Source: a virus. Taken from it: DNA of 64,000 bases. A program made the translations under genes and the position numbers. The number at the start of each line of letters is the position of its first letter. Positions within the stretch are counted from its first letter, which is position 1. The notes beneath the pieces were generated by a model. That model was given only the letters and a program-made list of their open reading frames with translations, was not told where the DNA came from and ran no database searches. Shown here in pieces: positions 1-64,000 of this stretch. The stretch lies in IMG/VR virus record IMGVR_UViG_3300028581_000014, positions 78,050 through 142,049 of that record; one strand, given 5' to 3'.

Positions 1-994
1 TGTAAGGTTTATCGTTATTTTTAATTACTAATATACAACTAAAACCATCTTTTTTCCCCTTTATTGGGTCTTTAATTTCTAATTCAAAAGTTAGACCACT
101 ATTTTTACTAACAAGAATAGGGTAATAACCCAGTCTATTATCAACCGTTGATTTATATTCTGTTTTTTGTTGTTCGTCAACGTTAAAAATTGTTTTGTTA
201 TCTGATACAATGTTTTTAGAGTCTAAAAACATAAAAGTAATTTCTTTACCCTCTATGAATTCAGCCTTTAAATAATCAGTATATTTTTTATTATTATATG
301 TACGGAGTAAATTTAAAACGCTATAAATACCCTTACCAACAGCTCTCTTACCCGTTAATTCAGCAACAAATAGATTTAAAAAACTTGGTTGTGAATAAAA
401 TGCTTTTTTTAATAATGGGTCTTTTGATATCATATCATACGCTATCTTAGCATCATCTAAAATACCCTCCGTACTACCAGTAGTAGTAGTACCAGTAGTA
501 GTATCTGGTGGTGTAACTAAATCTTCCGAGTCATCACCACCTCCAACGTATGGATGGAAATTAATTATATTATTAAGTTTAATATATTTATTTTTTAGTG
601 TCTTATTACTACCAATAAATTGTAGTGTAAAACTAGAACCGTCAGTTGTTATAATATTTTTATTTTTAAGGTATATATCAATAGCTTCTTCGTCACCATC
701 AAATTCACCATTACCTAAATTAATATTTATAGCTAAATTAGTAAATTTTTTTACTAATTTTGCGTTATCTTTTTTAACACTAAAGACATATGTACTATCA
801 TCATTTGATACATAACTTAAAACTAATTCGTTGTTACTTTTTGTGGTTAATACGATATCATCATAATGGTCGACCATCTTAGTTAAATCCAATAATACTT
901 TACCTAACTTAACCATTGTAGTCTTATCATACTTAGACTCATTGATATGGTCCTCAATAAGTTTTAATTGTCGTTCATTAATTATTAATTTCAT
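1..994 (-). CDS. Partial hypothetical protein with candidate capsid-targeting N-terminus
   Basis: The frame is open from the ATG at 992-994 to the left edge, giving 331 codons without a stop, so the C-terminus is missing. I do not recognise a family. The N-terminus MKLIINERQLKLIEDHINES resembles the N-terminus of the gene at 4458-4883 and contains I-x-E sites (INE at residues 5-7 and 17-19) of the kind cut by T4-type prohead proteases. A threonine/glycine-rich linker near residues 165-175 separates two globular halves. A late-type promoter box lies 11 bases upstream. It may be a virion-internal protein; that part is inference. Confidence 0.7.
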   Translation of the reverse strand, partial: MKLIINERQLKLIEDHINESKYDKTTMVKLGKVLLDLTKMVDHYDDIVLTTKSNNELVLSYVSNDDSTYVFSVKKDNAKLVKKFTNLAININLGNGEFDGDEEAIDIYLKNKNIITTDGSSFTLQFIGSNKTLKNKYIKLNNIINFHPYVGGGDDSEDLVTPPDTTTGTTTTGSTEGILDDAKIAYDMISKDPLLKKAFYSQPSFLNLFVAELTGKRAVGKGIYSVLNLLRTYNNKKYTDYLKAEFIEGKEITFMFLDSKNIVSDNKTIFNVDEQQKTEYKSTVDNRLGYYPILVSKNSGLTFELEIKDPIKGKKDGFSCILVIKNNDKPY

Positions 995-1005
995 GATTCT
1001 TTTAT

Positions 1006-1014
1006 TATAAATAT
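1006..1014 (-). promoter_or_regulatory. Late-type promoter box ATATTTATA
   Basis: On the minus strand the sequence reads ATATTTATAATAAAA, 11 bases before the ATG at 994. It is one of about twenty copies in this window, nearly all just upstream of structural genes. Confidence 0.6.
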
Positions 1015-1026
1015 TAGTTAAAATAA

Positions 1027-1049
1027 AAATACCCACAATGTGGGTATTT
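1027..1049 (-). terminator. Intrinsic terminator after the gp26-like/frameshift gene
   Basis: A 10-bp perfect stem (AAATACCCAC / GTGGGTATTT) with a 3-base loop is followed on the minus strand by a T-rich tail. It sits directly after the stop codon at 1052 and before the next minus-strand promoter. Confidence 0.8.
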
Positions 1050-1051
1050 AA

Positions 1052-1363
1052 TTAACTTAATGGTATATCACCGTTTTTAAGTCTTTGCTTCAGTGCGGAA
1101 CCAGAAACCCTGCTTGTTCTAGAACCCTTACCACTTTTAGTCGATTGTTGTTCTCTCATTTTTTCTTGATGTTCTTCACGTTCTCTATAATCTTTGGTTA
1201 ACAACCCTAAAAAGAATCGTCTCTCATATGTTGGCATCATTAATACATCTGAATAAGTAACACCCTTTAAGTGTTGAAGACAAAGATAAATCTCTTCTAA
1301 TAATGGTACCTTATAATTAGCGGTTAGGCCAAAAAAAGTTTCGGTTAAGGGGAAGAAATGTTG
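1052..1363 (-). CDS. Frameshift-expressed C-terminal extension of the gp26-like protein (gp51/tail-chaperone type)
   Basis: This frame runs open from the stop at 1364-1366 to the stop at 1052-1054 (103 codons). Its first ATG is the MM pair at 1235-1240, but the codons upstream of it read as clearly protein-like sequence (VPLLEEIYLCLQHLKGVTYS), so the conserved part begins before any start codon and overlaps the 3' end of the gp26-like gene. The frame is +1 (equivalently -2) relative to that gene, and a run of seven T lies in the overlap. The segment KGVTYSDVLMMPTYERRFF resembles the C-terminal part of tail assembly chaperones. I infer synthesis as a fusion by programmed frameshifting; a separate 62-residue protein from the MM start is the alternative. 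Confidence 0.6.
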   Translation of the reverse strand, partial: QHFFPLTETFFGLTANYKVPLLEEIYLCLQHLKGVTYSDVLMMPTYERRFFLGLLTKDYREREEHQEKMREQQSTKSGKGSRTSRVSGSALKQRLKNGDIPLS

Positions 1364-2582
1364 TTATGGACCCACCTCTTGGAGTCCCAATAGTAATATC
1401 CAAATCAATACCACTTTCAATCTTATCAATATATTGAGTTAATGCCTTAGCATCTTTTATTGTAATGTTGCTAGCAAATTCAGTAATTAAGTTTTTATCC
1501 CTTATGCCATCAATTTCAACAAAGGTTTTTTGAAGAATATATGTGCTACTATTATTAACTGGTAAATTATTAGCCTTATCCTTAGCTAACATAACCTCAA
1601 TGTCATCAACATCACCACAAGTTAATAGTTTAAACTTGATTTGTCTTTTAGATAATGGTAATACAAAATGAAATAATCCTTCTTCATCTGGCTCAGCACC
1701 CAACTTTTTATACTTTAAATCATTTAAGTTAATTTCAGTATCAAATGGTTGACCATCTTCATCCAATAATGTAACTGGATACATCTCACCATACGCTGTG
1801 GCCCTTAAATAAATCATAAGAGCATTCCTGTCACCAATGTGTAAATCTCTGTACCTTAAATCTGGTTCTAACATTTTTCTATTAAATAGAATAGATAAAA
1901 ATTGTCCACTTTCAATTAAGTTAGGACTGGTAAGAATATTTTCATCAGCAGTAGTCATAAATGATACTCTAATGCTAGGTTTCTTATTTCTATATAACTT
2001 ACCTTCAGATGGTAACGGTACCGTATCTTGTGCTGTATTATAGTTTGGTTGATTCAATTCAATTAAATATGAATCAATATTCGGTACTTGTTGTGGTATA
2101 TTCATAGATTCTTTAGTTGGTTGTTGTGCCGATGGGTTATATTGTGGTTGATATGTTGTAGGTTCATATGTTTTAGGTTCGTATGTTTGATTAATTAAAC
2201 CTTCAGATGCTCTATGGTAATTATCGGTTTGTGTTTGATTATTCGATAATGCTGCATCTCTAAGCTTCATTTGTTCTTCAGCTTTTGTTCTTATCGCTAA
2301 GACTTCTTGGTCATATCTAGATAATACTGGCCTTGGATTTTCAGATAGGTTTGGTTCAACAACCGTACCATTGGTCTTAAGCATATTTAATTGTGCTTCG
2401 GTTCTAAGTCGCATAGCCTCTACAGCATCTATATGTGTGACTGGTGTATCTGTTGGTTGAGCCGCATTAGCATATATTTCATTGGTTGCATTAGCCTTTT
2501 CAGCCTCAAACTTTGCTATTCTCGCCCTTTCGTCAGCCTCATTTTTTTGAGCTTGGTTTGGTATTACATTTGGTTTTTCCAT
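1317..2582 (-). CDS. T4 gp26-like baseplate/tail-assembly protein
   Basis: 421 residues. The first ~195 residues are Q/N/P-rich and probably disordered, with short repeats (TYEPKTYEPTTYQPQYNP). The second half is a globular domain with the feel of the T4 baseplate protein gp26 family, which acts in baseplate hub and tail assembly: MTTADENILTSP, NRKMLEPDLRYRDLHIGDRN and YLRATAYGEMYPV are the clearest stretches. T4 gp26 is about half as long, so the N-terminal extension is unusual. The 3' end overlaps a +1 frame that continues the protein, with a seven-T slippery run, as in G/GT tail chaperones. The start at 2582 follows a late-type box. Family assignment is moderately sure. Confidence 0.65.
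   Translation of the reverse strand: MEKPNVIPNQAQKNEADERARIAKFEAEKANATNEIYANAAQPTDTPVTHIDAVEAMRLRTEAQLNMLKTNGTVVEPNLSENPRPVLSRYDQEVLAIRTKAEEQMKLRDAALSNNQTQTDNYHRASEGLINQTYEPKTYEPTTYQPQYNPSAQQPTKESMNIPQQVPNIDSYLIELNQPNYNTAQDTVPLPSEGKLYRNKKPSIRVSFMTTADENILTSPNLIESGQFLSILFNRKMLEPDLRYRDLHIGDRNALMIYLRATAYGEMYPVTLLDEDGQPFDTEINLNDLKYKKLGAEPDEEGLFHFVLPLSKRQIKFKLLTCGDVDDIEVMLAKDKANNLPVNNSSTYILQKTFVEIDGIRDKNLITEFASNITIKDAKALTQYIDKIESGIDLDITIGTPRGGSITTFLPLNRNFFWPNR
1331..1337 (-). other. Candidate +1/-2 frameshift slippery run
   Basis: On the minus strand the gp26-like frame reads AAC TTT TTT TGG. Skipping one T, or slipping back two on the T run, enters the frame GGC CTA ACC GCT that stays open to 1052. 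A -1 shift meets a stop within two codons. Confidence 0.5.
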
Positions 2583-2597
2583 AATTTATTCTTATTC

Positions 2598-2605
2598 ATA
2601 AATAT
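2598..2605 (-). promoter_or_regulatory. Late-type promoter box (ATATTTAT variant)
   Basis: Minus strand ATATATTTATGAATAAG, 15 bases upstream of the ATG at 2582. Confidence 0.5.
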
Positions 2606-2657
2606 ATGTCATTAAACTTTTTTTGTAAAGATTATAGCGTTAATTATAATAATAAAA

Positions 2658-2684
2658 AATGACCACTAAAATTTAGTGGTCATT
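2658..2684 (-). terminator. Intrinsic terminator downstream of homing endonuclease 1
   Basis: A long perfect stem (AATGACCACTAA / TTAGTGGTCATT) is followed on the minus strand by ATTTTTTATTATT. It ends the unit that contains the endonuclease and the 38-base repeat copy. Confidence 0.75.
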
Positions 2685-2687
2685 CTT

Positions 2688-2725
2688 AAAGAATTCTTAT
2701 AAGTCAATGTTTTGATAGAGTAAAA
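2688..2725. repeat. 38-bp direct repeat, copy 1 (flanks homing endonuclease 1)
   Basis: This stretch is identical to 3724-3761. The two copies bracket the endonuclease gene; a shorter shared word TTGATAATCA follows each copy about 25 bases further on (near 2757 and 3783). It looks like a duplicated 3' flank of the tail tube gene. Confidence 0.85.
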
Positions 2726-2806
2726 CAATAAAATTATTATAATCTCTTGATAATCAGATAAATAAAATTAATTAAATATTTTTTATTTTTAAAAACTTTA
2801 AAATAC

Positions 2807-3694
2807 TTAAATATTTAATTTTAATTGTTTAATAACCCATTCTGGTCTCTCATTAATATCCTTCTCCCAAAATCTAATTAACATATAATTATTATTAATA
2901 CACCATTCTTCTTTTCTTTCATCTTGTTTTAAATTACTTATCTGTGCTGCATATTTTGGTATTTTAAAGTTAGAATCTGGGTTACAATGCCAATAATCAC
3001 CGTCAACCTCAATTAATATTTTCTTACCAGAAATTTTAAAATCAAACAATGCTTTTAATTCCCTAACGTAGTATTGCGAATAAAAATCAACCTCTTCTAT
3101 TAAATTTAATTCATTAATAAGAAATTTCTTAAAAGTTTCCTCAAGTTTTGATTTAACTTGAAACCCATTACTCATAATATACAACATTCTTCTATGAGAT
3201 TGTTTTTCACGTTCATCTAGATTGGACCACCTAATACTAGCGGTTTCGCTCAATTTAAGTTTATGTTCATCACTTTTTGGTATACCGCTTAAAGCTTGTG
3301 AAATATTATTACCACGCTCTGGGTTACTCATCGTTTTTCTGGTGTTTTCAGCAACCCTAGGGTCCTCTTTGGTTAAACCATCATTCCATACCTTTAACGT
3401 TCCAGCATCGTGCATCTTCTTTTGCGTTTCATGTGATTTTTTTAGAGCTTCTGGATTATGCCCCCAGTTATTGTTGACTCTAGCAGCATGACCACGAATA
3501 AAGTCTCTAAAACCAGCGTCAATACCCAAGTATTTAGGTTTCTCACCACAACCACATTTACAGATAGGCTCAACACCCTCCAAAACATATTCAATATAAG
3601 TTTTTTCAGCATCAACACCATGTTTCTGTTTATTATGTCTCCTAAGAGAATCCAATGTTTCAAACTCTCTTTCACATTTTTTACATTTTACCAT
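2807..3694 (-). CDS. Vsr/DUF559-like homing endonuclease with zinc finger
   Basis: 295 residues from the MVKCKKC start at 3694; an ATG 21 bases further upstream exists but lies inside the terminator hairpin, so I prefer 3694. Residues 1-25 form a C2H2-type finger (CKKC...HNKQKH). A second cysteine cluster (CKCGCGEKP) follows, then a helical middle. The C-terminal ~100 residues look like a PD-(D/E)xK endonuclease of the Vsr/DUF559 type: FDFKISGKKILIEVDGDYWH, then NLKQDERK and MLIRFWEKDI. Such free-standing phage enzymes cut cognate genomes that lack them and spread by repair. The gene sits between tail tube and gp26-like genes, has its own host-type promoter and terminator, and is flanked by a 38-bp repeat, all consistent with an independent mobile unit. 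Confidence 0.75.
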   Translation of the reverse strand: MVKCKKCEREFETLDSLRRHNKQKHGVDAEKTYIEYVLEGVEPICKCGCGEKPKYLGIDAGFRDFIRGHAARVNNNWGHNPEALKKSHETQKKMHDAGTLKVWNDGLTKEDPRVAENTRKTMSNPERGNNISQALSGIPKSDEHKLKLSETASIRWSNLDEREKQSHRRMLYIMSNGFQVKSKLEETFKKFLINELNLIEEVDFYSQYYVRELKALFDFKISGKKILIEVDGDYWHCNPDSNFKIPKYAAQISNLKQDERKEEWCINNNYMLIRFWEKDINERPEWVIKQLKLNI

Positions 3695-3701
3695 AAATAA
3701 A

Positions 3702-3731
3702 AATTCTTTCAGCAAATATACTGAAAGAATT
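3702..3731 (-). terminator. Hairpin terminator after the tail tube gene
   Basis: An 11-bp stem (AATTCTTTCAG / CTGAAAGAATT) with an 8-base loop is followed on the minus strand by TTTTTATTT. The loop contains the -7 element of the endonuclease promoter, so one element may both end tail-tube transcription and start endonuclease transcription. Confidence 0.65.
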
Positions 3732-3743
3732 CTTATAAGTCAA
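3713..3743 (-). promoter_or_regulatory. Host-type (Bacteroidota) promoter of homing endonuclease 1
   Basis: On the minus strand, TTG (3741-3743), exactly 20 bases, then TATATTTG (3713-3720), a perfect TAnnTTTG -7 element. The TTG part lies in the 38-bp repeat; the -7 part does not. Confidence 0.7.
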
Positions 3744-3761
3744 TGTTTTGATAGAGTAAAA
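3724..3761. repeat. 38-bp direct repeat, copy 2 (flanks homing endonuclease 1)
   Basis: Identical to 2688-2725. This is the promoter-proximal copy, lying between the tail tube gene and the endonuclease. Confidence 0.85.
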
Positions 3762-3797
3762 TTGAAAAATAAACGTAACTAGTTGATAATCAACCAA

Positions 3798-4286
3798 CTA
3801 AAAAAGAAGTATTGCCCTATCGAATCTAAGCGTTGCTGTAATATCAGCGATGGCATCATCATCCATTGATAAATCACCAAAACCAACATTTGTAAGCATA
3901 GTACCGTCAAGTAACCATTTCTCCACAACAACACCTGTTGGGTCAAGCATTTCAAGCTCTACAGGTCTCTTATAACCAGCAGCGTAACCTTGACGACCTG
4001 TTATAGATTCAGAGTGCAAACGCACCCATTCCATAATAGCTTGTGTCGCAGATGGGCCAATTGGGTCACGGAATGTAACATCAATTGCTTCCCAAGTAAA
4101 ACGACCTATAACCCACGTAGATGTATTAAGGAACGGCATTTCAACTTCATTTTGAGTAATTGAAGGTCTAGAGGCAGATGCTAACCACCATTGTTGTATA
4201 CCTAAGTCAGCTGGAAAAGTAATTAACCATCGGTTTTTCCTTTTAGGCTCGTAAGGCAAGGGCATTTTCATTAATAAATCAGCCAT
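3798..4286 (-). CDS. Tail tube protein (T4 gp19-like)
   Basis: 162 residues, the same length as T4 gp19 (163), the subunit of the inner tail tube through which DNA passes. The sequence has the typical tube-protein layout: KRKNRWLITFPADLGIQQWW near the start, a central WEAIDVTFRDPIGPSATQAI segment, and a C-terminal LMIL-type end (DITATLRFDRAILLF). It lies downstream of the sheath on the same strand, as in T4 (18 then 19). A late-type box is about 57 bases upstream, so it can be transcribed separately from the sheath, as expected for a protein made in many copies. Confidence 0.85.
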   Translation of the reverse strand: MADLLMKMPLPYEPKRKNRWLITFPADLGIQQWWLASASRPSITQNEVEMPFLNTSTWVIGRFTWEAIDVTFRDPIGPSATQAIMEWVRLHSESITGRQGYAAGYKRPVELEMLDPTGVVVEKWLLDGTMLTNVGFGDLSMDDDAIADITATLRFDRAILLF

Positions 4287-4342
4287 TTTTTTGTTTTTAA
4301 AATATTTGTTAGTACCTTTGTGATACTAGTGTTATTGTTTAA

Positions 4343-4351
4343 TATAAATAT
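4343..4351 (-). promoter_or_regulatory. Late-type promoter box upstream of tail tube gene
   Basis: Minus strand AGATATTTATATTAAAC, 56 bases upstream of the ATG at 4286; an unusually long leader for this class. Confidence 0.55.
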
Positions 4352-4457
4352 CTAACATTACAAAATAAATCAGAAATAAATTAAATATTTTAAACACAAG
4401 GTTATTATAATAATACTTAACATAAAAAAGTGTTATAAAATTTTAATAGGTGCTAGT

Positions 4458-4883
4458 TTAAGCCTCAAGATTTAGGTTTTTATCTAAAGCCTCTAAGTTA
4501 TTAATTGCCTTGGTGCTAATTCTATAACTTGCATTATTTGCTTTAGCTATTTCATTAAACTTATTAACGATATTCTTTGCATTTTTAGCAAACTTAGTAT
4601 CTGGATTAACCATACCTTTTTCGGTAAATGATTTAACCAACTCCTTAACTTTAGAATCATCTTCTAGTGTTTGTTTTATTTGGTTCATAATATTATCATC
4701 ACTAATAGCATTTTGACCAATAATTTTATTTTGACCGCTTAAATTAATACCCAATAATACAGCAACACCTAATACAACATCACCATAACTCTCAGTAATA
4801 ATGGGTTGATTAGATAAAGCTTCAATTTGTCTATTTAACAAAATCTTTTTATATTGTGATTCTGTTATTTTAATTTTGGTCAT
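4458..4883 (-). CDS. Small hypothetical protein, candidate capsid-packaged
   Basis: 141 residues, no family recognised. The N-terminus MTKIKITESQYKKIL matches the pattern of the partial gene at 1-994. It carries two I-x-E sites followed by Ser (residues 6-8, ITE|S, and 29-31, ITE|S), matching the predicted prohead protease specificity. A hydrophobic stretch (VVLGVAVLLGINL, about residues 36-48) follows, then a helical C-terminal half. It lies between tail tube and sheath with its own late-type box. A role as an internal virion protein is inference. Confidence 0.65.
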   Translation of the reverse strand: MTKIKITESQYKKILLNRQIEALSNQPIITESYGDVVLGVAVLLGINLSGQNKIIGQNAISDDNIMNQIKQTLEDDSKVKELVKSFTEKGMVNPDTKFAKNAKNIVNKFNEIAKANNASYRISTKAINNLEALDKNLNLEA

Positions 4884-4897
4884 AAAATTACTTTATA

Positions 4898-4905
4898 ATA
4901 AATAT
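4898..4905 (-). promoter_or_regulatory. Late-type promoter box (ATATTTAT variant)
   Basis: Minus strand CATATTTATTATAAAG, 14 bases upstream of the ATG at 4883. Confidence 0.5.
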
Positions 4906-4917
4906 GGTTATAAACTA

Positions 4918-4939
4918 AAAAGGCCCCGTAGGGCCTTTT
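4918..4939 (-). terminator. Intrinsic terminator of the tail sheath gene
   Basis: A 9-bp stem AAAAGGCCC / GGGCCTTTT with a 4-base loop ends in TTTTTAG on the minus strand, four bases after the sheath stop codon. Confidence 0.85.
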
Positions 4940-4943
4940 AGTT

Positions 4944-7802
4944 TTAGATGTTATCGAATGAAGCACCTGTATTTGTAACCACGAATTCTATTTGTATGTA
5001 TTCTAGACTTCTTGTTGGTTTTAGGAATATTTGACCAGTTAATTGGTTTCTATCGATATCCTCTGGGTCACTAGATAATGTAACCCTAAAGTCGGTTAAA
5101 CCTCTTTCAGTCCTTATATTTGATAATATTGGATTAACTAAAGCTAAGAACTGATTTCTAACTATTGTGTCATTTTGTTCGAATAGAAGTCTAATAGCCA
5201 CAGCTGAAATAAGTTTTCTAGCTTGTAATAGAAGTCTTCTAACTTGAATTCTATTTAAAGCTGATTCCTTAACTTGTAGTGTTTTATTACCCCAAATCTT
5301 AATACCATCAGAATTGAACGTAGCGATTGGGTTAATTCGGTTTTCATAAAGGGTATCTCTCTCAGCTAAGGTAAGAGATTTTCTAGCTTGTATTGCATCA
5401 ACATCACCACGTTGAATACCAGCAACAGCGAACCAAGGGAATGCAATGTTATCGGTCAAGGCAATGTTTCTAACTACGTCTCTAGTAGGTGGGACGTATA
5501 TCAATACATTGTTCTCAGCATCGTTGATTTGAACCCATGGCCAGTAAGTACAAGTGTAGTTACTATCGTATTGGTCAGCAATAATATCAACAGCCTCATC
5601 AGCAGTTAATATAGTACCAGATGCAACGTCAGGAGTTGTAACAACATAAAGCGAATCGGCTCTATCGTTTTCAACCATATCGATTGTTGCTTCAACCAAG
5701 TTTGTGTTATTAGAGGTATCAATACCTGGAGTTGCAAAAACGTTAATACTAACAGCTTCTGGGTTTTTAAATGTCCAAATAGCTTCAAGGTAAGCGTAGT
5801 AATCTGAATTTATACCTAAATCACCCGAAGTTAATGTTCTATTTGCAAACGCACCACTTGTAAGACCAGCTTGACCAGCAGTACCATTGATAATATAGCT
5901 GTCTGCGTTGCTTCTAATAGTACGGTACACGTCCCAACCATCAAAACCACCATATGGTGCAAATGTAAATTTACGTGCATACAAAAATTCATATGGACCA
6001 CCAACTAAGCCAGCATCAGTTCTAAACTGAGCGTCACCAGTGTCAAATAAGAATATTGGACTATAAGTACCACCACTTGCGTTAATAACCTCAAATACGT
6101 TATCTATTGTAACACCAGTTGCATCAACATCCATGTGGAAACCATTTGTCATACCTGTCCAGATATCTGGGCTAGAGGTTAATGGAACACCCTTATAGTC
6201 AAAGAAGTCAGAATCGATACCAACAGTTTCAGATAAACCTAAGTAATACTTACGTTTATTTTCAAATGTTGAATAGCTAGTCTTATATAATAATGCTGGG
6301 TTAACAACACTTGTATTACTGTTGGTTTGGTAGTCACGGATTGGGTAACCAATAAAACCAGCTGGGAATGCATCACTAGTGTTGCTAGTGTCATCAACTT
6401 CAACAAGAACATAGGCTGATTTAGAAACATACTCACCATCAAGTGTACCTATTCTTCTACCAATGAAGTTAGCTGAAGTTGGGTCCATAGTACAACGTGA
6501 AAAACTTTCAAGTATAACTGGTTGTGCATCAGTGTCATAAAAACCTCTAATTCTAATATCAAATTCTAAGGTATCTGGCTTAATGTTAACTATTGAAATC
6601 TTAAATTGTTCGTTAGCTGCATTACCATCAGAAATAGTCCATAATCTAAACAAACGCAATACTTTATTACCACGCAATTCTGAAACAACATATGGTGTAA
6701 CAGCTGGTTGATATTCTTTTAAATAATCAGAATAATCGGTATCATACTGAATAAGACTTTGGTTGATACCTCTAATCTTACCATCAACATTTGCTGTGTT
6801 AAATAAATTACCATAAAGTTCTTCTACAAATAATGCAGTATTACCATCTTGTGCCGTTCTTCCCAATACCTTAGGAAGATAATTACGTTGCGTTCTATCA
6901 AGTGATACTTGGTAGTTAAATAAACCCTGTGTGTTTGAGTTACCACTTAGAGCAAATACACCAACAGGATTTGTTGTTGCAGCACTAAATGCTGGATTAA
7001 ATATAACACCAGTTGCAGCACTTAATTCAAAGTTAGGTAATTGTGTAGATACATCTATAGCCCCTCTTGAACGTAACAATGCTACCAATTGGTCTTCAAC
7101 ATCACTATATCCAGTACCAGTATAGGTAACGGTTACACCAGAAGTAATACCAGTTATATTAACCAACGATGTACCACCAGTATAGTTTGTTTGAGTAACG
7201 TAGTTGTTAAATGACACACCACTAAAAGTATTACCAAACTTACTAAATATTGGACCAATATTAACTGTTGAACCACTAGTCGCTGAACCTAAGTAAGCTA
7301 GACTAGAACCTAGTGTTCCATCATTTATTAACGCTTGAACCAAGACATCATTAGAAGTTAATGATAAAATACTACCAGTTGGTGACGCTGAATATGATAT
7401 TAAATAATTAGTACCACCACTATAAGAAATAGTAGATACCGTACCAGATGTAGATGGGTCAAGGGCCGCATCAATAGTGATACCCCAAGCTTGACCAGCA
7501 TCATAACCAGAGAAACCTAATACCCTAGTTACAAATAATTGGTTAGATTGTGATAAATAAGACTTAGCTATGTATGGTAATTCATACTTAGGTGCTCCAG
7601 TATCTTTTACCTTGGTTGCGTTTAAGCCACCAAAGAAAGATTGGAATTCGCCATAATTACTTATAAATATTGGTTGAAATGCTGGTCCAATTGTGGTTTC
7701 ACCAACTAAGCCAAGTGTTGTTACACCTACTTGACGAGTAATAAATGTTATATCTCTTTCTGATGTATAAACACCTGGACTAACGAAAACTTTTGTTGCC
7801 AT
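4944..7802 (-). CDS. Tail sheath protein (T4 gp18-like), enlarged
   Basis: 952 residues against 659 for T4 gp18. The N-terminus (VFVSPGVYTSERD) and the C-terminal domain (MVENDRADSLYVVTTPD, WGNKTLQVKESALNRIQVRR, LEYIQIEFVVTNTG) are typical of contractile sheath subunits, which polymerise round the tail tube and shorten on infection. The extra ~290 residues lie mainly in the first half, where Gly/Ser/Thr-rich sequence (about residues 110-290) interrupts the usual fold; this is probably a surface-exposed insertion. It is transcribed alone: a late-type box lies 36 bases upstream and a strong terminator follows. Confidence 0.9.
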   Translation of the reverse strand: MATKVFVSPGVYTSERDITFITRQVGVTTLGLVGETTIGPAFQPIFISNYGEFQSFFGGLNATKVKDTGAPKYELPYIAKSYLSQSNQLFVTRVLGFSGYDAGQAWGITIDAALDPSTSGTVSTISYSGGTNYLISYSASPTGSILSLTSNDVLVQALINDGTLGSSLAYLGSATSGSTVNIGPIFSKFGNTFSGVSFNNYVTQTNYTGGTSLVNITGITSGVTVTYTGTGYSDVEDQLVALLRSRGAIDVSTQLPNFELSAATGVIFNPAFSAATTNPVGVFALSGNSNTQGLFNYQVSLDRTQRNYLPKVLGRTAQDGNTALFVEELYGNLFNTANVDGKIRGINQSLIQYDTDYSDYLKEYQPAVTPYVVSELRGNKVLRLFRLWTISDGNAANEQFKISIVNIKPDTLEFDIRIRGFYDTDAQPVILESFSRCTMDPTSANFIGRRIGTLDGEYVSKSAYVLVEVDDTSNTSDAFPAGFIGYPIRDYQTNSNTSVVNPALLYKTSYSTFENKRKYYLGLSETVGIDSDFFDYKGVPLTSSPDIWTGMTNGFHMDVDATGVTIDNVFEVINASGGTYSPIFLFDTGDAQFRTDAGLVGGPYEFLYARKFTFAPYGGFDGWDVYRTIRSNADSYIINGTAGQAGLTSGAFANRTLTSGDLGINSDYYAYLEAIWTFKNPEAVSINVFATPGIDTSNNTNLVEATIDMVENDRADSLYVVTTPDVASGTILTADEAVDIIADQYDSNYTCTYWPWVQINDAENNVLIYVPPTRDVVRNIALTDNIAFPWFAVAGIQRGDVDAIQARKSLTLAERDTLYENRINPIATFNSDGIKIWGNKTLQVKESALNRIQVRRLLLQARKLISAVAIRLLFEQNDTIVRNQFLALVNPILSNIRTERGLTDFRVTLSSDPEDIDRNQLTGQIFLKPTRSLEYIQIEFVVTNTGASFDNI

Positions 7803-7838
7803 ATTAGTTGTTTTAGTTTACTTTATTGTTTTGTTTAT

Positions 7839-7847
7839 TATAAATAT
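7839..7847 (-). promoter_or_regulatory. Late-type promoter box of the sheath gene
   Basis: Minus strand TAATATTTATAATAAAC, 36 bases upstream of the ATG at 7802. Confidence 0.6.
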
Positions 7848-7887
7848 TAGGTTTTACCCAAAAAGAGAATTAGGATAAAATATATAT

Positions 7888-7918
7888 TTGTTTTAGTATG
7901 TTTTTTGTCATACTTTCA
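7888..7918 (+). promoter_or_regulatory. Probable host-type promoter of the RHH gene
   Basis: TTG (7888-7890), 20 bases, then TACTTTCA (7911-7918), which matches TAnnTTTG at all but the last two positions. The start codon is 20 bases downstream of the -7 element. Confidence 0.4.
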
Positions 7919-7925
7919 TCATACT
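7895..7925. promoter_or_regulatory. Candidate operator repeats of the RHH regulator
   Basis: AGTATG (7895-7900) is inverted relative to CATACT (7909-7914), which is repeated at 7920-7925. The two CATACT copies are 11 bases apart, one helical turn, and overlap the predicted -7 region and start site. This suits a ribbon-helix-helix repressor controlling its own gene. Confidence 0.45.
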
Positions 7926-7938
7926 TATATTAAAAGAT

Positions 7939-8094
7939 ATGCTTAAGAGAGATAAAAACATTAAAATTACAACAAAAACTCATGAGTTACTAAAAAAACA
8001 TTGCGAACAGAATGGTCTTAAAATGTTTTCTTTTGTTGAAAAATTAATACGTGAAGCTTGTATTACCAAGAAAGATTTATACGGTGAAAATTAA
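7939..8094 (+). CDS. Small ribbon-helix-helix (Arc/CopG-type) DNA-binding protein
   Basis: 51 residues. The sequence has the usual RHH plan: a basic start with a beta-strand (NIKITTKTH), then helix A (ELLKKHCEQNG) and helix B (SFVEKLIREA). Proteins of this kind dimerise and read DNA with paired strands, usually as repressors. It is the only plus-strand gene in the first 13 kb, lies between the sheath and the fibre genes, and its stop overlaps the stop region of the convergent small gene at 8091-8267. Upstream repeats spaced by one helical turn overlap a probable host-type promoter, so early expression and autoregulation are likely. Its target genes are unknown. Confidence 0.7.
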   Translation: MLKRDKNIKITTKTHELLKKHCEQNGLKMFSFVEKLIREACITKKDLYGEN

Positions 8095-8267
8095 CCATTA
8101 TTAGAAGTATAGTTAATACCATCAGCAATTGCAGTAGTCTTAGTTGTTGCAAATATGCTTGGTAATTGTGCACCTATTAATGATTGATATATTTCCAAAA
8201 AAGCATTATGCTCTGCTAGAGTTGGGAAGGTGAGTGTTTCGTTTCCAAATGTAAATGTATATTCCAT
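8091..8267 (-). CDS. Small hypothetical protein downstream of the fibre gene
   Basis: 58 residues, starting MEYTFTFGNETLTF. Not recognised. It begins 12 bases after the fibre gene stop and is probably cotranscribed with it, which is the usual place for a fibre assembly chaperone, but nothing in the sequence shows that function. The stop codon overlaps the convergent RHH gene by a few bases. Confidence 0.6.
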   Translation of the reverse strand: MEYTFTFGNETLTFPTLAEHNAFLEIYQSLIGAQLPSIFATTKTTAIADGINYTSNNG

Positions 8268-8279
8268 ATTATTTATTTT

Positions 8280-11200
8280 TTATTTTTTTGATATTATAAA
8301 GCTTCTTAATGTTGCAGAGGCACCAATGAGAGCTCTCATTGTTGGGTATATATAGTTATCAACGGTAGTATCAAATGTAGGCGTTCCCATAGCTGTTGTT
8401 GTTATGATACCTATGTCAGTATAAGCTGCATCGGCACGAACTCTAAGTGTTGTTGAATTACTAAAGTATAAATTCTTTCTTTCTACTTGAATGTATTTTG
8501 TCGCAGCACCAGATGTAGCAACAAGCGCCAATAATTGACCAGTTGCTGGTGATGGTGGTGTATTTGTTGTATAACTCCTAAACCAACAATTTAATAAAGA
8601 ACCAACTGTGAAGTCAGTTGGGTCCCAAGTGCAGTCAATTTCAATTATATCACCTGTTGTGAATGTATTTGCTGGTATTAAATAATAACCAAAGGCTGTT
8701 TCAGTAGCCGCAGCAAATGCTACTGTAACAGCTCCCCTAAAGTTAACGATTGGAAGACCAATACCAGTTAGGTTAGAACCATTACCGTAATAAGTAGTCG
8801 CACTTATTGTATTTGCAGATAAACCACCTGTAAACGTGGTTAAACCAGCTACCGTTCCACCTGTAAAGGTGGAACCACCACCAGTACTAAATCCACTAAC
8901 ACTAAATGTTCCACCAGTATTATTTGTAAACTGAGCCGTTCCAGCTGAATATGTACCACCAGTTACGAATACATCATCTGTCTTAAATCCAGTTACGCTA
9001 AATGTTCCACCTGTATTATTCGTAAATACGGACGAACCATTTGAATACGTACCACCAGTTACAAATACATCATCTGTCTTAAATCCACTAACGCTAAATG
9101 TTCCACCTGTGTTATTCGTAAATTCAGCTGTTCCAGCTGAATAGGTACCACCAGTAACCCTAATATCTATTGGTAAATTATTATAAGTTGTTGCTGAAAC
9201 TGTTGTAGCTGTTAGGCCATTACTGTTTGCTATAAAACCATTTGATTGGAATGTAGTACCAGATATATAGCCATCGGCTCTAATTAAAGCGGTGGTCGCA
9301 TTAGCTGTGTTAACAGACTCAAATACGTTAGTTACATTATCAGCATTACCAGTACCGTTTTTAACACTTAGTCCATCTAGGATTGCGTTAATAACAATTT
9401 CTGGTGTTGTTGAATTATCGTATGCCTGTTGAAGCGTAGTTGTTGATAAACCACCAGTACCACCAAAACTTTCACCAAATTTAGAAACCAGTGTAAATTT
9501 AGCATAATCTGTATTAGTTAATGGTTCTCCATCAGTACCAATATCATTTCTAACAGAAAGAATACCAATTAATATACCAGTACTCTCAGCATTAGGGTAA
9601 GGTATAAATGTCTCTGAGTTTATAGCGGCAACAGCGGCAGTTAAGTTTGCGTATATTGTTTGACCATATAATACATTAATAACACCAGTCGGATACATAT
9701 ATATCCTTTGATTGGTCGCATCATCAATACCAGAATTACCAATACTAGTAATAACACCACCTAAGTCATAATTTCTAGGGTCGATAACAGTAACAGACCC
9801 GCTAGTACCACCAGTTTGTGTTCTATAAAAAAATGATGCTGGTATCTTTGCTGGAATGCTGGCATTATTAGGGCTTAATTGATTATTATGCCAATTAATA
9901 CCATTACCCCAAAGAGTACCAGCTGAAGTATTAAAACTTAAATTAGCTCCATTTGGTGAGGGTATGATACCTTGATTTATCAATTTTATTGGCGACCACA
10001 AATCACGCAAAGATGACATCGGTGATACATCATAATCAACGGTATTATTTATGTTTAATATACTCGTTCTATTTGGGTGATTAACCTTACCCAAAAATAT
10101 GTTTTCTCTTCGTTGTTGTGGTGTTGGAAATGTTGTTTGTTGGTATAATGTAGCACCACTGTTTATTAATAAATAAGTAGAGTCTGCTGTTAAAATATTA
10201 GTTAATGATATGTTTGTACCACCACTATAATAAAGGTTTTTTACATCTGGATTTGTTGCGTTTGAATATGTATTATTAACCGACCAACCTCTCATAGGTG
10301 CAACATTAATTGTTGTTGATGAAGCGGTAGTAGCACCAGTATATTCATACACACCAGTTGATATTGCATTACCTAATAAAATATTAACTTCTTGTTGTGT
10401 TAAACTTTGTAATTGGTTTTCATTTTCAATGTTAACATATATTTTACCATTTATTGCATCCGAAGTCAAACACCAACCTAATACAGATATTCTAGACGTA
10501 TAAGCTATTGAGTCTGGGTCATCTGTAATACCACCATCAATTGTATCAGATAAAAATAATTCTCGACCTACTATAAGTGTTGAAGTATCTAAATCTCTAA
10601 CTATACCAAAACTAGTAATAAAACCATATTCATTATTTGGTATATTATGTGTTGCCACACCAGAAGATTGAGCTAAACTATCAACAAATGTTGTTCCTAA
10701 CTTAGACGCATTAGCTAAAGCAACAGTTGGTGTCCCACTACTTGAACCAGTAATATGAACTACTTGACCATTATTAATTTGAGCACCACTATTATTATAA
10801 ATTCTAACTAAATTTTCTTGACCTAAATTAATAGTTACATCATTTTGATTTGTTAAAGGTTTATATGATAAAGCATTTTCACTTGAATCATAATACAATG
10901 TTCCACCAGTTGGATTTGGAACTGATGGTGATGTTTTAAAGTTAATATAATCAGTATTAGAGATTGTATTTGCAGTTAAACCACTTATAAAATTAGTTGA
11001 ACCACTTACCGTACCACCACTTAATGGTAAATAAGCACCAGAAAAAGCTGGTAGGTTAATATACGTAGTTGCAGATATTGTATTTGCTGATATTCCACCA
11101 TTAACAGTTAAACCTGAAAAACTATTAACTAAAGTAGTTATATTTGCTTGGTTATTAGTTTGTTGAAGAGTTAATACATTATTACTAAACGTTAATCCAG

Positions 11201-11576
11201 TAACATATGTATCAGTCTGACCAGTTAAGAATCCACTAACGCTAAATGTTCCACCTGTGTTATTCGTAAATTCAGCTGTTCCAGCTGAATATGTACCACC
11301 AGTAACCCTAATATCTGTTGGCAAGCCAAGATATGTTGTTGCACTAAAGGTGTTTGCCGTTAAACCACTTATAAAGTTAGTTGACCCAGATACCGTACCA
11401 CCTGTGAATGGTGTTGTTAATCCACTAACGCTAAATGTACCACCAGAATTATTGGTAAAAATAGCTGTTCCAGATGAATAGGTACCACCAGTTACAAAAA
11501 TATCTTGTCCATCAACAACATTTGTTTCTATAATAAATGTTTGATTTATATCATAACCTCTTCCAACTTGTCCCAT
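8280..11576 (-). CDS. Tail fibre/adhesin built from repeats
   Basis: 1098 residues, rich in Gly, Thr, Ser and Asn. Five copies of a ~30-residue unit of the form VTGGTYS-x-GTA-x-FTNN-x-GGTFSVSG occur, two near residues 25-115 and three in tandem at about 795-895; a second repeat type (STNFISGLTANTISATTY-like) is interspersed. Such repeats make beta-structured trimeric fibre shafts. The last ~160 residues (from GLPIVNFRGAVTV) are non-repetitive and may be the receptor-binding tip. The gene overlaps the gp15-like gene by one base (TAATG) and follows it in the same transcript. Fibre function is inferred from composition and context. Confidence 0.7.
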   Translation of the reverse strand: MGQVGRGYDINQTFIIETNVVDGQDIFVTGGTYSSGTAIFTNNSGGTFSVSGLTTPFTGGTVSGSTNFISGLTANTFSATTYLGLPTDIRVTGGTYSAGTAEFTNNTGGTFSVSGFLTGQTDTYVTGLTFSNNVLTLQQTNNQANITTLVNSFSGLTVNGGISANTISATTYINLPAFSGAYLPLSGGTVSGSTNFISGLTANTISNTDYINFKTSPSVPNPTGGTLYYDSSENALSYKPLTNQNDVTINLGQENLVRIYNNSGAQINNGQVVHITGSSSGTPTVALANASKLGTTFVDSLAQSSGVATHNIPNNEYGFITSFGIVRDLDTSTLIVGRELFLSDTIDGGITDDPDSIAYTSRISVLGWCLTSDAINGKIYVNIENENQLQSLTQQEVNILLGNAISTGVYEYTGATTASSTTINVAPMRGWSVNNTYSNATNPDVKNLYYSGGTNISLTNILTADSTYLLINSGATLYQQTTFPTPQQRRENIFLGKVNHPNRTSILNINNTVDYDVSPMSSLRDLWSPIKLINQGIIPSPNGANLSFNTSAGTLWGNGINWHNNQLSPNNASIPAKIPASFFYRTQTGGTSGSVTVIDPRNYDLGGVITSIGNSGIDDATNQRIYMYPTGVINVLYGQTIYANLTAAVAAINSETFIPYPNAESTGILIGILSVRNDIGTDGEPLTNTDYAKFTLVSKFGESFGGTGGLSTTTLQQAYDNSTTPEIVINAILDGLSVKNGTGNADNVTNVFESVNTANATTALIRADGYISGTTFQSNGFIANSNGLTATTVSATTYNNLPIDIRVTGGTYSAGTAEFTNNTGGTFSVSGFKTDDVFVTGGTYSNGSSVFTNNTGGTFSVTGFKTDDVFVTGGTYSAGTAQFTNNTGGTFSVSGFSTGGGSTFTGGTVAGLTTFTGGLSANTISATTYYGNGSNLTGIGLPIVNFRGAVTVAFAAATETAFGYYLIPANTFTTGDIIEIDCTWDPTDFTVGSLLNCWFRSYTTNTPPSPATGQLLALVATSGAATKYIQVERKNLYFSNSTTLRVRADAAYTDIGIITTTAMGTPTFDTTVDNYIYPTMRALIGASATLRSFIISKK
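8885..9170 (-). repeat. Three tandem ~95-bp coding repeats in the fibre gene
   Basis: Three near-identical copies encode the GGTYS...GGTFSVSG unit, at about 8885-8975, 8985-9075 and 9080-9170; related copies lie near 11225-11310 and 11415-11505. The DNA identity between copies is high enough to recombine. Confidence 0.75.
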
Positions 11577-12634
11577 TATAATGTACTTCCAATTAAGGTT
11601 AGTTTACCTAGTGTTGCGGCACCCTTATAAACTTTTATTTTAATAATATCATTAGCATAAAAAATAATTGCTGTGTTCAATATAGTACCGTCAAAGACAA
11701 TTGTATTATTTTGAGTAATTATGATTCTACTAATATTTTCTATATTTGTTAGTTGTGTAAACTTTAAATCATATAATGCGTTAAAGATAAATTCAGTATT
11801 AGACCTTGGTTCCCATATAAAATTATAAACTATTTGGTTACCTTTTCTGATTGGTGTTAATATTGCATCGTTAGCTATCAATTTTTCTTCAATTTCGGTA
11901 GTCATTAACGTTCTATTGATTGTAGGTATAACTCTAAAATCATTTTCATCCAAGATATAACCCATCATTTTAATATCAAATAATTGAACATAAAAACGTC
12001 TATTTTCAAAGTCATCAATATTGCTCTCATCACCAATTGAATCCAAATGCAATGGCATAGGGTGACCATTAACGTTGATATATGATTGTCTAGAATGAAA
12101 AGCTTTTTGTATATTAATATTAAATCGATTTAAATCCTTCATGCGATTGGTAAACAATCTAACTTCATATAATATATCTATAGATGTTGGTTGTGGAATT
12201 TGATATAAGGTAATACCATGTCTAACACCATCCCAAGTTGGTATTTTCATATAGGTATAGGTTCGATTTCCTGGTATGTTCCATAACCCAGCTTGGTTTT
12301 CACCAACTTGAATATCTGGCTTTCTAACTATGGTTATAAATGGCATCTTAATGTTTTTATATTCATCAGTAAATTCCCAAGTCTTGGTGAATTCGGTCCA
12401 TCGTTGAATTGTTAAGAATATAACAGGTACTTTTTCACCATCAATAGTCAAGCCCAACCCAGTATCTGATTTAAAATACTCTAAGAAGGTCTGGTCCATA
12501 TCCTCAACCAAGACACCTCTAGGTAAAAAGGTTCCGTTATCAGCAATACCATCTAGAATCTCCTGTCTTCTTGGAGGCCCAATCTTGCTATTAACTATAT
12601 TAATGTTTGTTCTATATCCTTTTTGCATTCCCAT
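11576..12634 (-). CDS. Tail sheath stabiliser/terminator (T4 gp15-like)
   Basis: 352 residues; T4 gp15 has 272. gp15 caps the sheath at the head end and joins tail to neck. The similarity I see is in order and spacing: a segment PTSIDILYEVRLFTNRMKDL, then NVNGHPMPLHLDSIGDESNI and FYVQLFDIKMMGYILDEND, mirroring gp15's IYELSIFTRYEDD, NDIPFKRD and IEWSLTFEVNGWMYPP. The C-terminal ~110 residues are extra. It follows the gp14-like gene by 25 bases and leads into the fibre gene with a one-base overlap. Neck-protein neighbours support the call, but the assignment remains moderate. Confidence 0.6.
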   Translation of the reverse strand: MGMQKGYRTNINIVNSKIGPPRRQEILDGIADNGTFLPRGVLVEDMDQTFLEYFKSDTGLGLTIDGEKVPVIFLTIQRWTEFTKTWEFTDEYKNIKMPFITIVRKPDIQVGENQAGLWNIPGNRTYTYMKIPTWDGVRHGITLYQIPQPTSIDILYEVRLFTNRMKDLNRFNINIQKAFHSRQSYINVNGHPMPLHLDSIGDESNIDDFENRRFYVQLFDIKMMGYILDENDFRVIPTINRTLMTTEIEEKLIANDAILTPIRKGNQIVYNFIWEPRSNTEFIFNALYDLKFTQLTNIENISRIIITQNNTIVFDGTILNTAIIFYANDIIKIKVYKGAATLGKLTLIGSTL

Positions 12635-12652
12635 GTCTAATCCTTTATTTTA

Positions 12653-12660
12653 ATAAATAT
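12653..12660 (-). promoter_or_regulatory. Late-type promoter box (ATATTTAT variant)
   Basis: Minus strand TAATATTTATTAAAATAAAG, overlapping the stop of the gp14-like gene and 18 bases before the ATG at 12634. Confidence 0.5.
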
Positions 12661-13181
12661 TACATACCACGAAACTCAGTCTCATCAATTGGTGCACAAG
12701 TAATTGTCCTAAATGCGCCCTTATACCCCATGATAGTATGCTTATTATCAAAGTTTTTTAATCCATCATTAGCCACGCTATAGTATCTAATACTATTTTC
12801 AGTAACCGCATACCCTATATAATCACCAAAGCTAAGTTGAACATCCATCTCAGATAGCTGTGCCACATATATACCAAAGGTTAAATTACCATCTTGTAAG
12901 TGTCTTGCAGTACCATTTTTATTATATACTTTATTTTCTGGTTCAGCAAGTATTGGTATAACCTTTAATTCTATTGGTGGTAAAAATCTAATACCGTCTT
13001 TGGTTGCCTCACCATAAATATCATCATATTCTGTTTGTTGTCTATCAACACGGTATAATATTACGGTAAAGTTACCATCACCTTCAATAGCCTCTCTCCC
13101 CATATTAACCTCTAAGTCAAAATCGGCACTAGAAAAAAATTTATTAACCCTAGTTATTGGTATATAACGCTTATTGTCCAT
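12660..13181 (-). CDS. Neck protein (T4 gp14-like)
   Basis: 173 residues; T4 gp14 has 256. gp14 forms the collar-side neck ring that closes the packaged head. The middle of this protein (IYGEATKDGIRFLPP, then LSFGDYIGYAVTENSIRYYSV and a C-terminal GYKGAFRTITC) matches the layout of gp14 (LIFGED, EGDLIYFPMDNSLFEINWV, QNAIRKITA). It sits just upstream of the gp15-like gene, the same order as in T4. A late-type box precedes it. Distant similarity read by eye; moderately sure. Confidence 0.55.
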   Translation of the reverse strand: MDNKRYIPITRVNKFFSSADFDLEVNMGREAIEGDGNFTVILYRVDRQQTEYDDIYGEATKDGIRFLPPIELKVIPILAEPENKVYNKNGTARHLQDGNLTFGIYVAQLSEMDVQLSFGDYIGYAVTENSIRYYSVANDGLKNFDNKHTIMGYKGAFRTITCAPIDETEFRGM

Positions 13182-13190
13182 GGTTTTATA

Positions 13191-13199
13191 TATAAATAT
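13191..13199 (-). promoter_or_regulatory. Late-type promoter box of the neck operon
   Basis: Minus strand AAATATTTATATATAAAA, 9 bases before the ATG at 13181. The same sequence also reads ATATTTAT on the plus strand (13196-13203), so it may fire in both directions. Confidence 0.55.
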
Positions 13200-13228
13200 T
13201 TATCTTTTACGTAATCTAATGATAAGGC

Positions 13229-13258
13229 TTGATTTTTTAAAAAAATAAAGTATATTCA
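13229..13258 (+). promoter_or_regulatory. Weak host-type promoter of the SNF2 gene
   Basis: TTG (13229-13231), 19 bases, then TATATTCA (13251-13258). It deviates from TAnnTTTG in the last two positions and is one base shorter in spacing than the other host-type promoters. Confidence 0.35.
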
Positions 13259-13278
13259 TAACAATTAAATTATTAACA

Positions 13279-15120
13279 TTGATTAATTTAAATGACTTAA
13301 AAGGCCGTTCAGCAATTGATTTGTTGGAAAAATACGAAGGTATTAATCCTTACATATTAAAACTTAAGAATGAATATATTAAAAATAAAAAAATATCTTT
13401 AACAGATAATCAGTCAGCCTATATAATAAAGAATAATAGTAGAGAACCAGAATATCTTAATCGAGTTATTGGCATAACCAAATACCTAGGTGAGGAACTT
13501 CAACGCCAACATGGTATATCATTTATACCAGAAAAGATTTTAATAGAATTTATTCTAGGTGAAAATGACAAATCTTTTCACATATATGGTAAATTAAGTA
13601 AAAATCAAAAAGAATCTAAGATGTATTGGATTCCAAAGACACAATTGGTTGATGACCCATACTTTGAGGATATAAAGGTAGATGTAGATTTTACCAAATA
13701 TAATGAGATTCTAGGCAAGTATGGTAAAAAGCTATATCAACACCAAGAAGATGGTGTTAAATTTTTATTATCAAGAAAAAACTGTATATTAGCTGACGAT
13801 ATGGGTTTGGGAAAAACAAACCAAGCAATAATCGGGGCCTTAGAAAGTGGGGCTAAAAAAATATTAATAGTCTCACCATCTTCAGCCAAGATTAATTGGG
13901 AACGAGAAATAAATGTTTTTTGTGATGATACAACTATAATAGAAGGTAAAAAATGGTCTAAAGCTAAATTTACGATAATAAATTATGATATCCTTAAGAA
14001 TTTTCATACACTAGATGATGGTAAGAAACCAAAGGATGGTGAAGAACCAAAGAAATTAAATAGAGAATTAGCAAATGCTGGATTTGATTTGATAATAGTT
14101 GACGAAGCACATTATCTAAAAAATAATGATAGTATTAGAGGTAAGATAATGGTTGAATTAGTTGAAAAACATGGTATTCCAAATGTTTGGCTATTAACTG
14201 GTACACCAGTAGCTAATAGACCTATGGATTTCTTTAACCTACTTAAGCTTATCAAGTCTAAGTTGGCAGAAAATTGGAAACATTATGCCGTTAGGTATTG
14301 TGATGCTAAAAAGATGTATAGAACACTTAAGAATGGTCAGAAAAAACAAATTTGGATAACAGATGGTGCTTCTAACTTGGATGAGCTATCTACCAAGACC
14401 AAAAACATAATTCTTAGGCGATATAAAACCGAAGTATTAGATATGCCAGATAAGGTAGTGACACCATCATATTATCGTCTAGACTCTAAGGCTAGAAAAG
14501 AATATGATGCCTTATGGGAAGAATATTTAGAAAAACGTATTCTTGACGGTAAAAAGAATGGTAACATACAAAAAGACCTAGTTGAATTAATACTATTGCG
14601 ACAATTTATTGCGGCTGCTGCAATACCCTATACTATTGAAATGGTTGAAAATGCAATAGAAATGGGTCGTAAGGTAATTATATTTACAAGCTTTACTGAA
14701 GAATTAGAAATACTATCACAGCACTTTGGTAAACTATCGGTAAAGCACAACGGCCCAATGTCCACCACTCAGAAACAAAAATCAGTAGATGAGTTTCAAA
14801 ATAATCCAAAGGTCAAGGTATTTATTGGTAACATAGATTCAGCTGGTGTGGCTATAACTCTAACTGAAGCAACTGTTGTGATATTTAATTCATTTTCTTG
14901 GGTGACTGGAAATAATGAACAAGCTGAAGACCGTGCATTCCGTATTGGACAAAAGAATAATGTTAACGTTTATTATCAATTATTTGAAGGAACGATTTCA
15001 ACTAGAATGTGGGAGACACTTAAGAATAAACAATTAGTTATTAGTACAATCTTAGGTGAAAGGAAGGATAAAAATGAAACTGAACTAATAATGGATAACA
15101 TACTTAATACAGAAGAATAA
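13279..15120 (+). CDS. SNF2-family DNA helicase/translocase
   Basis: 613 residues. All main superfamily 2 SNF2 motifs are present: QHQEDGVKFL before Walker A (DDMGLGKT, residues 173-180), DEAH at 275-278, LLTGTPVANRP near 305, and the C-terminal set GNIDSAGVAITL and QAEDRAFRIGQ. Such ATPases remodel forks and recombination intermediates; T4 uses UvsW for comparable work, though that is a different subfamily. I take the TTG at 13279 as start because no ATG is in frame nearby and the reading from there is continuous. Glutaredoxin follows after 11 bases. It stands between two parts of the neck module on the opposite strand from gp14/gp15-like genes. Confidence 0.85.
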   Translation: MINLNDLKGRSAIDLLEKYEGINPYILKLKNEYIKNKKISLTDNQSAYIIKNNSREPEYLNRVIGITKYLGEELQRQHGISFIPEKILIEFILGENDKSFHIYGKLSKNQKESKMYWIPKTQLVDDPYFEDIKVDVDFTKYNEILGKYGKKLYQHQEDGVKFLLSRKNCILADDMGLGKTNQAIIGALESGAKKILIVSPSSAKINWEREINVFCDDTTIIEGKKWSKAKFTIINYDILKNFHTLDDGKKPKDGEEPKKLNRELANAGFDLIIVDEAHYLKNNDSIRGKIMVELVEKHGIPNVWLLTGTPVANRPMDFFNLLKLIKSKLAENWKHYAVRYCDAKKMYRTLKNGQKKQIWITDGASNLDELSTKTKNIILRRYKTEVLDMPDKVVTPSYYRLDSKARKEYDALWEEYLEKRILDGKKNGNIQKDLVELILLRQFIAAAAIPYTIEMVENAIEMGRKVIIFTSFTEELEILSQHFGKLSVKHNGPMSTTQKQKSVDEFQNNPKVKVFIGNIDSAGVAITLTEATVVIFNSFSWVTGNNEQAEDRAFRIGQKNNVNVYYQLFEGTISTRMWETLKNKQLVISTILGERKDKNETELIMDNILNTEE

Positions 15121-15131
15121 AATTAATTAAA

Positions 15132-15386
15132 ATGGTTACAATATACACGATATCTGAATGCCCGTACTGTACAGAATTAAAAGATATTTTAACGTCTAAT
15201 GGTATTGAATACATTGATGTTAATGTTGAATTGCCAGAGAATGAGGCTACGTATAATAAGATTCATGACTTAACTAAGTCAGACCAAGTTCCGATTATAA
15301 GGGTTGGTAATCAATTATTGGTACCAAATGTATCCTTCAATACAATTAAAGATGCTGGCAATATAATTAAAAAATTATTAGGTTAA
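15132..15386 (+). CDS. Glutaredoxin
   Basis: 84 residues with the redox motif CPYC near the N-terminus (ECPYCTEL), the cis-proline region (DQVPIIRV) and the usual length of a glutaredoxin. It would reduce disulphides with glutathione or another thiol, and in T4-like phages the analogous NrdC supplies electrons to ribonucleotide reductase. No reductase gene lies in this window. It is probably cotranscribed with the SNF2 gene 11 bases upstream. Confidence 0.85.
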   Translation: MVTIYTISECPYCTELKDILTSNGIEYIDVNVELPENEATYNKIHDLTKSDQVPIIRVGNQLLVPNVSFNTIKDAGNIIKKLLG

Positions 15387-15399
15387 TACTATTTTATTG

Positions 15400-15408
15400 A
15401 TATTTATA
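15400..15408 (+). promoter_or_regulatory. Late-type promoter box of the gp13-like gene
   Basis: GATATTTATAAATAAATAG, 14 bases upstream of the ATG at 15423. Confidence 0.6.
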
Positions 15409-15422
15409 AATAAATAGAAATT

Positions 15423-16562
15423 ATGCCAGTAAGTACAGATGAAAGAGAAAAACTATTTACGCAATTTAGGCACTCACTTGGTGCACCAACACGTGCCGTT
15501 GAATTAACTGATGAACAACTTTGTACACTACTTGAGATATCAATAGAAGATTACGCTCAATATGTACAAGAATGGTTGATTGAACACCAATGGCAATCAT
15601 TGTTAGGACAAAGTATTTCAACAACAGATATGTCTTTTGCTCTTAGTGTTCGAACACTTGATTATGTACAACAATCAACATATGCTTATTCTAAGCAAGT
15701 TGGATTACAAACAAATGGTCCATGGGAGTTAAAAAAAGACTATGTTGAATTAGAAGCTGGTAGACAAGTTTATCAAATACCAGCTGGTCGTGAGGTTAAT
15801 GAGGTATTATGGATAACTCCACCACCAACTAGTCAAGCCTTATTAGCAAATTTTGGTGGTATTGACTATGGGTTCGGTGGTGGCTTTGCACAAACAGGTG
15901 CTGGCGTAAATGGTGGTTCTGGTCTTGGTGCTAGGGGTTATTATATAGCTCCAGCATTTGATATATTATTAACCGCTTCTGATATGAACTTAAAAAATAG
16001 GATTGTTAGAAGTGAATTGGTGTATAAGATAACTGCTGGACCAAATGGTACAAAATTGTTACATTTGTTATCCGTTCCAGGTTCTAAGTTTTCTTTTGGA
16101 CAAGGTATTGGTGGTCTAGGTAATAACGTAAACATGACAGGTTCTCATGTTTGGTATTTTTATTATGATACGGTACCTGAAAATATTGACGATTGTTTGA
16201 GAGACAATCCAGATATCATCAAGATGCCAAACCAAGTTCCATTATCAAAGTTAGATTATTCAGATTTTAATGAACCAACAAAAACACTAATAAGACAATT
16301 ATTCATTGCTGAAGGTAAAAGAACCCTAGGTAGAGTACGTGGTAAATTTGGTGGGATTGTAGGGCCACCAGAGGCCGAAAGGACTATGGACTATGATACA
16401 CTACTAAGTGAGGGTAATGAAGAGCGTAGAGCCGTCTTAGAACGCTTAGACACTAGGTTATTAAGATTATCTACAACCAGTCAATTAGAACGAGCAGCTA
16501 ACGAAGCTGAATATCTAAATAGAGCTTTAAAATTCCAACCAATGGGATTCTGGGTATTCTAA
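15423..16562 (+). CDS. Neck protein (T4 gp13-like)
   Basis: 379 residues; T4 gp13 has 309. gp13 is the head-completion neck protein that works with gp14. The N-terminus matches well: HSLGAPTRAVELTDEQLCTL against [20 protein letters not shown] in gp13. The C-terminal helical part (GKRTLGRVRGKFGGIVGPPE, then NEERRAVLERLDTRL) parallels gp13's ILARHQGMMLPGG and EKEALREELYLLD. A Gly-rich loop (about 142-172) is also shared in style. Unlike T4, it is on the opposite strand from, and 2.2 kb away from, the gp14-like gene. A late-type box precedes it and a symmetric terminator follows. Confidence 0.75.
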   Translation: MPVSTDEREKLFTQFRHSLGAPTRAVELTDEQLCTLLEISIEDYAQYVQEWLIEHQWQSLLGQSISTTDMSFALSVRTLDYVQQSTYAYSKQVGLQTNGPWELKKDYVELEAGRQVYQIPAGREVNEVLWITPPPTSQALLANFGGIDYGFGGGFAQTGAGVNGGSGLGARGYYIAPAFDILLTASDMNLKNRIVRSELVYKITAGPNGTKLLHLLSVPGSKFSFGQGIGGLGNNVNMTGSHVWYFYYDTVPENIDDCLRDNPDIIKMPNQVPLSKLDYSDFNEPTKTLIRQLFIAEGKRTLGRVRGKFGGIVGPPEAERTMDYDTLLSEGNEERRAVLERLDTRLLRLSTTSQLERAANEAEYLNRALKFQPMGFWVF

Positions 16563-16563
16563 A

Positions 16564-16597
16564 AATTAAAAGAGGGGAAATTTCCCCTCTTTTAATT
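16564..16597. terminator. Bidirectional terminator between gp13-like and DNA polymerase genes
   Basis: A perfect palindrome (AATTAAAAGAGGGGAAA and its complement) with A/T-rich ends serves both convergent genes; it starts one base after the gp13-like stop and ends at the polymerase stop. Confidence 0.85.
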
Positions 16598-19500
16598 TAA
16601 AATGGCCAACCATCGTCAATAACTTCTATTGTTGGTATTACAATAGGTTCGTAGTCATCAGGTCTTTCAGCATATGTATCATCAAACTCATCTTCTAAGA
16701 TAATTGATTCATCATTTTCAGCATCATTTTCAGCATCATCTTCAACATCATTTTCAGCATCATCCTCAGCATCATTTTCAGCATCATCCTCAGCAACCTT
16801 TTTTATTTTATTTGTGTTGATACCTTGATTAGCTTTTTCACTTAGCAATTTAGCAACAACAGTTGCATCTACCAATGTTATCTCATCGGTATCTATGTTT
16901 ATGGTTTCGCCAGACATAACCAATTGCTGATTAGTGTAATCAAGCCAAGCATCATACCTATCAACGCTTTCATTATTGGTTAGATTATAATAATGATTAC
17001 GTCTTATAGCATCTTCTTCATATTTAAAGATATCATTTACATGTGCTAAAACTTCACCCCATTTTCTAGAAACTAAATTACCTAAGCCATCGGTAGATAT
17101 ATCGGCAATGATAAAGATATCGATAGTTAATAAACCCTTATTTGTAACATCGCTAAGTTCTTTAACTTCCAATCTTTTAAATAAATAATCTAATTTATTT
17201 TTTTCTTCTTCGATACTTTCAGCTCTAAACTTAGCCATTCTATTATGATAATCGGACCTTATAGTGTCCCATTCATCTTGTGTCATATAGTTAGGCAACT
17301 TATCAACCTTATCCCAGAACTTAATCTCTTTATCTTCCATACGCATAAGGTCAGCGTATGAATCTTGGTCACCAACATTAAACGGCATACCTGAAACCAA
17401 TTCACATTCTTGCTTTGTGTAAACAGTACGCTCTTTTAATTTTTCAGTAACAATCTTTGTTTGTTTGTCTTTAGTTTTTATTATAGATAGAAGTATATTT
17501 TTTCTTACTTCTGGGTTAAAGCACACCAATAACGGCTTAACCTTATTATTAAAGGTCTCTAGGTATTTAGGAACGTTATACTCATCAGTATGCAATTCGG
17601 TTTCAATTTCTGCAATCCTATTTTCGATAGCTACCTTATCATCATCAGAATCCCCATCAATAGCAAGCAAGGCTTTTTTAAGAAGTTCAAGTTCTTTAAT
17701 TATTTCGAAGTCATGTTCAACAACAGCTGGGTCAATTAATTTACAATTTAATTCAGTAACCTTATCCACTGGTGGATAAAAACCATTAGCTGCAAAAAAT
17801 GCATCCCTTGCTTTCTTGGTCATTTTATTTTTATCAATTGTTTTCAAATCACCTTGACCTTTTGAATTACCAGTATTAATATAATATAAGGTATCACCTA
17901 GTGTTATATTAAGACCACCTAGGATTGCTAATTCCATATGTGCTTGTTTAGGCATAGGGTTACCAGCCTTATTCTTCATTGAAGCTTTCTTACGATAATC
18001 AGATAATGTAGTCTTAACCCTAGATTTATTGGCCATCTTAACCAATGGTATTTGATAATTATATATCTTATCAACATATCCATAATAATAGTTAATAAAT
18101 GACTGTCCATCACCATCTAATAACATACGTATAGCCTTAGCTAGAAAATCTTCGATAAACACAGGCATCTTCTTAGACTTAATGGAGTTACCGACTAGCT
18201 TAATTTTACCATTTATGTCATTTGCATAGTTCTTACGAGCAAAATTAATGGTTGAACGACAAATGTCGTCAATATCTAATCCCATACGACCTTCCATATA
18301 GTTTTCATTAAACTCAGCTAATACAGCATCCAATCCAATTAATTCTTTGCCAGCATCCTTGGTTGTTTTCCAATGACTACCTCTAGCGACATATTTAATA
18401 TCATCGATATTTGATGGGAAAGCAAAGTTAAAGCCATCAGTATCACCAACCAAAGGTTTAAAGCCATGCTTTTCAGTAAAATGTCTAACCATAAGTCTTA
18501 AGGCTTGTCTACCACGACAAGTTGTTTCTTCAGCTGAATCAGTATCACCCCAATTAAAGATATATGGTGCACCATATGAACCAAACCATGAGTTGGCTAG
18601 GATTTTAAGTGGTAATTGCTTTTTATCGTATAGATTCGATAGACTTTTATACTCAGCAATCTTAGCTTCCACCTCAGAAATTTCTGAAGGGGTCATATTA
18701 CTTCTATTTTTCTTTAATTCATCCGATAATTTATTGGCTTTTTTCTTTTCGCTACCAGTTAAATTTTTAAAGTGGTCCCTAGTATCAACAACATAAGTTA
18801 ATATACCACGCATTACACCAGATATATCTAAGTCAGGGAATATTCCCCACGTTAATTGAATCTTAGGGTACAATGCAGCATAATCTAACTTAGCTACATC
18901 CTTAGCATAACCAATCTCTAATAGCCTTGATAAACCACCAGTAAATTCACGTTTTTGTTGTGTTTCTGGTATAGCTAACCCATTTTGGTACGACCAAGCA
19001 GACATTATTAATTTCCATTGACCAGCAGTACCCATTGTTGATGAACGCATGAATGTTGTTGGTAATATCTTAGATATTAAGAATGAAGCTTGGTTAAATA
19101 GGTTATCAATTTGCTCTGTTTCCCATAAGTCATCGCATAGATAACGTTGGACAATATAAGCACCAGTAGTTATAACATAGTTTGGCTTCAGATTAGCTTT
19201 TTCAGTTATCTTATACCAATCACCGTTGGTATTATTAAAGGCATACTGGTTAACCTTATCGGCCCAAATCAGACTAATCTTATCACCAGCAACATAAACA
19301 CGGTTTGGCTTTGCTATTTCGGAATACTGAGTGATATATTTCAATCCCCAACTCTTAATCTCAGAGTTAATAGCCATGGCTCTTCTTACAGCGTGGGATA
19401 TATCCAAGATATTATAACCATACATATGTGTTTGGTTATAATGCTCTATTTCAGAACCCAACTTAAGCGTTGCTGATTTACGTTTAATCTTAGATATTCG

Positions 19501-20304
19501 ATTAAGTGTAATTGCTAGCTCTGTTATATCCATACCAAGCCTTTCAGCACGGTCAAATAGATAAGGCCAGTCAAAGTTTTCTGAATTATAACCAGCTATT
19601 ATATCTGGCTTTATCATATCGATAATTCTAAAGAATTTTGCGATATTTTCACGCTCACTATCTCGCTTATCCGATAATGTATTACCAATGCTCTCCAAGA
19701 TATGTTCAATACCTCTATTATCCCTAACACCAATTTGTGTGATAGCGTGTTTAGAAGCAAATAATCCTTCAGTTTCTAAGTCAAATTGAAAACGATGTAA
19801 GTCAGAGTAATCATCAATACCCTTAAATAATCTCTTACCAGATTGTATTAAAAATTGCTCAGTTGGGCTAAACAATATAAACATCTTGTAGTTCTCTTTA
19901 TCGAAGACATCAATACCGCCATCCTTAAAAAAGCTAATTAGTCTGTTATATGATTGGCTACACTTAGCAATGAATTTGTAACCATTTTCCATACGTGGCG
20001 GTACATACCCCTCATCATTATGGGTTCTTAATTTTTTAATTGTAACACCGTACTTATCACGAGCTTCAATTATTTTCATTCGATTCCCACCATACATAAT
20101 CTTAGTTACATCTTCTTTAAACCAAATAAATGGTTCGTAATGAGCAACTCGTTGGTATTTAGGTCTTGCTGGGTCATTGATGACCAAGGTAACATTATTC
20201 GTATGGTATTCGGATTCAACAGCTACGATATATTTTTCTGGGTCTGAACCCTGTAAAAATTGTTCAATTTGCTCGTTGGATAGGGTAGTTTTAGTTTGCG
20301 CCAT
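16597..20304 (-). CDS. Family B DNA polymerase with acidic SSB-like tail
   Basis: 1235 residues, larger than T4 gp43 (898). The 3'-5' exonuclease motifs are FQFDLETEG (D175, E177) and AGYNSENFDWPYLF. Polymerase motif A reads KLDYAALYP, motif B LPLKILANSWFGSYG, and motif C GDTDG. It should be the replicative polymerase. The last ~75 residues are strikingly acidic with tandem DDAEND-type repeats and end in IDDGWPF, close to the DDIPF tip of bacterial SSB proteins; T4 gp43 instead ends in a short clamp-binding peptide. Two host-type promoters in tandem lie upstream, giving early expression. The start ATG follows an A/T-rich leader. Confidence 0.95.
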   Translation of the reverse strand: MAQTKTTLSNEQIEQFLQGSDPEKYIVAVESEYHTNNVTLVINDPARPKYQRVAHYEPFIWFKEDVTKIMYGGNRMKIIEARDKYGVTIKKLRTHNDEGYVPPRMENGYKFIAKCSQSYNRLISFFKDGGIDVFDKENYKMFILFSPTEQFLIQSGKRLFKGIDDYSDLHRFQFDLETEGLFASKHAITQIGVRDNRGIEHILESIGNTLSDKRDSERENIAKFFRIIDMIKPDIIAGYNSENFDWPYLFDRAERLGMDITELAITLNRISKIKRKSATLKLGSEIEHYNQTHMYGYNILDISHAVRRAMAINSEIKSWGLKYITQYSEIAKPNRVYVAGDKISLIWADKVNQYAFNNTNGDWYKITEKANLKPNYVITTGAYIVQRYLCDDLWETEQIDNLFNQASFLISKILPTTFMRSSTMGTAGQWKLIMSAWSYQNGLAIPETQQKREFTGGLSRLLEIGYAKDVAKLDYAALYPKIQLTWGIFPDLDISGVMRGILTYVVDTRDHFKNLTGSEKKKANKLSDELKKNRSNMTPSEISEVEAKIAEYKSLSNLYDKKQLPLKILANSWFGSYGAPYIFNWGDTDSAEETTCRGRQALRLMVRHFTEKHGFKPLVGDTDGFNFAFPSNIDDIKYVARGSHWKTTKDAGKELIGLDAVLAEFNENYMEGRMGLDIDDICRSTINFARKNYANDINGKIKLVGNSIKSKKMPVFIEDFLAKAIRMLLDGDGQSFINYYYGYVDKIYNYQIPLVKMANKSRVKTTLSDYRKKASMKNKAGNPMPKQAHMELAILGGLNITLGDTLYYINTGNSKGQGDLKTIDKNKMTKKARDAFFAANGFYPPVDKVTELNCKLIDPAVVEHDFEIIKELELLKKALLAIDGDSDDDKVAIENRIAEIETELHTDEYNVPKYLETFNNKVKPLLVCFNPEVRKNILLSIIKTKDKQTKIVTEKLKERTVYTKQECELVSGMPFNVGDQDSYADLMRMEDKEIKFWDKVDKLPNYMTQDEWDTIRSDYHNRMAKFRAESIEEEKNKLDYLFKRLEVKELSDVTNKGLLTIDIFIIADISTDGLGNLVSRKWGEVLAHVNDIFKYEEDAIRRNHYYNLTNNESVDRYDAWLDYTNQQLVMSGETINIDTDEITLVDATVVAKLLSEKANQGINTNKIKKVAEDDAENDAEDDAENDVEDDAENDAENDESIILEDEFDDTYAERPDDYEPIVIPTIEVIDDGWPF

Positions 20305-20317
20305 ATTATTTTTTTTA

Positions 20318-20348
20318 CAAAACTACGTATATTTTTACTATTAAACAA
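20318..20348 (-). promoter_or_regulatory. Host-type promoter P1 of DNA polymerase
   Basis: On the minus strand TTG (20346-20348), 20 bases, TAGTTTTG (20318-20325). The ATG is 13 bases downstream of the -7 element. Confidence 0.7.
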
Positions 20349-20384
20349 GTAGAATGGCTAAATATTTTTTAACTTTGTACGTTA

Positions 20385-20415
20385 CAAAGTTACGAAAAGT
20401 TATTGAGATAAACAA
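20385..20415 (-). promoter_or_regulatory. Host-type promoter P2 of DNA polymerase
   Basis: On the minus strand TTG (20413-20415), 20 bases, TAACTTTG (20385-20392). The -7 element is one arm of a palindrome AACTTTGTA-CG-TTACAAAGTT (20371-20391) that could be an operator. Confidence 0.65.
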
Positions 20416-20425
20416 GTAGGATTAA

Positions 20426-20797
20426 TTATTTTTTTATACCATGGTCAAGTACCGTAACGTACAATGATTCACGTATAGGTACAATCAAGGTACCTGAACC
20501 GTCAAGAAACTCAATATCGAACTGTGCTACATATCTACCAGCCACAGATGTTTCTTTCTCAGTAAACTTATAAATCAAGTAGTATTCCTCACCAACACAA
20601 CTCGCTGGTGTTACCAGTTGAACACCAGTAGATTTCTTGGCAATTCTTTTAACACCAGTAACCACATCACTCATGGTAAAATATATATCGGCATTCTGAA
20701 TCAGCTCAAAAAACTTTTGAAAGTCATTTCGGCCATCACGAATAAGTTCCAGTTTTAAAACTGGTAATGTTGAATTTTTGTTTATGAAGAATTCCAT
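20426..20797 (-). CDS. Hypothetical structural-type protein
   Basis: 123 residues, beginning MEFFINKNSTLPVLKLELI. It reads as a beta-rich single domain, with FELIQNADIYFTMSDVVTGV in the middle and GRYVAQFDIEFLDGSG near the end, and recalls small fibre or baseplate attachment domains (BppU N-terminal type) although I cannot assign it. It is the last gene of a minus-strand group of fibre genes, and has its own late-type box. Confidence 0.6.
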   Translation of the reverse strand: MEFFINKNSTLPVLKLELIRDGRNDFQKFFELIQNADIYFTMSDVVTGVKRIAKKSTGVQLVTPASCVGEEYYLIYKFTEKETSVAGRYVAQFDIEFLDGSGTLIVPIRESLYVTVLDHGIKK

Positions 20798-20803
20798 ATT
20801 GTT

Positions 20804-20812
20804 TATAAATAT
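20804..20812 (-). promoter_or_regulatory. Late-type promoter box
   Basis: Minus strand AGATATTTATAAACAAT, 6 bases before the ATG at 20797. Confidence 0.55.
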
Positions 20813-20822
20813 CTTTAAATAA

Positions 20823-20969
20823 TTATTTAGACAGATAAAGCTCTAAAAATCTTGCTTGTACATCAGAATCAGTCCATTAATTTATTGTTTCATTGCCATT
20901 GATTGTTAAATCATCTGTAAAGGTAGGGTTTGTGTTAACATTTAATTGTGAAATTTTTTTATTTGGCAT
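20823..20969 (-). pseudogene. Short fibre-like gene interrupted by an in-frame TAA
   Basis: From the ATG at 20967-20969 the reading is MPNKKISQLNVNTNP..., the kind of N-terminus common on phage tail fibre proteins, reaching TAA (20877-20879) after 30 residues. The same frame then continues WTDSDVQARFLELYLSK to a second stop at 20823-20825 and looks equally protein-like. It is either a remnant gene, a short gene with readthrough, or a 30-residue protein. A late-type box upstream suggests it is still transcribed. Confidence 0.5.
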
Positions 20970-20987
20970 ACTTTAATTTAGTTTATA

Positions 20988-20995
20988 ATAAATAT
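20988..20995 (-). promoter_or_regulatory. Late-type promoter box (ATATTTAT variant)
   Basis: Minus strand AATATATTTATTATAAAC, 18 bases before the ATG at 20969. Confidence 0.5.
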
Positions 20996-21040
20996 ATTAA
21001 ACTAATATAAAACCTAAGAAATAAAAACGTTATTTAAAAT

Positions 21041-21115
21041 TTATACCCAAACCATTCCATAACCACTTTGCTGCAACAATAAATAAGCGTCTTCTGTCAA
21101 TATAAAATTGGTGTC
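21041..21115 (-). other. In-frame coding-like extension after the adhesin stop codon
   Basis: Directly after the TAA that ends the 601-residue adhesin gene, the same frame stays open for 24 codons (DTNFILTEDAYLLLQQSGYG...) and ends at TAA 21041-21043. The composition is protein-like, not random. It may be an eroded C-terminus or a readthrough extension. The remaining bases of the 20798-21115 gap hold the fibre remnant at 20823-20969, two late-type boxes, and nothing else that I can see. Confidence 0.45.
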
Positions 21116-22921
21116 TTAAATGCCATATCTAGGTGCACCATTAACATAATTGTATTGAATATTAGCATAATTTAAATCACAAATATTAAATTTAAATTGT
21201 GATATACCACCAATAAAGGTACCACCAAAGTTTTCTTCTATTGGTAAACCAGCATCTTTAGCATCTGGTCCATCAAAGGTTTGAGTTTCAATTAACCCCT
21301 GACTACCACCACCAATGCTTAAATTAAACGGCACACCAACTTGTTTTGATTTATATTCATTTAGACGTTTAGCCATATGTTCTGGGAAATCATTTACAAC
21401 ATATTTGAGCTTTGAATTAACATAAAACATTAACTTACCTACCCGTTGACCTTTTGTTTCTAGTTCGCAATCAGTTAAATAATTTGTTACGTATCTAATA
21501 ACAACATAAGACCACTCATTTGATGATACAATCCCTGCTTCAGAATAACCCTCTTGAATTGTAACGCCACTGGTATATATTCTTTCACCACTAGCATTTG
21601 TTGAACAATCACCAGTAACGGTTAACATTCTATAACCAATTTTTCCATCACTAGTTATCCTAAAACCTAAGGCATTGTCAATAATATCTAATCTGTAATC
21701 AACTTCAGTTTGAGGCTTGGTATTACCACTATAAGTCTCGATGGTTTTATTACCAAAACCATCGTTAGGATTATCACAACAAGTACTAGCTGAATAAGTT
21801 GTACCTCGACCATATATTAAAAACGGATTAGTGTAATCTGATATAACTTCAGCACTCTTGGCAACCGAAATACCCTTGCCATCGTAAGTATAAACTGTTT
21901 TGGTACCTAACCCATCAATACTGCCATGATAATATGAAGAATAATGAGTATCAGTAGTTGTTGTTGTTGTTGTTCCTGTTGTGAATATAAAGCTATCTGT
22001 CGCACCAGTAAGTCTACTAGGACTAGCGTCATATGCTCTACCATAAATCAAGAATTGATTTGTAATTAACTCTATTTCGATTTGTGGTGGGTCTAGAGGT
22101 ATTGCGAAGCCATAATCACCAACAATCGAGACATCAGGTTCTTTTAATACCGTACAAAATGTGGTTACGGTACCAGTACATGCGGTTGTTGTTGCTGAAC
22201 AAGCACTTAAACAACCAGTATTATTACCCTCAAATTGATTCCAAAACTTATTTTCGGCACGAGTACCCATATAGAAGAAGAAGCCAGCATTATTTGGATA
22301 TGTATCATTTAATGTTGTACCAGTACTATCACAAATATCTTGAGGGTTTAACCAAAATTCGGCTGACCAAGCTTGGTTAACCCTAGTTGGCAATACTTCA
22401 TAAGTACTTCCATCTATTTTATAATAACCTTGATAAAAACCACCACAAAATTGAGTATAGTCACCTTCAGTACCACCAATAACTCGTTCTGTTGGATAAA
22501 CATATGTATCAGTTGTGCCAGTAACTAAATGCATCATAAATCTAGTCTCGCCAGATGGTATAATTAACGTGCTACCAGTCAATGCATCAACCAATGCATC
22601 ATTTTTATAATCCAATGGGTCTTTTTCAAAGGTAACAAGACCATTATCAATACCAGTCAAACCAATAGTATTAAAGGTATAACCAGTATTTACAGCATTA
22701 TCCCAAGATACCAAGCTATAAATCGTTGAAGCCGTTGTAGCACTATTTGGGTATATACTAACATTATCAAAGTCATACCAAACAACGAAACAATCACCAG
22801 AAGTTAAACCACCACTGGCTTGTATTGGGGTACTATCATTAGCTAAAAAGAAATCCCAATAATCGGAATTACTTAGTTTTAAATCTAACTTATTAAAATT
22901 AAAATTTTTTATGTTTACCAT
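21116..22921 (-). CDS. Large adhesin/tail-surface protein with LamG/ConA-like C-terminal domain
   Basis: 601 residues. The C-terminal ~200 residues have the signs of a concanavalin-A/laminin-G type jelly-roll: NEWSYVVIRYVTN, GKLMFYVNSKLKYVV, FNLSIGGGSQG, and GGTFIGGISQFKFNICDLN. Such domains bind glycans, so a host-surface adhesin is plausible. The N-terminal part (YWDFFLANDSTPIQ...) is not recognised. The middle is rich in Thr/Ser/Gly and includes a repeated FLIYGRxYxASPS/T-type segment (about residues 268-285 and 365-380). It begins 10 bases after the S74 fibre gene stop and shares its transcript. Its TAA is followed by an in-frame open extension. Confidence 0.6.
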   Translation of the reverse strand: MVNIKNFNFNKLDLKLSNSDYWDFFLANDSTPIQASGGLTSGDCFVVWYDFDNVSIYPNSATTASTIYSLVSWDNAVNTGYTFNTIGLTGIDNGLVTFEKDPLDYKNDALVDALTGSTLIIPSGETRFMMHLVTGTTDTYVYPTERVIGGTEGDYTQFCGGFYQGYYKIDGSTYEVLPTRVNQAWSAEFWLNPQDICDSTGTTLNDTYPNNAGFFFYMGTRAENKFWNQFEGNNTGCLSACSATTTACTGTVTTFCTVLKEPDVSIVGDYGFAIPLDPPQIEIELITNQFLIYGRAYDASPSRLTGATDSFIFTTGTTTTTTTDTHYSSYYHGSIDGLGTKTVYTYDGKGISVAKSAEVISDYTNPFLIYGRGTTYSASTCCDNPNDGFGNKTIETYSGNTKPQTEVDYRLDIIDNALGFRITSDGKIGYRMLTVTGDCSTNASGERIYTSGVTIQEGYSEAGIVSSNEWSYVVIRYVTNYLTDCELETKGQRVGKLMFYVNSKLKYVVNDFPEHMAKRLNEYKSKQVGVPFNLSIGGGSQGLIETQTFDGPDAKDAGLPIEENFGGTFIGGISQFKFNICDLNYANIQYNYVNGAPRYGI

Positions 22922-22931
22922 GACTTTTTTG

Positions 22932-24497
22932 TTAAAAACTTTCTAAGCTACTTCGTTTCCAACCATTAGTAGTCTTAATATATATGTGGTTATCATCCAT
23001 AGTGATATTACCTACATTACCATATGTATCGTTAGATGATGTAGGTGTATATGCTGGTATTGATAATGAATTTGGTTTAAAATCATTATTTGTTGTCCAA
23101 TTACCATCATTATCTATTACTAGGGTTGCTGGTGTATCATTGTTAATACCATGTAAGACACTAATACCGCCACCAATGGCTGTTTCTTTAGTTCCACCAT
23201 AGTTTAAATCGATATTATTGTCTTCAGCAATGATACTTTGTGTTTGTAGGTATGTATTTGTAACATTTGACCCACCACTGTACATTTCTTTTACGGCCTC
23301 AACCAATAAAGCGGTTATATCCTTGTACTGAACACCTAAATAATTGTCGGAACCACTAGTAAATGTCAATTCTGGTACGATATTATTAACTTCTTGTGCA
23401 ATAAAACCATATCTAACACCATCACCACCAGCATTTCTATCTTTCCAGTTATATGTTACGCCTCTAAGGTTAAGAACCTTATCTAAAGCGTTAGTTATAA
23501 CCATTACATTTTCCTTAAGACGTATATCTGAAGCTTGATTTACTACGTTACCGTTAGCATCGACACCAATATCAGTTGCACCTGGTCCAGCACCGATTGT
23601 TTTTATGTTTAAGCTATTAACATACGTAAAATTGTTGCTCGTACCAGTTATATTATCACCCAAAACAATTGAACCATCACCACCAGCTATACTATTTTGA
23701 CCATGTACGAAGCTAGTTAAGCCACTTGCAATTGATGAATAACCACCAGCATGTGAATAACCACCAATTGCATTATTTTGATGACCTTCAGTTAATGAAT
23801 ATTCACCAAGAGCCACTGATTCCCGATTAATTATTGATATACCAGTATTAATTGAGCCAGTAGTTGCCGACCAATAACCACTACCAGCTCCAGTAACAGA
23901 CCATTGACCCTTACCTTCAGTGTTGGCACAAGTCCAAACATACCCCACTTGCGGTGACTTCGTTATTATCAAATCTTCGGTTCTAGTAATACCCACGGTA
24001 TCAACCCATATTGTACGACCAGAATAATCCAGTCCATTAGCGCTAATAAATTGTAAAGCATTGGTAAATATCGTTCCACTATATGCCCCAGCACCTAAGT
24101 TAGTCATAGATGTTACGAATACATCATAACTAACACCACTATAATTGACATAATAATTATAACCGTCAACAGTTGTAGCTGATGTAACACCAACAAAGTA
24201 CCCATCAACATTTTGTGTTGTAGCACTGTTTGTTGGTGTAATAGCGGATAGCGTTGATTGAGCAATACTCATGCTTGGATTAGCCCAAGTAAATACCGTT
24301 GTACCAGAATTACCTGAAAATGAACTAACTAAACTTAATTGGGTTTGAGTAATCGCTGTAGTCGTTAAATCTGGGCCAGTTGTTAGTGCACTATAAGCTA
24401 CACCAAATATAGTACCACCAGATAATATCGTGAAACTCTCTGGTGATTGTTTGACTTGTCTATTGTTGGAAAAATCTAATTTTGTTCTAAACGACAT
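22932..24497 (-). CDS. Tail fibre with YadA-like head repeats and S74 intramolecular chaperone
   Basis: 521 residues from the ATG at 24497, chosen because it follows a late-type box and begins MSFRTKLDFSNNRQVKQSPE; a longer reading upstream enters the promoter region. Around residues 220-290 there are YadA/haemagglutinin-type repeats (ALGEYSLTEGHQNNAIGGYS, HAGGYSSIASG). At about 320-405 comes the peptidase S74 endosialidase chaperone: SDIRLKENVMVITNALDKV, GVTYNWK, YGFIAQEVNNIVPEL, YKDITALLVEAVKEM. S74 domains trimerise a fibre and usually cut themselves off at the Ser before DIRLKEN. Here about 115 residues follow the domain, which is unusual as S74 is normally C-terminal. Confidence 0.8.
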   Translation of the reverse strand: MSFRTKLDFSNNRQVKQSPESFTILSGGTIFGVAYSALTTGPDLTTTAITQTQLSLVSSFSGNSGTTVFTWANPSMSIAQSTLSAITPTNSATTQNVDGYFVGVTSATTVDGYNYYVNYSGVSYDVFVTSMTNLGAGAYSGTIFTNALQFISANGLDYSGRTIWVDTVGITRTEDLIITKSPQVGYVWTCANTEGKGQWSVTGAGSGYWSATTGSINTGISIINRESVALGEYSLTEGHQNNAIGGYSHAGGYSSIASGLTSFVHGQNSIAGGDGSIVLGDNITGTSNNFTYVNSLNIKTIGAGPGATDIGVDANGNVVNQASDIRLKENVMVITNALDKVLNLRGVTYNWKDRNAGGDGVRYGFIAQEVNNIVPELTFTSGSDNYLGVQYKDITALLVEAVKEMYSGGSNVTNTYLQTQSIIAEDNNIDLNYGGTKETAIGGGISVLHGINNDTPATLVIDNDGNWTTNNDFKPNSLSIPAYTPTSSNDTYGNVGNITMDDNHIYIKTTNGWKRSSLESF

Positions 24498-24511
24498 TTT
24501 GTGTGTTTTCT

Positions 24512-24520
24512 TATAAATAT
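24512..24520 (-). promoter_or_regulatory. Late-type promoter box of the S74 fibre gene
   Basis: Minus strand AGAATATTTATAAGAAAAC, 14 bases before the ATG at 24497; back to back with the plus-strand box at 24535. Confidence 0.6.
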
Positions 24521-24534
24521 TCTGTCTTTTGATT

Positions 24535-24543
24535 ATATTTATA
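24535..24543 (+). promoter_or_regulatory. Late-type promoter box of the 24.5-27 kb operon
   Basis: TATATTTATAATAAAAG, 14 bases upstream of the ATG at 24558. With the box at 24512 it forms a divergent pair 14 bases apart. Confidence 0.6.
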
Positions 24544-24557
24544 ATAAAAGACAAATT

Positions 24558-25034
24558 ATGGCTACATTTAAAAAGAAAGACATAATGGAATTGGTTGGTG
24601 GTGATATTTATTCTAACGGTGGTGATAAGAATACCAACGGTGACAGCGAAATTGAAACTGGTCCAGTACAGAAATCTTATACTGATAATTCTGATTATGA
24701 AAAAGGCCAATCAACGACAACGGATAAAGTTACTAGTCGCTATCGACAAGATATACCTTGGTTCGCAACATACTCGTATGGTGGTAGGCGAAGCCTTGGT
24801 GGGTTACAAGTATATGAATCCAACACAAGGGTTTTAACTAAAAATTCAGTTGAAGAAAAGATAGAGGACTTGGTTAAAAAAAGCAAAGCAACAGATATAA
24901 ACCCAAAAGATTATAATCCTAAATTGGCTAATATCTTAGATGAAATAAATGATACCGATTTAACTGAGAAACAACTAGAAGAATTAAAAAAAGCTATAGA
25001 AGATAAGGTAATGAAAAAACTTAAAAATCTATAA
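24558..25034 (+). CDS. Hypothetical protein, first gene of a small virion-type operon
   Basis: 158 residues from the ATG at 24558, which follows a late-type box; an upstream in-frame ATG at 24501 lies inside the opposite promoter. No family recognised. The sequence is hydrophilic: a disordered Asn/Gly/Thr-rich first third, a central DIPWFATYSYGGRRSLGGLQ segment and a charged helical C-terminus (EKQLEELKKAIEDKVMKK). Four more small genes follow with spacings of 1-3 bases, so the products are probably made together late in infection. Confidence 0.6.
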   Translation: MATFKKKDIMELVGGDIYSNGGDKNTNGDSEIETGPVQKSYTDNSDYEKGQSTTTDKVTSRYRQDIPWFATYSYGGRRSLGGLQVYESNTRVLTKNSVEEKIEDLVKKSKATDINPKDYNPKLANILDEINDTDLTEKQLEELKKAIEDKVMKKLKNL

Positions 25035-25035
25035 T

Positions 25036-25488
25036 ATGGCAAATCAGAATCTAAAGAATAAAACCTATAATTTAGATGGTGATGAATTTAACTATCAAGC
25101 ATTGGCTATGCAACAGTCTAGATTAAAAAAAGCACAAGAAAATTGTCAAAATGATAATGATTGTGGTGAATTTAATAAATTGGGTGGTGTTTCCAAACTT
25201 AATCGTTTAGATACAATAATTGGCAAAGAACAAGATGTTGATTATCAAAAGAAAAAAGTTGGAATGGATGCTGGTAGAGAAAACCAATTCATAAAAACCC
25301 ACGAAAAAGATAAGGATAACGCCAATCCAACAGGCATTGGTGGTATACCTAAAATAAATAAAGGTTCCATTAATAGAAAAATAATGTCTAATAAGGAAGT
25401 ATATAATGAAAATTTAGATAAAGAAATATATAACATTAGATATTTAATAGAATATATGAATAATAACAATAAAAAACAAAAACTATAA
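25036..25488 (+). CDS. Hypothetical protein
   Basis: 150 residues, very hydrophilic and Asn/Lys-rich, beginning MANQNLKNKTYNLDGDEFNY. One base separates it from the previous stop. The sequence has one CxxxxxC pair (CQNDNDC) and no other motif that I recognise. Much of it is likely disordered. Its place in the late operon is the only clue to its role. Confidence 0.6.
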   Translation: MANQNLKNKTYNLDGDEFNYQALAMQQSRLKKAQENCQNDNDCGEFNKLGGVSKLNRLDTIIGKEQDVDYQKKKVGMDAGRENQFIKTHEKDKDNANPTGIGGIPKINKGSINRKIMSNKEVYNENLDKEIYNIRYLIEYMNNNNKKQKL

Positions 25489-25491
25489 GCT

Positions 25492-25875
25492 ATGCCAGTA
25501 GGAAGTCCGTATAATGGTGGGCAGTCACCTTTAGAAGCTGCTGCTATTGCTCAAAGAGCATTTTTAATACCAGCAAACACATATAATAATGCTGCCGCAG
25601 CAAATGAATATAGCGCAACGCACACAAGAGCGCTATCAGATACACTTACGCCAATTTATGGTAAGGGTTCTGGACAATTCTTGGATATCGAAAACTATGC
25701 TGGTGTTGGTGGTGAATGGGACGTAAACGGTAACCAATCAAACTCTGTTGGTTCAGGTAGAAACCCATTATTAACACTAAATAGTGCTACTTGGGGTTAT
25801 GGGCCAGCTGGCTTGGGTTACAGTGTTTACGTAAGTCCTAATACATCATTAAACATAGGTCAAGTAATTATCTAA
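25492..25875 (+). CDS. Hypothetical protein, probably structural
   Basis: 127 residues. Small residues (Ala, Gly, Asn, Ser) dominate, charge is low, and the end (GPAGLGYSVYVSPNTSLNIG) reads like a beta-rich virion domain. I do not recognise a family. It is the third gene of the late operon starting at 24558, three bases after the preceding stop. Confidence 0.6.
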   Translation: MPVGSPYNGGQSPLEAAAIAQRAFLIPANTYNNAAAANEYSATHTRALSDTLTPIYGKGSGQFLDIENYAGVGGEWDVNGNQSNSVGSGRNPLLTLNSATWGYGPAGLGYSVYVSPNTSLNIGQVII

Positions 25876-25876
25876 T

Positions 25877-26338
25877 ATGAAGCTTTACAATTTATACGAA
25901 ACAGTTATATTAGAAGAAATTGCTAAAAATCGAAGGATTTTAAGCGAAGGCGCTAGTATTGATGATGTTAACTCAGCTATTGAGGGTAAGTATAATGTAA
26001 ATATTCTATACCGTGATAATGTAGATACACCACCAAGCAAGCGTTATATTCAAGTTTATAACTTAAGTAAAACAAAAGCTGGTAATGATGCGATAAGAGC
26101 TTATCAAATTTTTGGTGGTTCTAAGACAACACCAAAAACTGGTGCGTGGAAGATTTTTAGACTTGACAGAATCGAAGGTTGGTACCCAACAAATATGAAG
26201 TGGCAAAAACCAGTATCGGATTTAGATTCTAGTATACCTAAGTATAATCAAAACGGTGATAGAACTATGTCAACGGTTATAAATAAAGTAAACGTAGCTC
26301 AAAAACCAGAATTACAACAACAACAACAAGCATTTTAA
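25877..26338 (+). CDS. Protein with candidate capsid-targeting peptide and WYL-like domain
   Basis: 153 residues. The first 24 residues are helical and end in RILSE|GAS (L22-S23-E24), a good prohead protease site. After this comes a domain reminiscent of WYL-type ligand-binding domains: VNSAIEGKYNVNILYRD, RAYQIFGGSKTTPKTGAWKI, FRLDRIEGWYPTN. WYL domains occur in regulators, so a protein delivered into the host with the DNA is conceivable, but both parts are inferred from short motifs. The tail is Gln-rich (QQQQQ). One base follows the preceding stop. Confidence 0.55.
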   Translation: MKLYNLYETVILEEIAKNRRILSEGASIDDVNSAIEGKYNVNILYRDNVDTPPSKRYIQVYNLSKTKAGNDAIRAYQIFGGSKTTPKTGAWKIFRLDRIEGWYPTNMKWQKPVSDLDSSIPKYNQNGDRTMSTVINKVNVAQKPELQQQQQAF

Positions 26339-26339
26339 T

Positions 26340-26933
26340 ATGGAACAAACACCACCACCAGTAGATATAAACAAATTAAGGGGTATATTAGGTAAGGCTA
26401 AACAAGTCATGCATAAAGTAGAAGACACGAAGCCAATAAAATCTTCTCCAAACGGCAATAGTTATGTTACTGAAAACTATGAACAAACAAGCCCTATTTA
26501 TAGTCCTAATGATGAGCGTGAACCAGTTTATGCAACACCTACGCTAGCAGATTACAGACCAACAAATACACAACCAGCTAGCTACTCCAAAGAACAAATA
26601 ATGGCTTCTAACTTACCTCAAGCTATTAAGGAAGCGATGATTAATAAACCAATACCACAACTAAGTGGACCTAATCATACATTCTCATTACACGATATTG
26701 GCTCATTAGACCCAGAACCAGTACGACAAAAACCAAGAGTGAATGAGGGTATTGGTCAGAAGCCTAGTAATATGATTACAATTTCTGAAGGTAGATTGAA
26801 TGAAATGATAGAAGAAAAAGTTAATGAAGTTCTACAGAGAATATTACTTAAAAATATAACAGAACAAACAATTAAGAAGACGGTTACTACGCTCATGAGG
26901 GAAGGTAAATTAGTAACCAAAAAGAAAATATAA
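26340..26933 (+). CDS. Hypothetical Pro-rich protein with C-terminal coiled coil
   Basis: 197 residues. Residues 1-140 are Pro/Asn/Ser-rich and probably disordered; the last ~55 (ISEGRLNEMIEEKVNEVLQR onward) form a helix likely to coil. Two segments of the LxEG type occur (TISEG and LMREG), the latter at residues 186-190, near the C-terminus, matching the LLREG tag of three other small proteins. It is the last gene of the operon and is followed by a strong terminator. Confidence 0.6.
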   Translation: MEQTPPPVDINKLRGILGKAKQVMHKVEDTKPIKSSPNGNSYVTENYEQTSPIYSPNDEREPVYATPTLADYRPTNTQPASYSKEQIMASNLPQAIKEAMINKPIPQLSGPNHTFSLHDIGSLDPEPVRQKPRVNEGIGQKPSNMITISEGRLNEMIEEKVNEVLQRILLKNITEQTIKKTVTTLMREGKLVTKKKI

Positions 26934-26935
26934 TT

Positions 26936-26961
26936 AAAAAGGCCAAATTTGGCCTTTTTTT
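26936..26961 (+). terminator. Intrinsic terminator of the 24.5-27 kb operon
   Basis: A 12-bp perfect stem AAAAAGGCCAAA / TTTGGCCTTTTT followed by further T residues, two bases after the stop codon. Confidence 0.9.
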
Positions 26962-27009
26962 ATTTACTAATGTTTTGGATTAATTATATTAGGGTATTAA
27001 ACTAATATA

Positions 27010-28275
27010 ATGAAAAAATTAAGAGTCTTAGTAGTCCCTAGTGACAGAACTGGCGTTAGCCATTTTCGCAGTACAAACCCACATTTAGCGTTGGAAAATA
27101 ACTATCCAGATGAGTTTCATGTGGATATTGATTATGAACCAGAATTAGATAATGATGCTTGGTTAAAACAATATGATATAATTCATTATCATAGAACACT
27201 AGGACCATATCAAAATATGAAGGCCCTATTGGCTAGGCTAAAGGCTTTAAATATAGTTACGATAATGGATATTGATGATTATTGGGAGCCTGGAAAACAT
27301 CACCCAGCATATGAACTAATTAAATCAAGTGGACTAGACGCTATGATTAAAGCTAATATAGTATTAGCTGAGAACGTAACAACTACCACACCAATATTTG
27401 CTGATGAAATAAAGCCACTGAATAAGAATGTTTTTGTTCTACCAAATGCAATTAATCCAAAGGAAGAACAATTTACACCTAAGTTGGAACCTTCAGATAA
27501 AATACGTATTGGATGGTTAGGTGGTTCCAGTCATAGATATGATTTAGAAATTCTAAACGGCTTGGTATCTAAATTACAAACAGCTGGTCTACTCGATAAG
27601 ATACAATTTGTATTATGTGGCTTCGATACTAGAGGTTCACATACAACCATCGACCCAGTTACGAAACAACAAACCGTTAGACCCATAACACCAAAAGAAA
27701 GTGTTTGGTATACATATGAGCGTATCTTCACTGATGACTATAGAATAGTTAGTCCAGAGTATAAGGAATATCTAATGAAGTTTACTCAAGAGGAATATCC
27801 AAATGTTCATAATGAACCATATCGTAGAGTTTGGACCAAACACATATCAACATATGCGACTAATTATAATCTATTTGATATATCACTAGCACCAATCGAA
27901 GAACATATTTTTAATAAATGTAAGAGTCAATTAAAGGTAATTGAAGCTGGTTTTCATAATAAAGCAATCATTGCCCAAAACTATGGCCCATATCAAATTG
28001 ATTTAACCAATGCTATCGAATATGGTGGTGTTTTTAATGATGAGGCTACTGGTATCTTGATTGATACGAGCAAGAATCATAGTGATTGGTTTAATGCCAT
28101 TAAGAAGCTTGTTAAGAACCCAGAAATGATTGGAATTCTACAAAATAACCTTTCTACTAAGATTAAGGATATTTATTCAATAGATAACGTTACTAAACAG
28201 AGAAAAGAACTGTATCAAAGCTTGGTTAGTGAGATGCAAAGTAAAAAAGAATTAGAGTATGCAAAAGAAAACTAA
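27010..28275 (+). CDS. GT-B glycosyltransferase
   Basis: 421 residues. The two-domain GT-B plan is visible: an N-terminal Rossmann half (LRVLVVPSDRTGVSHFRSTN, IIHYHRTLG, IVTIMDIDDYW) and a C-terminal half typical of GT4 (VLPNAINPKE, RIGWLGGSSHRYDLEI, then LAPIEEHIFNKCKSQLKVIE, where the family has its nucleotide-sugar Glu region). It would transfer a sugar from an NDP-sugar to an unknown acceptor. It is the first gene of the long plus-strand run after the terminator at 26936, and overlaps the next gene by 17 bases. Confidence 0.8.
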   Translation: MKKLRVLVVPSDRTGVSHFRSTNPHLALENNYPDEFHVDIDYEPELDNDAWLKQYDIIHYHRTLGPYQNMKALLARLKALNIVTIMDIDDYWEPGKHHPAYELIKSSGLDAMIKANIVLAENVTTTTPIFADEIKPLNKNVFVLPNAINPKEEQFTPKLEPSDKIRIGWLGGSSHRYDLEILNGLVSKLQTAGLLDKIQFVLCGFDTRGSHTTIDPVTKQQTVRPITPKESVWYTYERIFTDDYRIVSPEYKEYLMKFTQEEYPNVHNEPYRRVWTKHISTYATNYNLFDISLAPIEEHIFNKCKSQLKVIEAGFHNKAIIAQNYGPYQIDLTNAIEYGGVFNDEATGILIDTSKNHSDWFNAIKKLVKNPEMIGILQNNLSTKIKDIYSIDNVTKQRKELYQSLVSEMQSKKELEYAKEN

Positions 28276-28936
28276 AAATAATAATTTTTGGGTAAAGCTA
28301 TATGTATTTTATCTAAGTATTAAAAGTAGATTTTTTATTGAACCTTATCTTAGGTACAAAGAAAATACATCTAAAGCCAAAAAACAAAAGGAATATATAC
28401 GTGGTTTTAATTCTCTTACTGGTGTAGATTACACTAGAGTATTATCTATAATGGATAAAGATAAAAATAGACCAGATAATTATTATGAACATATAAATGA
28501 AGAATTAACAAAGCATCGTAAATTGATGCAATCTCAAAAATTTAGCTATACACCAAAATTTTATGAGCCAGAGATTATTGACATACATAATGAAAACTTA
28601 AATCCAAATGCGCCAAGTCTTTTGGAATTGATATACAAGGAAGAACTAAATGGTTTAAAACAATTGTATAAACAGGAACGGGACCTTGGGTATCATCCAC
28701 GAAGTTGTTATGCACCTTCATCTAAAACTGAAGACGTAGCAATAAAAGCTGCTAAGGTTGAAAGCTTCAATGATTTAGAAACCAAAATAAATAACATTCT
28801 TAAATTGGAACATGAATTATCATATATGTCTAAATTTATACCTATAATTGGGGTTGCTGGTACCAAAAATGAGATTAAACCAATTAAAAAAAGTTGGTAT
28901 AAACCTATGGGTAATTTATTTAAAAATAAATCTTAA
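28259..28936 (+). CDS. Hypothetical basic protein
   Basis: 225 residues, Lys-rich, with an N-terminal amphipathic segment (FWVKLYVFYLSIKSRFFI, about residues 10-27) that may touch a membrane. The rest is helical with a central charged region; the end FIPIIGVAGTKNE echoes YGIIGVAGTKQVP in the glycosyltransferase at 31159, probably by chance. No family recognised. Translationally coupled to the preceding glycosyltransferase. Confidence 0.55.
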   Translation: MQKKTKNNNFWVKLYVFYLSIKSRFFIEPYLRYKENTSKAKKQKEYIRGFNSLTGVDYTRVLSIMDKDKNRPDNYYEHINEELTKHRKLMQSQKFSYTPKFYEPEIIDIHNENLNPNAPSLLELIYKEELNGLKQLYKQERDLGYHPRSCYAPSSKTEDVAIKAAKVESFNDLETKINNILKLEHELSYMSKFIPIIGVAGTKNEIKPIKKSWYKPMGNLFKNKS

Positions 28937-28943
28937 ATCTGAC

Positions 28944-28974
28944 TTGTTAGTTTGAAAAATTTGTAGTAGCTTTG
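28944..28974 (+). promoter_or_regulatory. Host-type promoter of the HD/dUTPase operon
   Basis: TTG (28944-28946), exactly 20 bases, TAGCTTTG (28967-28974). The ATG is 34 bases downstream. Expected to act early. Confidence 0.7.
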
Positions 28975-29008
28975 TAACTATATAACGAGTTATAATAAAA
29001 AAATACAA

Positions 29009-29572
29009 ATGGCATTAGACCAAACTAAGATTGTCGCTAACACAAAGAAATATTTTGATACAGCGATAAAGAACGGGTTCATGAACGATGAACTAATGAC
29101 CTTCCTAGGTGAAGATTTTATAAAGGCACCAGCCTCATCAATGACAGAATATCATAATGCTTTTGAAGGTGGTCTAGTTGACCACCTTTTAAGGGTTGCA
29201 TCGTATGCTGTTAAAATAAACAATGCCTTACCAGAAGAAGATAGAGTTGACCAAACATCTTTATTAAAGGTATGTTTATTACACGGCATTGGTAAAGCAA
29301 AGCTATATGTACCATGCAAATCTGAATGGCATCGTAAAAACTTAGGTAAGATGTATGAGTTTAATGAGGATATCACATCTATGCGTGTTAGTGAACGTAG
29401 TGCTTATTATGTATTATCACATGGTATTACACTAACCGATGAAGAATATGCCGCTATTTTATTCTTCGATAAGACTGACGACAAGATGTCAGAATACCAT
29501 AACTCAATGGTTGGCGAATTACTTAAGATGGGTAATGTATTAGCAATCAAAAACGCTCAAAAAAATAATTAA
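29009..29572 (+). CDS. HD-domain protein with altered metal site
   Basis: 187 residues resembling HD-type phosphohydrolases. The first metal His is in GGLVDHLLRVA (H59); the hallmark HD pair reads LLHGIGKA, with Gly93 in place of Asp after H92. A single A-to-G change at 29286 would explain it. Asp is normally essential, so the enzyme may be inactive, use other ligands, or bind nucleotide without hydrolysis. Nearby dUTPase and GMP-reductase-type genes suggest nucleotide work. The stop overlaps the dUTPase start by one base, and a host-type promoter precedes the gene. Confidence 0.65.
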   Translation: MALDQTKIVANTKKYFDTAIKNGFMNDELMTFLGEDFIKAPASSMTEYHNAFEGGLVDHLLRVASYAVKINNALPEEDRVDQTSLLKVCLLHGIGKAKLYVPCKSEWHRKNLGKMYEFNEDITSMRVSERSAYYVLSHGITLTDEEYAAILFFDKTDDKMSEYHNSMVGELLKMGNVLAIKNAQKNN

Positions 29573-30147
29573 TGGATACCATCGAAAAAATGAGGTTAAG
29601 AATCCAAGAGATTGCTGACCCAAATAATCCATATTCTCAAGAAGATTTTGACGTTGAGTTTTCAAGCAAAAATTTTACACATGATACCTCTACTTACAAG
29701 ATAAGTGTTGGTTTTAAGAATGAATCAGATAACCAAGACCCAGAATACGCAACCTCTGGGTCTTCTGGTTTTGATTTAAGGGCCAATACCCAAACACCAA
29801 TCATCCTCAAGGCTGGTAATCGAGCCATTATACCAACAGGTTTGTATTTTGAACTACCAGATAACTTTGAGTTACAAATACGACCACGCAGCGGTCTAGC
29901 CGCTAAGAATGGTGTAACAGTGTTAAACACACCAGGTACCGTTGACGCTGATTATCGTGGTGAAGTTAAGGTGATTTTAATTAATCTATCCACTGAAGAT
30001 TTCGTTATAAATCATGGCGATAGAATCGCACAAGGTGTACTAGCAACCGTAACTAGTAAGAATGTTATTAATTTACTAAAACGAGATAATATCTCATCAA
30101 ACACTGAACGTGGTTCAGGTGGCTTTGGTTCAACAGGTATATCATAA
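29572..30147 (+). CDS. dut: dUTP diphosphatase (dUTPase)
   Basis: 191 residues. All five trimeric dUTPase motifs are present: I SSGFDLRA, II RPRSGLAAKNG, III TVDADYRGEVKV, IV GDRIAQ and V RGSGGFGSTG. It hydrolyses dUTP to dUMP and pyrophosphate, keeping uracil out of DNA and feeding dTMP synthesis. The ~50 N-terminal residues before motif I are additional to the compact ~140-residue enzymes. It is coupled to the HD gene through a TAATG overlap, followed after 16 bases by the GMP reductase-type gene. Confidence 0.93.
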   Translation: MDTIEKMRLRIQEIADPNNPYSQEDFDVEFSSKNFTHDTSTYKISVGFKNESDNQDPEYATSGSSGFDLRANTQTPIILKAGNRAIIPTGLYFELPDNFELQIRPRSGLAAKNGVTVLNTPGTVDADYRGEVKVILINLSTEDFVINHGDRIAQGVLATVTSKNVINLLKRDNISSNTERGSGGFGSTGIS

Positions 30148-30163
30148 TAAAAACAAATAATAT

Positions 30164-31159
30164 ATGGAAAAATTAGATTTTGATGACTTATTAATTGAGC
30201 CAGCTAGTGCAACATCTATAGAGAGTCGTAAAGCTTGTTGGTTATACCAAGACGCTGGGTATTTACCCTTGATTACAGCACCAATGGATACTGTAATTGA
30301 TAATGAAAATATGGGGGTATTTGATGATTTGGATATAATCACTTGCTTACCTAGAGGTCTTAAAAACCCAAATGGTTTTGAGTCTTATTCATTAAAGGAA
30401 TTTAATGATGAATTTCTTAATTCTAATCTTAGAACGAATGGTAAATACCTAATCGATATAGCTAATGGACATATGACCAGTCTATGTGAAACCATCCAAG
30501 TGATTAAAAAACATCACCCTACGATGACTATAATGGCTGGAAATATTGCTAATCCATCAACGTATATTGCATTATCAAATGCTGGTGCTGATTATGTTAG
30601 ATGTGGTATTGGAAATGGTGCTGGTTGTTCGACCACATTACAAACTGGTGTTGGTTACCCAATGGCCTCGCTTATATCTGAATGTTATGAAGCATCATTG
30701 AGCTTAGATAAACCAGCATTAATAGTAGCTGACGGTGGTATGCAAAAATACGCTGATATTATTAAAGCCTTAGCGTTAGGTGCTGATTATGTTATGGTTG
30801 GTAGTCTTTTTAATAAGGCTATTGAATCTTGTGGTGATAACTACTTATGGGGTAAGATTAAGGTGTCACAACATATAGCTGAGTTAGCTTACGCTTCAAA
30901 GATACCCGTATATAAAAAATTCCGTGGTATGTCAACCAAAGAAGTCCAAAAAAAATGGGGCAAGGAAACCTTGACAACTTCAGAAGGTGTTATTAGATTT
31001 AGAAAGGTTGAATATACCTTAGCTGGATGGACAAGAAACTTCAAAGATTATCTAAGTTCTGCTATGAGCTATACCAACTCAGATAATTTATCTTACTTTA
31101 TTGGTCAAGTAAAATTAAATAGAATAACAAATAACGCATATAATAGATTTAAGAAATAA
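30164..31159 (+). CDS. IMP dehydrogenase/GMP reductase family protein
   Basis: 331 residues, a TIM barrel without the CBS module of IMPDH. It begins LDFDDLLIEPA (the family's YDDVLL-type start), has LITAPMDTV, and the loop GIGNGAGCSTTLQTGVGYP carries the catalytic Cys (family form G-x-G-S-x-C-T-T). Phosphate-binding segments VADGGMQKYADIIKAL and DYVMVGSLF follow. The length (~330) suits GMP reductase (~345), which converts GMP to IMP, but the IMPDH direction cannot be excluded from the sequence. It may rebalance purine pools during replication. It overlaps the next gene by one base. Confidence 0.85.
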   Translation: MEKLDFDDLLIEPASATSIESRKACWLYQDAGYLPLITAPMDTVIDNENMGVFDDLDIITCLPRGLKNPNGFESYSLKEFNDEFLNSNLRTNGKYLIDIANGHMTSLCETIQVIKKHHPTMTIMAGNIANPSTYIALSNAGADYVRCGIGNGAGCSTTLQTGVGYPMASLISECYEASLSLDKPALIVADGGMQKYADIIKALALGADYVMVGSLFNKAIESCGDNYLWGKIKVSQHIAELAYASKIPVYKKFRGMSTKEVQKKWGKETLTTSEGVIRFRKVEYTLAGWTRNFKDYLSSAMSYTNSDNLSYFIGQVKLNRITNNAYNRFKK

Positions 31160-32802
31160 TGATATCAATAATATACTGCACAAGAGAAACCAATCCAGAA
31201 CACAAGGCTCATTTAGCTAAGACATGTGGTCTAGATAAACATCTTGAAATCATTGAGATAGTTAATAATGGTGAGAGCCTAACAAGTGCGTATAATCGTG
31301 GCTTAAAACAAGCCAAGAATGATATCGTTGTTTTTTGTCACGATGATTTAAGTATTGAAACTAAGCAATGGGGTACCAAGCTTATTAAGCTATTTAAAAA
31401 CAATCCAGAATACGGTATAATTGGGGTTGCTGGAACCAAGCAAGTACCATCAAGTGGAATTTGGTGGGAAAACCCTAGAAAGATGTACGGGCGTGTTTCA
31501 CACACACATGAGGGTAAGACTTGGTTATCATCTTATTCTGATGACTTGGGTCATGAAATTGAAGAAACGGTAATCGTTGATGGTGTATTTTTTGCTATTG
31601 ATAAATCCAGAATCAAAAAAACCTTTAACGAGGACGTACAAGGCTTCCATTTTTATGACCTTACCTTTTGTTATGAAAACCATTTGGAGGGCGTTAAGGT
31701 GGGTGTTACGACCTTAATACGGATAAATCACAGGTCTATTGGTGCGACAAATGAAGAATGGGAAAAAAATAGAGCACAATTTAGTGAATCTTTTAAAGAA
31801 ACCCTACCAAAAGAAATTAAGAGAGTATTACGTAAGGGTGAAAAATTAAGGGTATTAATTGGTTGTTTAAATTTTACCAATCTAACTGGTTCTGAACTAT
31901 ATGTTTACGAATTGGCTAAGCAATTGGTTAAAGAGGGTTGTGAGGTAACTATATGTTCAAACATAGGTAAGCCGATGTTAGATATGGTAAAGCCACTTGG
32001 TATAAAGCTATATTCACTACAAGAACCACCTAACTATAAGCTAGGTGATGGTAAATGGTTATTAAAGACACAAAATGGTGATGTTGTATCGCAAGAGAAT
32101 ACATTATATCGTATTGGTAATACCACGTTTGATGTAATGCATTTAAATCATAAACCAATAACCGAGCATCTATTAAGGTTATTTCCAGAGGTTCCAGCTA
32201 TTTGTACAATACATTCTGAGGTTATCGCTTTGGAGGAACCCGTAGTATCCCCACAAATAAAGAAATACCTAGCAATTAGACCTGAGATTAAGGACCATAT
32301 AGTTAAGCGATATGGTATAACTGAGGATATTGTTAGCGTTATTTACAATCCAATAGATAACACTAAGTTTAAATCAGTACCATCGGTAAAAAAACGAGAT
32401 AAAAAACGTGTATTATTTGTTGGTACGATTGACTATTTGCGTAAGAATTCAATCAATAATTTGATACAAAAAACTGCTGATAATAATCAAGAACTCTGGT
32501 TGGTTGGTCAATATAACGGTGTTACGGAATCTGAATTAAATATGGGGCCACACGTAAGTTATTTTCCACCAACATCTAGTATTGAAAAATATATACAAGA
32601 ATGTGATGAAACTGCTGGTATACTATTAGGTAGAACAACCATTGAAGGTTGGATGTGTGGTAAGAAAGGGTGGATATATGATGTTGACTCATCTGGTACA
32701 ATACTTAGCAGTTCATTACATGATGTTCCGACAGATATAGATAAATTTTATGCCAATAATGTAGTCAAAGAAATAATAGAAGAATATAAATCAATATTGT
32801 AA
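31159..32802 (+). CDS. Two-domain glycosyltransferase (GT2-like plus GT-B)
   Basis: 547 residues. Residues 1-225 look like a GT-A domain: SIIYCTRETNP, ESLTSAYNRGLKQAKNDIVV and FCHDDLSIE, where HDD takes the place of the DxD metal motif. From about residue 230 a GT-B domain begins (LRVLIGCLNFTNLTGSELYV), with a donor half containing VIYNPIDNTKFK, RVLFVGTIDYLRKN and ILLGRTTIEGWMCGKKG. One polypeptide thus carries two transferase modules, which may add two consecutive sugars. It overlaps its neighbours by one base on each side. Confidence 0.75.
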   Translation: MISIIYCTRETNPEHKAHLAKTCGLDKHLEIIEIVNNGESLTSAYNRGLKQAKNDIVVFCHDDLSIETKQWGTKLIKLFKNNPEYGIIGVAGTKQVPSSGIWWENPRKMYGRVSHTHEGKTWLSSYSDDLGHEIEETVIVDGVFFAIDKSRIKKTFNEDVQGFHFYDLTFCYENHLEGVKVGVTTLIRINHRSIGATNEEWEKNRAQFSESFKETLPKEIKRVLRKGEKLRVLIGCLNFTNLTGSELYVYELAKQLVKEGCEVTICSNIGKPMLDMVKPLGIKLYSLQEPPNYKLGDGKWLLKTQNGDVVSQENTLYRIGNTTFDVMHLNHKPITEHLLRLFPEVPAICTIHSEVIALEEPVVSPQIKKYLAIRPEIKDHIVKRYGITEDIVSVIYNPIDNTKFKSVPSVKKRDKKRVLFVGTIDYLRKNSINNLIQKTADNNQELWLVGQYNGVTESELNMGPHVSYFPPTSSIEKYIQECDETAGILLGRTTIEGWMCGKKGWIYDVDSSGTILSSSLHDVPTDIDKFYANNVVKEIIEEYKSIL

Positions 32803-33788
32803 TGAGTAGCATTAAGGAATGGTTACGGAGTAAAGTGGCTTCAGTATTTATATCATTATCTAACGTAGAGAAGAATACTATAACGCAAGGTTCTGACCAA
32901 GTAAGTAATGATACACACTACACTAGAAGGAATACGCAGGGTACCTTAGCTGATTCGTTAATCAATGGTGAGGTTACCCAAGAAGTACAAAACTTGCGTT
33001 GGAGAACCTATAATATATTGAATCAAGTTTCTGGGTATAAGTCCAAAGTAGTTGGTTATGATGAAGATGGCCTACCAGTAACTGAAATGGTTAAATTAGA
33101 TGTGAGCAAAGAACTAGATAATATTAAATTAGATACTGCTGATTCTTATGTATTAGAGATGGTTGTCGATAATTCTGAAATTACCAACAATACTAATGAT
33201 ATAATGTTTGGTAAACATTTATTGGTATATGATACCCCTAAGATTATGTTTGGTGAGCTTAACACTAGTGACGATAAAATACCAGAGGCTGTTGAAAAAT
33301 TTGCGTCACATGGTACAATTAATGACACCGAATACCATGCAATTAATAAAACAGAAAAACCATTATTTGTTGGTCGTGACTTTTTTCCTAAGTTTAATAT
33401 TGAAGATTACACAACCAAATTAAATATTAGAAGAATTGATGAAGAACATAGACTACTAGAATTTTATGTTAGTAAGTACCCAGATACCCATAGGAAGAAC
33501 TCTGGGTTATTCATTAAAGAAGTAACAAAGGCAATAGCTAATCCAACCCACATTAACTTTTTAGAGATAAAAAATGTATCATTTGTTACTGATAATACGA
33601 TTGGTGCTAGTAACTACTTAAGATTTACTTATGATATACTTAAGTTTGACAAGATAGTTGAATTTAATGGCTCTTACGTTATTAAATTTATCGGCAAGGT
33701 AAGCATTAATGGGGTAAATATCTTTGAAGAATTTAGGGTTACTGAGCTGGATGATAAATATAAAAATAAAGAAACCAAGAATCGATGA
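32802..33788 (+). CDS. Hypothetical protein, possibly structural
   Basis: 328 residues. I do not recognise it. The N-terminus is helical (IKEWLRSKVASVFISLSNVE), followed by HYTRRNTQGTLADSLINGEV and a Trp-containing helix, then a mixed alpha/beta body (KPLFVGRDFFPKF, RLLEFYVSKYPD). It has no transferase signs although it is embedded between glycosyltransferase genes with 1- and 4-base overlaps. It could be a virion component that the surrounding enzymes act on, or an unrelated gene in the same transcript. Confidence 0.55.
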   Translation: MSSIKEWLRSKVASVFISLSNVEKNTITQGSDQVSNDTHYTRRNTQGTLADSLINGEVTQEVQNLRWRTYNILNQVSGYKSKVVGYDEDGLPVTEMVKLDVSKELDNIKLDTADSYVLEMVVDNSEITNNTNDIMFGKHLLVYDTPKIMFGELNTSDDKIPEAVEKFASHGTINDTEYHAINKTEKPLFVGRDFFPKFNIEDYTTKLNIRRIDEEHRLLEFYVSKYPDTHRKNSGLFIKEVTKAIANPTHINFLEIKNVSFVTDNTIGASNYLRFTYDILKFDKIVEFNGSYVIKFIGKVSINGVNIFEEFRVTELDDKYKNKETKNR

Positions 33789-34444
33789 AACTACTAATAA
33801 AATTTCCAACTAGAAATAGACCACATAAATTCTTAAAGACTTTGCACACTTACATGCGTCATCTTTATGATAAAGATACTGAAATAATTGTAAGCTGTGA
33901 CCTAGATGATACATCAATGTCTGAGTCTTATATAATAGATTTCGTCAGTCAATACCCAAATGTTAAGTTACATTATAGTAACAATAAATCAAAGATTGAA
34001 GCGGTAAATGCTGATTTAACAGATGTTGATTTTGATATTTTATTATTGGCTTCTGATGATATGATTCCAATAATACAAGATTTTGATGTAATAATTAAAA
34101 ATAAAATGATTGAACACTACCCAGATACCGATGGTGTTTTATGGTTTAACGATGGTTACCAAGGCAATCGACTAAATACACTCTGTATCTTAGGTAAAAA
34201 ATACTATGATAGATTTAATTATATTTATAACCCAGAATATATTAGTGTATGGTCTGATAATGAATTTATGGATGTTGCCAATATATTAGGTAAACAAACT
34301 TACTTTGATGATGTAATTATACAACACCAACATCCAGATTGGGGTCATGGTACGCACGATGTCATACATACATTAAATAATAAGTATGGAGTACACGATA
34401 AAAAAATTTATGAAAATAGGCGAAATAATAATTTTTATTTATGA
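33785..34444 (+). CDS. GT-A fold glycosyltransferase-like protein
   Basis: 219 residues. The start (LLIKFPTRNRPHKFLKTLHT) and the acid pairs in IIVSCDLDDTS and LLLASDDMIP fit a small GT-A (GT2-like) domain; the latter is the likely DxD-type metal site. The C-terminal half has HQHPDWGHGTHD, a His-rich motif seen in related transferases. The acceptor is unknown. ATGA overlaps join it to both neighbours, the first of a series of such junctions. Confidence 0.65.
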   Translation: MKLLIKFPTRNRPHKFLKTLHTYMRHLYDKDTEIIVSCDLDDTSMSESYIIDFVSQYPNVKLHYSNNKSKIEAVNADLTDVDFDILLLASDDMIPIIQDFDVIIKNKMIEHYPDTDGVLWFNDGYQGNRLNTLCILGKKYYDRFNYIYNPEYISVWSDNEFMDVANILGKQTYFDDVIIQHQHPDWGHGTHDVIHTLNNKYGVHDKKIYENRRNNNFYL

Positions 34445-35271
34445 AGACGGCATTCAATACAATGTTAAAAAATGAAGCTAATATACTACCTGTTATATTA
34501 GAAATATGGAAAAAATATCCAATAGATTTATTTATATTTTATGACGATAATTCAACTGATGAATCGGTTAAATTAATACGTGAAATTTTAGGTGAGGGTA
34601 GATATATAGTAATAAATGATAAATTAACCTTTTTTAACGAATCACATAATCGACAACGAATGATTGATATCTCTAGAGACAATAACGTTGATATTGTTTT
34701 TTCTATTGATTGTGACGAATTGTTGTCAACAACAATTGTGGATAACTTTACTAATTTTTTAAAAATCTACAATACACATGATATGTTTTTATTTTGGTAT
34801 AATAGTGTTAACAATACAATAACTGAATATCGAACAGACCCACAATATATAAATAATTATCGAAGTTTTATATTACCGCTGAATAAAACGGGTAACTTAG
34901 ACACTAGTCAATTTAAATACCACACACCAAGAACACCAAATGTTAATTTGCCCAAGATGTACAACAATGATTTTGGTATAATACATTTACAAGCACTTAA
35001 CACTAAATATTACGCTATAAAACAGTTATGGTATAAACATCATGAATTTGTCAATTATGGACATAGTGTTGAATTTATTAATTCAAGATATGATTCGGTT
35101 GTTAATAACTTGAATTTTAATGCAAAAAAAATTGACAATAGATTAATAGAGGGTATTAATATTGACGTAAATATTTTTGAAGGATTGGAAAATGAAAAAG
35201 GTTACCTAAAATTTATTCAGGATAACTACAATGAAAAATTAATAACATTTGGTAAAGAATTTTTAATATGA
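34441..35271 (+). CDS. GT2-like glycosyltransferase
   Basis: 276 residues. It opens like enzymes of the glycosyltransferase family 2/92 group: TMLKNEANILPVILEIWKKY, then FIFYDDNSTDESVKLIREI and a DxD-type FSIDCDELL. The middle contains YRSFILPLNKTGN and PRTPNVNLPKMYN, and a His-Leu segment near the end of the domain (FGIIHLQAL) is typical of the same group. The product probably uses an NDP-sugar with a divalent metal. Both ends overlap neighbours by four bases. Confidence 0.7.
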   Translation: MKTAFNTMLKNEANILPVILEIWKKYPIDLFIFYDDNSTDESVKLIREILGEGRYIVINDKLTFFNESHNRQRMIDISRDNNVDIVFSIDCDELLSTTIVDNFTNFLKIYNTHDMFLFWYNSVNNTITEYRTDPQYINNYRSFILPLNKTGNLDTSQFKYHTPRTPNVNLPKMYNNDFGIIHLQALNTKYYAIKQLWYKHHEFVNYGHSVEFINSRYDSVVNNLNFNAKKIDNRLIEGINIDVNIFEGLENEKGYLKFIQDNYNEKLITFGKEFLI

Positions 35272-36011
35272 ATGATTACACGATTGCTATAACTACGTTT
35301 TCTAAAAGATATGATTATGTTGTTAAACTTATAAAACAAATTAGGTCTCACACTAATAAAACTATTGTCTTATCAATTAATGGTGAGAAAGATGGTATAT
35401 TTAATGATGATTATCGTAAAAAAATACTTGAGTTATGCTCTAGTTATGAGAATGTATATCCATCATTTTTTATTGAGACTAGGGGGTTGTCAAAAATGTG
35501 GAATTCGTTATTGATTATGTCATATTATGATAATATACTAATGTTAAATGATGATATTGAAATATTAGAATCAAACATATTTCAAACCGTTGAAAATCAT
35601 ATTAATTCAGACGCTTATCTTGGATTAACCAAAATTAATAATTCATTTTCTCATTTTATCGTTAATAAAACTTTAATGGACCGAATTGGCTATTTTGATG
35701 AGCGATTATTAGGGTTTGGTGAGGAAGATGGTGATATAACGTATCGACTATTAAAAATTGGAATACCTATCATTAATATATCAGTAACTGGGGTTATTAA
35801 TATTGTGACAAATATTAGACACGACCATATTACGGCTGGTATTGGTAAATACTCAAAATTTAATAGGGATTTTATTTATAACTTTAAATATAGTCCAAAT
35901 ATGTCAAGTAATTATCGTGGTATGTTTGACACACCAATGGACCAAAAGTTGCCAGATTTACATCAATACCCAACCGAACAATTTTTTCTAGAGAATAAAT
36001 CTAAACTATAG
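35268..36011 (+). CDS. GT2 glycosyltransferase
   Basis: 247 residues. GT2 pattern: YTIAITTFSKRYDYVVKLIK at the start, IVLSINGEKDG, ETRGLSKMWNSLLIMSYYD, then MLNDDIEILE as metal site and DRIGYFDERLLGFGEEDGDI as the acceptor-side ED motif. This is a good match for a classical inverting family 2 enzyme. It is joined to the preceding gene by an ATGA overlap and to the next by TAGTG, where the next gene starts with GTG. Confidence 0.78.
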   Translation: MNDYTIAITTFSKRYDYVVKLIKQIRSHTNKTIVLSINGEKDGIFNDDYRKKILELCSSYENVYPSFFIETRGLSKMWNSLLIMSYYDNILMLNDDIEILESNIFQTVENHINSDAYLGLTKINNSFSHFIVNKTLMDRIGYFDERLLGFGEEDGDITYRLLKIGIPIINISVTGVINIVTNIRHDHITAGIGKYSKFNRDFIYNFKYSPNMSSNYRGMFDTPMDQKLPDLHQYPTEQFFLENKSKL

Positions 36012-37225
36012 TGAAAATAATAAATCTAGTTGATATCGATATTTATATTAAATTATTAGAACCTGATAATAATAATAGAGATATTAACATATACAAATTA
36101 TCAAAGGTAATCCCAACTGGGGAATCACTTATATACCCGAACCCTTTATTCTATTCAAAACATACCAATAATATATATAACCCTATTAATGAAAATATAA
36201 TGTCATTAAAAGGTGTTGGTAAATCTAACACATTTAATATTAATAATTTAGAGTATAAAAAAATAATTGATATACCAGTATTTTTTTTTATTTATAATAC
36301 TGATAACTATTTTCATTTTATTTATGACACATTACCGTATTTAATATCATATTTTAAACTTAAAGAAACAATACCAAACTTAAAGTTATTGGTTAATTAT
36401 CCAAATTCCTCCATGCGACAATTCTATCGATTTGTGAGTGACACATTAAATATTTTAGGTATTAGTGAAACGGATTTTATTTTTGTTAATAATAATATTT
36501 TATATGATACTGTTTATATTTCTTCATCATACACTCACGGAATCGATTCAAATCTTCCACCTAGAAAAGAAATATATGATTTATATAATTTAATGGTTTC
36601 TAAAGTTAATTTAGATTATAACACACCAAAAAAAATATACGTTTCTAGACGAAGCTGGATACATGGCGATACATCTAACATGGGTACTAATTACACTAAC
36701 AGACGTAAGCTTGATATAGAAAATGAATTAGTCGACCTATTAGTTAAAAATGATTATACTGAAGTATTTCCAGAGTCACTAACAATGTTAGAAAAAATAC
36801 ATCTATTCTCAAATGCTGAGAAAATAATAGGCCCAATTGGTGGTGGTCTATGTAATGTTTTATTTTCAAAGAAACAATGTGAATTAATCGCTATAATTTC
36901 ACCAGAATTTTTTAATGTAAATGAACGATTTACATTTTCATTAAATAATGTAAATTTATTTTTATTTGACGATGTTAAACATACTGAGACGACTGACTTC
37001 AAATCATTTATGCGAGTTAAATACGGTTCAATAATTGGGGAAATAATTAATGTTTATGATGATTCAGTTAAATTAGCTTATAATAATGTTTCGATTGCTG
37101 GATGGAATAGTGAAACTGAGTATCAAACTATTATAGTCAAAACAAAAGATTGTATTAAGTTAGATAATGGGTTAAATTCCCCATGGACATTTGATATAGG
37201 TAAATTTAAAGAAAAATTTTTATGA
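36011..37225 (+). CDS. GT61-family glycosyltransferase
   Basis: 404 residues with a GTG start at 36011 fixed by the overlap with the preceding TAG. The C-terminal part holds the GT61 (DUF563) signature: KKIYVSRRSWIHGD, EVFPESLTMLEKIHLFSNAE, KIIGPIGGGLCNVLFSKKQC, VIAIISPEFFN-type. The N-terminal part DIPVFFFIYNTDNYFHFIYD is also usual for the family. GT61 enzymes add xylose, GlcNAc or related sugars in eukaryotes and bacterial capsule systems. The last ~60 residues are extra. Confidence 0.78.
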   Translation: MKIINLVDIDIYIKLLEPDNNNRDINIYKLSKVIPTGESLIYPNPLFYSKHTNNIYNPINENIMSLKGVGKSNTFNINNLEYKKIIDIPVFFFIYNTDNYFHFIYDTLPYLISYFKLKETIPNLKLLVNYPNSSMRQFYRFVSDTLNILGISETDFIFVNNNILYDTVYISSSYTHGIDSNLPPRKEIYDLYNLMVSKVNLDYNTPKKIYVSRRSWIHGDTSNMGTNYTNRRKLDIENELVDLLVKNDYTEVFPESLTMLEKIHLFSNAEKIIGPIGGGLCNVLFSKKQCELIAIISPEFFNVNERFTFSLNNVNLFLFDDVKHTETTDFKSFMRVKYGSIIGEIINVYDDSVKLAYNNVSIAGWNSETEYQTIIVKTKDCIKLDNGLNSPWTFDIGKFKEKFL

Positions 37226-38034
37226 CAAATATTAATTATATAGTTTATAGTCACACATCTTATTTGGATATTTTAAATATTCAAACCGATTATTTAAGTG
37301 GTCATGGTAATTTGACCCTTTTTATTAATTCTAATAATTTATCATTAGATAATTTATATAATAAATATAATAGGGTTATTTTCTATGACGATAGTTTTCA
37401 ATACGCTAAACGATTATTAGATTGTTTAACCCAAATAGATGACGAATATTTTTTATTAATTCACGATATTGATATTGTATTAAATGTGGATGGTGAAATA
37501 TTAAAAAGTTTTTATGAATTTATGAAATCAAAAAACGTTGATAGAGTCGATTTAAAGCAATCGCACAATCTAAACGTATCAAACGTCATAGAAGTGTCTA
37601 AAGATGTCTCACCAGCCTTATGGTGCGTTATTAACACTAATGAAATTGGTGAGGGTATTTACCTTGTTAAACAAGAAGACCCAAAAGACTTTATATATAA
37701 CGTCAATCCATCAATCTGGAAGCGTAAATCATTACTACAATTATTAAACACATATTCAGAAAAAACGTATAGAACAATTGAGGGTATAGATGTACAAAAT
37801 TATTGTAAATGTTTTGATGTTTATAAATTATATTCTAAAAACGCAATAGAGTGCGGTTATTTTATTTGTTTGGATATTTTTAAATTTTTACATATAAGTC
37901 ATAGTGGTAAGTTACTAAGACTAACTAACACATTTACAACGGAGTATAACCAGTCATACGTACCTATTAGTGAAGATTACATTAACATCGTAAATAATTA
38001 TAATTTAAAAGATTCAAATAAATGGATACATTAG
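37222..38034 (+). CDS. Putative GT-A type transferase
   Basis: 270 residues, not firmly assigned. The DxD-like motif sits in YFLLIHDIDIVLNVDGEIL, and IYNVNPSIWKRKSLLQLLN recalls acceptor-domain segments of other phage transferases. The very AT-rich codon choice (many Asn, Ile, Tyr, Lys) matches its neighbours and differs from the structural genes. It overlaps the next gene by 13 bases. Confidence 0.55.
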   Translation: MTNINYIVYSHTSYLDILNIQTDYLSGHGNLTLFINSNNLSLDNLYNKYNRVIFYDDSFQYAKRLLDCLTQIDDEYFLLIHDIDIVLNVDGEILKSFYEFMKSKNVDRVDLKQSHNLNVSNVIEVSKDVSPALWCVINTNEIGEGIYLVKQEDPKDFIYNVNPSIWKRKSLLQLLNTYSEKTYRTIEGIDVQNYCKCFDVYKLYSKNAIECGYFICLDIFKFLHISHSGKLLRLTNTFTTEYNQSYVPISEDYINIVNNYNLKDSNKWIH

Positions 38035-38780
38035 AGAATTATAGGGTTTCATTTATAATAGCGCACAAATATTTTAGGGGTTATGAATCACATTTAAAAT
38101 ATTATATAGAACAAATTTTTAATTTGTATAATAACGCCTTTATTGTTGTTGTTGACAACAATTCAACGTTTAAAAGTGAGATATTTGATACCTTACCAAA
38201 TAATAACAACATCGTATTATTAGATAATAATATTGATTGTAAGTTTGAATTAGGTGCGTATCAGGTAGGTATAAAATATATGATTGATAATAATTTAATA
38301 CATTTATTCGATTATTATGTATTCACACAAGATAATTTTATATTAAAAAATAAATACAATTTTAATAATTTATTTGACCATAACATAAATGCATGTCAAA
38401 TAAATAGTTGGAAAAATGATTGGGCCAAAATGGACGTTTGTGAACCAATTTTAAAAAATATTGGATTGTTTAATAAATTAGACGAGAGTAAACTTTGTTG
38501 GTGTAATAGTTTCATCACAAGTAAAAAAGTTGTTAATAAATTATATGAATATTTAACCAAAATAGTAATAACTACCAGACATCAAAGTGAGGGTTCTGAA
38601 CGTTATCTAGGCAGAATTTTATTAGAATTAAATGATGGTCACCCAACAATTGATATTGATGGTGATATCGGTGAATTAATTAAAAAATACGATTGTTGGA
38701 ATGTCACACCAAGGAATGAAATTAATTCATACTTTATTAAAGTTGTACAACAAAAAAATGAACGAACTATAGATAAATGA
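38022..38780 (+). CDS. Putative GT2-like transferase
   Basis: 252 residues. The N-terminus (RVSFIIAHKYFRGYESHLKY) followed by AFIVVVDNNSTFKSEIFDTL and FDYYVFTQDNFILKN looks like a GT-A fold in which TQDN replaces the usual DxD. A segment RHQSEGSERYLGRILLELN lies where family 2 enzymes keep the acceptor-binding helix. The start overlaps the preceding gene and the end overlaps the next one by four bases. The missing acidic pair makes the catalytic status uncertain. Confidence 0.55.
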   Translation: MDTLENYRVSFIIAHKYFRGYESHLKYYIEQIFNLYNNAFIVVVDNNSTFKSEIFDTLPNNNNIVLLDNNIDCKFELGAYQVGIKYMIDNNLIHLFDYYVFTQDNFILKNKYNFNNLFDHNINACQINSWKNDWAKMDVCEPILKNIGLFNKLDESKLCWCNSFITSKKVVNKLYEYLTKIVITTRHQSEGSERYLGRILLELNDGHPTIDIDGDIGELIKKYDCWNVTPRNEINSYFIKVVQQKNERTIDK

Positions 38781-39673
38781 TTATTGAAAATATAAATATA
38801 GGTAAAATAGGTTATAATATTAATCATGATATACATATAAACGAGTATTATATGTATATTGTTAATCTATTTAAGGGATGGTTACACTCACAAGATAAAG
38901 CTTTAAATTTAGTAATAGGTAATTATAACTTTAATTTTGGAAATAATAATAAAATAATAAAAATAGATGTTCAATGTGAACATACATTAGTTAAAGATGG
39001 TGGTCGCTCTATAGGTGAACGAATATACGGTCAGGTAAAACATAAAGACGGTAATTATTTAGTTAGAATTGATAAATATGATTATTTAAATTCGTTAGAT
39101 ATTGTAATAGAATATAGTTTACCTAATATGTTTAATATTTTATCTAATAAAAAATTTAATGATTACTACACCAAAAATATTTATATTGCCCCTATACTTT
39201 ATGATATTAATTTTTCTAACTTAAATAAAACTGATATTGTAACACTTTTTTCTAAAAACGGTAGTCAACGTAGAGGTAATATTTTAGCTGATATGGTTAA
39301 ATTAAATATTCCAAATAAAACAATCGAGTCTTGCTTTAGTAGTCAATGTATATTGGATTTATATGATAGTTGTAGAATTCTGGTAAATGTCCACCAAACA
39401 GACCATCATCATACCTTTGAAGAACTTAGGGTATTACCAGCATTATTAAATGGTGTTATCATTATTAGTGAAGACGTACCATTAAAAGAAACTATCAAAT
39501 ACAGTGATTATATCATTTGGGTTAATTATGATGAAATTGCCAATAAAACACTAGAAGTTATGAATAATTATGATTATTATTATAATAAAATTTTTGGTGA
39601 TGGTGTTTTAAGTTTAATTTTAACTAATTTAAAAGATAATAATATAAAAACAATTAATAATATAAAAATATGA
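38777..39673 (+). CDS. Putative GT-B like glycosyltransferase
   Basis: 298 residues. The C-terminal half has the donor-side pattern of simple GT-B enzymes: KTDIVTLFSKNGSQRRGNIL, SCRILVNVHQTDHHHTFEEL and RVLPALLNGVIIISEDVPLK, where HHHTFEELRVLPAL corresponds to the Glu-containing motif that contacts the nucleotide sugar. The N-terminal half is short for a full GT-B acceptor domain. ATGA overlaps on both sides place it in the same transcript. Confidence 0.65.
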   Translation: MIIENINIGKIGYNINHDIHINEYYMYIVNLFKGWLHSQDKALNLVIGNYNFNFGNNNKIIKIDVQCEHTLVKDGGRSIGERIYGQVKHKDGNYLVRIDKYDYLNSLDIVIEYSLPNMFNILSNKKFNDYYTKNIYIAPILYDINFSNLNKTDIVTLFSKNGSQRRGNILADMVKLNIPNKTIESCFSSQCILDLYDSCRILVNVHQTDHHHTFEELRVLPALLNGVIIISEDVPLKETIKYSDYIIWVNYDEIANKTLEVMNNYDYYYNKIFGDGVLSLILTNLKDNNIKTINNIKI

Positions 39674-41127
39674 AAGTTGCATTACTTATAGCTGGATATT
39701 TAAGAAGTTATAGTGAGAATATAAACTTCATTAAAAAAGAAATTATTGACAAATACAAAGATGTCGATGTGTATTTACATATAACAAACAGTGAAAACTC
39801 AGAGGATAAATATTTTAATCAAATAGATGATTCAGATATTAAACGTATTACTTCAGATTTAAATCCTATATCTACAATTATTGAAAAAAATATACACTAC
39901 ACTGATGATAAATTAATGAACAATTTAATAAATCATTGGAGTAAGTTATATAAATTGAATAGCTTAAAGAAGCTTACTGAAGAGTATAAAGATGAAAAAT
40001 ATGACTTGGTTATTAGATACAGGCCAGACCTTTCAATAAAAACTGAAAATATTTTTTATGAGTTTGCTAAAGGTGTTGTTTTTATACCTAAAGATAGTAA
40101 GATTGACAAGATACGCTTAACCAAACCAACTGATAAATATCTTTGCGATGCATTGGCTTTTGGTGATTCAGTTAGTATGGATAACTATTTTAATATATAT
40201 AAAAATTTAAGTAAATTAATGGCTAACCATGGGGTGGTTTCTGAGACATTATTATACAAATATCTTAATCTATTTAATATTAACTATAAATTAATCGATA
40301 TTGAATATAGTTTTTTACTCTCTAAATGTAATGTTTTTGCTATTTGTGGTGATTCTGGTTCTGGAAAATCAACACTAAGCAATTTATTAAAAGATACATT
40401 TACCGATTCATTCAAATTAGAATGTGATAGATACCATAAATGGGAACGAACAAATAGGAATTGGGATACTATAACGCATTTAAACCCAAGAGCTAACTAC
40501 ATAACTAAGATGAATGAGGATATTTTTAACCTTAAAGTTGGAAATGAAATATTCCAAGTGGATTATAATCATAATAATGGTAAATTTACAGATAAACAAT
40601 TAATAAACCCAGCTAATAATTTAATTGTTTGTGGCCTACATAGTTTATACGGTAAGCATGAATTATTTGATTTGAAAATCTATATGGATACCGATGATAA
40701 TTTGAAAAAAAAATGGAAAATAATCCGTGATGTTAAAGAACGTGGATATACAGTTGAAAAAGTATTAGAAAGTATTGAAAAAAGGTCAGCTGATTTTATC
40801 CAATATATAGAGCCACAAAAAGATGCCTCTGATTTAATAATAAGATTTTTTACGGTGGAAGAAGTTAACTTTAATGACCTCGATGCTAATCCAAAAATAA
40901 GTTTAGAAATCTCAATTAGTAATGTTTTTAATACTGAGAAAATACAAGAAATTCTTAAAACTAAAAGTATCTTATTTACTACTAGTTTTAATGACAAATT
41001 TACTAAATTTATTTTTTTAGATTATGAAAATATTAATTTTTTTAGTAGTGTAGAAATACCTATCACTGGTACCTTTTATGATTATATATTATTTTTTATT
41101 TTTCAATTAGGGTTTACTAATCAATAA
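39670..41127 (+). CDS. Fusion: glycosyltransferase-like domain plus uridine kinase/phosphoribulokinase-like P-loop kinase
   Basis: 485 residues. Residues 1-215 resemble capsule-type transferase domains (MKVALLIAGYLRSYSENINF, DLVIRYRPDLSI, SETLLYKYLNLFNINY). At about residue 220 a P-loop kinase starts: VFAICGDSGSGKSTLSNLLK, then LECDRYHKWERTNRNW, THLNPRANY, GLHSLYGKHELFDLKIYMDT and RDVKERGYTVEKVLESIEKR. That order is characteristic of the phosphoribulokinase/uridine kinase family. The kinase may activate a sugar or nucleoside for the transferases around it. The last ~70 residues are unassigned. I know no standard protein with this pairing. Confidence 0.65.
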   Translation: MKVALLIAGYLRSYSENINFIKKEIIDKYKDVDVYLHITNSENSEDKYFNQIDDSDIKRITSDLNPISTIIEKNIHYTDDKLMNNLINHWSKLYKLNSLKKLTEEYKDEKYDLVIRYRPDLSIKTENIFYEFAKGVVFIPKDSKIDKIRLTKPTDKYLCDALAFGDSVSMDNYFNIYKNLSKLMANHGVVSETLLYKYLNLFNINYKLIDIEYSFLLSKCNVFAICGDSGSGKSTLSNLLKDTFTDSFKLECDRYHKWERTNRNWDTITHLNPRANYITKMNEDIFNLKVGNEIFQVDYNHNNGKFTDKQLINPANNLIVCGLHSLYGKHELFDLKIYMDTDDNLKKKWKIIRDVKERGYTVEKVLESIEKRSADFIQYIEPQKDASDLIIRFFTVEEVNFNDLDANPKISLEISISNVFNTEKIQEILKTKSILFTTSFNDKFTKFIFLDYENINFFSSVEIPITGTFYDYILFFIFQLGFTNQ

Positions 41128-41154
41128 AAAAATATTATTTTTTTAATAAAAATT

Positions 41155-41880
41155 ATGGATAAACTTAAACAAATAAGCAACGAAAATAAATTAAACGAAA
41201 TTAGTCAAAATACTTATGACAAGTTTAATAACTTTATTTTTTCGGAGGATATAAAATTAACTGGTAAACTTTTACATAGATTTGAATACTTTTTAAAAAT
41301 AAAAGATTTACCAGGTGATATAGTAGAAATTGGTGTATTTAAGGGTTCTGGGGTGGCTAGTTTTATGAAATTTATTGAGATTTACTGCCCAAATTCGAAT
41401 AAAAAGGTTGTTGGTTTTGATATTTTCGATACGTTTGAGGCTAAGGAAATTCTTAATAAAGATGGTGATTTAGATAAAGACAATATGACTATTGTTTATG
41501 ATAGAGTTGACTCAAAAGACTTAACGCTAGAAGCTGTTACTAACCAAATAATTAAAACCAAAATTACTACCGATAAATTTAAATTAATTAAAGGAGATGT
41601 TCAAGATACGATACCTAAATTTTTAGAGGAAAACTTAGGCTTTAGAATATCTTTATTATATATTGACGTTGATTTAGATAGGCCCACATATTATTCATTA
41701 AAATACCTTTGGGATAGAATACTTCCTGGTGGTTATATACTTTTTGATGAGTATGAATACCATAAATTTAGCGAAAGTGCTGGTGTTGAGCGTTTCTTAA
41801 AAGAAATGGGTATTGAATACAACCTTAAATCAACTAACTGGGTCGCCCCAACAGCCTTTATGCTTAAGAAAGGATTCTAA
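41155..41880 (+). CDS. TylF/MycF-family SAM-dependent methyltransferase
   Basis: 241 residues. Recognisable segments of the macrocin O-methyltransferase family: PGDIVEIGVFKGSGVASFMK (SAM site), VVGFDIFDTFEA, then FKLIKGDVQDTIPKFLEENL, LLYIDVDLDRPTYYSLKYLW and PGGYILFDEYEYHKF, with the acidic metal site of these Mg-dependent enzymes. Members methylate sugar hydroxyls, so a modified glycan is likely. It starts 27 bases after the preceding stop, the largest gap in the cluster, and overlaps the next gene by one base. Confidence 0.82.
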   Translation: MDKLKQISNENKLNEISQNTYDKFNNFIFSEDIKLTGKLLHRFEYFLKIKDLPGDIVEIGVFKGSGVASFMKFIEIYCPNSNKKVVGFDIFDTFEAKEILNKDGDLDKDNMTIVYDRVDSKDLTLEAVTNQIIKTKITTDKFKLIKGDVQDTIPKFLEENLGFRISLLYIDVDLDRPTYYSLKYLWDRILPGGYILFDEYEYHKFSESAGVERFLKEMGIEYNLKSTNWVAPTAFMLKKGF

Positions 41881-42539
41881 TGGAGCAATTATTAATTTTA
41901 GCCAAACAAGTGTCAAAATACTGTGTTGGTATGGAAGGCAATATTTCAATGAAAACTGAAGATGGTTTAATAATTAAAGCCAGTGGTTCTAAGTTAGCTA
42001 ATTTAAGTTTAAACGACTTAGTTCATTATAATTTAAATGGTGTTCAAATCTCCAACTTAAGAAAGAAAGGTAGTATGGAGTTAAATTTTCACAAATATTT
42101 ATTGAGTTTTAATGATATTAATTTTGTATCACATACACACCCAACAAACACTGTTAAAATTTTATCAACTGAGGTTTGTAACCTTTTCTCGTCAAATAGA
42201 TTATTCCCAGACCAAGTAATTTTCAATGGTGCCAAATCATGTTTAGTACCGTATGCAAATCCAGGAAAAAACTTAACTAATTTGATTATGAAAGAAGTTG
42301 ATTTATACATTAATACTGAAAATTGTTTCCCCAAACTCATTTTACTTAAAAACCATGGTATTATTACTTGTGGTAAAACAATAGATGAATGTGTAATGTC
42401 AACCGATATTTGCGATAAAGCCGCTGAGATATTTATTGGAGCTAAGACACTAGGGGAGGTTAACTATTTAAGTAGTGATGCGATTAAAGAATTATTAGAA
42501 GATAATAATGAAAAATATAGACAAGATTTATTAAAATGA
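41880..42539 (+). CDS. Class II aldolase/adducin family protein
   Basis: 219 residues. The family signature is intact: GNISMKTEDGLIIKASGSKL (phosphate and substrate loop), zinc-binding HTHPTNT, LVPYANPGK and LLKNHGIITCGKTIDE. These zinc enzymes split or isomerise sugar phosphates (fuculose-, rhamnulose- or ribulose-phosphates). The sequence does not show which substrate. Coupled to the methyltransferase (one-base overlap) and to the HAD gene (four-base overlap), it probably makes or modifies a sugar precursor. Confidence 0.82.
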   Translation: MEQLLILAKQVSKYCVGMEGNISMKTEDGLIIKASGSKLANLSLNDLVHYNLNGVQISNLRKKGSMELNFHKYLLSFNDINFVSHTHPTNTVKILSTEVCNLFSSNRLFPDQVIFNGAKSCLVPYANPGKNLTNLIMKEVDLYINTENCFPKLILLKNHGIITCGKTIDECVMSTDICDKAAEIFIGAKTLGEVNYLSSDAIKELLEDNNEKYRQDLLK

Positions 42540-42829
42540 GGATAATATACGTTGATATAGATGAAACAATCTGTGAAACACCAGAACCAAGAAATTATAA
42601 TAATGCAAAACCAATACAAGTTAATATTGATAAAATAAATAAATTATATGATGAAGGTCATACTATTGTTTATTGGACTGCTCGTGGTAGCCGAACACAA
42701 ATTAACTGGTATGATTTAACTAAGAAACAATTAAATGAATGGGGTGCTAAGCATCATGAATTAAATGTTACTAAACCTTATTATGATTTATTTATTGATG
42801 ATAAAACACTTAGAATAGAAGAAATATGA
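42536..42829 (+). CDS. Small HAD-type phosphatase (capsule-associated type)
   Basis: 97 residues. Motif I is YVDIDETICETP with the nucleophile Asp; WTARGSRTQIN is the motif II region; motif IV is LFIDDKT. The lack of a large cap domain and the length are usual for small HAD hydrolases in capsule and LPS loci. It probably removes phosphate from a sugar-phosphate made by the neighbouring enzymes. ATGA overlaps on both sides. Confidence 0.8.
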   Translation: MRIIYVDIDETICETPEPRNYNNAKPIQVNIDKINKLYDEGHTIVYWTARGSRTQINWYDLTKKQLNEWGAKHHELNVTKPYYDLFIDDKTLRIEEI

Positions 42830-43287
42830 AATTAATATCACATAGAGGTAATATTATCGGCCCTAATCCGATTAGAGAAAATTCACCGTCATATATTGAT
42901 ACTGCAATATCTGCTGGATATGAGGTTGAAGTGGATATAAATTTTACAAACGGTAAATTTTATCTAGGTCATGACACACCAGATTATGAAATTAGTGAAA
43001 GGTGGATTGCATCTCGTAAAGATAAATTATGGTTTCATTGTAAAAATCTAGAAGCAGCCACTAAAATTAGTGTCTTAGGGGATGGCTATAAATTCTTTTG
43101 TCATACTTCAGACCCATTTGTTTTAACTAGTAATAAATATGTTTGGGTCCATGATTTAAATATGAATTTATGTGATAGGTGTATAATACCTCTTCTTAAT
43201 GCCAACGATATTAAAAACTATAATGGTAAAATAATTTATGCTGTATGTACTGATTACATAACACTATTAAAATACAAATTAAAATAA
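42826..43287 (+). CDS. Glycerophosphodiester phosphodiesterase-like protein, short
   Basis: 153 residues against ~240 for common GDPD enzymes. The catalytic start is preserved: LISHRGN with the key His, ENSPSYIDTAISAGYEVEVD with the Glu/Asp metal ligands, and YLGHDTPDY. The C-terminal barrel strands are partly missing, so it may be a trimmed, still active form, since such short relatives recur in polysaccharide loci. The target could be a phosphodiester within the glycan or its lipid carrier. Confidence 0.72.
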   Translation: MKLISHRGNIIGPNPIRENSPSYIDTAISAGYEVEVDINFTNGKFYLGHDTPDYEISERWIASRKDKLWFHCKNLEAATKISVLGDGYKFFCHTSDPFVLTSNKYVWVHDLNMNLCDRCIIPLLNANDIKNYNGKIIYAVCTDYITLLKYKLK

Positions 43288-43296
43288 AAAATAAAT

Positions 43297-43941
43297 ATGT
43301 TTAATAATACAAACCCAGAAACAAATGGAGAAAGAAGATTCTTCAACTCAATTAAACAAAATTGTACATTGATATTCGATGTTGGTGCTAGTGATGATTC
43401 AATATTTCTTAATGATAAAATAGAGATTCATTATTTTGAACCTTTAAAACGTAATTTAGATAATTTAAAATTAAAAGAAAATAAAAATATAAACCCAAAA
43501 TTTAATTATTTTGGGTTAAGTGATATAGAAGAAACTCTTAAATATTATGATAATCATGGTTCATTAATAAATAGGAGTGAAAAGTTTAGTAGAACACCTA
43601 GTTATTATTCTGGTATTGATGTCTTAGTGAAAAGAGCTGATGAATATGTGAATAATAATAACATTACTAAAATAAGTTTTCTTAAATTAGATGTTGAAGG
43701 ATATGAATTAAAAGTATTAAAAGGTTTTGGTGATAAATTAAAAATAGTAGACTATATTCAATTTGAATATGGTTCTGGAACAGCTGATGCTGATTGTACA
43801 ATGCTTGAGTTAATTAATTATTTAAAAGGGTTTGGTTTTACTGATTTTTCGTATTTAAGTGACGATGGGTTAGTACCGATAAATGATTTTTCAGACCATT
43901 GGTCTTTTTGTAATATAATGTGTGTTAATTCAAAAAAATAA
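43297..43941 (+). CDS. FkbM-family methyltransferase
   Basis: 214 residues. FkbM features: LIFDVGASDDSIFL (SAM loop), IHYFEPLKRNLDNL, RADEYVNNNNITKISFLKLD leading into VEGYELKVLKGFGD, and YIQFEYG. These enzymes O-methylate sugars or polyketides. Together with the TylF-type enzyme, the locus carries two different methyltransferases. Nine bases separate it from the preceding gene and it overlaps the next by one base. Confidence 0.82.
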   Translation: MFNNTNPETNGERRFFNSIKQNCTLIFDVGASDDSIFLNDKIEIHYFEPLKRNLDNLKLKENKNINPKFNYFGLSDIEETLKYYDNHGSLINRSEKFSRTPSYYSGIDVLVKRADEYVNNNNITKISFLKLDVEGYELKVLKGFGDKLKIVDYIQFEYGSGTADADCTMLELINYLKGFGFTDFSYLSDDGLVPINDFSDHWSFCNIMCVNSKK

Positions 43942-45026
43942 TGATAATAGATAATATTATATTTAAAAGTCGATTAGATAAATATTTTAATGGTGAATTT
44001 AATTTACACTCAGAACCAATGTTGACATTGGTTCCAAATATAACAATATATGATGACTATAAATCTAAAAGTGAGGTTAAGTCATTTAATGATGTTAAAT
44101 TTAGAATTGAACCAGAAGGACCACAATCTTTTACAGTTCATCAAATAGGTGTTTGTGGTAATCAAATAATAAATATAACACATAAAATGTTGTCTTATTT
44201 CACATTAGTAAATAATAATTGGACATATGGGCATAATGAAATAAATAAAATTTACAATAATATACAAAATTCATCTATATTTGAGATGGTTGATGAAGAA
44301 GTTTTTCAGTTTTTTGATTGTTTTCCATACGCACCAGTACATAATCTAGACGATACATACAACTTATTATATTCTTATGTAAAAAGTGGGTTGACATGTA
44401 AATTATTAGTCTTGAAAACAGATAATTATTATTATAATCAAACTATTAATTCACTTAAAGAATATTTTAATCTTGAATATTTTTATTTAGAACCACATAA
44501 AAATTATAAATTTAAAAAATTTAACTGCGTTAGACAATATCATTGGATTCAAAATGACGCATTAAGTTTTATACATGATAATTACATAAAAAAAATATGT
44601 AATAAAATAATAGATAAACCAACATATGATAATATATGTTTAATAAAAACTGTTCACCCAACTAACACATCAACTGTTGATACCTTTAATATCACAAATA
44701 ATTTTTCTAATATTTTAAAAGAAAAAAATATTTTTAATTTAGATAATATTAGAGATGATTTAGAATATAAAATATATCTTGTAAATAATGCTAAAAATAT
44801 TATAATATCGTATTTATCCCCATTCAATGTTAATATTCATAAACATTGTGTTAAAACAGATGATAAGAATTTTATAATATTAAACGGTGGTTACGGTGGT
44901 TCAATAATACCACATTTTACTAAATTATTAGATAACAAATATAATTTTTACGGTAGAGAAATTAACGGTGTTTTAATAGATAACAAAATATCCTTGGATG
45001 ATTTGAATTCCTTTATAAATTTTTAA
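43941..45026 (+). CDS. Hypothetical protein of the glycan cluster, possibly GT61-like
   Basis: 361 residues, very rich in Asn, Ile, Tyr and Lys. A loose resemblance to the GT61 protein at 36011 is seen in overall order (an ICLIKTVHPTNTST strand, YKIYLVNNAKNIIISYLSP, and a late Gly-rich NGGYGGSIIPHF), but the IGxxGG-type signature is not convincing. It may be an acceptor-specific transferase or an accessory protein. It overlaps the FkbM gene and ends two bases before the nucleotidyltransferase. Confidence 0.5.
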   Translation: MIIDNIIFKSRLDKYFNGEFNLHSEPMLTLVPNITIYDDYKSKSEVKSFNDVKFRIEPEGPQSFTVHQIGVCGNQIINITHKMLSYFTLVNNNWTYGHNEINKIYNNIQNSSIFEMVDEEVFQFFDCFPYAPVHNLDDTYNLLYSYVKSGLTCKLLVLKTDNYYYNQTINSLKEYFNLEYFYLEPHKNYKFKKFNCVRQYHWIQNDALSFIHDNYIKKICNKIIDKPTYDNICLIKTVHPTNTSTVDTFNITNNFSNILKEKNIFNLDNIRDDLEYKIYLVNNAKNIIISYLSPFNVNIHKHCVKTDDKNFIILNGGYGGSIIPHFTKLLDNKYNFYGREINGVLIDNKISLDDLNSFINF

Positions 45027-45028
45027 TA

Positions 45029-46594
45029 ATGAAAAAACCACAATTAATAATTCCAATGTCTGGAATTGGTAAACGTTTTATAGATGCTGGGTACGATGTA
45101 CCAAAGCCCTTAATTGAAGTTGATGGTATACCAATAATAGAGCACGTTGTTAATCTATTCGATAGACCAGACGATGTAATTTTCATATGTAACGAAGTAC
45201 ACTTAATAGATACCAACATGATTGAGATACTTAAACGTATTTCACCTAATTGTAAAATATATCCAGTCCCAAATGCAAATAGACGTGGGCCAGTGGATGC
45301 TGTTACCCAGATTTTTGATAAAATAGATGATGATAAAGAAATTATTTTTAGCTATTGTGATTATGGTACCGAATGGGATTATAAAAAATTCCTAAAGGAA
45401 ACTAGAGAAAATAATTCAGATGGCGCAATACCATGTTACACTGGATTTCATCCGCATATGTTAGGTAATGATAATTATGCTTTTGTTAAGTGTGATGGTA
45501 ATCGAGCGTTGGATATTCAAGAAAAGAAACCATTTACAAACGATAAAATGAGTGAACGTGCGTCAAATGGTACTTACTACTTTAAAAATGGTAAAATTGT
45601 TAAAAAATACTTTAAAGAATTAATTGATAAAAATATTAATATTAATGGAGAATATTATATTAGTTTAGTTTATAAATTATTAATAAACGATAATAAACTA
45701 GTTACAACATTTTTAATAGATAAGATGTTACAATGGGGTACACCATATGATTTGGAAAACTATAATACATGGTTAGATTATTTCATAAGTGTTAAAAATG
45801 AACAACCAAAAATAGAAAATCCAGCAAATACAACACTTATACTACCAATGGCTGGTAAGGGTAGTAGGTTTAATGAAGATGGTTACGAACTACCTAAACC
45901 AATGTTAGATGTCATGGGTAAACCAATGATTATTCAAGCGGTTAATTGTTTGCCGAAGTCAGAAAAAAGTATTTTTATTTGTTTAGATGAACACATAAAA
46001 AAATTTAGTATTGATACCATACTAATCGATACCTACAAAAACACTAATATTGTCTCAATAAAAGAGACAACTGAAGGTCAAGCTTGTACATGTGATATAG
46101 GTATAAAAACACATAATGTTAACCTAGAAAATCCAATAATGATTTCAGCCTGTGATAATGGTGTATATTATGATACTAAAGAATATTTAAAACTAATTGA
46201 AGATGACAGCATTGATGTAATTGTTTGGTCATTTAGAAATAATCAAGCTAGTAAAGTAAATCCAAATGCGTATGCTTGGTTAGATGTTGATGACGAAGGA
46301 ATTATAAAACATGTATCGTGTAAGAATTTTATATATGATAACCCATTAACTACCCACGCAATAATTGGTACTATGTTTTTTAGAAAGGGTAAATATTTTA
46401 TTGATGGTTTTAACGCTAATCTAATGGAAAATGTTAGAACAAACGGTGAATTTTATGTTGATGATGTTTTAAACCAAAATATAAAAGCTGGTTTAAAAGT
46501 TAAAGTTTTTGAGGTAAAACACTACATTTGTTGGGGTACACCTAATGACTATAAAACGTATAACTATTGGAATGAGCACTTTAATTTATTTTAA
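45029..46594 (+). CDS. Duplicated sugar nucleotidyltransferase (two NTP_transferase domains)
   Basis: 521 residues made of two similar halves. Half 1 (residues ~3-245) opens LIIPMSGIGKRFIDAGYDVP with KPLIEVDGIPIIEHV; half 2 (~268-520) opens LILPMAGKGSRFNEDGYELP with KPMLDVMGKPMIIQAV. Both contain the GxG-x-RF...PKP nucleotide loop and late motifs such as WGTPYDL and WGTPNDY. NTP_transferase proteins join NTP and sugar-1-phosphate into NDP-sugar donors. The two halves are diverged, so they may activate two different sugars. It closes the tightly spaced cluster. Confidence 0.82.
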   Translation: MKKPQLIIPMSGIGKRFIDAGYDVPKPLIEVDGIPIIEHVVNLFDRPDDVIFICNEVHLIDTNMIEILKRISPNCKIYPVPNANRRGPVDAVTQIFDKIDDDKEIIFSYCDYGTEWDYKKFLKETRENNSDGAIPCYTGFHPHMLGNDNYAFVKCDGNRALDIQEKKPFTNDKMSERASNGTYYFKNGKIVKKYFKELIDKNININGEYYISLVYKLLINDNKLVTTFLIDKMLQWGTPYDLENYNTWLDYFISVKNEQPKIENPANTTLILPMAGKGSRFNEDGYELPKPMLDVMGKPMIIQAVNCLPKSEKSIFICLDEHIKKFSIDTILIDTYKNTNIVSIKETTEGQACTCDIGIKTHNVNLENPIMISACDNGVYYDTKEYLKLIEDDSIDVIVWSFRNNQASKVNPNAYAWLDVDDEGIIKHVSCKNFIYDNPLTTHAIIGTMFFRKGKYFIDGFNANLMENVRTNGEFYVDDVLNQNIKAGLKVKVFEVKHYICWGTPNDYKTYNYWNEHFNLF

Positions 46595-46645
46595 AATTAA
46601 AAAACTATTAACAAACTAGACTCATGACTATTATAAAATAATGCG

Positions 46646-46653
46646 ATATTTAT
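46646..46653 (+). promoter_or_regulatory. Late-type promoter box of phoH
   Basis: GCGATATTTATTATTAAAC, 13 bases upstream of the ATG at 46667. Confidence 0.5.
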
Positions 46654-46666
46654 TATTAAACAATTT

Positions 46667-47512
46667 ATGCAAAAAAAACCAGTCGCTAGGCGTACTACAT
46701 CAACCACTGAAACACCTAAAAGAACTAGGACCAAAGTAAGTACTGATAAAAATGTGGATATTATATCATTGATAAAGTTAGATATCAAGCATAAAAACGA
46801 AACACAAAAAAAGCTCTCCTTATCGATTAAAGAAAATGATGTTACCGTATGTACAGGTTCCGCTGGTACTGGTAAGACATACATCAGCGTTTTTGAAGCA
46901 TTATTATTATTAAAAAACAACTCAGACACGTATCGTGAAATAAAGTTGGTCAAATCAATAACACAATTAAAGAATGAAGACATCGGTACACTACCAGGTG
47001 ATGCGGTAGAAAAAATGAAATTCCATATGATGTCTTACCTTGATGCATTTTATAAGCTAATAGGTGAAGAATTAACCACCAAGCTTATCGATGCTGGGTA
47101 CATTAAATTTGAGGTATTTGGGGCCATTAGAGGTAGGTCATTTAGCAATGCGATAATTCTAGTAGATGAGTTCCAAAACATAAGCCATGATAACGCTAAG
47201 ACGTTCCTAACTAGGTTTGGTGATAATACCAAGATTATCATATTAGGTGATAGCGGTCAAATAGATATTCGAAATAAGAACGAAAGCTCATTAGAGCGAT
47301 TATCTAAAAGGGTTCAACTTAAACCCATTGATGGTGTTGGTGTTGTAGAATTTAGCGATGCCGATATAGTTAGACATAGATTAACTAGTTATTTTATTGA
47401 TATATTTGATGAGTCGGATAACGTTAAACCAATCAACAAGCCAAAGGTAGAAAATACCCCAAAATCAAATAAAGATTCTTTTTTTGTTCGTGGCTTAGAT
47501 TTTTTTAGATAA
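46667..47512 (+). CDS. phoH: PhoH-like P-loop ATPase
   Basis: 281 residues. A basic Thr/Arg-rich N-terminus (residues 1-30) precedes the PhoH ATPase domain with Walker A GSAGTGKT and Walker B AIILVDEFQN, followed by KTFLTRFGDNTKIIILGDSG. PhoH homologues are widespread in large phages; their role is not settled, though RNA unwinding or RNA metabolism is suggested. A late-type box lies upstream, so it starts a new transcript after the glycan cluster. Confidence 0.88.
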   Translation: MQKKPVARRTTSTTETPKRTRTKVSTDKNVDIISLIKLDIKHKNETQKKLSLSIKENDVTVCTGSAGTGKTYISVFEALLLLKNNSDTYREIKLVKSITQLKNEDIGTLPGDAVEKMKFHMMSYLDAFYKLIGEELTTKLIDAGYIKFEVFGAIRGRSFSNAIILVDEFQNISHDNAKTFLTRFGDNTKIIILGDSGQIDIRNKNESSLERLSKRVQLKPIDGVGVVEFSDADIVRHRLTSYFIDIFDESDNVKPINKPKVENTPKSNKDSFFVRGLDFFR

Positions 47513-47561
47513 AATACAATCTTTTACTTTACTTATCATATTCCTTTATTAAGTTTGGAAT

Positions 47562-48170
47562 ATGAAAATAAATATATCACTAAATGAGGTATTAAGGGAC
47601 TTTATCAGTCAATTTATTTATACCTATGATAAGTATATAAGTCAAATTGATATTAAAGCAAACGATGTAACTAGTTTTGACTTATTAGATACTTTTAAAT
47701 TTGAGTCTATTGATAGACTAAATAGCTTCCTATATCTAGAGGCACCATTAGAAATTTTTGGTCATGCTGACCAAACATATAATGGATTAATGAATGAGTT
47801 CAATCAATTTTTAATGGATATAGAAGACGATGGTGACCATCAAATATCATTGGTCAGTCGTGAAGTTAATAAAGCCATTCCAGCAACATTATTTTTCTTG
47901 TCTAAGACTGGTTGCCGTGCATCAAATATTTCATTTGTTAAAAAACATGAAGATGAATGGAATTATACTGATGTATTAATTACGGCCAACCCAAAAAGCC
48001 TAGCAGCTAAGCCAGATGGTAAGATAAGTGTTAAGGTTAAAACACCGTATAACACTGATGCTAATGCTGACTACGAGATAGAATCAATCTTAGATTTTAT
48101 CAATGATGAAGAACTTAGGGATAAAATCCTAACAAAAATAATAACAACAACTTACGAAGAAATTAACTAA
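47562..48170 (+). CDS. Hypothetical protein
   Basis: 202 residues, starting MKINISLNEVLRDFISQFIY. It is an acidic alpha/beta protein with a strand-rich second half (VLITANPKSLAAKP, DGKISVKVKTPYNTD). I do not recognise a family with confidence. Two short-spaced genes follow (one and four bases), so the three products belong to one operon with the glycosyltransferase at 48536. Confidence 0.6.
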   Translation: MKINISLNEVLRDFISQFIYTYDKYISQIDIKANDVTSFDLLDTFKFESIDRLNSFLYLEAPLEIFGHADQTYNGLMNEFNQFLMDIEDDGDHQISLVSREVNKAIPATLFFLSKTGCRASNISFVKKHEDEWNYTDVLITANPKSLAAKPDGKISVKVKTPYNTDANADYEIESILDFINDEELRDKILTKIITTTYEEIN

Positions 48171-48171
48171 T

Positions 48172-48531
48172 ATGATAGATTTCGGTGGAATTATCTACTA
48201 TCTTGATTTAGATGAATTATCTAAATTTACAACGATTAACCCAAACGGTGAAGAATACCGTGTTACAACTAAGACCAAAACAAAACACTATAATGGTGGT
48301 GATGTTCATTATTATGATGTAATTGAAACCAAAACCCCAAAGGTTACAGAAGTAGATATAACAAAATATGAGTTTATACGGATGATGATTGAGACCTTAT
48401 TAGATGGGATTTATGAAGAAGAAGAAACTGACCTAGGTGCAGATAGGGCTTTATCAAAAAAACCACTAGCTTATCAATTAGCATTTAATACCCTATACCA
48501 TTATAATATTTTAAAAGAAAAAGAACTTTAA
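48172..48531 (+). CDS. Hypothetical protein
   Basis: 119 residues. It starts IDFGGIIYYLDLDELSKFTT, followed by a Lys/Thr-rich beta hairpin (VTTKTKTKHYNGGDVHYYDV) and a helical acidic C-terminus (EFIRMMIETLLDGIYEEEE). Not recognised. One base follows the preceding stop; it is probably a partner of the 47562 product. Confidence 0.6.
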   Translation: MIDFGGIIYYLDLDELSKFTTINPNGEEYRVTTKTKTKHYNGGDVHYYDVIETKTPKVTEVDITKYEFIRMMIETLLDGIYEEEETDLGADRALSKKPLAYQLAFNTLYHYNILKEKEL

Positions 48532-48535
48532 TACA

Positions 48536-49699
48536 ATGCAATCAAACAAAAAACAATTTGAAGACCAATTACAACAAGGTAAAAATGTAATTGAAAAACT
48601 AGGTAATAAGGATTTTACAATCTATTACTTTACCTTAGATACAAAGGGTAATCCAACAGCTGGTATTGCTAATATTTATGAACATGTAAAAATGTTAAAC
48701 GAATTAGGTTATAAGGCTGTGATTTTGCATGAGAAAAATGACTACAAGTTAGTCGGTGACGAAAATAGTTATGGTATTAAAGAATGGTTGGGTGAGGAAT
48801 ACGCTATGCTACCTCACGCATCAATCGAAAAACAAGAACTTAATATTGGCCCAGCTGATATTATTGTTATACCAGAAATCTTTGCTAATATCATGGACCA
48901 GATTAAAGCCTTCCCATGTAAGAAAGTGGTTTTATCACAAAGCTACAATTATTTGTTGGAATTATTACCACTGGGTAAAAGATGGAATGTGGACTACGGT
49001 TTCTATGACGTTATTACAACAAGTGTAAAGCAAGCTAGATACCTAACTACACTATTCCCATCAATTAGGACACATATCGTACCTGTGTCGATTGCAGACT
49101 ACTTTAAACCTAATGTCAAGCCTAAGCAACCTATCGTATCAATTCTATCTAGAAACCAAAATGATGCGGCTAAGATTGTTAAGGCATTTTACTTAGAATA
49201 TCCAATTTACAAATGGGTTACATTTAAAGAACTTAGAGGCTTACCTAAAAAACAATTTGCTGAGCAATTAAGCAAATCTTGTCTAGCGGTATGGGTTGAT
49301 GACGAAGCTGGCTTCGGCACATTCCCATTGGAAGCAATGGAATCAAATACACCAGTAATCGGTAAGATACCTAATATGGTTCCAGAATGGATGGAAGGAA
49401 CTGACGGTGATGGTCAACCAGTTATCAAAAATAATGGCGTTTGGACCAACACAACAATTAATCTTCCAGAATTAATTGCAACTTATATGAAGCTATGGTT
49501 TGAGGATTCAATTCCTAGTGACCTACTTAATAGTATAGAAAGCTCTAAGGGTCAATACACTACTGAGATGCAAAAAGAAAAGCTTGCGTTGGTTTACCAA
49601 ACACTAGTTGATAATAGAGTATCAGAAATGACTCAAATTGTGGATAGCTTAGCATCACAATTGGTAGAAATTGCTGAAGAAACAACAAAAAATGCATAA
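48536..49699 (+). CDS. GT-B glycosyltransferase
   Basis: 387 residues. N-terminal half: FTIYYFTLDTKGNPTAGIAN, ADIIVIPEIFANIM. C-terminal donor half: RTHIVPVSIADYFKP, KQPIVSILSRNQNDAAKIVK, then CLAVWVDDEAGFGTFPLEAM and ESNTPVIGKIPNMVPEWM, in which GFGTFPLEAM is the Glu-containing nucleotide-sugar motif of GT4-type enzymes. This copy has more balanced codon use than the 34-45 kb transferases and may be an older resident of the genome. Confidence 0.8.
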   Translation: MQSNKKQFEDQLQQGKNVIEKLGNKDFTIYYFTLDTKGNPTAGIANIYEHVKMLNELGYKAVILHEKNDYKLVGDENSYGIKEWLGEEYAMLPHASIEKQELNIGPADIIVIPEIFANIMDQIKAFPCKKVVLSQSYNYLLELLPLGKRWNVDYGFYDVITTSVKQARYLTTLFPSIRTHIVPVSIADYFKPNVKPKQPIVSILSRNQNDAAKIVKAFYLEYPIYKWVTFKELRGLPKKQFAEQLSKSCLAVWVDDEAGFGTFPLEAMESNTPVIGKIPNMVPEWMEGTDGDGQPVIKNNGVWTNTTINLPELIATYMKLWFEDSIPSDLLNSIESSKGQYTTEMQKEKLALVYQTLVDNRVSEMTQIVDSLASQLVEIAEETTKNA

Positions 49700-49723
49700 A
49701 AATAATACAATAAAATATACAAA

Positions 49724-50515
49724 ATGTCTAATATATCAATAATAATTCCAGTTCACGAATTGGATGAAACAACAAAGGTAACATTAACAAATGCAATTAC
49801 TAGCGTTAAAGAGCAAGTAGTAAGACCATCAGAACTAATTATTGTAGTTCCGAAGGGAAGTGATGCAGCATCATATATTAAAGATTATGACTTTGGCGAT
49901 TTAGCTACATCAGTAGTAATTGCTGAAAATGAAGGTGCTACAGATTTTGCAACACAATTTAATTATGGTGTTAAGGTAGCTAAATCAGAATGGGTTAGTC
50001 TATTGGAATATGATGATGAATTAGCTAAGATATGGCTTAAGAATGTTGTGGAATATCGTACAGCATATCCAGATGTTGCCATCTTTATGCCAATCGTTGT
50101 AGACGTGGACCAAAACAATCAATTTAACGGCTTTACAAACGAAGCTGTATGGGCGCAAAACTTTTCAGATGAGTTAGGTATCTTAGATAATAACGCTTTG
50201 TTAATGTACCAAAACTTTAACGTTGATGGATTTGTAATGAAAAAATCAACATATGAAGAATTTGGCGGTTTCAAAAGCAATATACCGCTAACATTCATTT
50301 ATGAATTCTTGCTTCGTATGACGTTCTTATCTCTTAAGACAATGGTTATACCTAAATTTGGTTACAAACATGTTAACTTAAGACCTAATTCATTATTTTC
50401 TAATTATAAAAATACTCTATCTCCATTAGATGCAAAATGGTGGTTGGCTCAAGCTAAAAAAGAATATTTCTTTGTTAAAGATAGAGTGATAACAAAAGTA
50501 CAAGAAACTGTATAA
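49724..50515 (+). CDS. GT2 glycosyltransferase
   Basis: 263 residues. The start is classical for family 2 (ISIIIPVHELDETTKVTLTN, ITSVKEQVVRPSELIIVV), followed by ATDFATQFNYGVKVAKSEWV and a metal site in LLEYDDELAK. The C-terminal part YEEFGGFKSNIPLTFIYEFL is the usual acceptor-side segment. Its stop overlaps the sigma factor start by one base, so its expression is tied to that of the late transcription factor. Confidence 0.8.
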   Translation: MSNISIIIPVHELDETTKVTLTNAITSVKEQVVRPSELIIVVPKGSDAASYIKDYDFGDLATSVVIAENEGATDFATQFNYGVKVAKSEWVSLLEYDDELAKIWLKNVVEYRTAYPDVAIFMPIVVDVDQNNQFNGFTNEAVWAQNFSDELGILDNNALLMYQNFNVDGFVMKKSTYEEFGGFKSNIPLTFIYEFLLRMTFLSLKTMVIPKFGYKHVNLRPNSLFSNYKNTLSPLDAKWWLAQAKKEYFFVKDRVITKVQETV

Positions 50516-51240
50516 TGATTAAAAGAGGACGCAAAAGAAAAAATGACATGTATTTTGGTCCAGAAGAAGAAGAAGCAGTTATTAGATTTTTAGAATCAAC
50601 AAACGAAACAGAAAGGAATCAGATTTTTAATAAATGGCTTAAAGGGCCATTTGATAAAATGGTCGAATCAATAATTAGAAAGTACAAGTTATATAGAAAG
50701 GATATTAGTTTTGAGGAATTACATAGTGATACCGTTTCTTTTCTAGCAACAAAGGTACATAAGTTCGAAAGTGGTCGGGGTAAAAAAGCTTATTCGTATT
50801 TTGGTACAATTTGTAAGCGTTATATTATAGGTTTATTAATCAAGGATGATAAATACCTAAAACATACCGCATCGTATGATGATATTTCAGAAGATTTAGC
50901 AGAACGTAGTGAACTAACCTATGTTATTGATACTGACCATTTTTTAATGGATGAATTCATTAAAAAAGTTGTCGTTGGCATTCAAGAAGAACTTGAGAAT
51001 GAAAATTTACCAGCTAAGAAAAGACTTAATGAAAATGAACGTAAGGTTGGTCATGCATTAATTGAAATATTAGAACATTGGGAAATAATATTTGATGGTG
51101 AAGATAGCGGTTCTAAATATAATAAGAACTCAGTATTGGAAACGATGCGTAACTATACCAACCTATCAACAAAGGATATTAGGATAGCTATGAAGCGATA
51201 TAAACAACTCTATGACCTGTTAAAGAATCATATTTTATAG
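50515..51240 (+). CDS. Late sigma factor (T4 gp55-like)
   Basis: 241 residues; T4 gp55 has 185. The central part reads as a sigma region 2: MVESIIRKYKLYRKDISFEE, LHSDTVSFLATKVHKFESGR, GKKAYSYFGTICKRYIIGLL, parallel to gp55's [20 protein letters not shown]. The C-terminal helices (TNLSTKDIRIAMKRYKQLYD) may act as a minimal region 4. Such factors direct host RNA polymerase to late promoters together with the sliding clamp. The ATATTTATA boxes in front of the structural genes are the obvious candidate targets. It overlaps the GT2 gene by one base. Confidence 0.7.
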   Translation: MIKRGRKRKNDMYFGPEEEEAVIRFLESTNETERNQIFNKWLKGPFDKMVESIIRKYKLYRKDISFEELHSDTVSFLATKVHKFESGRGKKAYSYFGTICKRYIIGLLIKDDKYLKHTASYDDISEDLAERSELTYVIDTDHFLMDEFIKKVVVGIQEELENENLPAKKRLNENERKVGHALIEILEHWEIIFDGEDSGSKYNKNSVLETMRNYTNLSTKDIRIAMKRYKQLYDLLKNHIL

Positions 51241-51265
51241 ATTCCAAATAAAACGTAGGTTTAAG

Positions 51266-51274
51266 ATATTTATA
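51266..51274 (+). promoter_or_regulatory. Late-type promoter box of the 51.3-54.7 kb operon
   Basis: AGATATTTATAATAAAGAC, 14 bases upstream of the ATG at 51289; one of the best matches to the motif. Confidence 0.62.
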
Positions 51275-51288
51275 ATAAAGACAAATCG

Positions 51289-51681
51289 ATGCCACGTAAA
51301 CAAAAACAAGATATAAAAATCAATAGTGATGATTCACTATCTGGTTTAATGCAAGAAACATACAATGATGCTTGCTTGCAAATAAACGATGCTCAACGCA
51401 CGATAAATGAATTAACGGTAAGCGCAATAGCTACAGATATTGATGACCTGACAAAGGTTGCCAAAGAAAAGGCTGGCCTATTAAAGGTTAAGGATTCTGC
51501 GATACGAATAAAATTAGAAATCGCAAAATTACAAAGCGATATAATTAAAAATCGTGGTGATGTGGATTCAGTTATATCTGAACGAAATCAAGGTGCACCT
51601 TCACTTTCTGACTTTAATTCCTTAAGGGAAATGTTAAAGAAGGGTAAAGAAAATAATGACGATTCTTTTGATATGGATTAA
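51289..51681 (+). CDS. Coiled-coil protein, possibly small-terminase-like
   Basis: 130 residues, almost entirely helical: a short N-terminal basic patch, then heptad-like helices (DAQRTINELTVSAIATDIDD; KDSAIRIKLEIAKLQSDIIK) and an acidic C-terminus (NNDDSFDMD). The size and two-helix plan recall small terminase subunits such as T4 gp16, but I see no specific motif and no large terminase is in this window. It opens an operon of structural proteins, two bases ahead of the next gene. Confidence 0.5.
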   Translation: MPRKQKQDIKINSDDSLSGLMQETYNDACLQINDAQRTINELTVSAIATDIDDLTKVAKEKAGLLKVKDSAIRIKLEIAKLQSDIIKNRGDVDSVISERNQGAPSLSDFNSLREMLKKGKENNDDSFDMD

Positions 51682-51683
51682 TA

Positions 51684-53120
51684 ATGAGCATAGTTGAGAA
51701 AAAGAAAAAAGTATTTGGTAATATCGCTGCGATAAAAACGCTAACCCAAGGTATGCCAAAGCTTAATTTAAGCTCATCGTTTTCATCCATTAATAATAGT
51801 GGTGATGCCATTACATTCTTAACGGATTTAATCAAATCGTTGATTGGTTTTGAAGCCTTGGTAGAGGCTGTTGTTGATATTATAACCCATTCTTTACCAA
51901 AGGTTGAGCGTGAGGTTAAAAAAGCACTAAAGTTAGAACTTAAGACCATTGTTAGTTGTGGTGTTGACCCAAGCTTACCATCATGGGTCAAATCAACAGC
52001 TATGTCATCAACTACAAATAACCTAGTTATTGAATTAAAAAAGGTAGACTTTGCAAATATATTACGTACTGACCCAAATTCGGTAGCTGGTAAGTTGATA
52101 TATAATGACATTACAACACCATTAACCGCTAGCACCGATTTTAATACATTCTTATACGGTGTCATTCAAGATGAGGGTCGTGTATATACTTGGAAAGATA
52201 TCCTAAGCATACGATTTGATGCGGTTGGAACCATTAATAGACCTAATAATTCCCTAACTATTAGTGCAGCACTACCATATGATACTAAGACTCTAACGGA
52301 CCTTAACAATGACTTTATAGATAGCCTAGTATTATTTAATAGTGAAAATATTATAAATAAGATAATGGATATCATATACGGTTCAGTATCTAGCTTTATT
52401 GGTAAATCATTGAAACAACTTGAGAATGAAGTTAAGATAAACGATATCGTTGATAAGATGGTTAATAACGTTAATGTTGGTTCTTTACCAGATTCAGCAT
52501 TTTCATTTACCAAAGAGGAAACATATAAGCAACAAAATACAGCGGCAGACCTTAAAAAGGGTGTGACGGAACTAAAGAACTCAACAACAATCCCATCTAG
52601 TGTACCAATTGGTGACCTAACTAATTTTACACAAAATATTCTTGCGGTTCAAACAACGATAGAAAAGAAGGATGTCATTAAAACTGGCCTTAATAATATG
52701 GCTACGTCTAGTGTAGGTAATGTTTCAGATGAAACTGACAAGAATTCTGGTAAATTAAATTTTATTCAAAGAATAATAGAAACCCTAATCAAATCAGTTG
52801 TGAATATTGTTCTATCACCAAAGGTAATTATGGTATTTATACTTAACTATAAGATAGTATATGGGCCAAGTGCAACGTTTACAGATGGTGTTGATTTTAT
52901 CAAGAAAAATAAAAATTTAATGACCCGAATTATGAAGGTTATTGGTGGGGAAATAATCAAGGTATTATTGGCAATTGCTCTAAAAGAAATTAGCGTATTA
53001 GTGGCTAAAGCAATGGCTAGAAAACAAAAAGAAAAAGCTGTACTTAAATTGGCTCAATTACAGAGTCTTGTTGGTATACCAGCAGATACAATAAAAAACT
53101 TAATTGATAACTTATTATAA
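51684..53120 (+). CDS. Hypothetical structural protein
   Basis: 478 residues. Not recognised. Several hydrophobic helical segments stand out (AITFLTDLIKSLIGFEALVE near the start; IIETLIKSVVNIVLSPKVIM and IKVLLAIALKEISVLVAKAM in the last 120 residues). The middle part has beta-rich, Thr-rich sequence. Position between late-type promoters and the spike-like gene suggests a baseplate or tail component that may interact with membranes. One-base overlap with the next gene. Confidence 0.55.
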   Translation: MSIVEKKKKVFGNIAAIKTLTQGMPKLNLSSSFSSINNSGDAITFLTDLIKSLIGFEALVEAVVDIITHSLPKVEREVKKALKLELKTIVSCGVDPSLPSWVKSTAMSSTTNNLVIELKKVDFANILRTDPNSVAGKLIYNDITTPLTASTDFNTFLYGVIQDEGRVYTWKDILSIRFDAVGTINRPNNSLTISAALPYDTKTLTDLNNDFIDSLVLFNSENIINKIMDIIYGSVSSFIGKSLKQLENEVKINDIVDKMVNNVNVGSLPDSAFSFTKEETYKQQNTAADLKKGVTELKNSTTIPSSVPIGDLTNFTQNILAVQTTIEKKDVIKTGLNNMATSSVGNVSDETDKNSGKLNFIQRIIETLIKSVVNIVLSPKVIMVFILNYKIVYGPSATFTDGVDFIKKNKNLMTRIMKVIGGEIIKVLLAIALKEISVLVAKAMARKQKEKAVLKLAQLQSLVGIPADTIKNLIDNLL

Positions 53121-53551
53121 TGGCAGAAGAAAAACCAATACCAAGTTCAGGATTTAACATTTCATCGGTTAACGGATTGCTAAATGTAATATTAAGTGCG
53201 TTTAAGATACCAGACACACCAGTAGAACCACTACCACCACCATTAGTCATGGTAGGTGCTAAATTGAGAACTGGACTCTCACCACAGACAATAGCGGCCA
53301 ATATAATTAGCAAGCAATCTAATTCTGGTAGAGTTGTTGGTGATGTGTTTGCAGATGGGCCAAATGTAGAAGAAGCTATGGAGTTAATCAGGGTACAAGA
53401 AATTATCAACGCAATACTTAACGATGCTAAGGTAGATGTAGTTATACCGCCTGGGATTGCTGTAACTACCGTTGGTGCTAGTCCATTAGGACCAGTAGTA
53501 TCACAAGGCGTAACAATAACAATGGGTATCGGTGACGGTATTATACGTTAA
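53120..53551 (+). CDS. Hypothetical structural protein
   Basis: 143 residues, rich in Pro, Val, Ile and Gly (VEPLPPPLVMVGAKLRTGLS; VVIPPGIAVTTVGASPLGPV). No acidic or catalytic pattern is visible. The Gly/Val/Thr-rich C-terminus resembles small baseplate or spike accessory proteins, but I cannot name it. It is coupled to the 478-residue gene by a one-base overlap. Confidence 0.55.
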   Translation: MAEEKPIPSSGFNISSVNGLLNVILSAFKIPDTPVEPLPPPLVMVGAKLRTGLSPQTIAANIISKQSNSGRVVGDVFADGPNVEEAMELIRVQEIINAILNDAKVDVVIPPGIAVTTVGASPLGPVVSQGVTITMGIGDGIIR

Positions 53552-53562
53552 ATTTATAAACA

Positions 53563-53745
53563 ATGAATGATTTAGAATCAAAATCAAATAATGACATTTT
53601 ATTAGAAATAAAACAAATCGAGGCTGACCATGAGGCATTAAAGCTAACTATGTTGAAAGACTTAGATAGGCTTTTTGAATTGGAAGCTAGATTCGAACGT
53701 GCAAATCAAATAATATTAAATAGATTAAAAGGTACTAATGCTTAA
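53563..53745 (+). CDS. Small coiled-coil protein
   Basis: 60 residues, nearly all helix with heptads of Leu/Ile (ILLEIKQIEADHEALKLTML; DLDRLFELEARFERANQIIL). Its stop overlaps the start of the spike-like gene by eight bases, which supports translation as a real gene. It could be an assembly partner of that spike protein. Confidence 0.6.
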   Translation: MNDLESKSNNDILLEIKQIEADHEALKLTMLKDLDRLFELEARFERANQIILNRLKGTNA

Positions 53746-54739
53746 TAGTTCATCAAAATCATATAGAGAAAATGGTAACCTATACGCTAATACAAGTATA
53801 ACACAAAATATAAAGTATGGTGTTGTAAAAGCATTAGAAAATGAAGGTGGCCCATTGGTTAACAAAGGCTTAGGACGCATCAAGGTGTTCCTAAAGGGTT
53901 CTATCGTTACTGGTGGTGATGATGGTACCGCAGAAGCGGATTTGCCATGGTGTTTTCCATTGTTACCCAAGCACCTATCGGTTCAACCTAAGATTGGTGA
54001 GGTTGTGCTTGTTATGGTATTTAACAATAATCGTCAACATGCTGATAGATTGTATATAGGTCCAATCATTTCACAACTACCATTATTAAATAAAGACCCG
54101 TATGAGTTCTCAGCACTGGCTGGATTTACCTTTGGTCCAGCTGAACCTAACGTAAACCCAAGTCAAATAACTGAGTTAAATGGTGTATTCCCAAATCCTT
54201 CAGATGTATCGATACAAGGCAGATACAATACCGATATTACACAAAAGGATAACGAAATTATTATAAGAGCTGGTAAATTTGAAACAGTAACGCCAACGCC
54301 TAATAATCCTTATCAAATTAGATTTAATAGCGCAACTCAAGGATATATTCAAATAAAAAATGATGTTATAACCGTACAGAGTTCTGATAAAACACAACAA
54401 AAGAAAGGTACAATAACAAATATTGTATCAAATAAGATTAACTTATTGACTCATGTTGATGGTAGTCCACGGTTTAATTTAACTAATCAAGATAATTTAA
54501 TTAGTGATGAAGAACAAGACCTAATCAATCAAACGGCCCATCAACTACCATTTGGTGATGTTCTATTAGAATATTTATTATTGTTAAAAGATGCTTTGTT
54601 TCTACACGTACATAATGGTAATGGTAATCCAGCAACGGATTTAACCGTATCAGGTAATAAACAAGCGCTAGCTGTATTCAAATCTAAAGCAAACCAATTA
54701 GAACAATCGATGCTATCAAAAAATATTAGAATAAACTAA
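53738..54739 (+). CDS. Baseplate spike/hub protein with OB-fold (gp5/gpV-like)
   Basis: 333 residues. Residues ~40-110 have the OB-fold pattern of the T4 gp5 N-terminus and phage gpV-type spikes: GLGRIKVFLKGSIVTGGDDG, ADLPWCFPLLPK, VQPKIGEVVLVMVFNN, ADRLYIGPIIS. This domain forms the collar by which the puncturing spike attaches to the hub. The C-terminal ~150 residues include IIIRAGKFETVT and IQIKNDVITVQSS beta repeats and DALFLHVHNGNG. I see no lysozyme domain, unlike T4 gp5. Confidence 0.7.
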   Translation: MLNSSSKSYRENGNLYANTSITQNIKYGVVKALENEGGPLVNKGLGRIKVFLKGSIVTGGDDGTAEADLPWCFPLLPKHLSVQPKIGEVVLVMVFNNNRQHADRLYIGPIISQLPLLNKDPYEFSALAGFTFGPAEPNVNPSQITELNGVFPNPSDVSIQGRYNTDITQKDNEIIIRAGKFETVTPTPNNPYQIRFNSATQGYIQIKNDVITVQSSDKTQQKKGTITNIVSNKINLLTHVDGSPRFNLTNQDNLISDEEQDLINQTAHQLPFGDVLLEYLLLLKDALFLHVHNGNGNPATDLTVSGNKQALAVFKSKANQLEQSMLSKNIRIN

Positions 54740-54747
54740 TTTTTTTG

Positions 54748-54756
54748 ATATTTATA
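54748..54756 (+). promoter_or_regulatory. Late-type promoter box
   Basis: TGATATTTATATATAAAAG, 13 bases upstream of the ATG at 54770. Confidence 0.6.
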
Positions 54757-54769
54757 TATAAAAGAAATT

Positions 54770-56176
54770 ATGGTTATTAGAACCTTTTTTGATAAGAATA
54801 ATACTATCGTTAGTAATAGAAATGTTAATACTGGTCTAAACCCAGTAACTGAATTATTTTATGGTGGTTCTATAGGTGAACAAACATATAGCCGATTTTT
54901 GTTTCATTTTGATGAAACAAGATTAAAAGCATTATATACTGGTGGCACTTATACTGACTTAACTAAGCTAAGACATACGCTTAGAATGACCAATACTGGT
55001 TCGTTTGATACTGAATTGCTTAATACATCAGTTGCTGGTAAACGTAGAACATCATCATTTGACCTTATCTTATTTAAGATACAACAACCTTGGGATAATG
55101 GTGTTGGTTATGATTATGAAATACCATTATTAGTAAATGGTGAATCAGCATACTATAACGGCCCATCAAATTGGGTAGAAGCACAAACAGGTATTTCTTG
55201 GTCTGGTGGTACTGGCGTATATTCTGGTAGTCCTTCTGGCATAACCGTAACAACCCAACACTTCGATAAGGGTAATGAAAATATTGAAATGGACGTTACC
55301 GACTATGTAAATGGCCTATTAACAGGTAATACCAATAATGGTCTAGGTATTGCTTTCGATAGAGGTTACGAAGAATTAAATACTATAACCCCACAATATG
55401 TTGGTTTCTTTACCAATAACACTCAAACGTTCTATGAACCATTTATTGAAACAATATATGATAACTATATAACTGATGATAGAAATAATTTCTTTTTAGA
55501 TAAGCCAAATAAACTTTACCTATATGTAAATATAGCTGGTAACCCAACTAACCTAGATGCTAAACCAAGCGTAAATATCTATAATTATAATAATGTATTG
55601 GTTAGCGCTTTTACCTCTTCAAATGTAAATCATGTAACGCTTGGTGTATATTCTATAGATTTAACCATACCAACTAATTCAAGCAACGTAGAGACGATGT
55701 ATTCAGACGTGTGGACTGGTATTACCATTAATGGTGTGAACAGGGCTAATATTAGCTTAAACTTCGTTGTAAAGGATTCTATGGGTTATTATAGTATAGG
55801 TGATAACTTCATGCTGCCACAAAAGGTAGCCGTTAACATTTCTGGTATACAAAATAAAGAACGCATTAAGCGTGGTGATGTACGTAAGGTTATCGTATCA
55901 GCTAGAATACCCTATACCGTAGAACAAACACAAAATATTTCAGGTCTTAAGTATCGCTTATATGTTACCGAAGGTACCAGTCAATTAACCGTAATTGATT
56001 GGGAATCAATTGAAATGGCAAATAATTATTATTATTTCTTATTGGATACTGAAAGTCTAATCCCTAATACTTATTATATTGATGTTCAATCAACAACTGG
56101 ACAAGAAGTTACAACACTTAAAAATGTACTTCAATTTGATATCATTAGTCAAGTAGAATTAAGAGGACGTTTATAA
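54770..56176 (+). CDS. Virion beta-sandwich protein (DNRLRE-like), probable tail/fibre component
   Basis: 468 residues. Residues ~20-230 read like a DNRLRE/CBM96-type jelly-roll: TYSRFLFHFDETRLKAL, TLRMTNTGSFDTELLN, then FDKGNENIEMDVTDYVNGLL and TFYEPFIETIYDNY. This is followed by Ig-like beta segments (NKLYLYVNIAGNPTNLD, GVYSIDLTIPTNSS) and a Thr-rich end. It probably forms part of the baseplate periphery or binds carbohydrate. It has its own late-type box and is followed after one base by the LLREG-tagged gene. Confidence 0.55.
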   Translation: MVIRTFFDKNNTIVSNRNVNTGLNPVTELFYGGSIGEQTYSRFLFHFDETRLKALYTGGTYTDLTKLRHTLRMTNTGSFDTELLNTSVAGKRRTSSFDLILFKIQQPWDNGVGYDYEIPLLVNGESAYYNGPSNWVEAQTGISWSGGTGVYSGSPSGITVTTQHFDKGNENIEMDVTDYVNGLLTGNTNNGLGIAFDRGYEELNTITPQYVGFFTNNTQTFYEPFIETIYDNYITDDRNNFFLDKPNKLYLYVNIAGNPTNLDAKPSVNIYNYNNVLVSAFTSSNVNHVTLGVYSIDLTIPTNSSNVETMYSDVWTGITINGVNRANISLNFVVKDSMGYYSIGDNFMLPQKVAVNISGIQNKERIKRGDVRKVIVSARIPYTVEQTQNISGLKYRLYVTEGTSQLTVIDWESIEMANNYYYFLLDTESLIPNTYYIDVQSTTGQEVTTLKNVLQFDIISQVELRGRL

Positions 56177-56177
56177 T

Positions 56178-56483
56178 ATGAAAGAGCAAATAAAAAACCT
56201 ATTAAGAGAAGGATTACTTCAAAATAAAGGATTAGAAACAGCTTGCAATACAATGAGCGTGGCATCATATAAAGAAGGTATTGCTTTAATTATTAGTGCT
56301 ATTGGTACACCAGAGCAAAATCCATCAATGTGGAAGCGTATCGAGCGACCAATTAAAAACTGGCGAGATGCGGATAAATTAATTAGTCATGAAATTAAAA
56401 CCAAGCGTATGTCTGGTGATTCAATGGTTGATGAGTCTAATACTTGGTGGTCTGCTGTTCAATCAACTATTTGTCCTAAATAA
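56178..56483 (+). CDS. Small protein with LLREG N-terminal tag
   Basis: 101 residues. It begins MKEQIKNLLREGLLQNKG; the first 12 residues are nearly the same as in the genes at 57516 and 57998, while the bodies differ. L9-R10-E11|G12 matches the (L/I)-x-E cleavage rule of T4-type prohead proteases. After the tag come helices and a Trp-rich segment (PSMWKRIERPIKNWRDADKL). I infer a capsid-targeting peptide and packaging into the virion. Function of the body is unknown. Confidence 0.6.
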   Translation: MKEQIKNLLREGLLQNKGLETACNTMSVASYKEGIALIISAIGTPEQNPSMWKRIERPIKNWRDADKLISHEIKTKRMSGDSMVDESNTWWSAVQSTICPK

Positions 56484-56497
56484 TTTTTTTGATTTAC

Positions 56498-56529
56498 TTG
56501 ACAATTATTAATTTTATTAGTATATTTAT
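56498..56529 (+). promoter_or_regulatory. Dual promoter of the zinc-ribbon gene
   Basis: TTG (56498-56500), 20 bases, TATATTTA (56521-56528): a host-type promoter with one mismatch. The same bases contain ATATTTAT (56522-56529), a late-type box, and also read as TTGACA-N17-TATATT. The leader to the ATG is about 105 bases, far longer than elsewhere, with a small hairpin GTTG-TTAACG-CAAC near 56577-56590. Confidence 0.5.
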
Positions 56530-56633
56530 CATTACATTAGCTCAAGTATCAGTCCCGACCAATAAAATGGTTTAGAGTTGTTAACGCAACAAAGGTATTG
56601 GTACAATAACAATAAATTAAAAAGTTAATAAAC

Positions 56634-57464
56634 ATGACACAAAAAATGATGGCACCTAATGTGCCAACGGCAAATATTGCTGTAAACAAATCTCGTATTA
56701 AATTATACGACAAGAATGTAGAAGTACCAACTTACTACTTGAAAAAAGGCCAAGAATTTCAAATTGAATTGGCAAACATGACTACCGATGTAGTCTTAGC
56801 AAAAATAATACTTAATGGTAAATCTTTATCTCAAGGTGGTCTGGTATTAAACCCAGGTCAGAGAGTCTTCTTGGACAGATACTTAGACGTAGCCAAAAAG
56901 TTCTTATTTGATACGTATGATGTGTCAAATACACAAGAAGTTAAAGATGCTATTAGAGATAATGGTGATATTAAGGTAGAATTCTATCGAGAAAATATCA
57001 ACACCTATCAATCACCAATCGTTATTAGACCACTTGATTACACTTATCATCCTGATATTATAAGATATAATACTTATACATCAAATACTTATTGTGCCTC
57101 ACAACCAGTGTTTGGTCGACCAAACACTAATGATAACACCACACTAACAAGTACCTTAGGGGGTTATTCGTCTGGTCAGATTTTAACTTCGGCTTTATCA
57201 GCTAATAACTCACCACTTAGAGGGGTGTCAAAATCACTTGAAACTGGACGAGTTGAAAAGGGTTCTGACTCCAATCAAGAATTAACATCGGTTAATAAAT
57301 CATTCTATTATCTACCATTCCATACGGTAACGTATAAACTATTACCAATATCGCAAAAGATTAATACCCTTGAGGATATTAATGTAAAAAGATATTGCAC
57401 ATCTTGCGGTGCTAAGGTCGGTAAAACTGATAGGTTTTGCAGTCAGTGTGGGGCCAAAGCGTAA
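56634..57464 (+). CDS. Virion-type protein with C-terminal zinc ribbon
   Basis: 276 residues. The last ~25 form a zinc ribbon with two CxxC knuckles (YCTSCGAK and FCSQCGAK). The N-terminal two thirds is a beta-rich domain (NIAVNKSRIKLYDKNVEVPT, FQIELANMTTDVVLAKIILN, LNPGQRVFLDRYLD) reminiscent of capsid decoration or collar proteins. A Ser/Thr/Gly linker joins the two. The long leader, the double promoter and the strong terminator point to a separately controlled, probably abundant product. I cannot name the family. Confidence 0.6.
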   Translation: MTQKMMAPNVPTANIAVNKSRIKLYDKNVEVPTYYLKKGQEFQIELANMTTDVVLAKIILNGKSLSQGGLVLNPGQRVFLDRYLDVAKKFLFDTYDVSNTQEVKDAIRDNGDIKVEFYRENINTYQSPIVIRPLDYTYHPDIIRYNTYTSNTYCASQPVFGRPNTNDNTTLTSTLGGYSSGQILTSALSANNSPLRGVSKSLETGRVEKGSDSNQELTSVNKSFYYLPFHTVTYKLLPISQKINTLEDINVKRYCTSCGAKVGKTDRFCSQCGAKA

Positions 57465-57490
57465 ATAAAATAACTTGAGTTAATGTATAA

Positions 57491-57517
57491 AAAAAAGGAG
57501 CATAATGCTCCTTTTTT
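57491..57517. terminator. Bidirectional terminator between convergent genes
   Basis: AAAAAAGGAGCA / TGCTCCTTTTTT with a 3-base loop. It serves the zinc-ribbon gene (plus) and the gene ending at 57516 (minus). Confidence 0.88.
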
Positions 57518-58001
57518 ATTTGCTTATAATTTGTTGTATGTCATCAAAACTAACTGAATCATTTATATACCAGAATCTATCAGCATCTCTAAAAGTATCT
57601 TCACCATCAAAACCATTTCCTAAGATATAATTAGATGACCTAAATAAATACAAATCTTGACTATTATTATCCTTATGGTGCCATGCTATGTCAGTAATCT
57701 CATCTAGGGCTTTATTAAATGTTTCTTCATTATTAAAACCGTAACCACTTAAACCCCACTCTGGGTCAGAATTCCACATTCCACTAACAGGGTCTTCTTT
57801 TGGTTCACTTTCTAAATACACACCTTTAGATTTTCTTTCTTCATAATCAGCCATTGCTTCCTCATAGGTATCGTACCAAGCTTGCATATGTCCACTAAAA
57901 TTACGTTCTATATCATTTTCTGGTGAATCAGTCCAACGTAAAAATAGCATCGTATCCTTATTTAAACCCTCTCTTAATAGCTTTCTTATAAGAACTTTCA
58001 T
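57516..58001 (-). CDS. Small acidic protein with LLREG N-terminal tag
   Basis: 161 residues. It begins MKVLIRKLLREGLNKDT, with the same L9-R10-E11|G12 arrangement as the genes at 56178 and 57998. The body is acidic and aromatic-rich (MLFLRWTDSPENDIE; HMQAWYDTYEEAMADYEERK; WGLSGYGFNNEETFNKALDE), with no family recognised. The tag is basic and amphipathic, the body acidic, a typical contrast for a cleavable leader. Its start overlaps the end of the upstream gene by four bases. Confidence 0.62.
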   Translation of the reverse strand: MKVLIRKLLREGLNKDTMLFLRWTDSPENDIERNFSGHMQAWYDTYEEAMADYEERKSKGVYLESEPKEDPVSGMWNSDPEWGLSGYGFNNEETFNKALDEITDIAWHHKDNNSQDLYLFRSSNYILGNGFDGEDTFRDADRFWYINDSVSFDDIQQIISK

Positions 58002-58192
58002 TTTTTATACTTAATAATATTATCTTTATTTGAATTTTTATCAAATTCATCTTTATCTATAAATTCCCACATATTATTTTCAGCCTTTCTTTTATAGTAT
58101 AAATTAGAACCATCAATATCTCTAATTTGATATTCAAATTTGGATTCAACTAATAAACCCTCTCTTAATAGCTTTTTTATATGTTCTTTCAT
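57998..58192 (-). CDS. Very small protein with LLREG N-terminal tag
   Basis: 64 residues, beginning MKEHIKKLLREGLLVES. After the tag only about 50 residues remain (FEYQIRDIDGSNLYYKRK, then a charged Lys/Asn/Asp end). Not recognised. Coupled by an ATGA overlap to the 161-residue tagged gene and preceded by a late-type box, so both are late proteins. Confidence 0.6.
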   Translation of the reverse strand: MKEHIKKLLREGLLVESKFEYQIRDIDGSNLYYKRKAENNMWEFIDKDEFDKNSNKDNIIKYKK

Positions 58193-58196
58193 ACTA

Positions 58197-58204
58197 ATAA
58201 ATAT
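58197..58204 (-). promoter_or_regulatory. Late-type promoter box (ATATTTAT variant)
   Basis: Minus strand ACATATTTATTAGT, 4 bases before the ATG at 58192; very short leader. Confidence 0.45.
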
Positions 58205-58250
58205 GTTGAACCTTTAGATAAATTATCTTCAGCCCATAATTATTAAACGC

Positions 58251-59843
58251 TTACATTATCAATTCGTACTTAAATAAACCACAATCCCATATTCTATCAT
58301 AACCTAATTCGCTAGTCAATTCTTTCTCCGTTTTATTAAAATCCATATTAGGGTATTTTTTCCTTATAGCGTTTTTACCAAAACCAAATTTGTGAAATCG
58401 TTTATGTTTATCTACTTTTGAATTATAATAGCAATAATTGGGTTTAACCAAACCAACTAGTTTAAACCCAATATTTGTGTAAAGGTTGTTATTTACATCA
58501 AGCGTCCAACGCCTATCAGCAAAACTAATTATATTTTTAGGTGAATAATCGTTTATAAATTGTTTTATGAATTTAGATGCCAACCCACTAATAATATAAT
58601 TTTGCTTTGTTGCATATCTAGTTAATTCATATTCACCATCGTTAGTTTTTGTCATGTTACGCTTATTTGAAAAAGTCATTACACCTACTAATTCATTATT
58701 ATAATAAGCCCCATAATTTATTGTTGAGTTATCATTACCTTGGATATGGTTTTCTTTTAAAAATAACCCTTTTTCTTTCCCGTTAATTATCTTGACCTTA
58801 ACGTTTCTACCACCTATTTTAATACCATCATTTATTTTTAATATGTGCTTTAATTTATTTTTAACTAATTCCTTATTAAGAACCCATTCATCCTCAAAAA
58901 TATGTATTAATTTAATACCTATTTTCTCACAAGCCATTGTTTTATCTAAATGATAAGTAGAGTTTTTACCCATTTTTTCGGTGTGATAATATAATCCATT
59001 ATATTCTATACCTAATTTAATTTTAGGTATTATTAAATCTATCTCTTTACCGTTCAATAGTTTTCTATTTTTGCTCTTCTCAACACTAAAACCTAATTCT
59101 TCAATAAACTTTTTTATTTCAATTTCACCCTTTGATGTCCAGCTTGGTTTCATATTAATATTAGTTATTTTTATATTGTTTCTAAAAATAACAGACGATG
59201 ATTCAGATATTAATTTATTATTAGGAAATAATAATTTATAGTCATTACTACTAATATTGTGTTTAGTTTTTAAATGTGTATTTGATATAAGTTTCATTTT
59301 TTTTCCACATAAATTACAAACAACATAATTTTTTTCGTCAAGGAATAACTCTTCTCTTTCTTTATTTTTTATTGTGGTTTTAAATATGTGTTCTATATTT
59401 ATTTCTTTATCCTTTTCAACAATATCAAAATATACCTCAAACCATTTTTTATTATTAACTAATTCATATTTTTTTCGTTGATAAGTGTTAGACGGAATTT
59501 TAATATCACCATAGGTATTTAAAATATGTCTAGTTAATGTCCCAGATAAATTATTTGGGTCATCAAACTCTATTTTTGTTTTTTTACAAATGGCAACTAA
59601 TTTTTTATTGGAATTATTTATTGAATACAGTTTAGTGTTAGATTTTTCAATATCATGACTATTACCAATTTTAACTTGCCCACCCTTTTTATTAATCGCT
59701 ATAGAATGCTCAGTTAAAATTAATCTAATCCTATCATTACCAACTTTAAATAATTCACCAAGTTTATGTATACTAACTTTATCTTCTTCATATAATAAAA
59801 TAATTTTTTTTATATCTTCTTCTGTTAGATTTGTTTTTGCCAT
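58251..59843 (-). CDS. Homing endonuclease 2 (Vsr-like nuclease with HTH, zinc finger and GNAT-like end)
   Basis: 530 residues from the ATG at 59843, chosen because it lies 15 bases downstream of a host-type -7 element; an ATG 27 bases upstream would start inside it. Parts in order: N-terminal helix-turn-helix (TEEDIKKIILLYEEDKVSIH), a C2H2-like finger (VVCNLCGKKMKLISNTHLKT), a nuclease of the Vsr/EDxHD type at ~255-350 (GKEIDLIIPKIKLGIEYNGL, ACEKIGIKLIHIFEDEW), and a C-terminal region with GNAT-like strands (YGAYYNNELVGVMTFSNKRN; YELTRYATKQNYIISGLASK). It lies directly downstream of the capsid gene terminator, a frequent site for free-standing mobile endonucleases. Confidence 0.75.
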   Translation of the reverse strand: MAKTNLTEEDIKKIILLYEEDKVSIHKLGELFKVGNDRIRLILTEHSIAINKKGGQVKIGNSHDIEKSNTKLYSINNSNKKLVAICKKTKIEFDDPNNLSGTLTRHILNTYGDIKIPSNTYQRKKYELVNNKKWFEVYFDIVEKDKEINIEHIFKTTIKNKEREELFLDEKNYVVCNLCGKKMKLISNTHLKTKHNISSNDYKLLFPNNKLISESSSVIFRNNIKITNINMKPSWTSKGEIEIKKFIEELGFSVEKSKNRKLLNGKEIDLIIPKIKLGIEYNGLYYHTEKMGKNSTYHLDKTMACEKIGIKLIHIFEDEWVLNKELVKNKLKHILKINDGIKIGGRNVKVKIINGKEKGLFLKENHIQGNDNSTINYGAYYNNELVGVMTFSNKRNMTKTNDGEYELTRYATKQNYIISGLASKFIKQFINDYSPKNIISFADRRWTLDVNNNLYTNIGFKLVGLVKPNYCYYNSKVDKHKRFHKFGFGKNAIRKKYPNMDFNKTEKELTSELGYDRIWDCGLFKYELIM

Positions 59844-59858
59844 ATTTTTTATTTTATA

Positions 59859-59889
59859 CAAAGATACCAAATTAAAACCATAACGTCAA
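59859..59889 (-). promoter_or_regulatory. Host-type promoter of homing endonuclease 2
   Basis: On the minus strand TTG (59887-59889), exactly 20 bases, TATCTTTG (59859-59866). Confidence 0.7.
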
Positions 59890-59943
59890 GTTTCAATCCG
59901 TTTAATTTTAATCCAAATATATTTTAAATATGCTTAAAAACAA

Positions 59944-59971
59944 AAAAGCCATACAAAAATGTATGGCTTTT
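59944..59971 (-). terminator. Intrinsic terminator of the major capsid gene
   Basis: An 11-bp stem AAAAGCCATAC / GTATGGCTTTT with a 6-base loop, followed by T residues on the minus strand, 21 bases after the capsid stop. Confidence 0.85.
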
Positions 59972-59992
59972 AAGTTATTGATTTACAATAAA

Positions 59993-61885
59993 TTATCTCA
60001 ATTCAGCAACGTTAAACGTTGGTACACCATCTACACGGATAGCTCCGTAAAAGCGGTTATTTACCATTTTTTTAGCGTAACGTGTCATGATACCCTTAAC
60101 TGGGGCAAAGTTAAACGGATTGTACATAGTTGGTGTAAGTTGCAAAGGCACGTATGGTGCGTAGATGTAACCTGTATCCAACAATGATTTACCTTTGTGA
60201 CCGATGATGATTGAGTATGCTGGTGCATAAGGGTCACGGTACACTTGGTAACGTCCGCTTAATGTACCGATTCTCTCAATACCCATGTTGTATTGGTCTT
60301 GCTCAGGGTTAGCATCACTTACGTGGAAGTATTCCAAATCATCAAATATCGCTGAAATTTCAGAAGATACTACGATAATGTTAGCACCACCACGAAGAGT
60401 TGACTTGTGGATTTGAGCACTAGTTTGGTTTACTCTTGTGATAAGAGTTTGATTCCAGTCTTTTTGTGTGTAAGGACTTGCAGCAGAAGAAGCTCTTCTC
60501 CAACCGTTATAATCCCAACGTAATTGCCATGCAGAACCTGTACGCAAATCTCTAAGGATTTCACGGTCAATTTCAGCAGCAACTTGTTCTGACAACATAG
60601 CTGTCAATTCAGCTTCAGCATCAATGTTGTGGAATGCACTAACGTCTTGAGCCAATTCTGGTGACCATGTTGCACGTAATTTACGTTCTTCAACACTTAC
60701 TACTACTTCGTCAAGTCTAAATGAAACTTCACCAAGTTCTGTTTCCAATTCAAGAGAAGCGTATTCAGCCCATCCAAAAACAAGACCAGCAGTAGTTGTA
60801 ATCGCTGATACAGTTGTTGCAGAAGCACCAACATAACCATCATAAGTTTCAGTACCAGCTACGGCAACACCGCTTGCAGTGGTACCAACTGGGTGACGTA
60901 AGTCAACCTCAACATACATTACATTACTAGAATTCGCTGCACCAGTTTTTGTACCTTGAACGATAGCCTTACCGTATTGTTGTGTAACTACACGGAATGG
61001 CACCTTACTACCACCAACAACAATTTTATTACCATCACTATCTAAGATAGCATTAGTAGTAACACATTGTAATGAAGCCAAGAATGACTCAGTATCCATG
61101 TTGTTACCGTCTGGGCCAGTCAATACTCCACGGCCATTAGTACCAGCACCACCACTGAAACCAGACATTGTTAAAAGAACAGTTCTAACTGAACCATCAG
61201 TTGCTCTTGGGAAAGAAGCTGATGGGGTCAATACTGTAAAAGTACCGTCAGAATTTAAAATGTTAGCGTTTGCATTAGTAATCGCATAGGTTTTCATTGT
61301 AAGAGTACCTTTAGAGTTATCGAACAAACCATCATCATAGAATGCATCATACAAGTTTTTAGCTTGCATTTGAGTCAACTTAACACCGTTAGTAGAAACG
61401 ATAGCTGGAACAGCAGCAGAAGTTGCAGAACCATCATGCTCACCGTTAAGACCAGTGTGTGCTGAGTATTGTGTTCCATAAGTGGCATCAGTTGATGATA
61501 CACCATTGTAGTTGCTACCAGCAACAGCTGGGTTAGCACCGTTAACACGGCTAGATGTTTGTGGAACGAAGTAGAACAATTTACCAATTGGCATGTTCAT
61601 AGCTTGAACCGATACGATATCATTCGCTAATAATTTAGAGAAAACTCTACGTACAATTGGGAATACAACTGTTTCGAAAGAACCAGATGATGTCGCTGTT
61701 GTGCTTTCGCTCAACAATTGAGAAGCTTGGTTCTCATACAATTGTGCAACGTTTTCTTTAACGTGGCCTTTTAGACCTTCTAGGAAGCCTAAGCTTTCCC
61801 ATTTTGCTTGGGTTTCTTGACGGATAGCCTTCATGTGGTTCAATCCGATGTTACCAACTTGTCCAGATGTTAATAAATGTGACAT
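59993..61885 (-). CDS. Major capsid protein (T4 gp23-like)
   Basis: 630 residues; T4 gp23 has 521. Conserved order: an N-terminal leader, FPIVRRVFSKLLANDIVSVQ and AMNMPIGKLFYFVPQ (gp23 has VRRAIPNLIAFDICGVQPMN), a C-terminal LREDIRT-type end with NRFYGAIRVDGVPTFN. The leader ends in QLLSE|STT at residues 57-60, matching the place and kind of the gp23 cut (LTE|A at 65). So a ~60-residue leader is probably removed by the prohead protease. The gene follows the scaffold with 28 bases between them, in T4 order 21-22-23, and has its own terminator. Codon use looks more GC-rich, as expected for a highly expressed gene. Confidence 0.92.
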   Translation of the reverse strand: MSHLLTSGQVGNIGLNHMKAIRQETQAKWESLGFLEGLKGHVKENVAQLYENQASQLLSESTTATSSGSFETVVFPIVRRVFSKLLANDIVSVQAMNMPIGKLFYFVPQTSSRVNGANPAVAGSNYNGVSSTDATYGTQYSAHTGLNGEHDGSATSAAVPAIVSTNGVKLTQMQAKNLYDAFYDDGLFDNSKGTLTMKTYAITNANANILNSDGTFTVLTPSASFPRATDGSVRTVLLTMSGFSGGAGTNGRGVLTGPDGNNMDTESFLASLQCVTTNAILDSDGNKIVVGGSKVPFRVVTQQYGKAIVQGTKTGAANSSNVMYVEVDLRHPVGTTASGVAVAGTETYDGYVGASATTVSAITTTAGLVFGWAEYASLELETELGEVSFRLDEVVVSVEERKLRATWSPELAQDVSAFHNIDAEAELTAMLSEQVAAEIDREILRDLRTGSAWQLRWDYNGWRRASSAASPYTQKDWNQTLITRVNQTSAQIHKSTLRGGANIIVVSSEISAIFDDLEYFHVSDANPEQDQYNMGIERIGTLSGRYQVYRDPYAPAYSIIIGHKGKSLLDTGYIYAPYVPLQLTPTMYNPFNFAPVKGIMTRYAKKMVNNRFYGAIRVDGVPTFNVAELR

Positions 61886-61913
61886 ATTTGTTTAGTTTTA
61901 TTTTTTGGTTATT

Positions 61914-63113
61914 TTATTTTTGTTCAACTCTACTAATTAAATCAAGGATTCTTTTAGTAGAAGGGTCAACATAAGCAGTCGATTCGTTTAGTTGTTTTGA
62001 ATTACTTGTGCTGGCCTCTTTGATTATTTTATTTTCTACTACTTCACGAACGGTTTCTCTTTTTTCCAATTCACTAGCAATAGTTCTGTACAATCTTTTT
62101 GACTCTTTAAGGTTAGTAACACCAGTATCAAATCTCTTGATAATGTTTTGTTTCTCAGCCTTGGTAGTCGAATGCTCCATAAACAATCTTGTTACATATG
62201 TAAGATTGCTATTGAAGATAACTGTTTCTACAAGCTTGGTTCTAAATTCTTTTAAGCCATCTCTGAACATTTCGTTCTCAACCTTTAATTTTTTAGCTTC
62301 ACTTAATAGGGTATTATATTTGTTTGCTGTTTCGGTAAGTAATTTCTTTGTAGCGATACTTTCGTCAATTTTTGACTTAGGGTTTTCAGGAGCACCGATT
62401 GATTTAGGTCCTTGGCCACGGTGAGTACCTACACTCATACCTACACCAACACCAATTTTTTCGTCAAGCGTTTCTTCTTCTTCCTCTTCATCACCCATTT
62501 CTTCATCATCACCTTCGATATCATCAACAGGTACGAAGTCACTTGATTCTTCTTCATCATCAAGTTCAATCTCGTATTCCATATCGTCATCGTCAGATGC
62601 TGGTAGACCAGATGCTGGCAAACCAATGTCAGATGTCTTAACAATATATTCACCTGGTTCTGAAATGTTTAAACGTATTTCATCACCAACGATATTGATT
62701 TCATCTTCACCGCTTAATTTTTTGTAAATTGCAATAACTTCATCGTCTGATGCAGCTGTCATGTCCAATTCATCTGATGATTCAAAATCATCCATTCCGT
62801 TTTCGTATGAGTCTTCATCATCAGATGATGCCATAGACATATCGCCTAATTCATCACCCAAGTCATCACCCATATCATCGATTGACATGTCATCTTTAGT
62901 TATTTCTTCAGAAGTCATTGTGTCATCATCTTCGATGTCAACATCAACGCCTTCTTCTTCATAAGCCTCTCTAGCTAATGATTCTTTCACAACCCCATCA
63001 ATTTCTTCTTTAGCAATGCTACGAAGTATTTCTTTCGTGTTGGCATCAAGAGCATTTTGAATACTTTTAATATCCAATAATGCTTCCTCAAGTATATTTT
63101 TTTTCTCTGCCAT
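61914..63113 (-). CDS. Prohead core scaffold protein (T4 gp22-type)
   Basis: 399 residues; T4 gp22 has 269. The first 230 residues are highly acidic with Asp/Glu/Ser runs (DVDIEDDDTMTSEEITKDDM; GDDEEMGDEEEEEETLDEKI) and the rest is predicted coiled coil (TETANKYNTLLSEAKKLKVE; LYRTIASELEKRETVREVVE). This is the composition of scaffold proteins, which fill the prohead and are digested by the protease. Possible L/I-x-E sites include QLNE|S near the C-terminus. The position between protease and capsid genes is decisive. Confidence 0.82.
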   Translation of the reverse strand: MAEKKNILEEALLDIKSIQNALDANTKEILRSIAKEEIDGVVKESLAREAYEEEGVDVDIEDDDTMTSEEITKDDMSIDDMGDDLGDELGDMSMASSDDEDSYENGMDDFESSDELDMTAASDDEVIAIYKKLSGEDEINIVGDEIRLNISEPGEYIVKTSDIGLPASGLPASDDDDMEYEIELDDEEESSDFVPVDDIEGDDEEMGDEEEEEETLDEKIGVGVGMSVGTHRGQGPKSIGAPENPKSKIDESIATKKLLTETANKYNTLLSEAKKLKVENEMFRDGLKEFRTKLVETVIFNSNLTYVTRLFMEHSTTKAEKQNIIKRFDTGVTNLKESKRLYRTIASELEKRETVREVVENKIIKEASTSNSKQLNESTAYVDPSTKRILDLISRVEQK

Positions 63114-63134
63114 TGTGTTTTATTTGTTTAGTAG

Positions 63135-63142
63135 ATAAATAT
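63135..63142 (-). promoter_or_regulatory. Late-type promoter box, proximal, of the scaffold gene
   Basis: Minus strand ATCATATTTATCTACTAAAC, 21 bases before the ATG at 63113. Confidence 0.5.
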
Positions 63143-63168
63143 GATTTAGTTATTCATCTTATTTGATA

Positions 63169-63176
63169 ATAAATAT
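63169..63176 (-). promoter_or_regulatory. Late-type promoter box, distal, of the scaffold gene
   Basis: Minus strand AGATATATTTATTATCAAAT, 55 bases before the ATG; two boxes in tandem may raise scaffold and capsid expression. Confidence 0.45.
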
Positions 63177-63230
63177 ATCTAGTTTTCAAAAAAGACATTT
63201 ATATAAAAAAAAAAATGATAAAAATTTGCA

Positions 63231-63950
63231 TTATAATAAAAATTTATTTAAATCATCGATTAAATTTTCTTTTATAACATTTTTAGTGGTGGTAACGCTC
63301 TCAACGTAAGGCTTAGCTTCTTCAACATTTTTAAATATCCATGCATCTGGTGTTGATGGTGCGGTAACTATATCCCAACAAATTATCTCGAAATCTTCTT
63401 GGACTATTTGTTCACCGTTCTTACCTTCTTTTAGCGAACCTACACCTCTAGATGAAACACCTATCTTAATTCTATTTCTTAATAGGTTAGCAACTTCATC
63501 ACCCTTGGTTGAAACGATACCATAATTAATAAAGCCTGGAGTCATTAGGATTTCCATCTTACCCATTAGTGTATGACCTTCCCACCATGTTTCAATAATA
63601 TTGTGAGATATTCTATCGATAGAAATAACTGAACTTTCTGGGTGGTCACATTCACCTACAGCACCTCTAGATTTAATTAATTCTTGATATAGTTCATTTT
63701 GTTTTCTTAGAATGTGTTCTGGGTAAACCCTACCATTTCGGTTTAAGATACCGTATTTTTGTAGTATAACATATACAACTAGAGGTTCACCGATAATTAC
63801 CTTACCAGTTTCTAGTTTTTTCATTTCGTTAATGAATGGTAAATTTCTAGGCTCATCAGGACTAATGTAACCAGCGTCTTGTTCGATGAGGAATCCAAAA
63901 CCACTTTGACCACGCTTGATAACCTTAATATCGTTATAATTTATTTCCAT
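63231..63950 (-). CDS. Prohead core protease (T4 gp21-like)
   Basis: 239 residues; T4 gp21 has 212. The N-terminal part has GILNRNGRVYPEHIL, frequent in this family. The likely catalytic residues are His103 in VGECDHPES and the Ser pair 166-167 in IGVSSRGVGS; a third acidic position lies in EIICWDIVTAPSTPD. The enzyme matures the prohead by cutting scaffold, capsid and internal proteins after (L/I)-x-E. Its gene comes first in the head operon protease-scaffold-capsid, the T4 order. The C-terminal ~40 residues include IKENLIDDL and may hold a self-cleavage site. Confidence 0.88.
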   Translation of the reverse strand: MEINYNDIKVIKRGQSGFGFLIEQDAGYISPDEPRNLPFINEMKKLETGKVIIGEPLVVYVILQKYGILNRNGRVYPEHILRKQNELYQELIKSRGAVGECDHPESSVISIDRISHNIIETWWEGHTLMGKMEILMTPGFINYGIVSTKGDEVANLLRNRIKIGVSSRGVGSLKEGKNGEQIVQEDFEIICWDIVTAPSTPDAWIFKNVEEAKPYVESVTTTKNVIKENLIDDLNKFLL

Positions 63951-63966
63951 AACATTAGCTTATAGA

Positions 63967-63975
63967 TATAAATAT
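63967..63975 (-). promoter_or_regulatory. Late-type promoter box of the head operon
   Basis: Minus strand CTATATTTATATCTATAAG, 16 bases before the ATG at 63950. At 63986-64000, minus-strand AATAGGGCCTTTTTT is probably the second half of a terminator from the gene beyond the right edge. Confidence 0.55.
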
Positions 63976-64000
63976 AGTGGATAATAAAAAAGGCCCTATT

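Follow-up and report, generated by a model that had tools for sequence, protein, structure and literature searches.

A conserved, putative sugar-activation module of five genes with a glycosyltransferase-kinase fusion in a phage glycan locus, and a possible pentulose-bisphosphate route

The DNA analyzed here (the window, 64,000 nucleotides) comprises bases 78050 to 142049 of the IMG/VR virus record IMGVR_UViG_3300028581_000014, which has 142,049 bases and may be incomplete. Besides phage structural genes, it carries a large, tightly coupled glycan locus, as the initial annotation had proposed; with a run of glycosyltransferase genes and sugar-nucleotide genes in a phage genome, it belongs to the phage LPS/glycan gene clusters. 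The core (33785 to 46594) consists of 15 open reading frames (ORFs), and not of 13 genes as first counted, all on one strand (+, like every individual gene whose span is given below). Ten of its 14 junctions are overlaps of 4 bases (seven) or 1 base (three), in line with the coupling originally described, and the remainder measure −13, +27, +9, and +2. The core was rightly called AT rich: its genes have GC contents of 0.216 to 0.290, compared to 0.318 to 0.377 in the five genes immediately upstream (29009 to 33788) and 0.300 to 0.348 in six downstream genes (46667 to 51240); gene 28259, farther upstream, is also low in GC (0.271). Pfam, NCBIfam, PHROG, and fold comparison gave at least a weak family assignment for 12 of the 15 core ORFs, and the families named beforehand (GT2-type and GT61 transferases, a kinase fusion, two methyltransferases, an aldolase, a HAD phosphatase, a GDPD-like enzyme, and a double nucleotidyltransferase) were recovered.

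The core opens with two GT2-like glycosyltransferases (33785 to 34444; phrog_14945, 8.8e-21; and 34441 to 35271; PF13704, 1.3e-6, above the cut-off) and a probable third (35268 to 36011), which matches PF10111 slightly under the cut-off (7.5e-6) and the galactosyl transferase family phrog_29879 (1.1e-7). They are followed by a GT61 transferase (36011 to 37225; PF04577, 7.4e-17), relatives of which are present in 31 of 44 viral loci and in the cyanophages S-SM2 and Bellamy, and, farther on, by a weakly rhamnosyltransferase-like protein (38022 to 38780; TIGR01556, 0.0021). A TylF-type O-methyltransferase (41155 to 41880; PF05711, 3.4e-17) and an FkbM-type methyltransferase (43297 to 43941; PF05050, 5.1e-14) are also encoded. 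Profile searches gave no convincing family for genes 28259, 32802, 37222, 38777, and 43941. The protein encoded at 37222 to 38034 has one DUF2179 match under the cut-off (0.0061), no PDB match beyond a designed protein (0.0096) and an NF3 chain (0.58), and relatives in 26 of the 44 viral loci; that at 38777 to 39673 matched no family and only a designed protein (0.72) in the PDB, and has relatives in 11 of the 44. The product of 43941 to 45026 showed no sign of GT61, and its relatives are found in a single viral locus (L016) and in two copies of the same phage.

Five further core genes form a module in the order kinase, class II aldolase, HAD phosphatase, GDPD-like protein, and double nucleotidyltransferase (KIN-ALD-HAD-GDP-NT2). 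The class II aldolase ALD (41880 to 42539; PF00596, 1.3e-23) has the motifs HTHP and NHG and the Glu in all seven aligned rows; its best model is L-ribulose-5-P 4-epimerase, and the ribulose-1-P (Ru1P) aldolase model also matches (2.8e-12) but is not the top one. HAD (42536 to 42829) is a phosphatase of the EcbF/BcbF type according to TIGR01689 (2.3e-8, under its cut-off) and PDB 9iqw (3.7e-13), and the ribulose-1,5-bisphosphate (RuBP) 5-phosphatase model NF053830, which rings weakly in 14 of 14 control genomes, had no match in the whole phage record. GDP (42826 to 43287), without a Pfam match, was recognized as a short GDPD-like TIM barrel by its fold, a modest match to 1v8e (E 8.7e-4, TMq 0.52, rmsd 8.3), and by the motifs HRG, EN, E-x-D, and HD, which are invariant across 23 rows. 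NT2 (45029 to 46594) is a double sugar-phosphate nucleotidyltransferase (PF00483, 2.4e-15) with an IspD-like second half; its best PDB match is 4evw (4e-8), whose function is not named, and proteins of the 6-deoxy-D-mannoheptose pathway match at 0.0004.

The kinase KIN (39670 to 41127) is a fusion of a GT-A-fold domain (approximately residues 1 to 217; Z 13.2 to 13.5 to BoGT6a and COLGALT1) and a phosphoribulokinase (PRK) fold (approximately residues 218 to 485). The latter matches the PRK-type kinase profile (1.5e-36) and shares with Calvin-cycle PRK the fold over 261 residues (Z 25.0, 2.7 A, VIA; Foldseek 1.2e-18) and the active-site Asp/His/Arg pattern. Of the elements with known roles in PRK, the P-loop Gly/Lys and the catalytic Asp253, His256, and Arg260 are invariant across all 40 phage and all 34 bacterial rows (29 plus five missed by a first pattern), and Arg353/Arg358 are kept in every phage row and in 33 of the bacterial ones (one gap). 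KIN differs from the Calvin-cycle enzyme by its fusion to the GT-A domain, by its score below the NCBIfam family cut-off (187.8 versus 236 bits, PRK07429), and by the loss of the Walker-B Glu usual in PRK, which is replaced by Cys (38) or Ser (2) in the phage rows and found in only 8 of the 34 bacterial rows. The C-terminal domain is a candidate for producing RuBP.

Each outlying transferase of the initial annotation has a profile or PDB match: a glycosyltransferase at 27010 to 28275 (phrog_7162, 8.6e-40; no Pfam match), a two-domain enzyme with GT2-like and GT4/GT-B-like parts at 31159 to 32802 (PF13712, 7.4e-34; PF13439, 8.3e-13), a glycosyltransferase-like protein at 48536 to 49699 (PDB 8xsg, "Putative glycosyltransferase," 5.7e-13, profile A4; no Pfam or PHROG match), and a GT2 glycosyltransferase at 49724 to 50515 (PF00535, 9.2e-9). 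The last two belong to a conserved block outside the module, as might be expected if the transferases decorated phage DNA. We consider such a role very unlikely, since two O-methyltransferases, GT61, and NDP-sugar synthesis exceed what known DNA glucosylation needs, and since the PF00303 family (thymidylate synthase/hydroxymethylase), which belongs to hydroxymethylated pyrimidine synthesis in T4-type DNA glucosylation, had no match in the possibly incomplete record. Searches of the same 142-kb record for Polysacc_synt (Wzx, PF01943), Wzy_C (PF04932), and GtrA (PF04138) gave no match either, and a crude hydropathy scan of 25 proteins revealed one possible membrane segment, in 35268. With no flippase or polymerase recognized by these families, as already noted from the sequence, cytoplasmic assembly is the natural inference.

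Order and strand of the module are identical in each of the 36 viral loci with a complete set of the five genes (42 were examined, with L009 and L010, the same phage, set aside), and these 36 contain 30 distinct NT2 sequences. One locus (L030) has the module without the aldolase, and in another (L043) the kinase is a separate ORF of 202 amino acids. Of 44 other records with the module, 39 have PRK above the cut-off, as does the record of the window; the five misses are cut at contig ends. All 16 comparable relatives share the AT-rich core, and in the NT2 tree a single viral clade (49 rows) stands apart from 24 bacterial rows. The recent acquisition suggested earlier is therefore unsupported: AT richness is a standing feature of the core, and a key protein of the module belongs to a virus clade. 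Non-functional stuffer DNA, a possibility raised for large-genome cyanophages and their LPS clusters in the relevant part of a survey (PMC3037559), is barely credible here, given that the frames are open, that their motifs are invariant, and that every one of the 36 complete loci keeps the same order.

A homologous module without the kinase occurs in published clusters. S-SM2 (SSM2_204-208) and Bellamy (gp209-213) encode NT2, GT61, class II aldolase, HAD, and GDPD-like proteins in one run, with 37 to 66% identity to their counterparts in the window. However, neither whole record has a PRK, the relative of the GT-A domain is a separate gene, and NT2 comes first in the gene order. PRK was above the cut-off in 0 of 12 cyanophage-type records, most of whose loci encode a different kinase (a PfkB-like one for the S-SM2 type and a GHMP kinase for Bellamy), and in some cyanophages the nucleotidyltransferase, HAD, and GDPD-like genes have no annotated aldolase nearby. 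Cyanobacterial hosts produce RuBP on their own; one cyanobacterium, Phormidesmis (L074), retains a fused PRK with the active-site pattern. The absence of PRK from cyanophages, which form a single NT2 clade, represents one evolutionary event. The idea of an undescribed system holds in part: clusters of this kind, S-SM2 included, were reported as LPS genes in 2010, their being functional or "stuffer DNA" left undecided in the part of that survey drawn on here (PMC3037559), and the five families of that run are the same, but our literature search found no description of the defined module, its kinase fusion, or its bacterial counterpart. Cyanophage LPS clusters are thus an already known kind, and the window locus is a variant with a kinase fusion.

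The bacterial counterpart is an operon found in many phyla (L053, L059, L096, and others), in which a PRK domain, HAD, class II aldolase, NT2, and GDPD-like protein occur together with GT2 and often GtrA (23 of 44 bacterial loci). In contrast to the phage genes, its NT2 and kinase fall into separate clades, its HAD belongs to a different subfamily, and its kinase is fused to a multi-span membrane domain without a Pfam match, which by its look we take to be a GT-C transferase. Two unrelated fusion partners, together with the suitability of GDPD-like proteins for phosphodiester editing, would fit a kinase that phosphorylates the sugar freshly added by its fused transferase, with HAD and the GDPD-like enzyme removing phosphates or phosphodiesters from the glycan or editing them; this is improbable, as the invariant residues align with PRK, an enzyme of a small phosphosugar substrate, and the L043 kinase stands alone. 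For the operon HADs (33 found, 11 tested against NCBIfam), RuBP 5-phosphatase (NF053830) was the best model in 11 of 11 (1e-40 to 3e-56), although all scored below its equivalog cut-off (140 to 191 versus 330 bits). In 12 of 12 genomes, the top NF053830 match was the operon HAD by coordinates (139 to 194 bits), with 71 bits for the best second match anywhere. The best model of the operon aldolase is a bifunctional aldolase/dehydrogenase. The haloarchaeal non-carboxylating pentose bisphosphate pathway, as far as the pertinent part of PMC9700705 describes it, includes two consecutive steps that are catalyzed by a HAD RuBP phosphatase and a FucA-type Ru1P aldolase, both encoded in one operon. That pathway is catabolic and obtains its RuBP from R15P isomerase; the loci described here instead combine a PRK-type kinase with a nucleotidyltransferase and glycan genes.

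Reading reactions, substrates, and acceptor from the observed genes, their order, folds, conserved motifs, and distribution, we favor, with a little less than even confidence, a virus-borne glycan factory in which a conserved sugar-activation module (KIN-ALD-HAD-GDP-NT2) is combined with changing soluble transferases and methyltransferases and a pentulose-bisphosphate route leads to a nucleotide-activated sugar. The PRK-type domain of KIN would phosphorylate a pentulose phosphate, in the simplest case ribulose-5-P to RuBP, and HAD would take off one phosphate to give Ru1P. The class II aldolase would then work on the ketose-1-P, and NT2 may convert one or two phosphosugars formed in this way to nucleotide-linked donors. 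From these, GT61, GT2, and the GT-A half of KIN would build the glycan in the cytoplasm, the TylF and FkbM enzymes would methylate it, and the GDPD-like enzyme would probably hydrolyze or edit a phosphodiester intermediate; the acceptor may be a protein of the virion or a precursor of the host envelope. The final steps are guesswork, since it is not evident how Ru1P could serve as a glycosyl donor.

The pentulose-bisphosphate explanation is favored by the constant order and strand of the module, by the PRK fold and invariant active-site residues of KIN, and by its GT-A domain and the related operon across many phyla. Also in its favor are the presence of PRK in 39 of 44 other records versus 0 of 12 of the cyanophage type, whose hosts make RuBP, the match of the window aldolase to the Ru1P aldolase model, and the best model of the operon HADs. 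The haloarchaeal operon of HAD and FucA-type aldolase (PMC9700705, in the part cited above) points the same way. Against it count the loss of the Walker-B Glu and the sub-cut-off score of KIN, the operon HADs below 330 bits and a phage HAD of other subfamily without an NF053830 match, the top models of both aldolases, and the lack of an aldolase in L030 and some cyanophages; the cyanophage pattern is further weakened by its being a single event, by the other kinases there, and by the fused PRK of Phormidesmis. The kinase might instead act on an aldose phosphate in the manner of the heptose-route anomeric kinase, with HAD converting the bisphosphate to a sugar-1-phosphate and NT2 forming an NDP-sugar, in an ordinary NDP-sugar locus in which RuBP has no part. 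Kinase, HAD, and nucleotidyltransferase are the logic of the GDP-heptose route, NT2 matches the 6-deoxy-D-mannoheptose proteins, and the phage HAD is of the capsule type; however, the class II aldolase and the RuBP 5-phosphatase model of all 11 tested bacterial HADs are left unexplained, and we judge this reading unlikely.

In sum, the vague "phage LPS cluster" resolves into a defined module of five genes whose first substrate can be tested. Building on the pentulose-bisphosphate route, it is conceivable, if somewhat doubtful, that a Calvin-cycle enzyme type was recruited for surface glycans, with RuBP from a glycosyltransferase-fused PRK starting a new nucleotide-sugar or nucleotide-ketose pathway in phages and many bacterial phyla; cyanophages, supplied with RuBP by their photosynthetic host, would have lost the kinase or had no need of it from the start. 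Cyanophage glycan genes, whose function was left open in the part of the 2010 survey considered (PMC3037559), are linked to a bacterial operon for which no published description was found and gain a concrete chemistry that is testable in cultured phages. If RuBP is the precursor, glycan synthesis by cyanophages would be in direct competition with carbon fixation.

Searching IMG/VR with the double sugar-phosphate nucleotidyltransferase NT2 (gene at 45029 of the window) retrieved 44 viral loci, 42 after subtraction of two copies (L009/L010) of the same phage. The kinase KIN (39670), the class II aldolase (41880), the HAD protein (42536), the GDPD-like protein (42826), and NT2 are all present in 36 of these 42, and order and strand are identical in 36/36. 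Contig ends cut five of the six loci without the full set; in the sixth (L030), kinase, HAD, GDPD-like protein, and NT2 are retained and the aldolase was not detected. The 44 loci contain 35 distinct NT2 sequences and the 36 full-module loci contain 30.

In the window, which makes up the final 64 kb of a 142,049-base virus record and encodes tail sheath, tail fibre/baseplate, and major head proteins (best-listed matches of the last: an unannotated metagenomic phage, Flavobacterium phage immuto, Rhodothermus phage RM378, and Microcystis phage Mel-JY01), the module is part of a core at 33785-46594. The initial annotation had described thirteen tightly overlapped genes; the overlaps are real, with 1 or 4 bases at 10 of 14 junctions, but there are 15 ORFs. 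Most of its gene labels were upheld by family searches, which left five proteins between 27010 and 46594 (28259, 32802, 37222, 38777, and 43941) without a convincing family. PDB searches with the profiles of 37222 and 38777 matched only designed proteins or a near-random chain. A separate fold search among viral proteins gave mostly uncharacterised matches and some that are called glycosyltransferase. A relationship of 38777 to the 48536 family found no support, and neither did assignment of the 361-aa core protein at 43941-45026 to GT61 (hhalign probability 1.3 with a profile of two rows); its single distinct relative among the 44 viral loci is in L016 (58% identity). As noted before, a flippase or polymerase is not apparent: Polysacc_synt (Wzx), Wzy_C, and GtrA were without a match across the 142,049-base, perhaps incomplete, record. 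Lacking recognised membrane proteins, the locus more likely assembles its glycan in the cytoplasm, with virion proteins or host precursors as possible acceptors. Immediately upstream of the transferase region are a dUTPase and an IMP dehydrogenase/GMP reductase-type gene (29572-31159). The block at 46667-51240, with PhoH, 47562, 48172, 48536 (transferase-like), 49724 (GT2), and 50515 (weak sigma-70 region 2), has relatives in 16 to 20 of the 44 viral loci and no tie to the glycan module.

KIN is a fusion protein. In a structure model built from 21 sequences (mean pLDDT 85.5, pTM 0.70), residues 218 to 484 resemble phosphoribulokinase (PRK; Z 25.0, 261 aligned residues, 2.7 Å), and residues 1 to about 220 resemble GT-A glycosyltransferases (COLGALT1, Z 13.5; BoGT6a, Z 13.2). 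Asp253, His256, Arg260, Arg353, and Arg358 (window numbering) are conserved in 40/40 phage rows and in 33 to 34 of 34 bacterial rows, and they align with PRK residues of known importance; the Walker-B Glu of PRK is not conserved in these 40 phage and 34 bacterial rows. A nucleoside kinase was considered and rejected, uridine kinases matching at best with 2.7e-7 compared to 7.8e-36 for PRK. In the bacterial counterpart, the same kinase makes up the final part of a ~690-residue protein, and in the four such proteins examined the first half contains 7 to 10 hydrophobic segments. In the GC-rich (0.43) phage locus L043, the kinase stands alone in a 202-aa ORF and forms the longest phage branch of the kinase tree. 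In the "phages" collection, the kinase matched four records, three labelled Salmonella and one 5.9-kb faecal "Bacteriophage sp."; the one Salmonella-labelled record inspected is a chromosomal contig in which the match is prkB, flanked by no glycan locus.

A genome scan gave 44 further loci, of which at least two (L067 and L073) are probably viral, with a protein match to NT2 in 43. Family counts in these loci, short contigs included, were 41 for NT2, 36 for GT2, 34 for the kinase-membrane fusion, 33 each for HAD, class II aldolase, and GDPD-like protein, and 23 for GtrA. ORFs adjoining the operon in L053, L059, and L096 look, by eye, like polysaccharide genes. The best NCBIfam model for the operon HAD was ribulose-1,5-bisphosphate (RuBP) 5-phosphatase in 11 of 11 tested (33 found), although none reaches the curated cut-off. 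In 12 of 12 genomes the top match of this model (139 to 194 bits) was, by coordinates, the operon HAD, other HADs scoring ≤71 bits; weak matches occur in 14/14 control genomes. RuBP phosphatase and ribulose-1-phosphate aldolase of haloarchaea are described as one operon, whose products jointly convert RuBP to dihydroxyacetone phosphate (PMC9700705). By homology, then, the kinase, HAD, and aldolase are candidates for consecutive steps around RuBP. The phage HAD differs from that of the bacterial operon, and hence a possible RuBP step in the phage is argued from the kinase, from the superfamily of the aldolase, and by analogy.

The cyanophages S-SM2 and Bellamy have NT2-GT61-aldolase-HAD-GDPD-like in a single run, as do the cyanophage-type contigs L099-L101, L103, L104, and L067; L105 has the run with broken frames, L073 ends in NT2, and the 14-kb contig L102 lacks aldolase, HAD, and GDPD-like genes. 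None of the 12 cyanophage-type records had PRK (PF00485) above the cut-off, compared with 39 of 44 others; G002 had one sub-threshold match (15.7 bits). The 12 include S-SM2 twice (W01 and G001) and S-CAM9 (W03, distant NTase only), so at most 10 are separate NT2 carriers; G009, the assembly shared by L067 and L073, is also counted, L099, L100, and L104 are near-identical in NT2, and several contigs are short. Host-made RuBP would explain absence of the kinase, but all cyanophage NT2s fall in a single clade, so that the absence counts only once, and other kinases (PfkB-like and GHMP) are encoded near the cyanophage module. In S-SM2 and most cyanophage-type loci, the GT-A domain has a relative encoded by a gene of its own. 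The cyanophage marker family PF00504 matched in 10 of 28 records, all ten cyanophage-type, mostly with short, sub-cut-off matches (three over cut-off), and had no match in 17 non-cyanophage-type records (16 of the 44 others plus the window's record) or in the 14-kb contig G008. L067 and L073 are filed under Planctomycetaceae bacterium TMED10 yet have cyanophage-type genes; they probably represent virus contigs that were binned with this assembly.

The minimum cyanophage set may be smaller than five genes, because in DSL-LC03 and S-CAM9 the NTase, HAD, and GDPD-like genes have no annotated aldolase or PRK nearby. S-SCSM2R has the aldolase, with the module absent within a 10.6-kb stretch, and in SynMITS9220M01 the GDPD-like gene adjoins a gene annotated as kinase. 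In the "phages" collection, NT2 found 18 Synechococcus phage records and one 6.6-kb faecal "Bacteriophage sp." (26% identity); the GDPD-like gene found 16 isolated-phage records, all Synechococcus phages, among which one phage is entered several times. Two cyanophage labels in L002 look wrong: the "phosphoheptose isomerase" (21303-21614) is homologous to the EcbF-type HAD of the window, and the "bifunctional heptose 7-phosphate kinase/heptose 1-phosphate adenyltransferase" (17579-18001) has only a cytidylyltransferase-like domain. The locus had been put forward as an undescribed system. LPS-type clusters in cyanophages, including S-SM2, are already published, in an account that leaves their function open (PMC3037559); the module, the kinase fusion, and the bacterial operon were not found described in a literature search that covered little of the subscription journals.

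The AT-richness seen initially was confirmed, core genes having a GC of 0.216-0.290. The core is more AT-rich than adjoining downstream genes in 16/16 relatives (median difference 0.035) with ≥3 core and ≥4 backbone genes, of which L032, L034, L035, and L052 are near copies; L038, with one core gene only, had no core/backbone difference. A second AT-rich stretch (58001-60000, GC 0.238) adjoins the major head protein gene. In the NT2 tree, built from ORFs of about 480 to 799 aa without split bacterial and truncated NT2s, L105 (broken frames), L073, S-CAM9, and L009/L010, one branch splits 40 phage and 9 cyanophage rows, L067 being counted with the latter, from 24 bacterial rows (100/99); the kinase tree has a corresponding split between 38 phage and 28 bacterial rows (99/95). 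The suggested recent acquisition is therefore rejected: given the viral/bacterial split in both trees and the AT-rich core in 16/16 relatives, the core is an old viral possession. The transferases near the module vary, GT61 occurring in 31, 37222 in 26, 38022 in 13, and 43941 in 3 of the 44 viral loci. An activation core that stays constant while the transferases change would be expected, we infer, where a locus varies its glycan.
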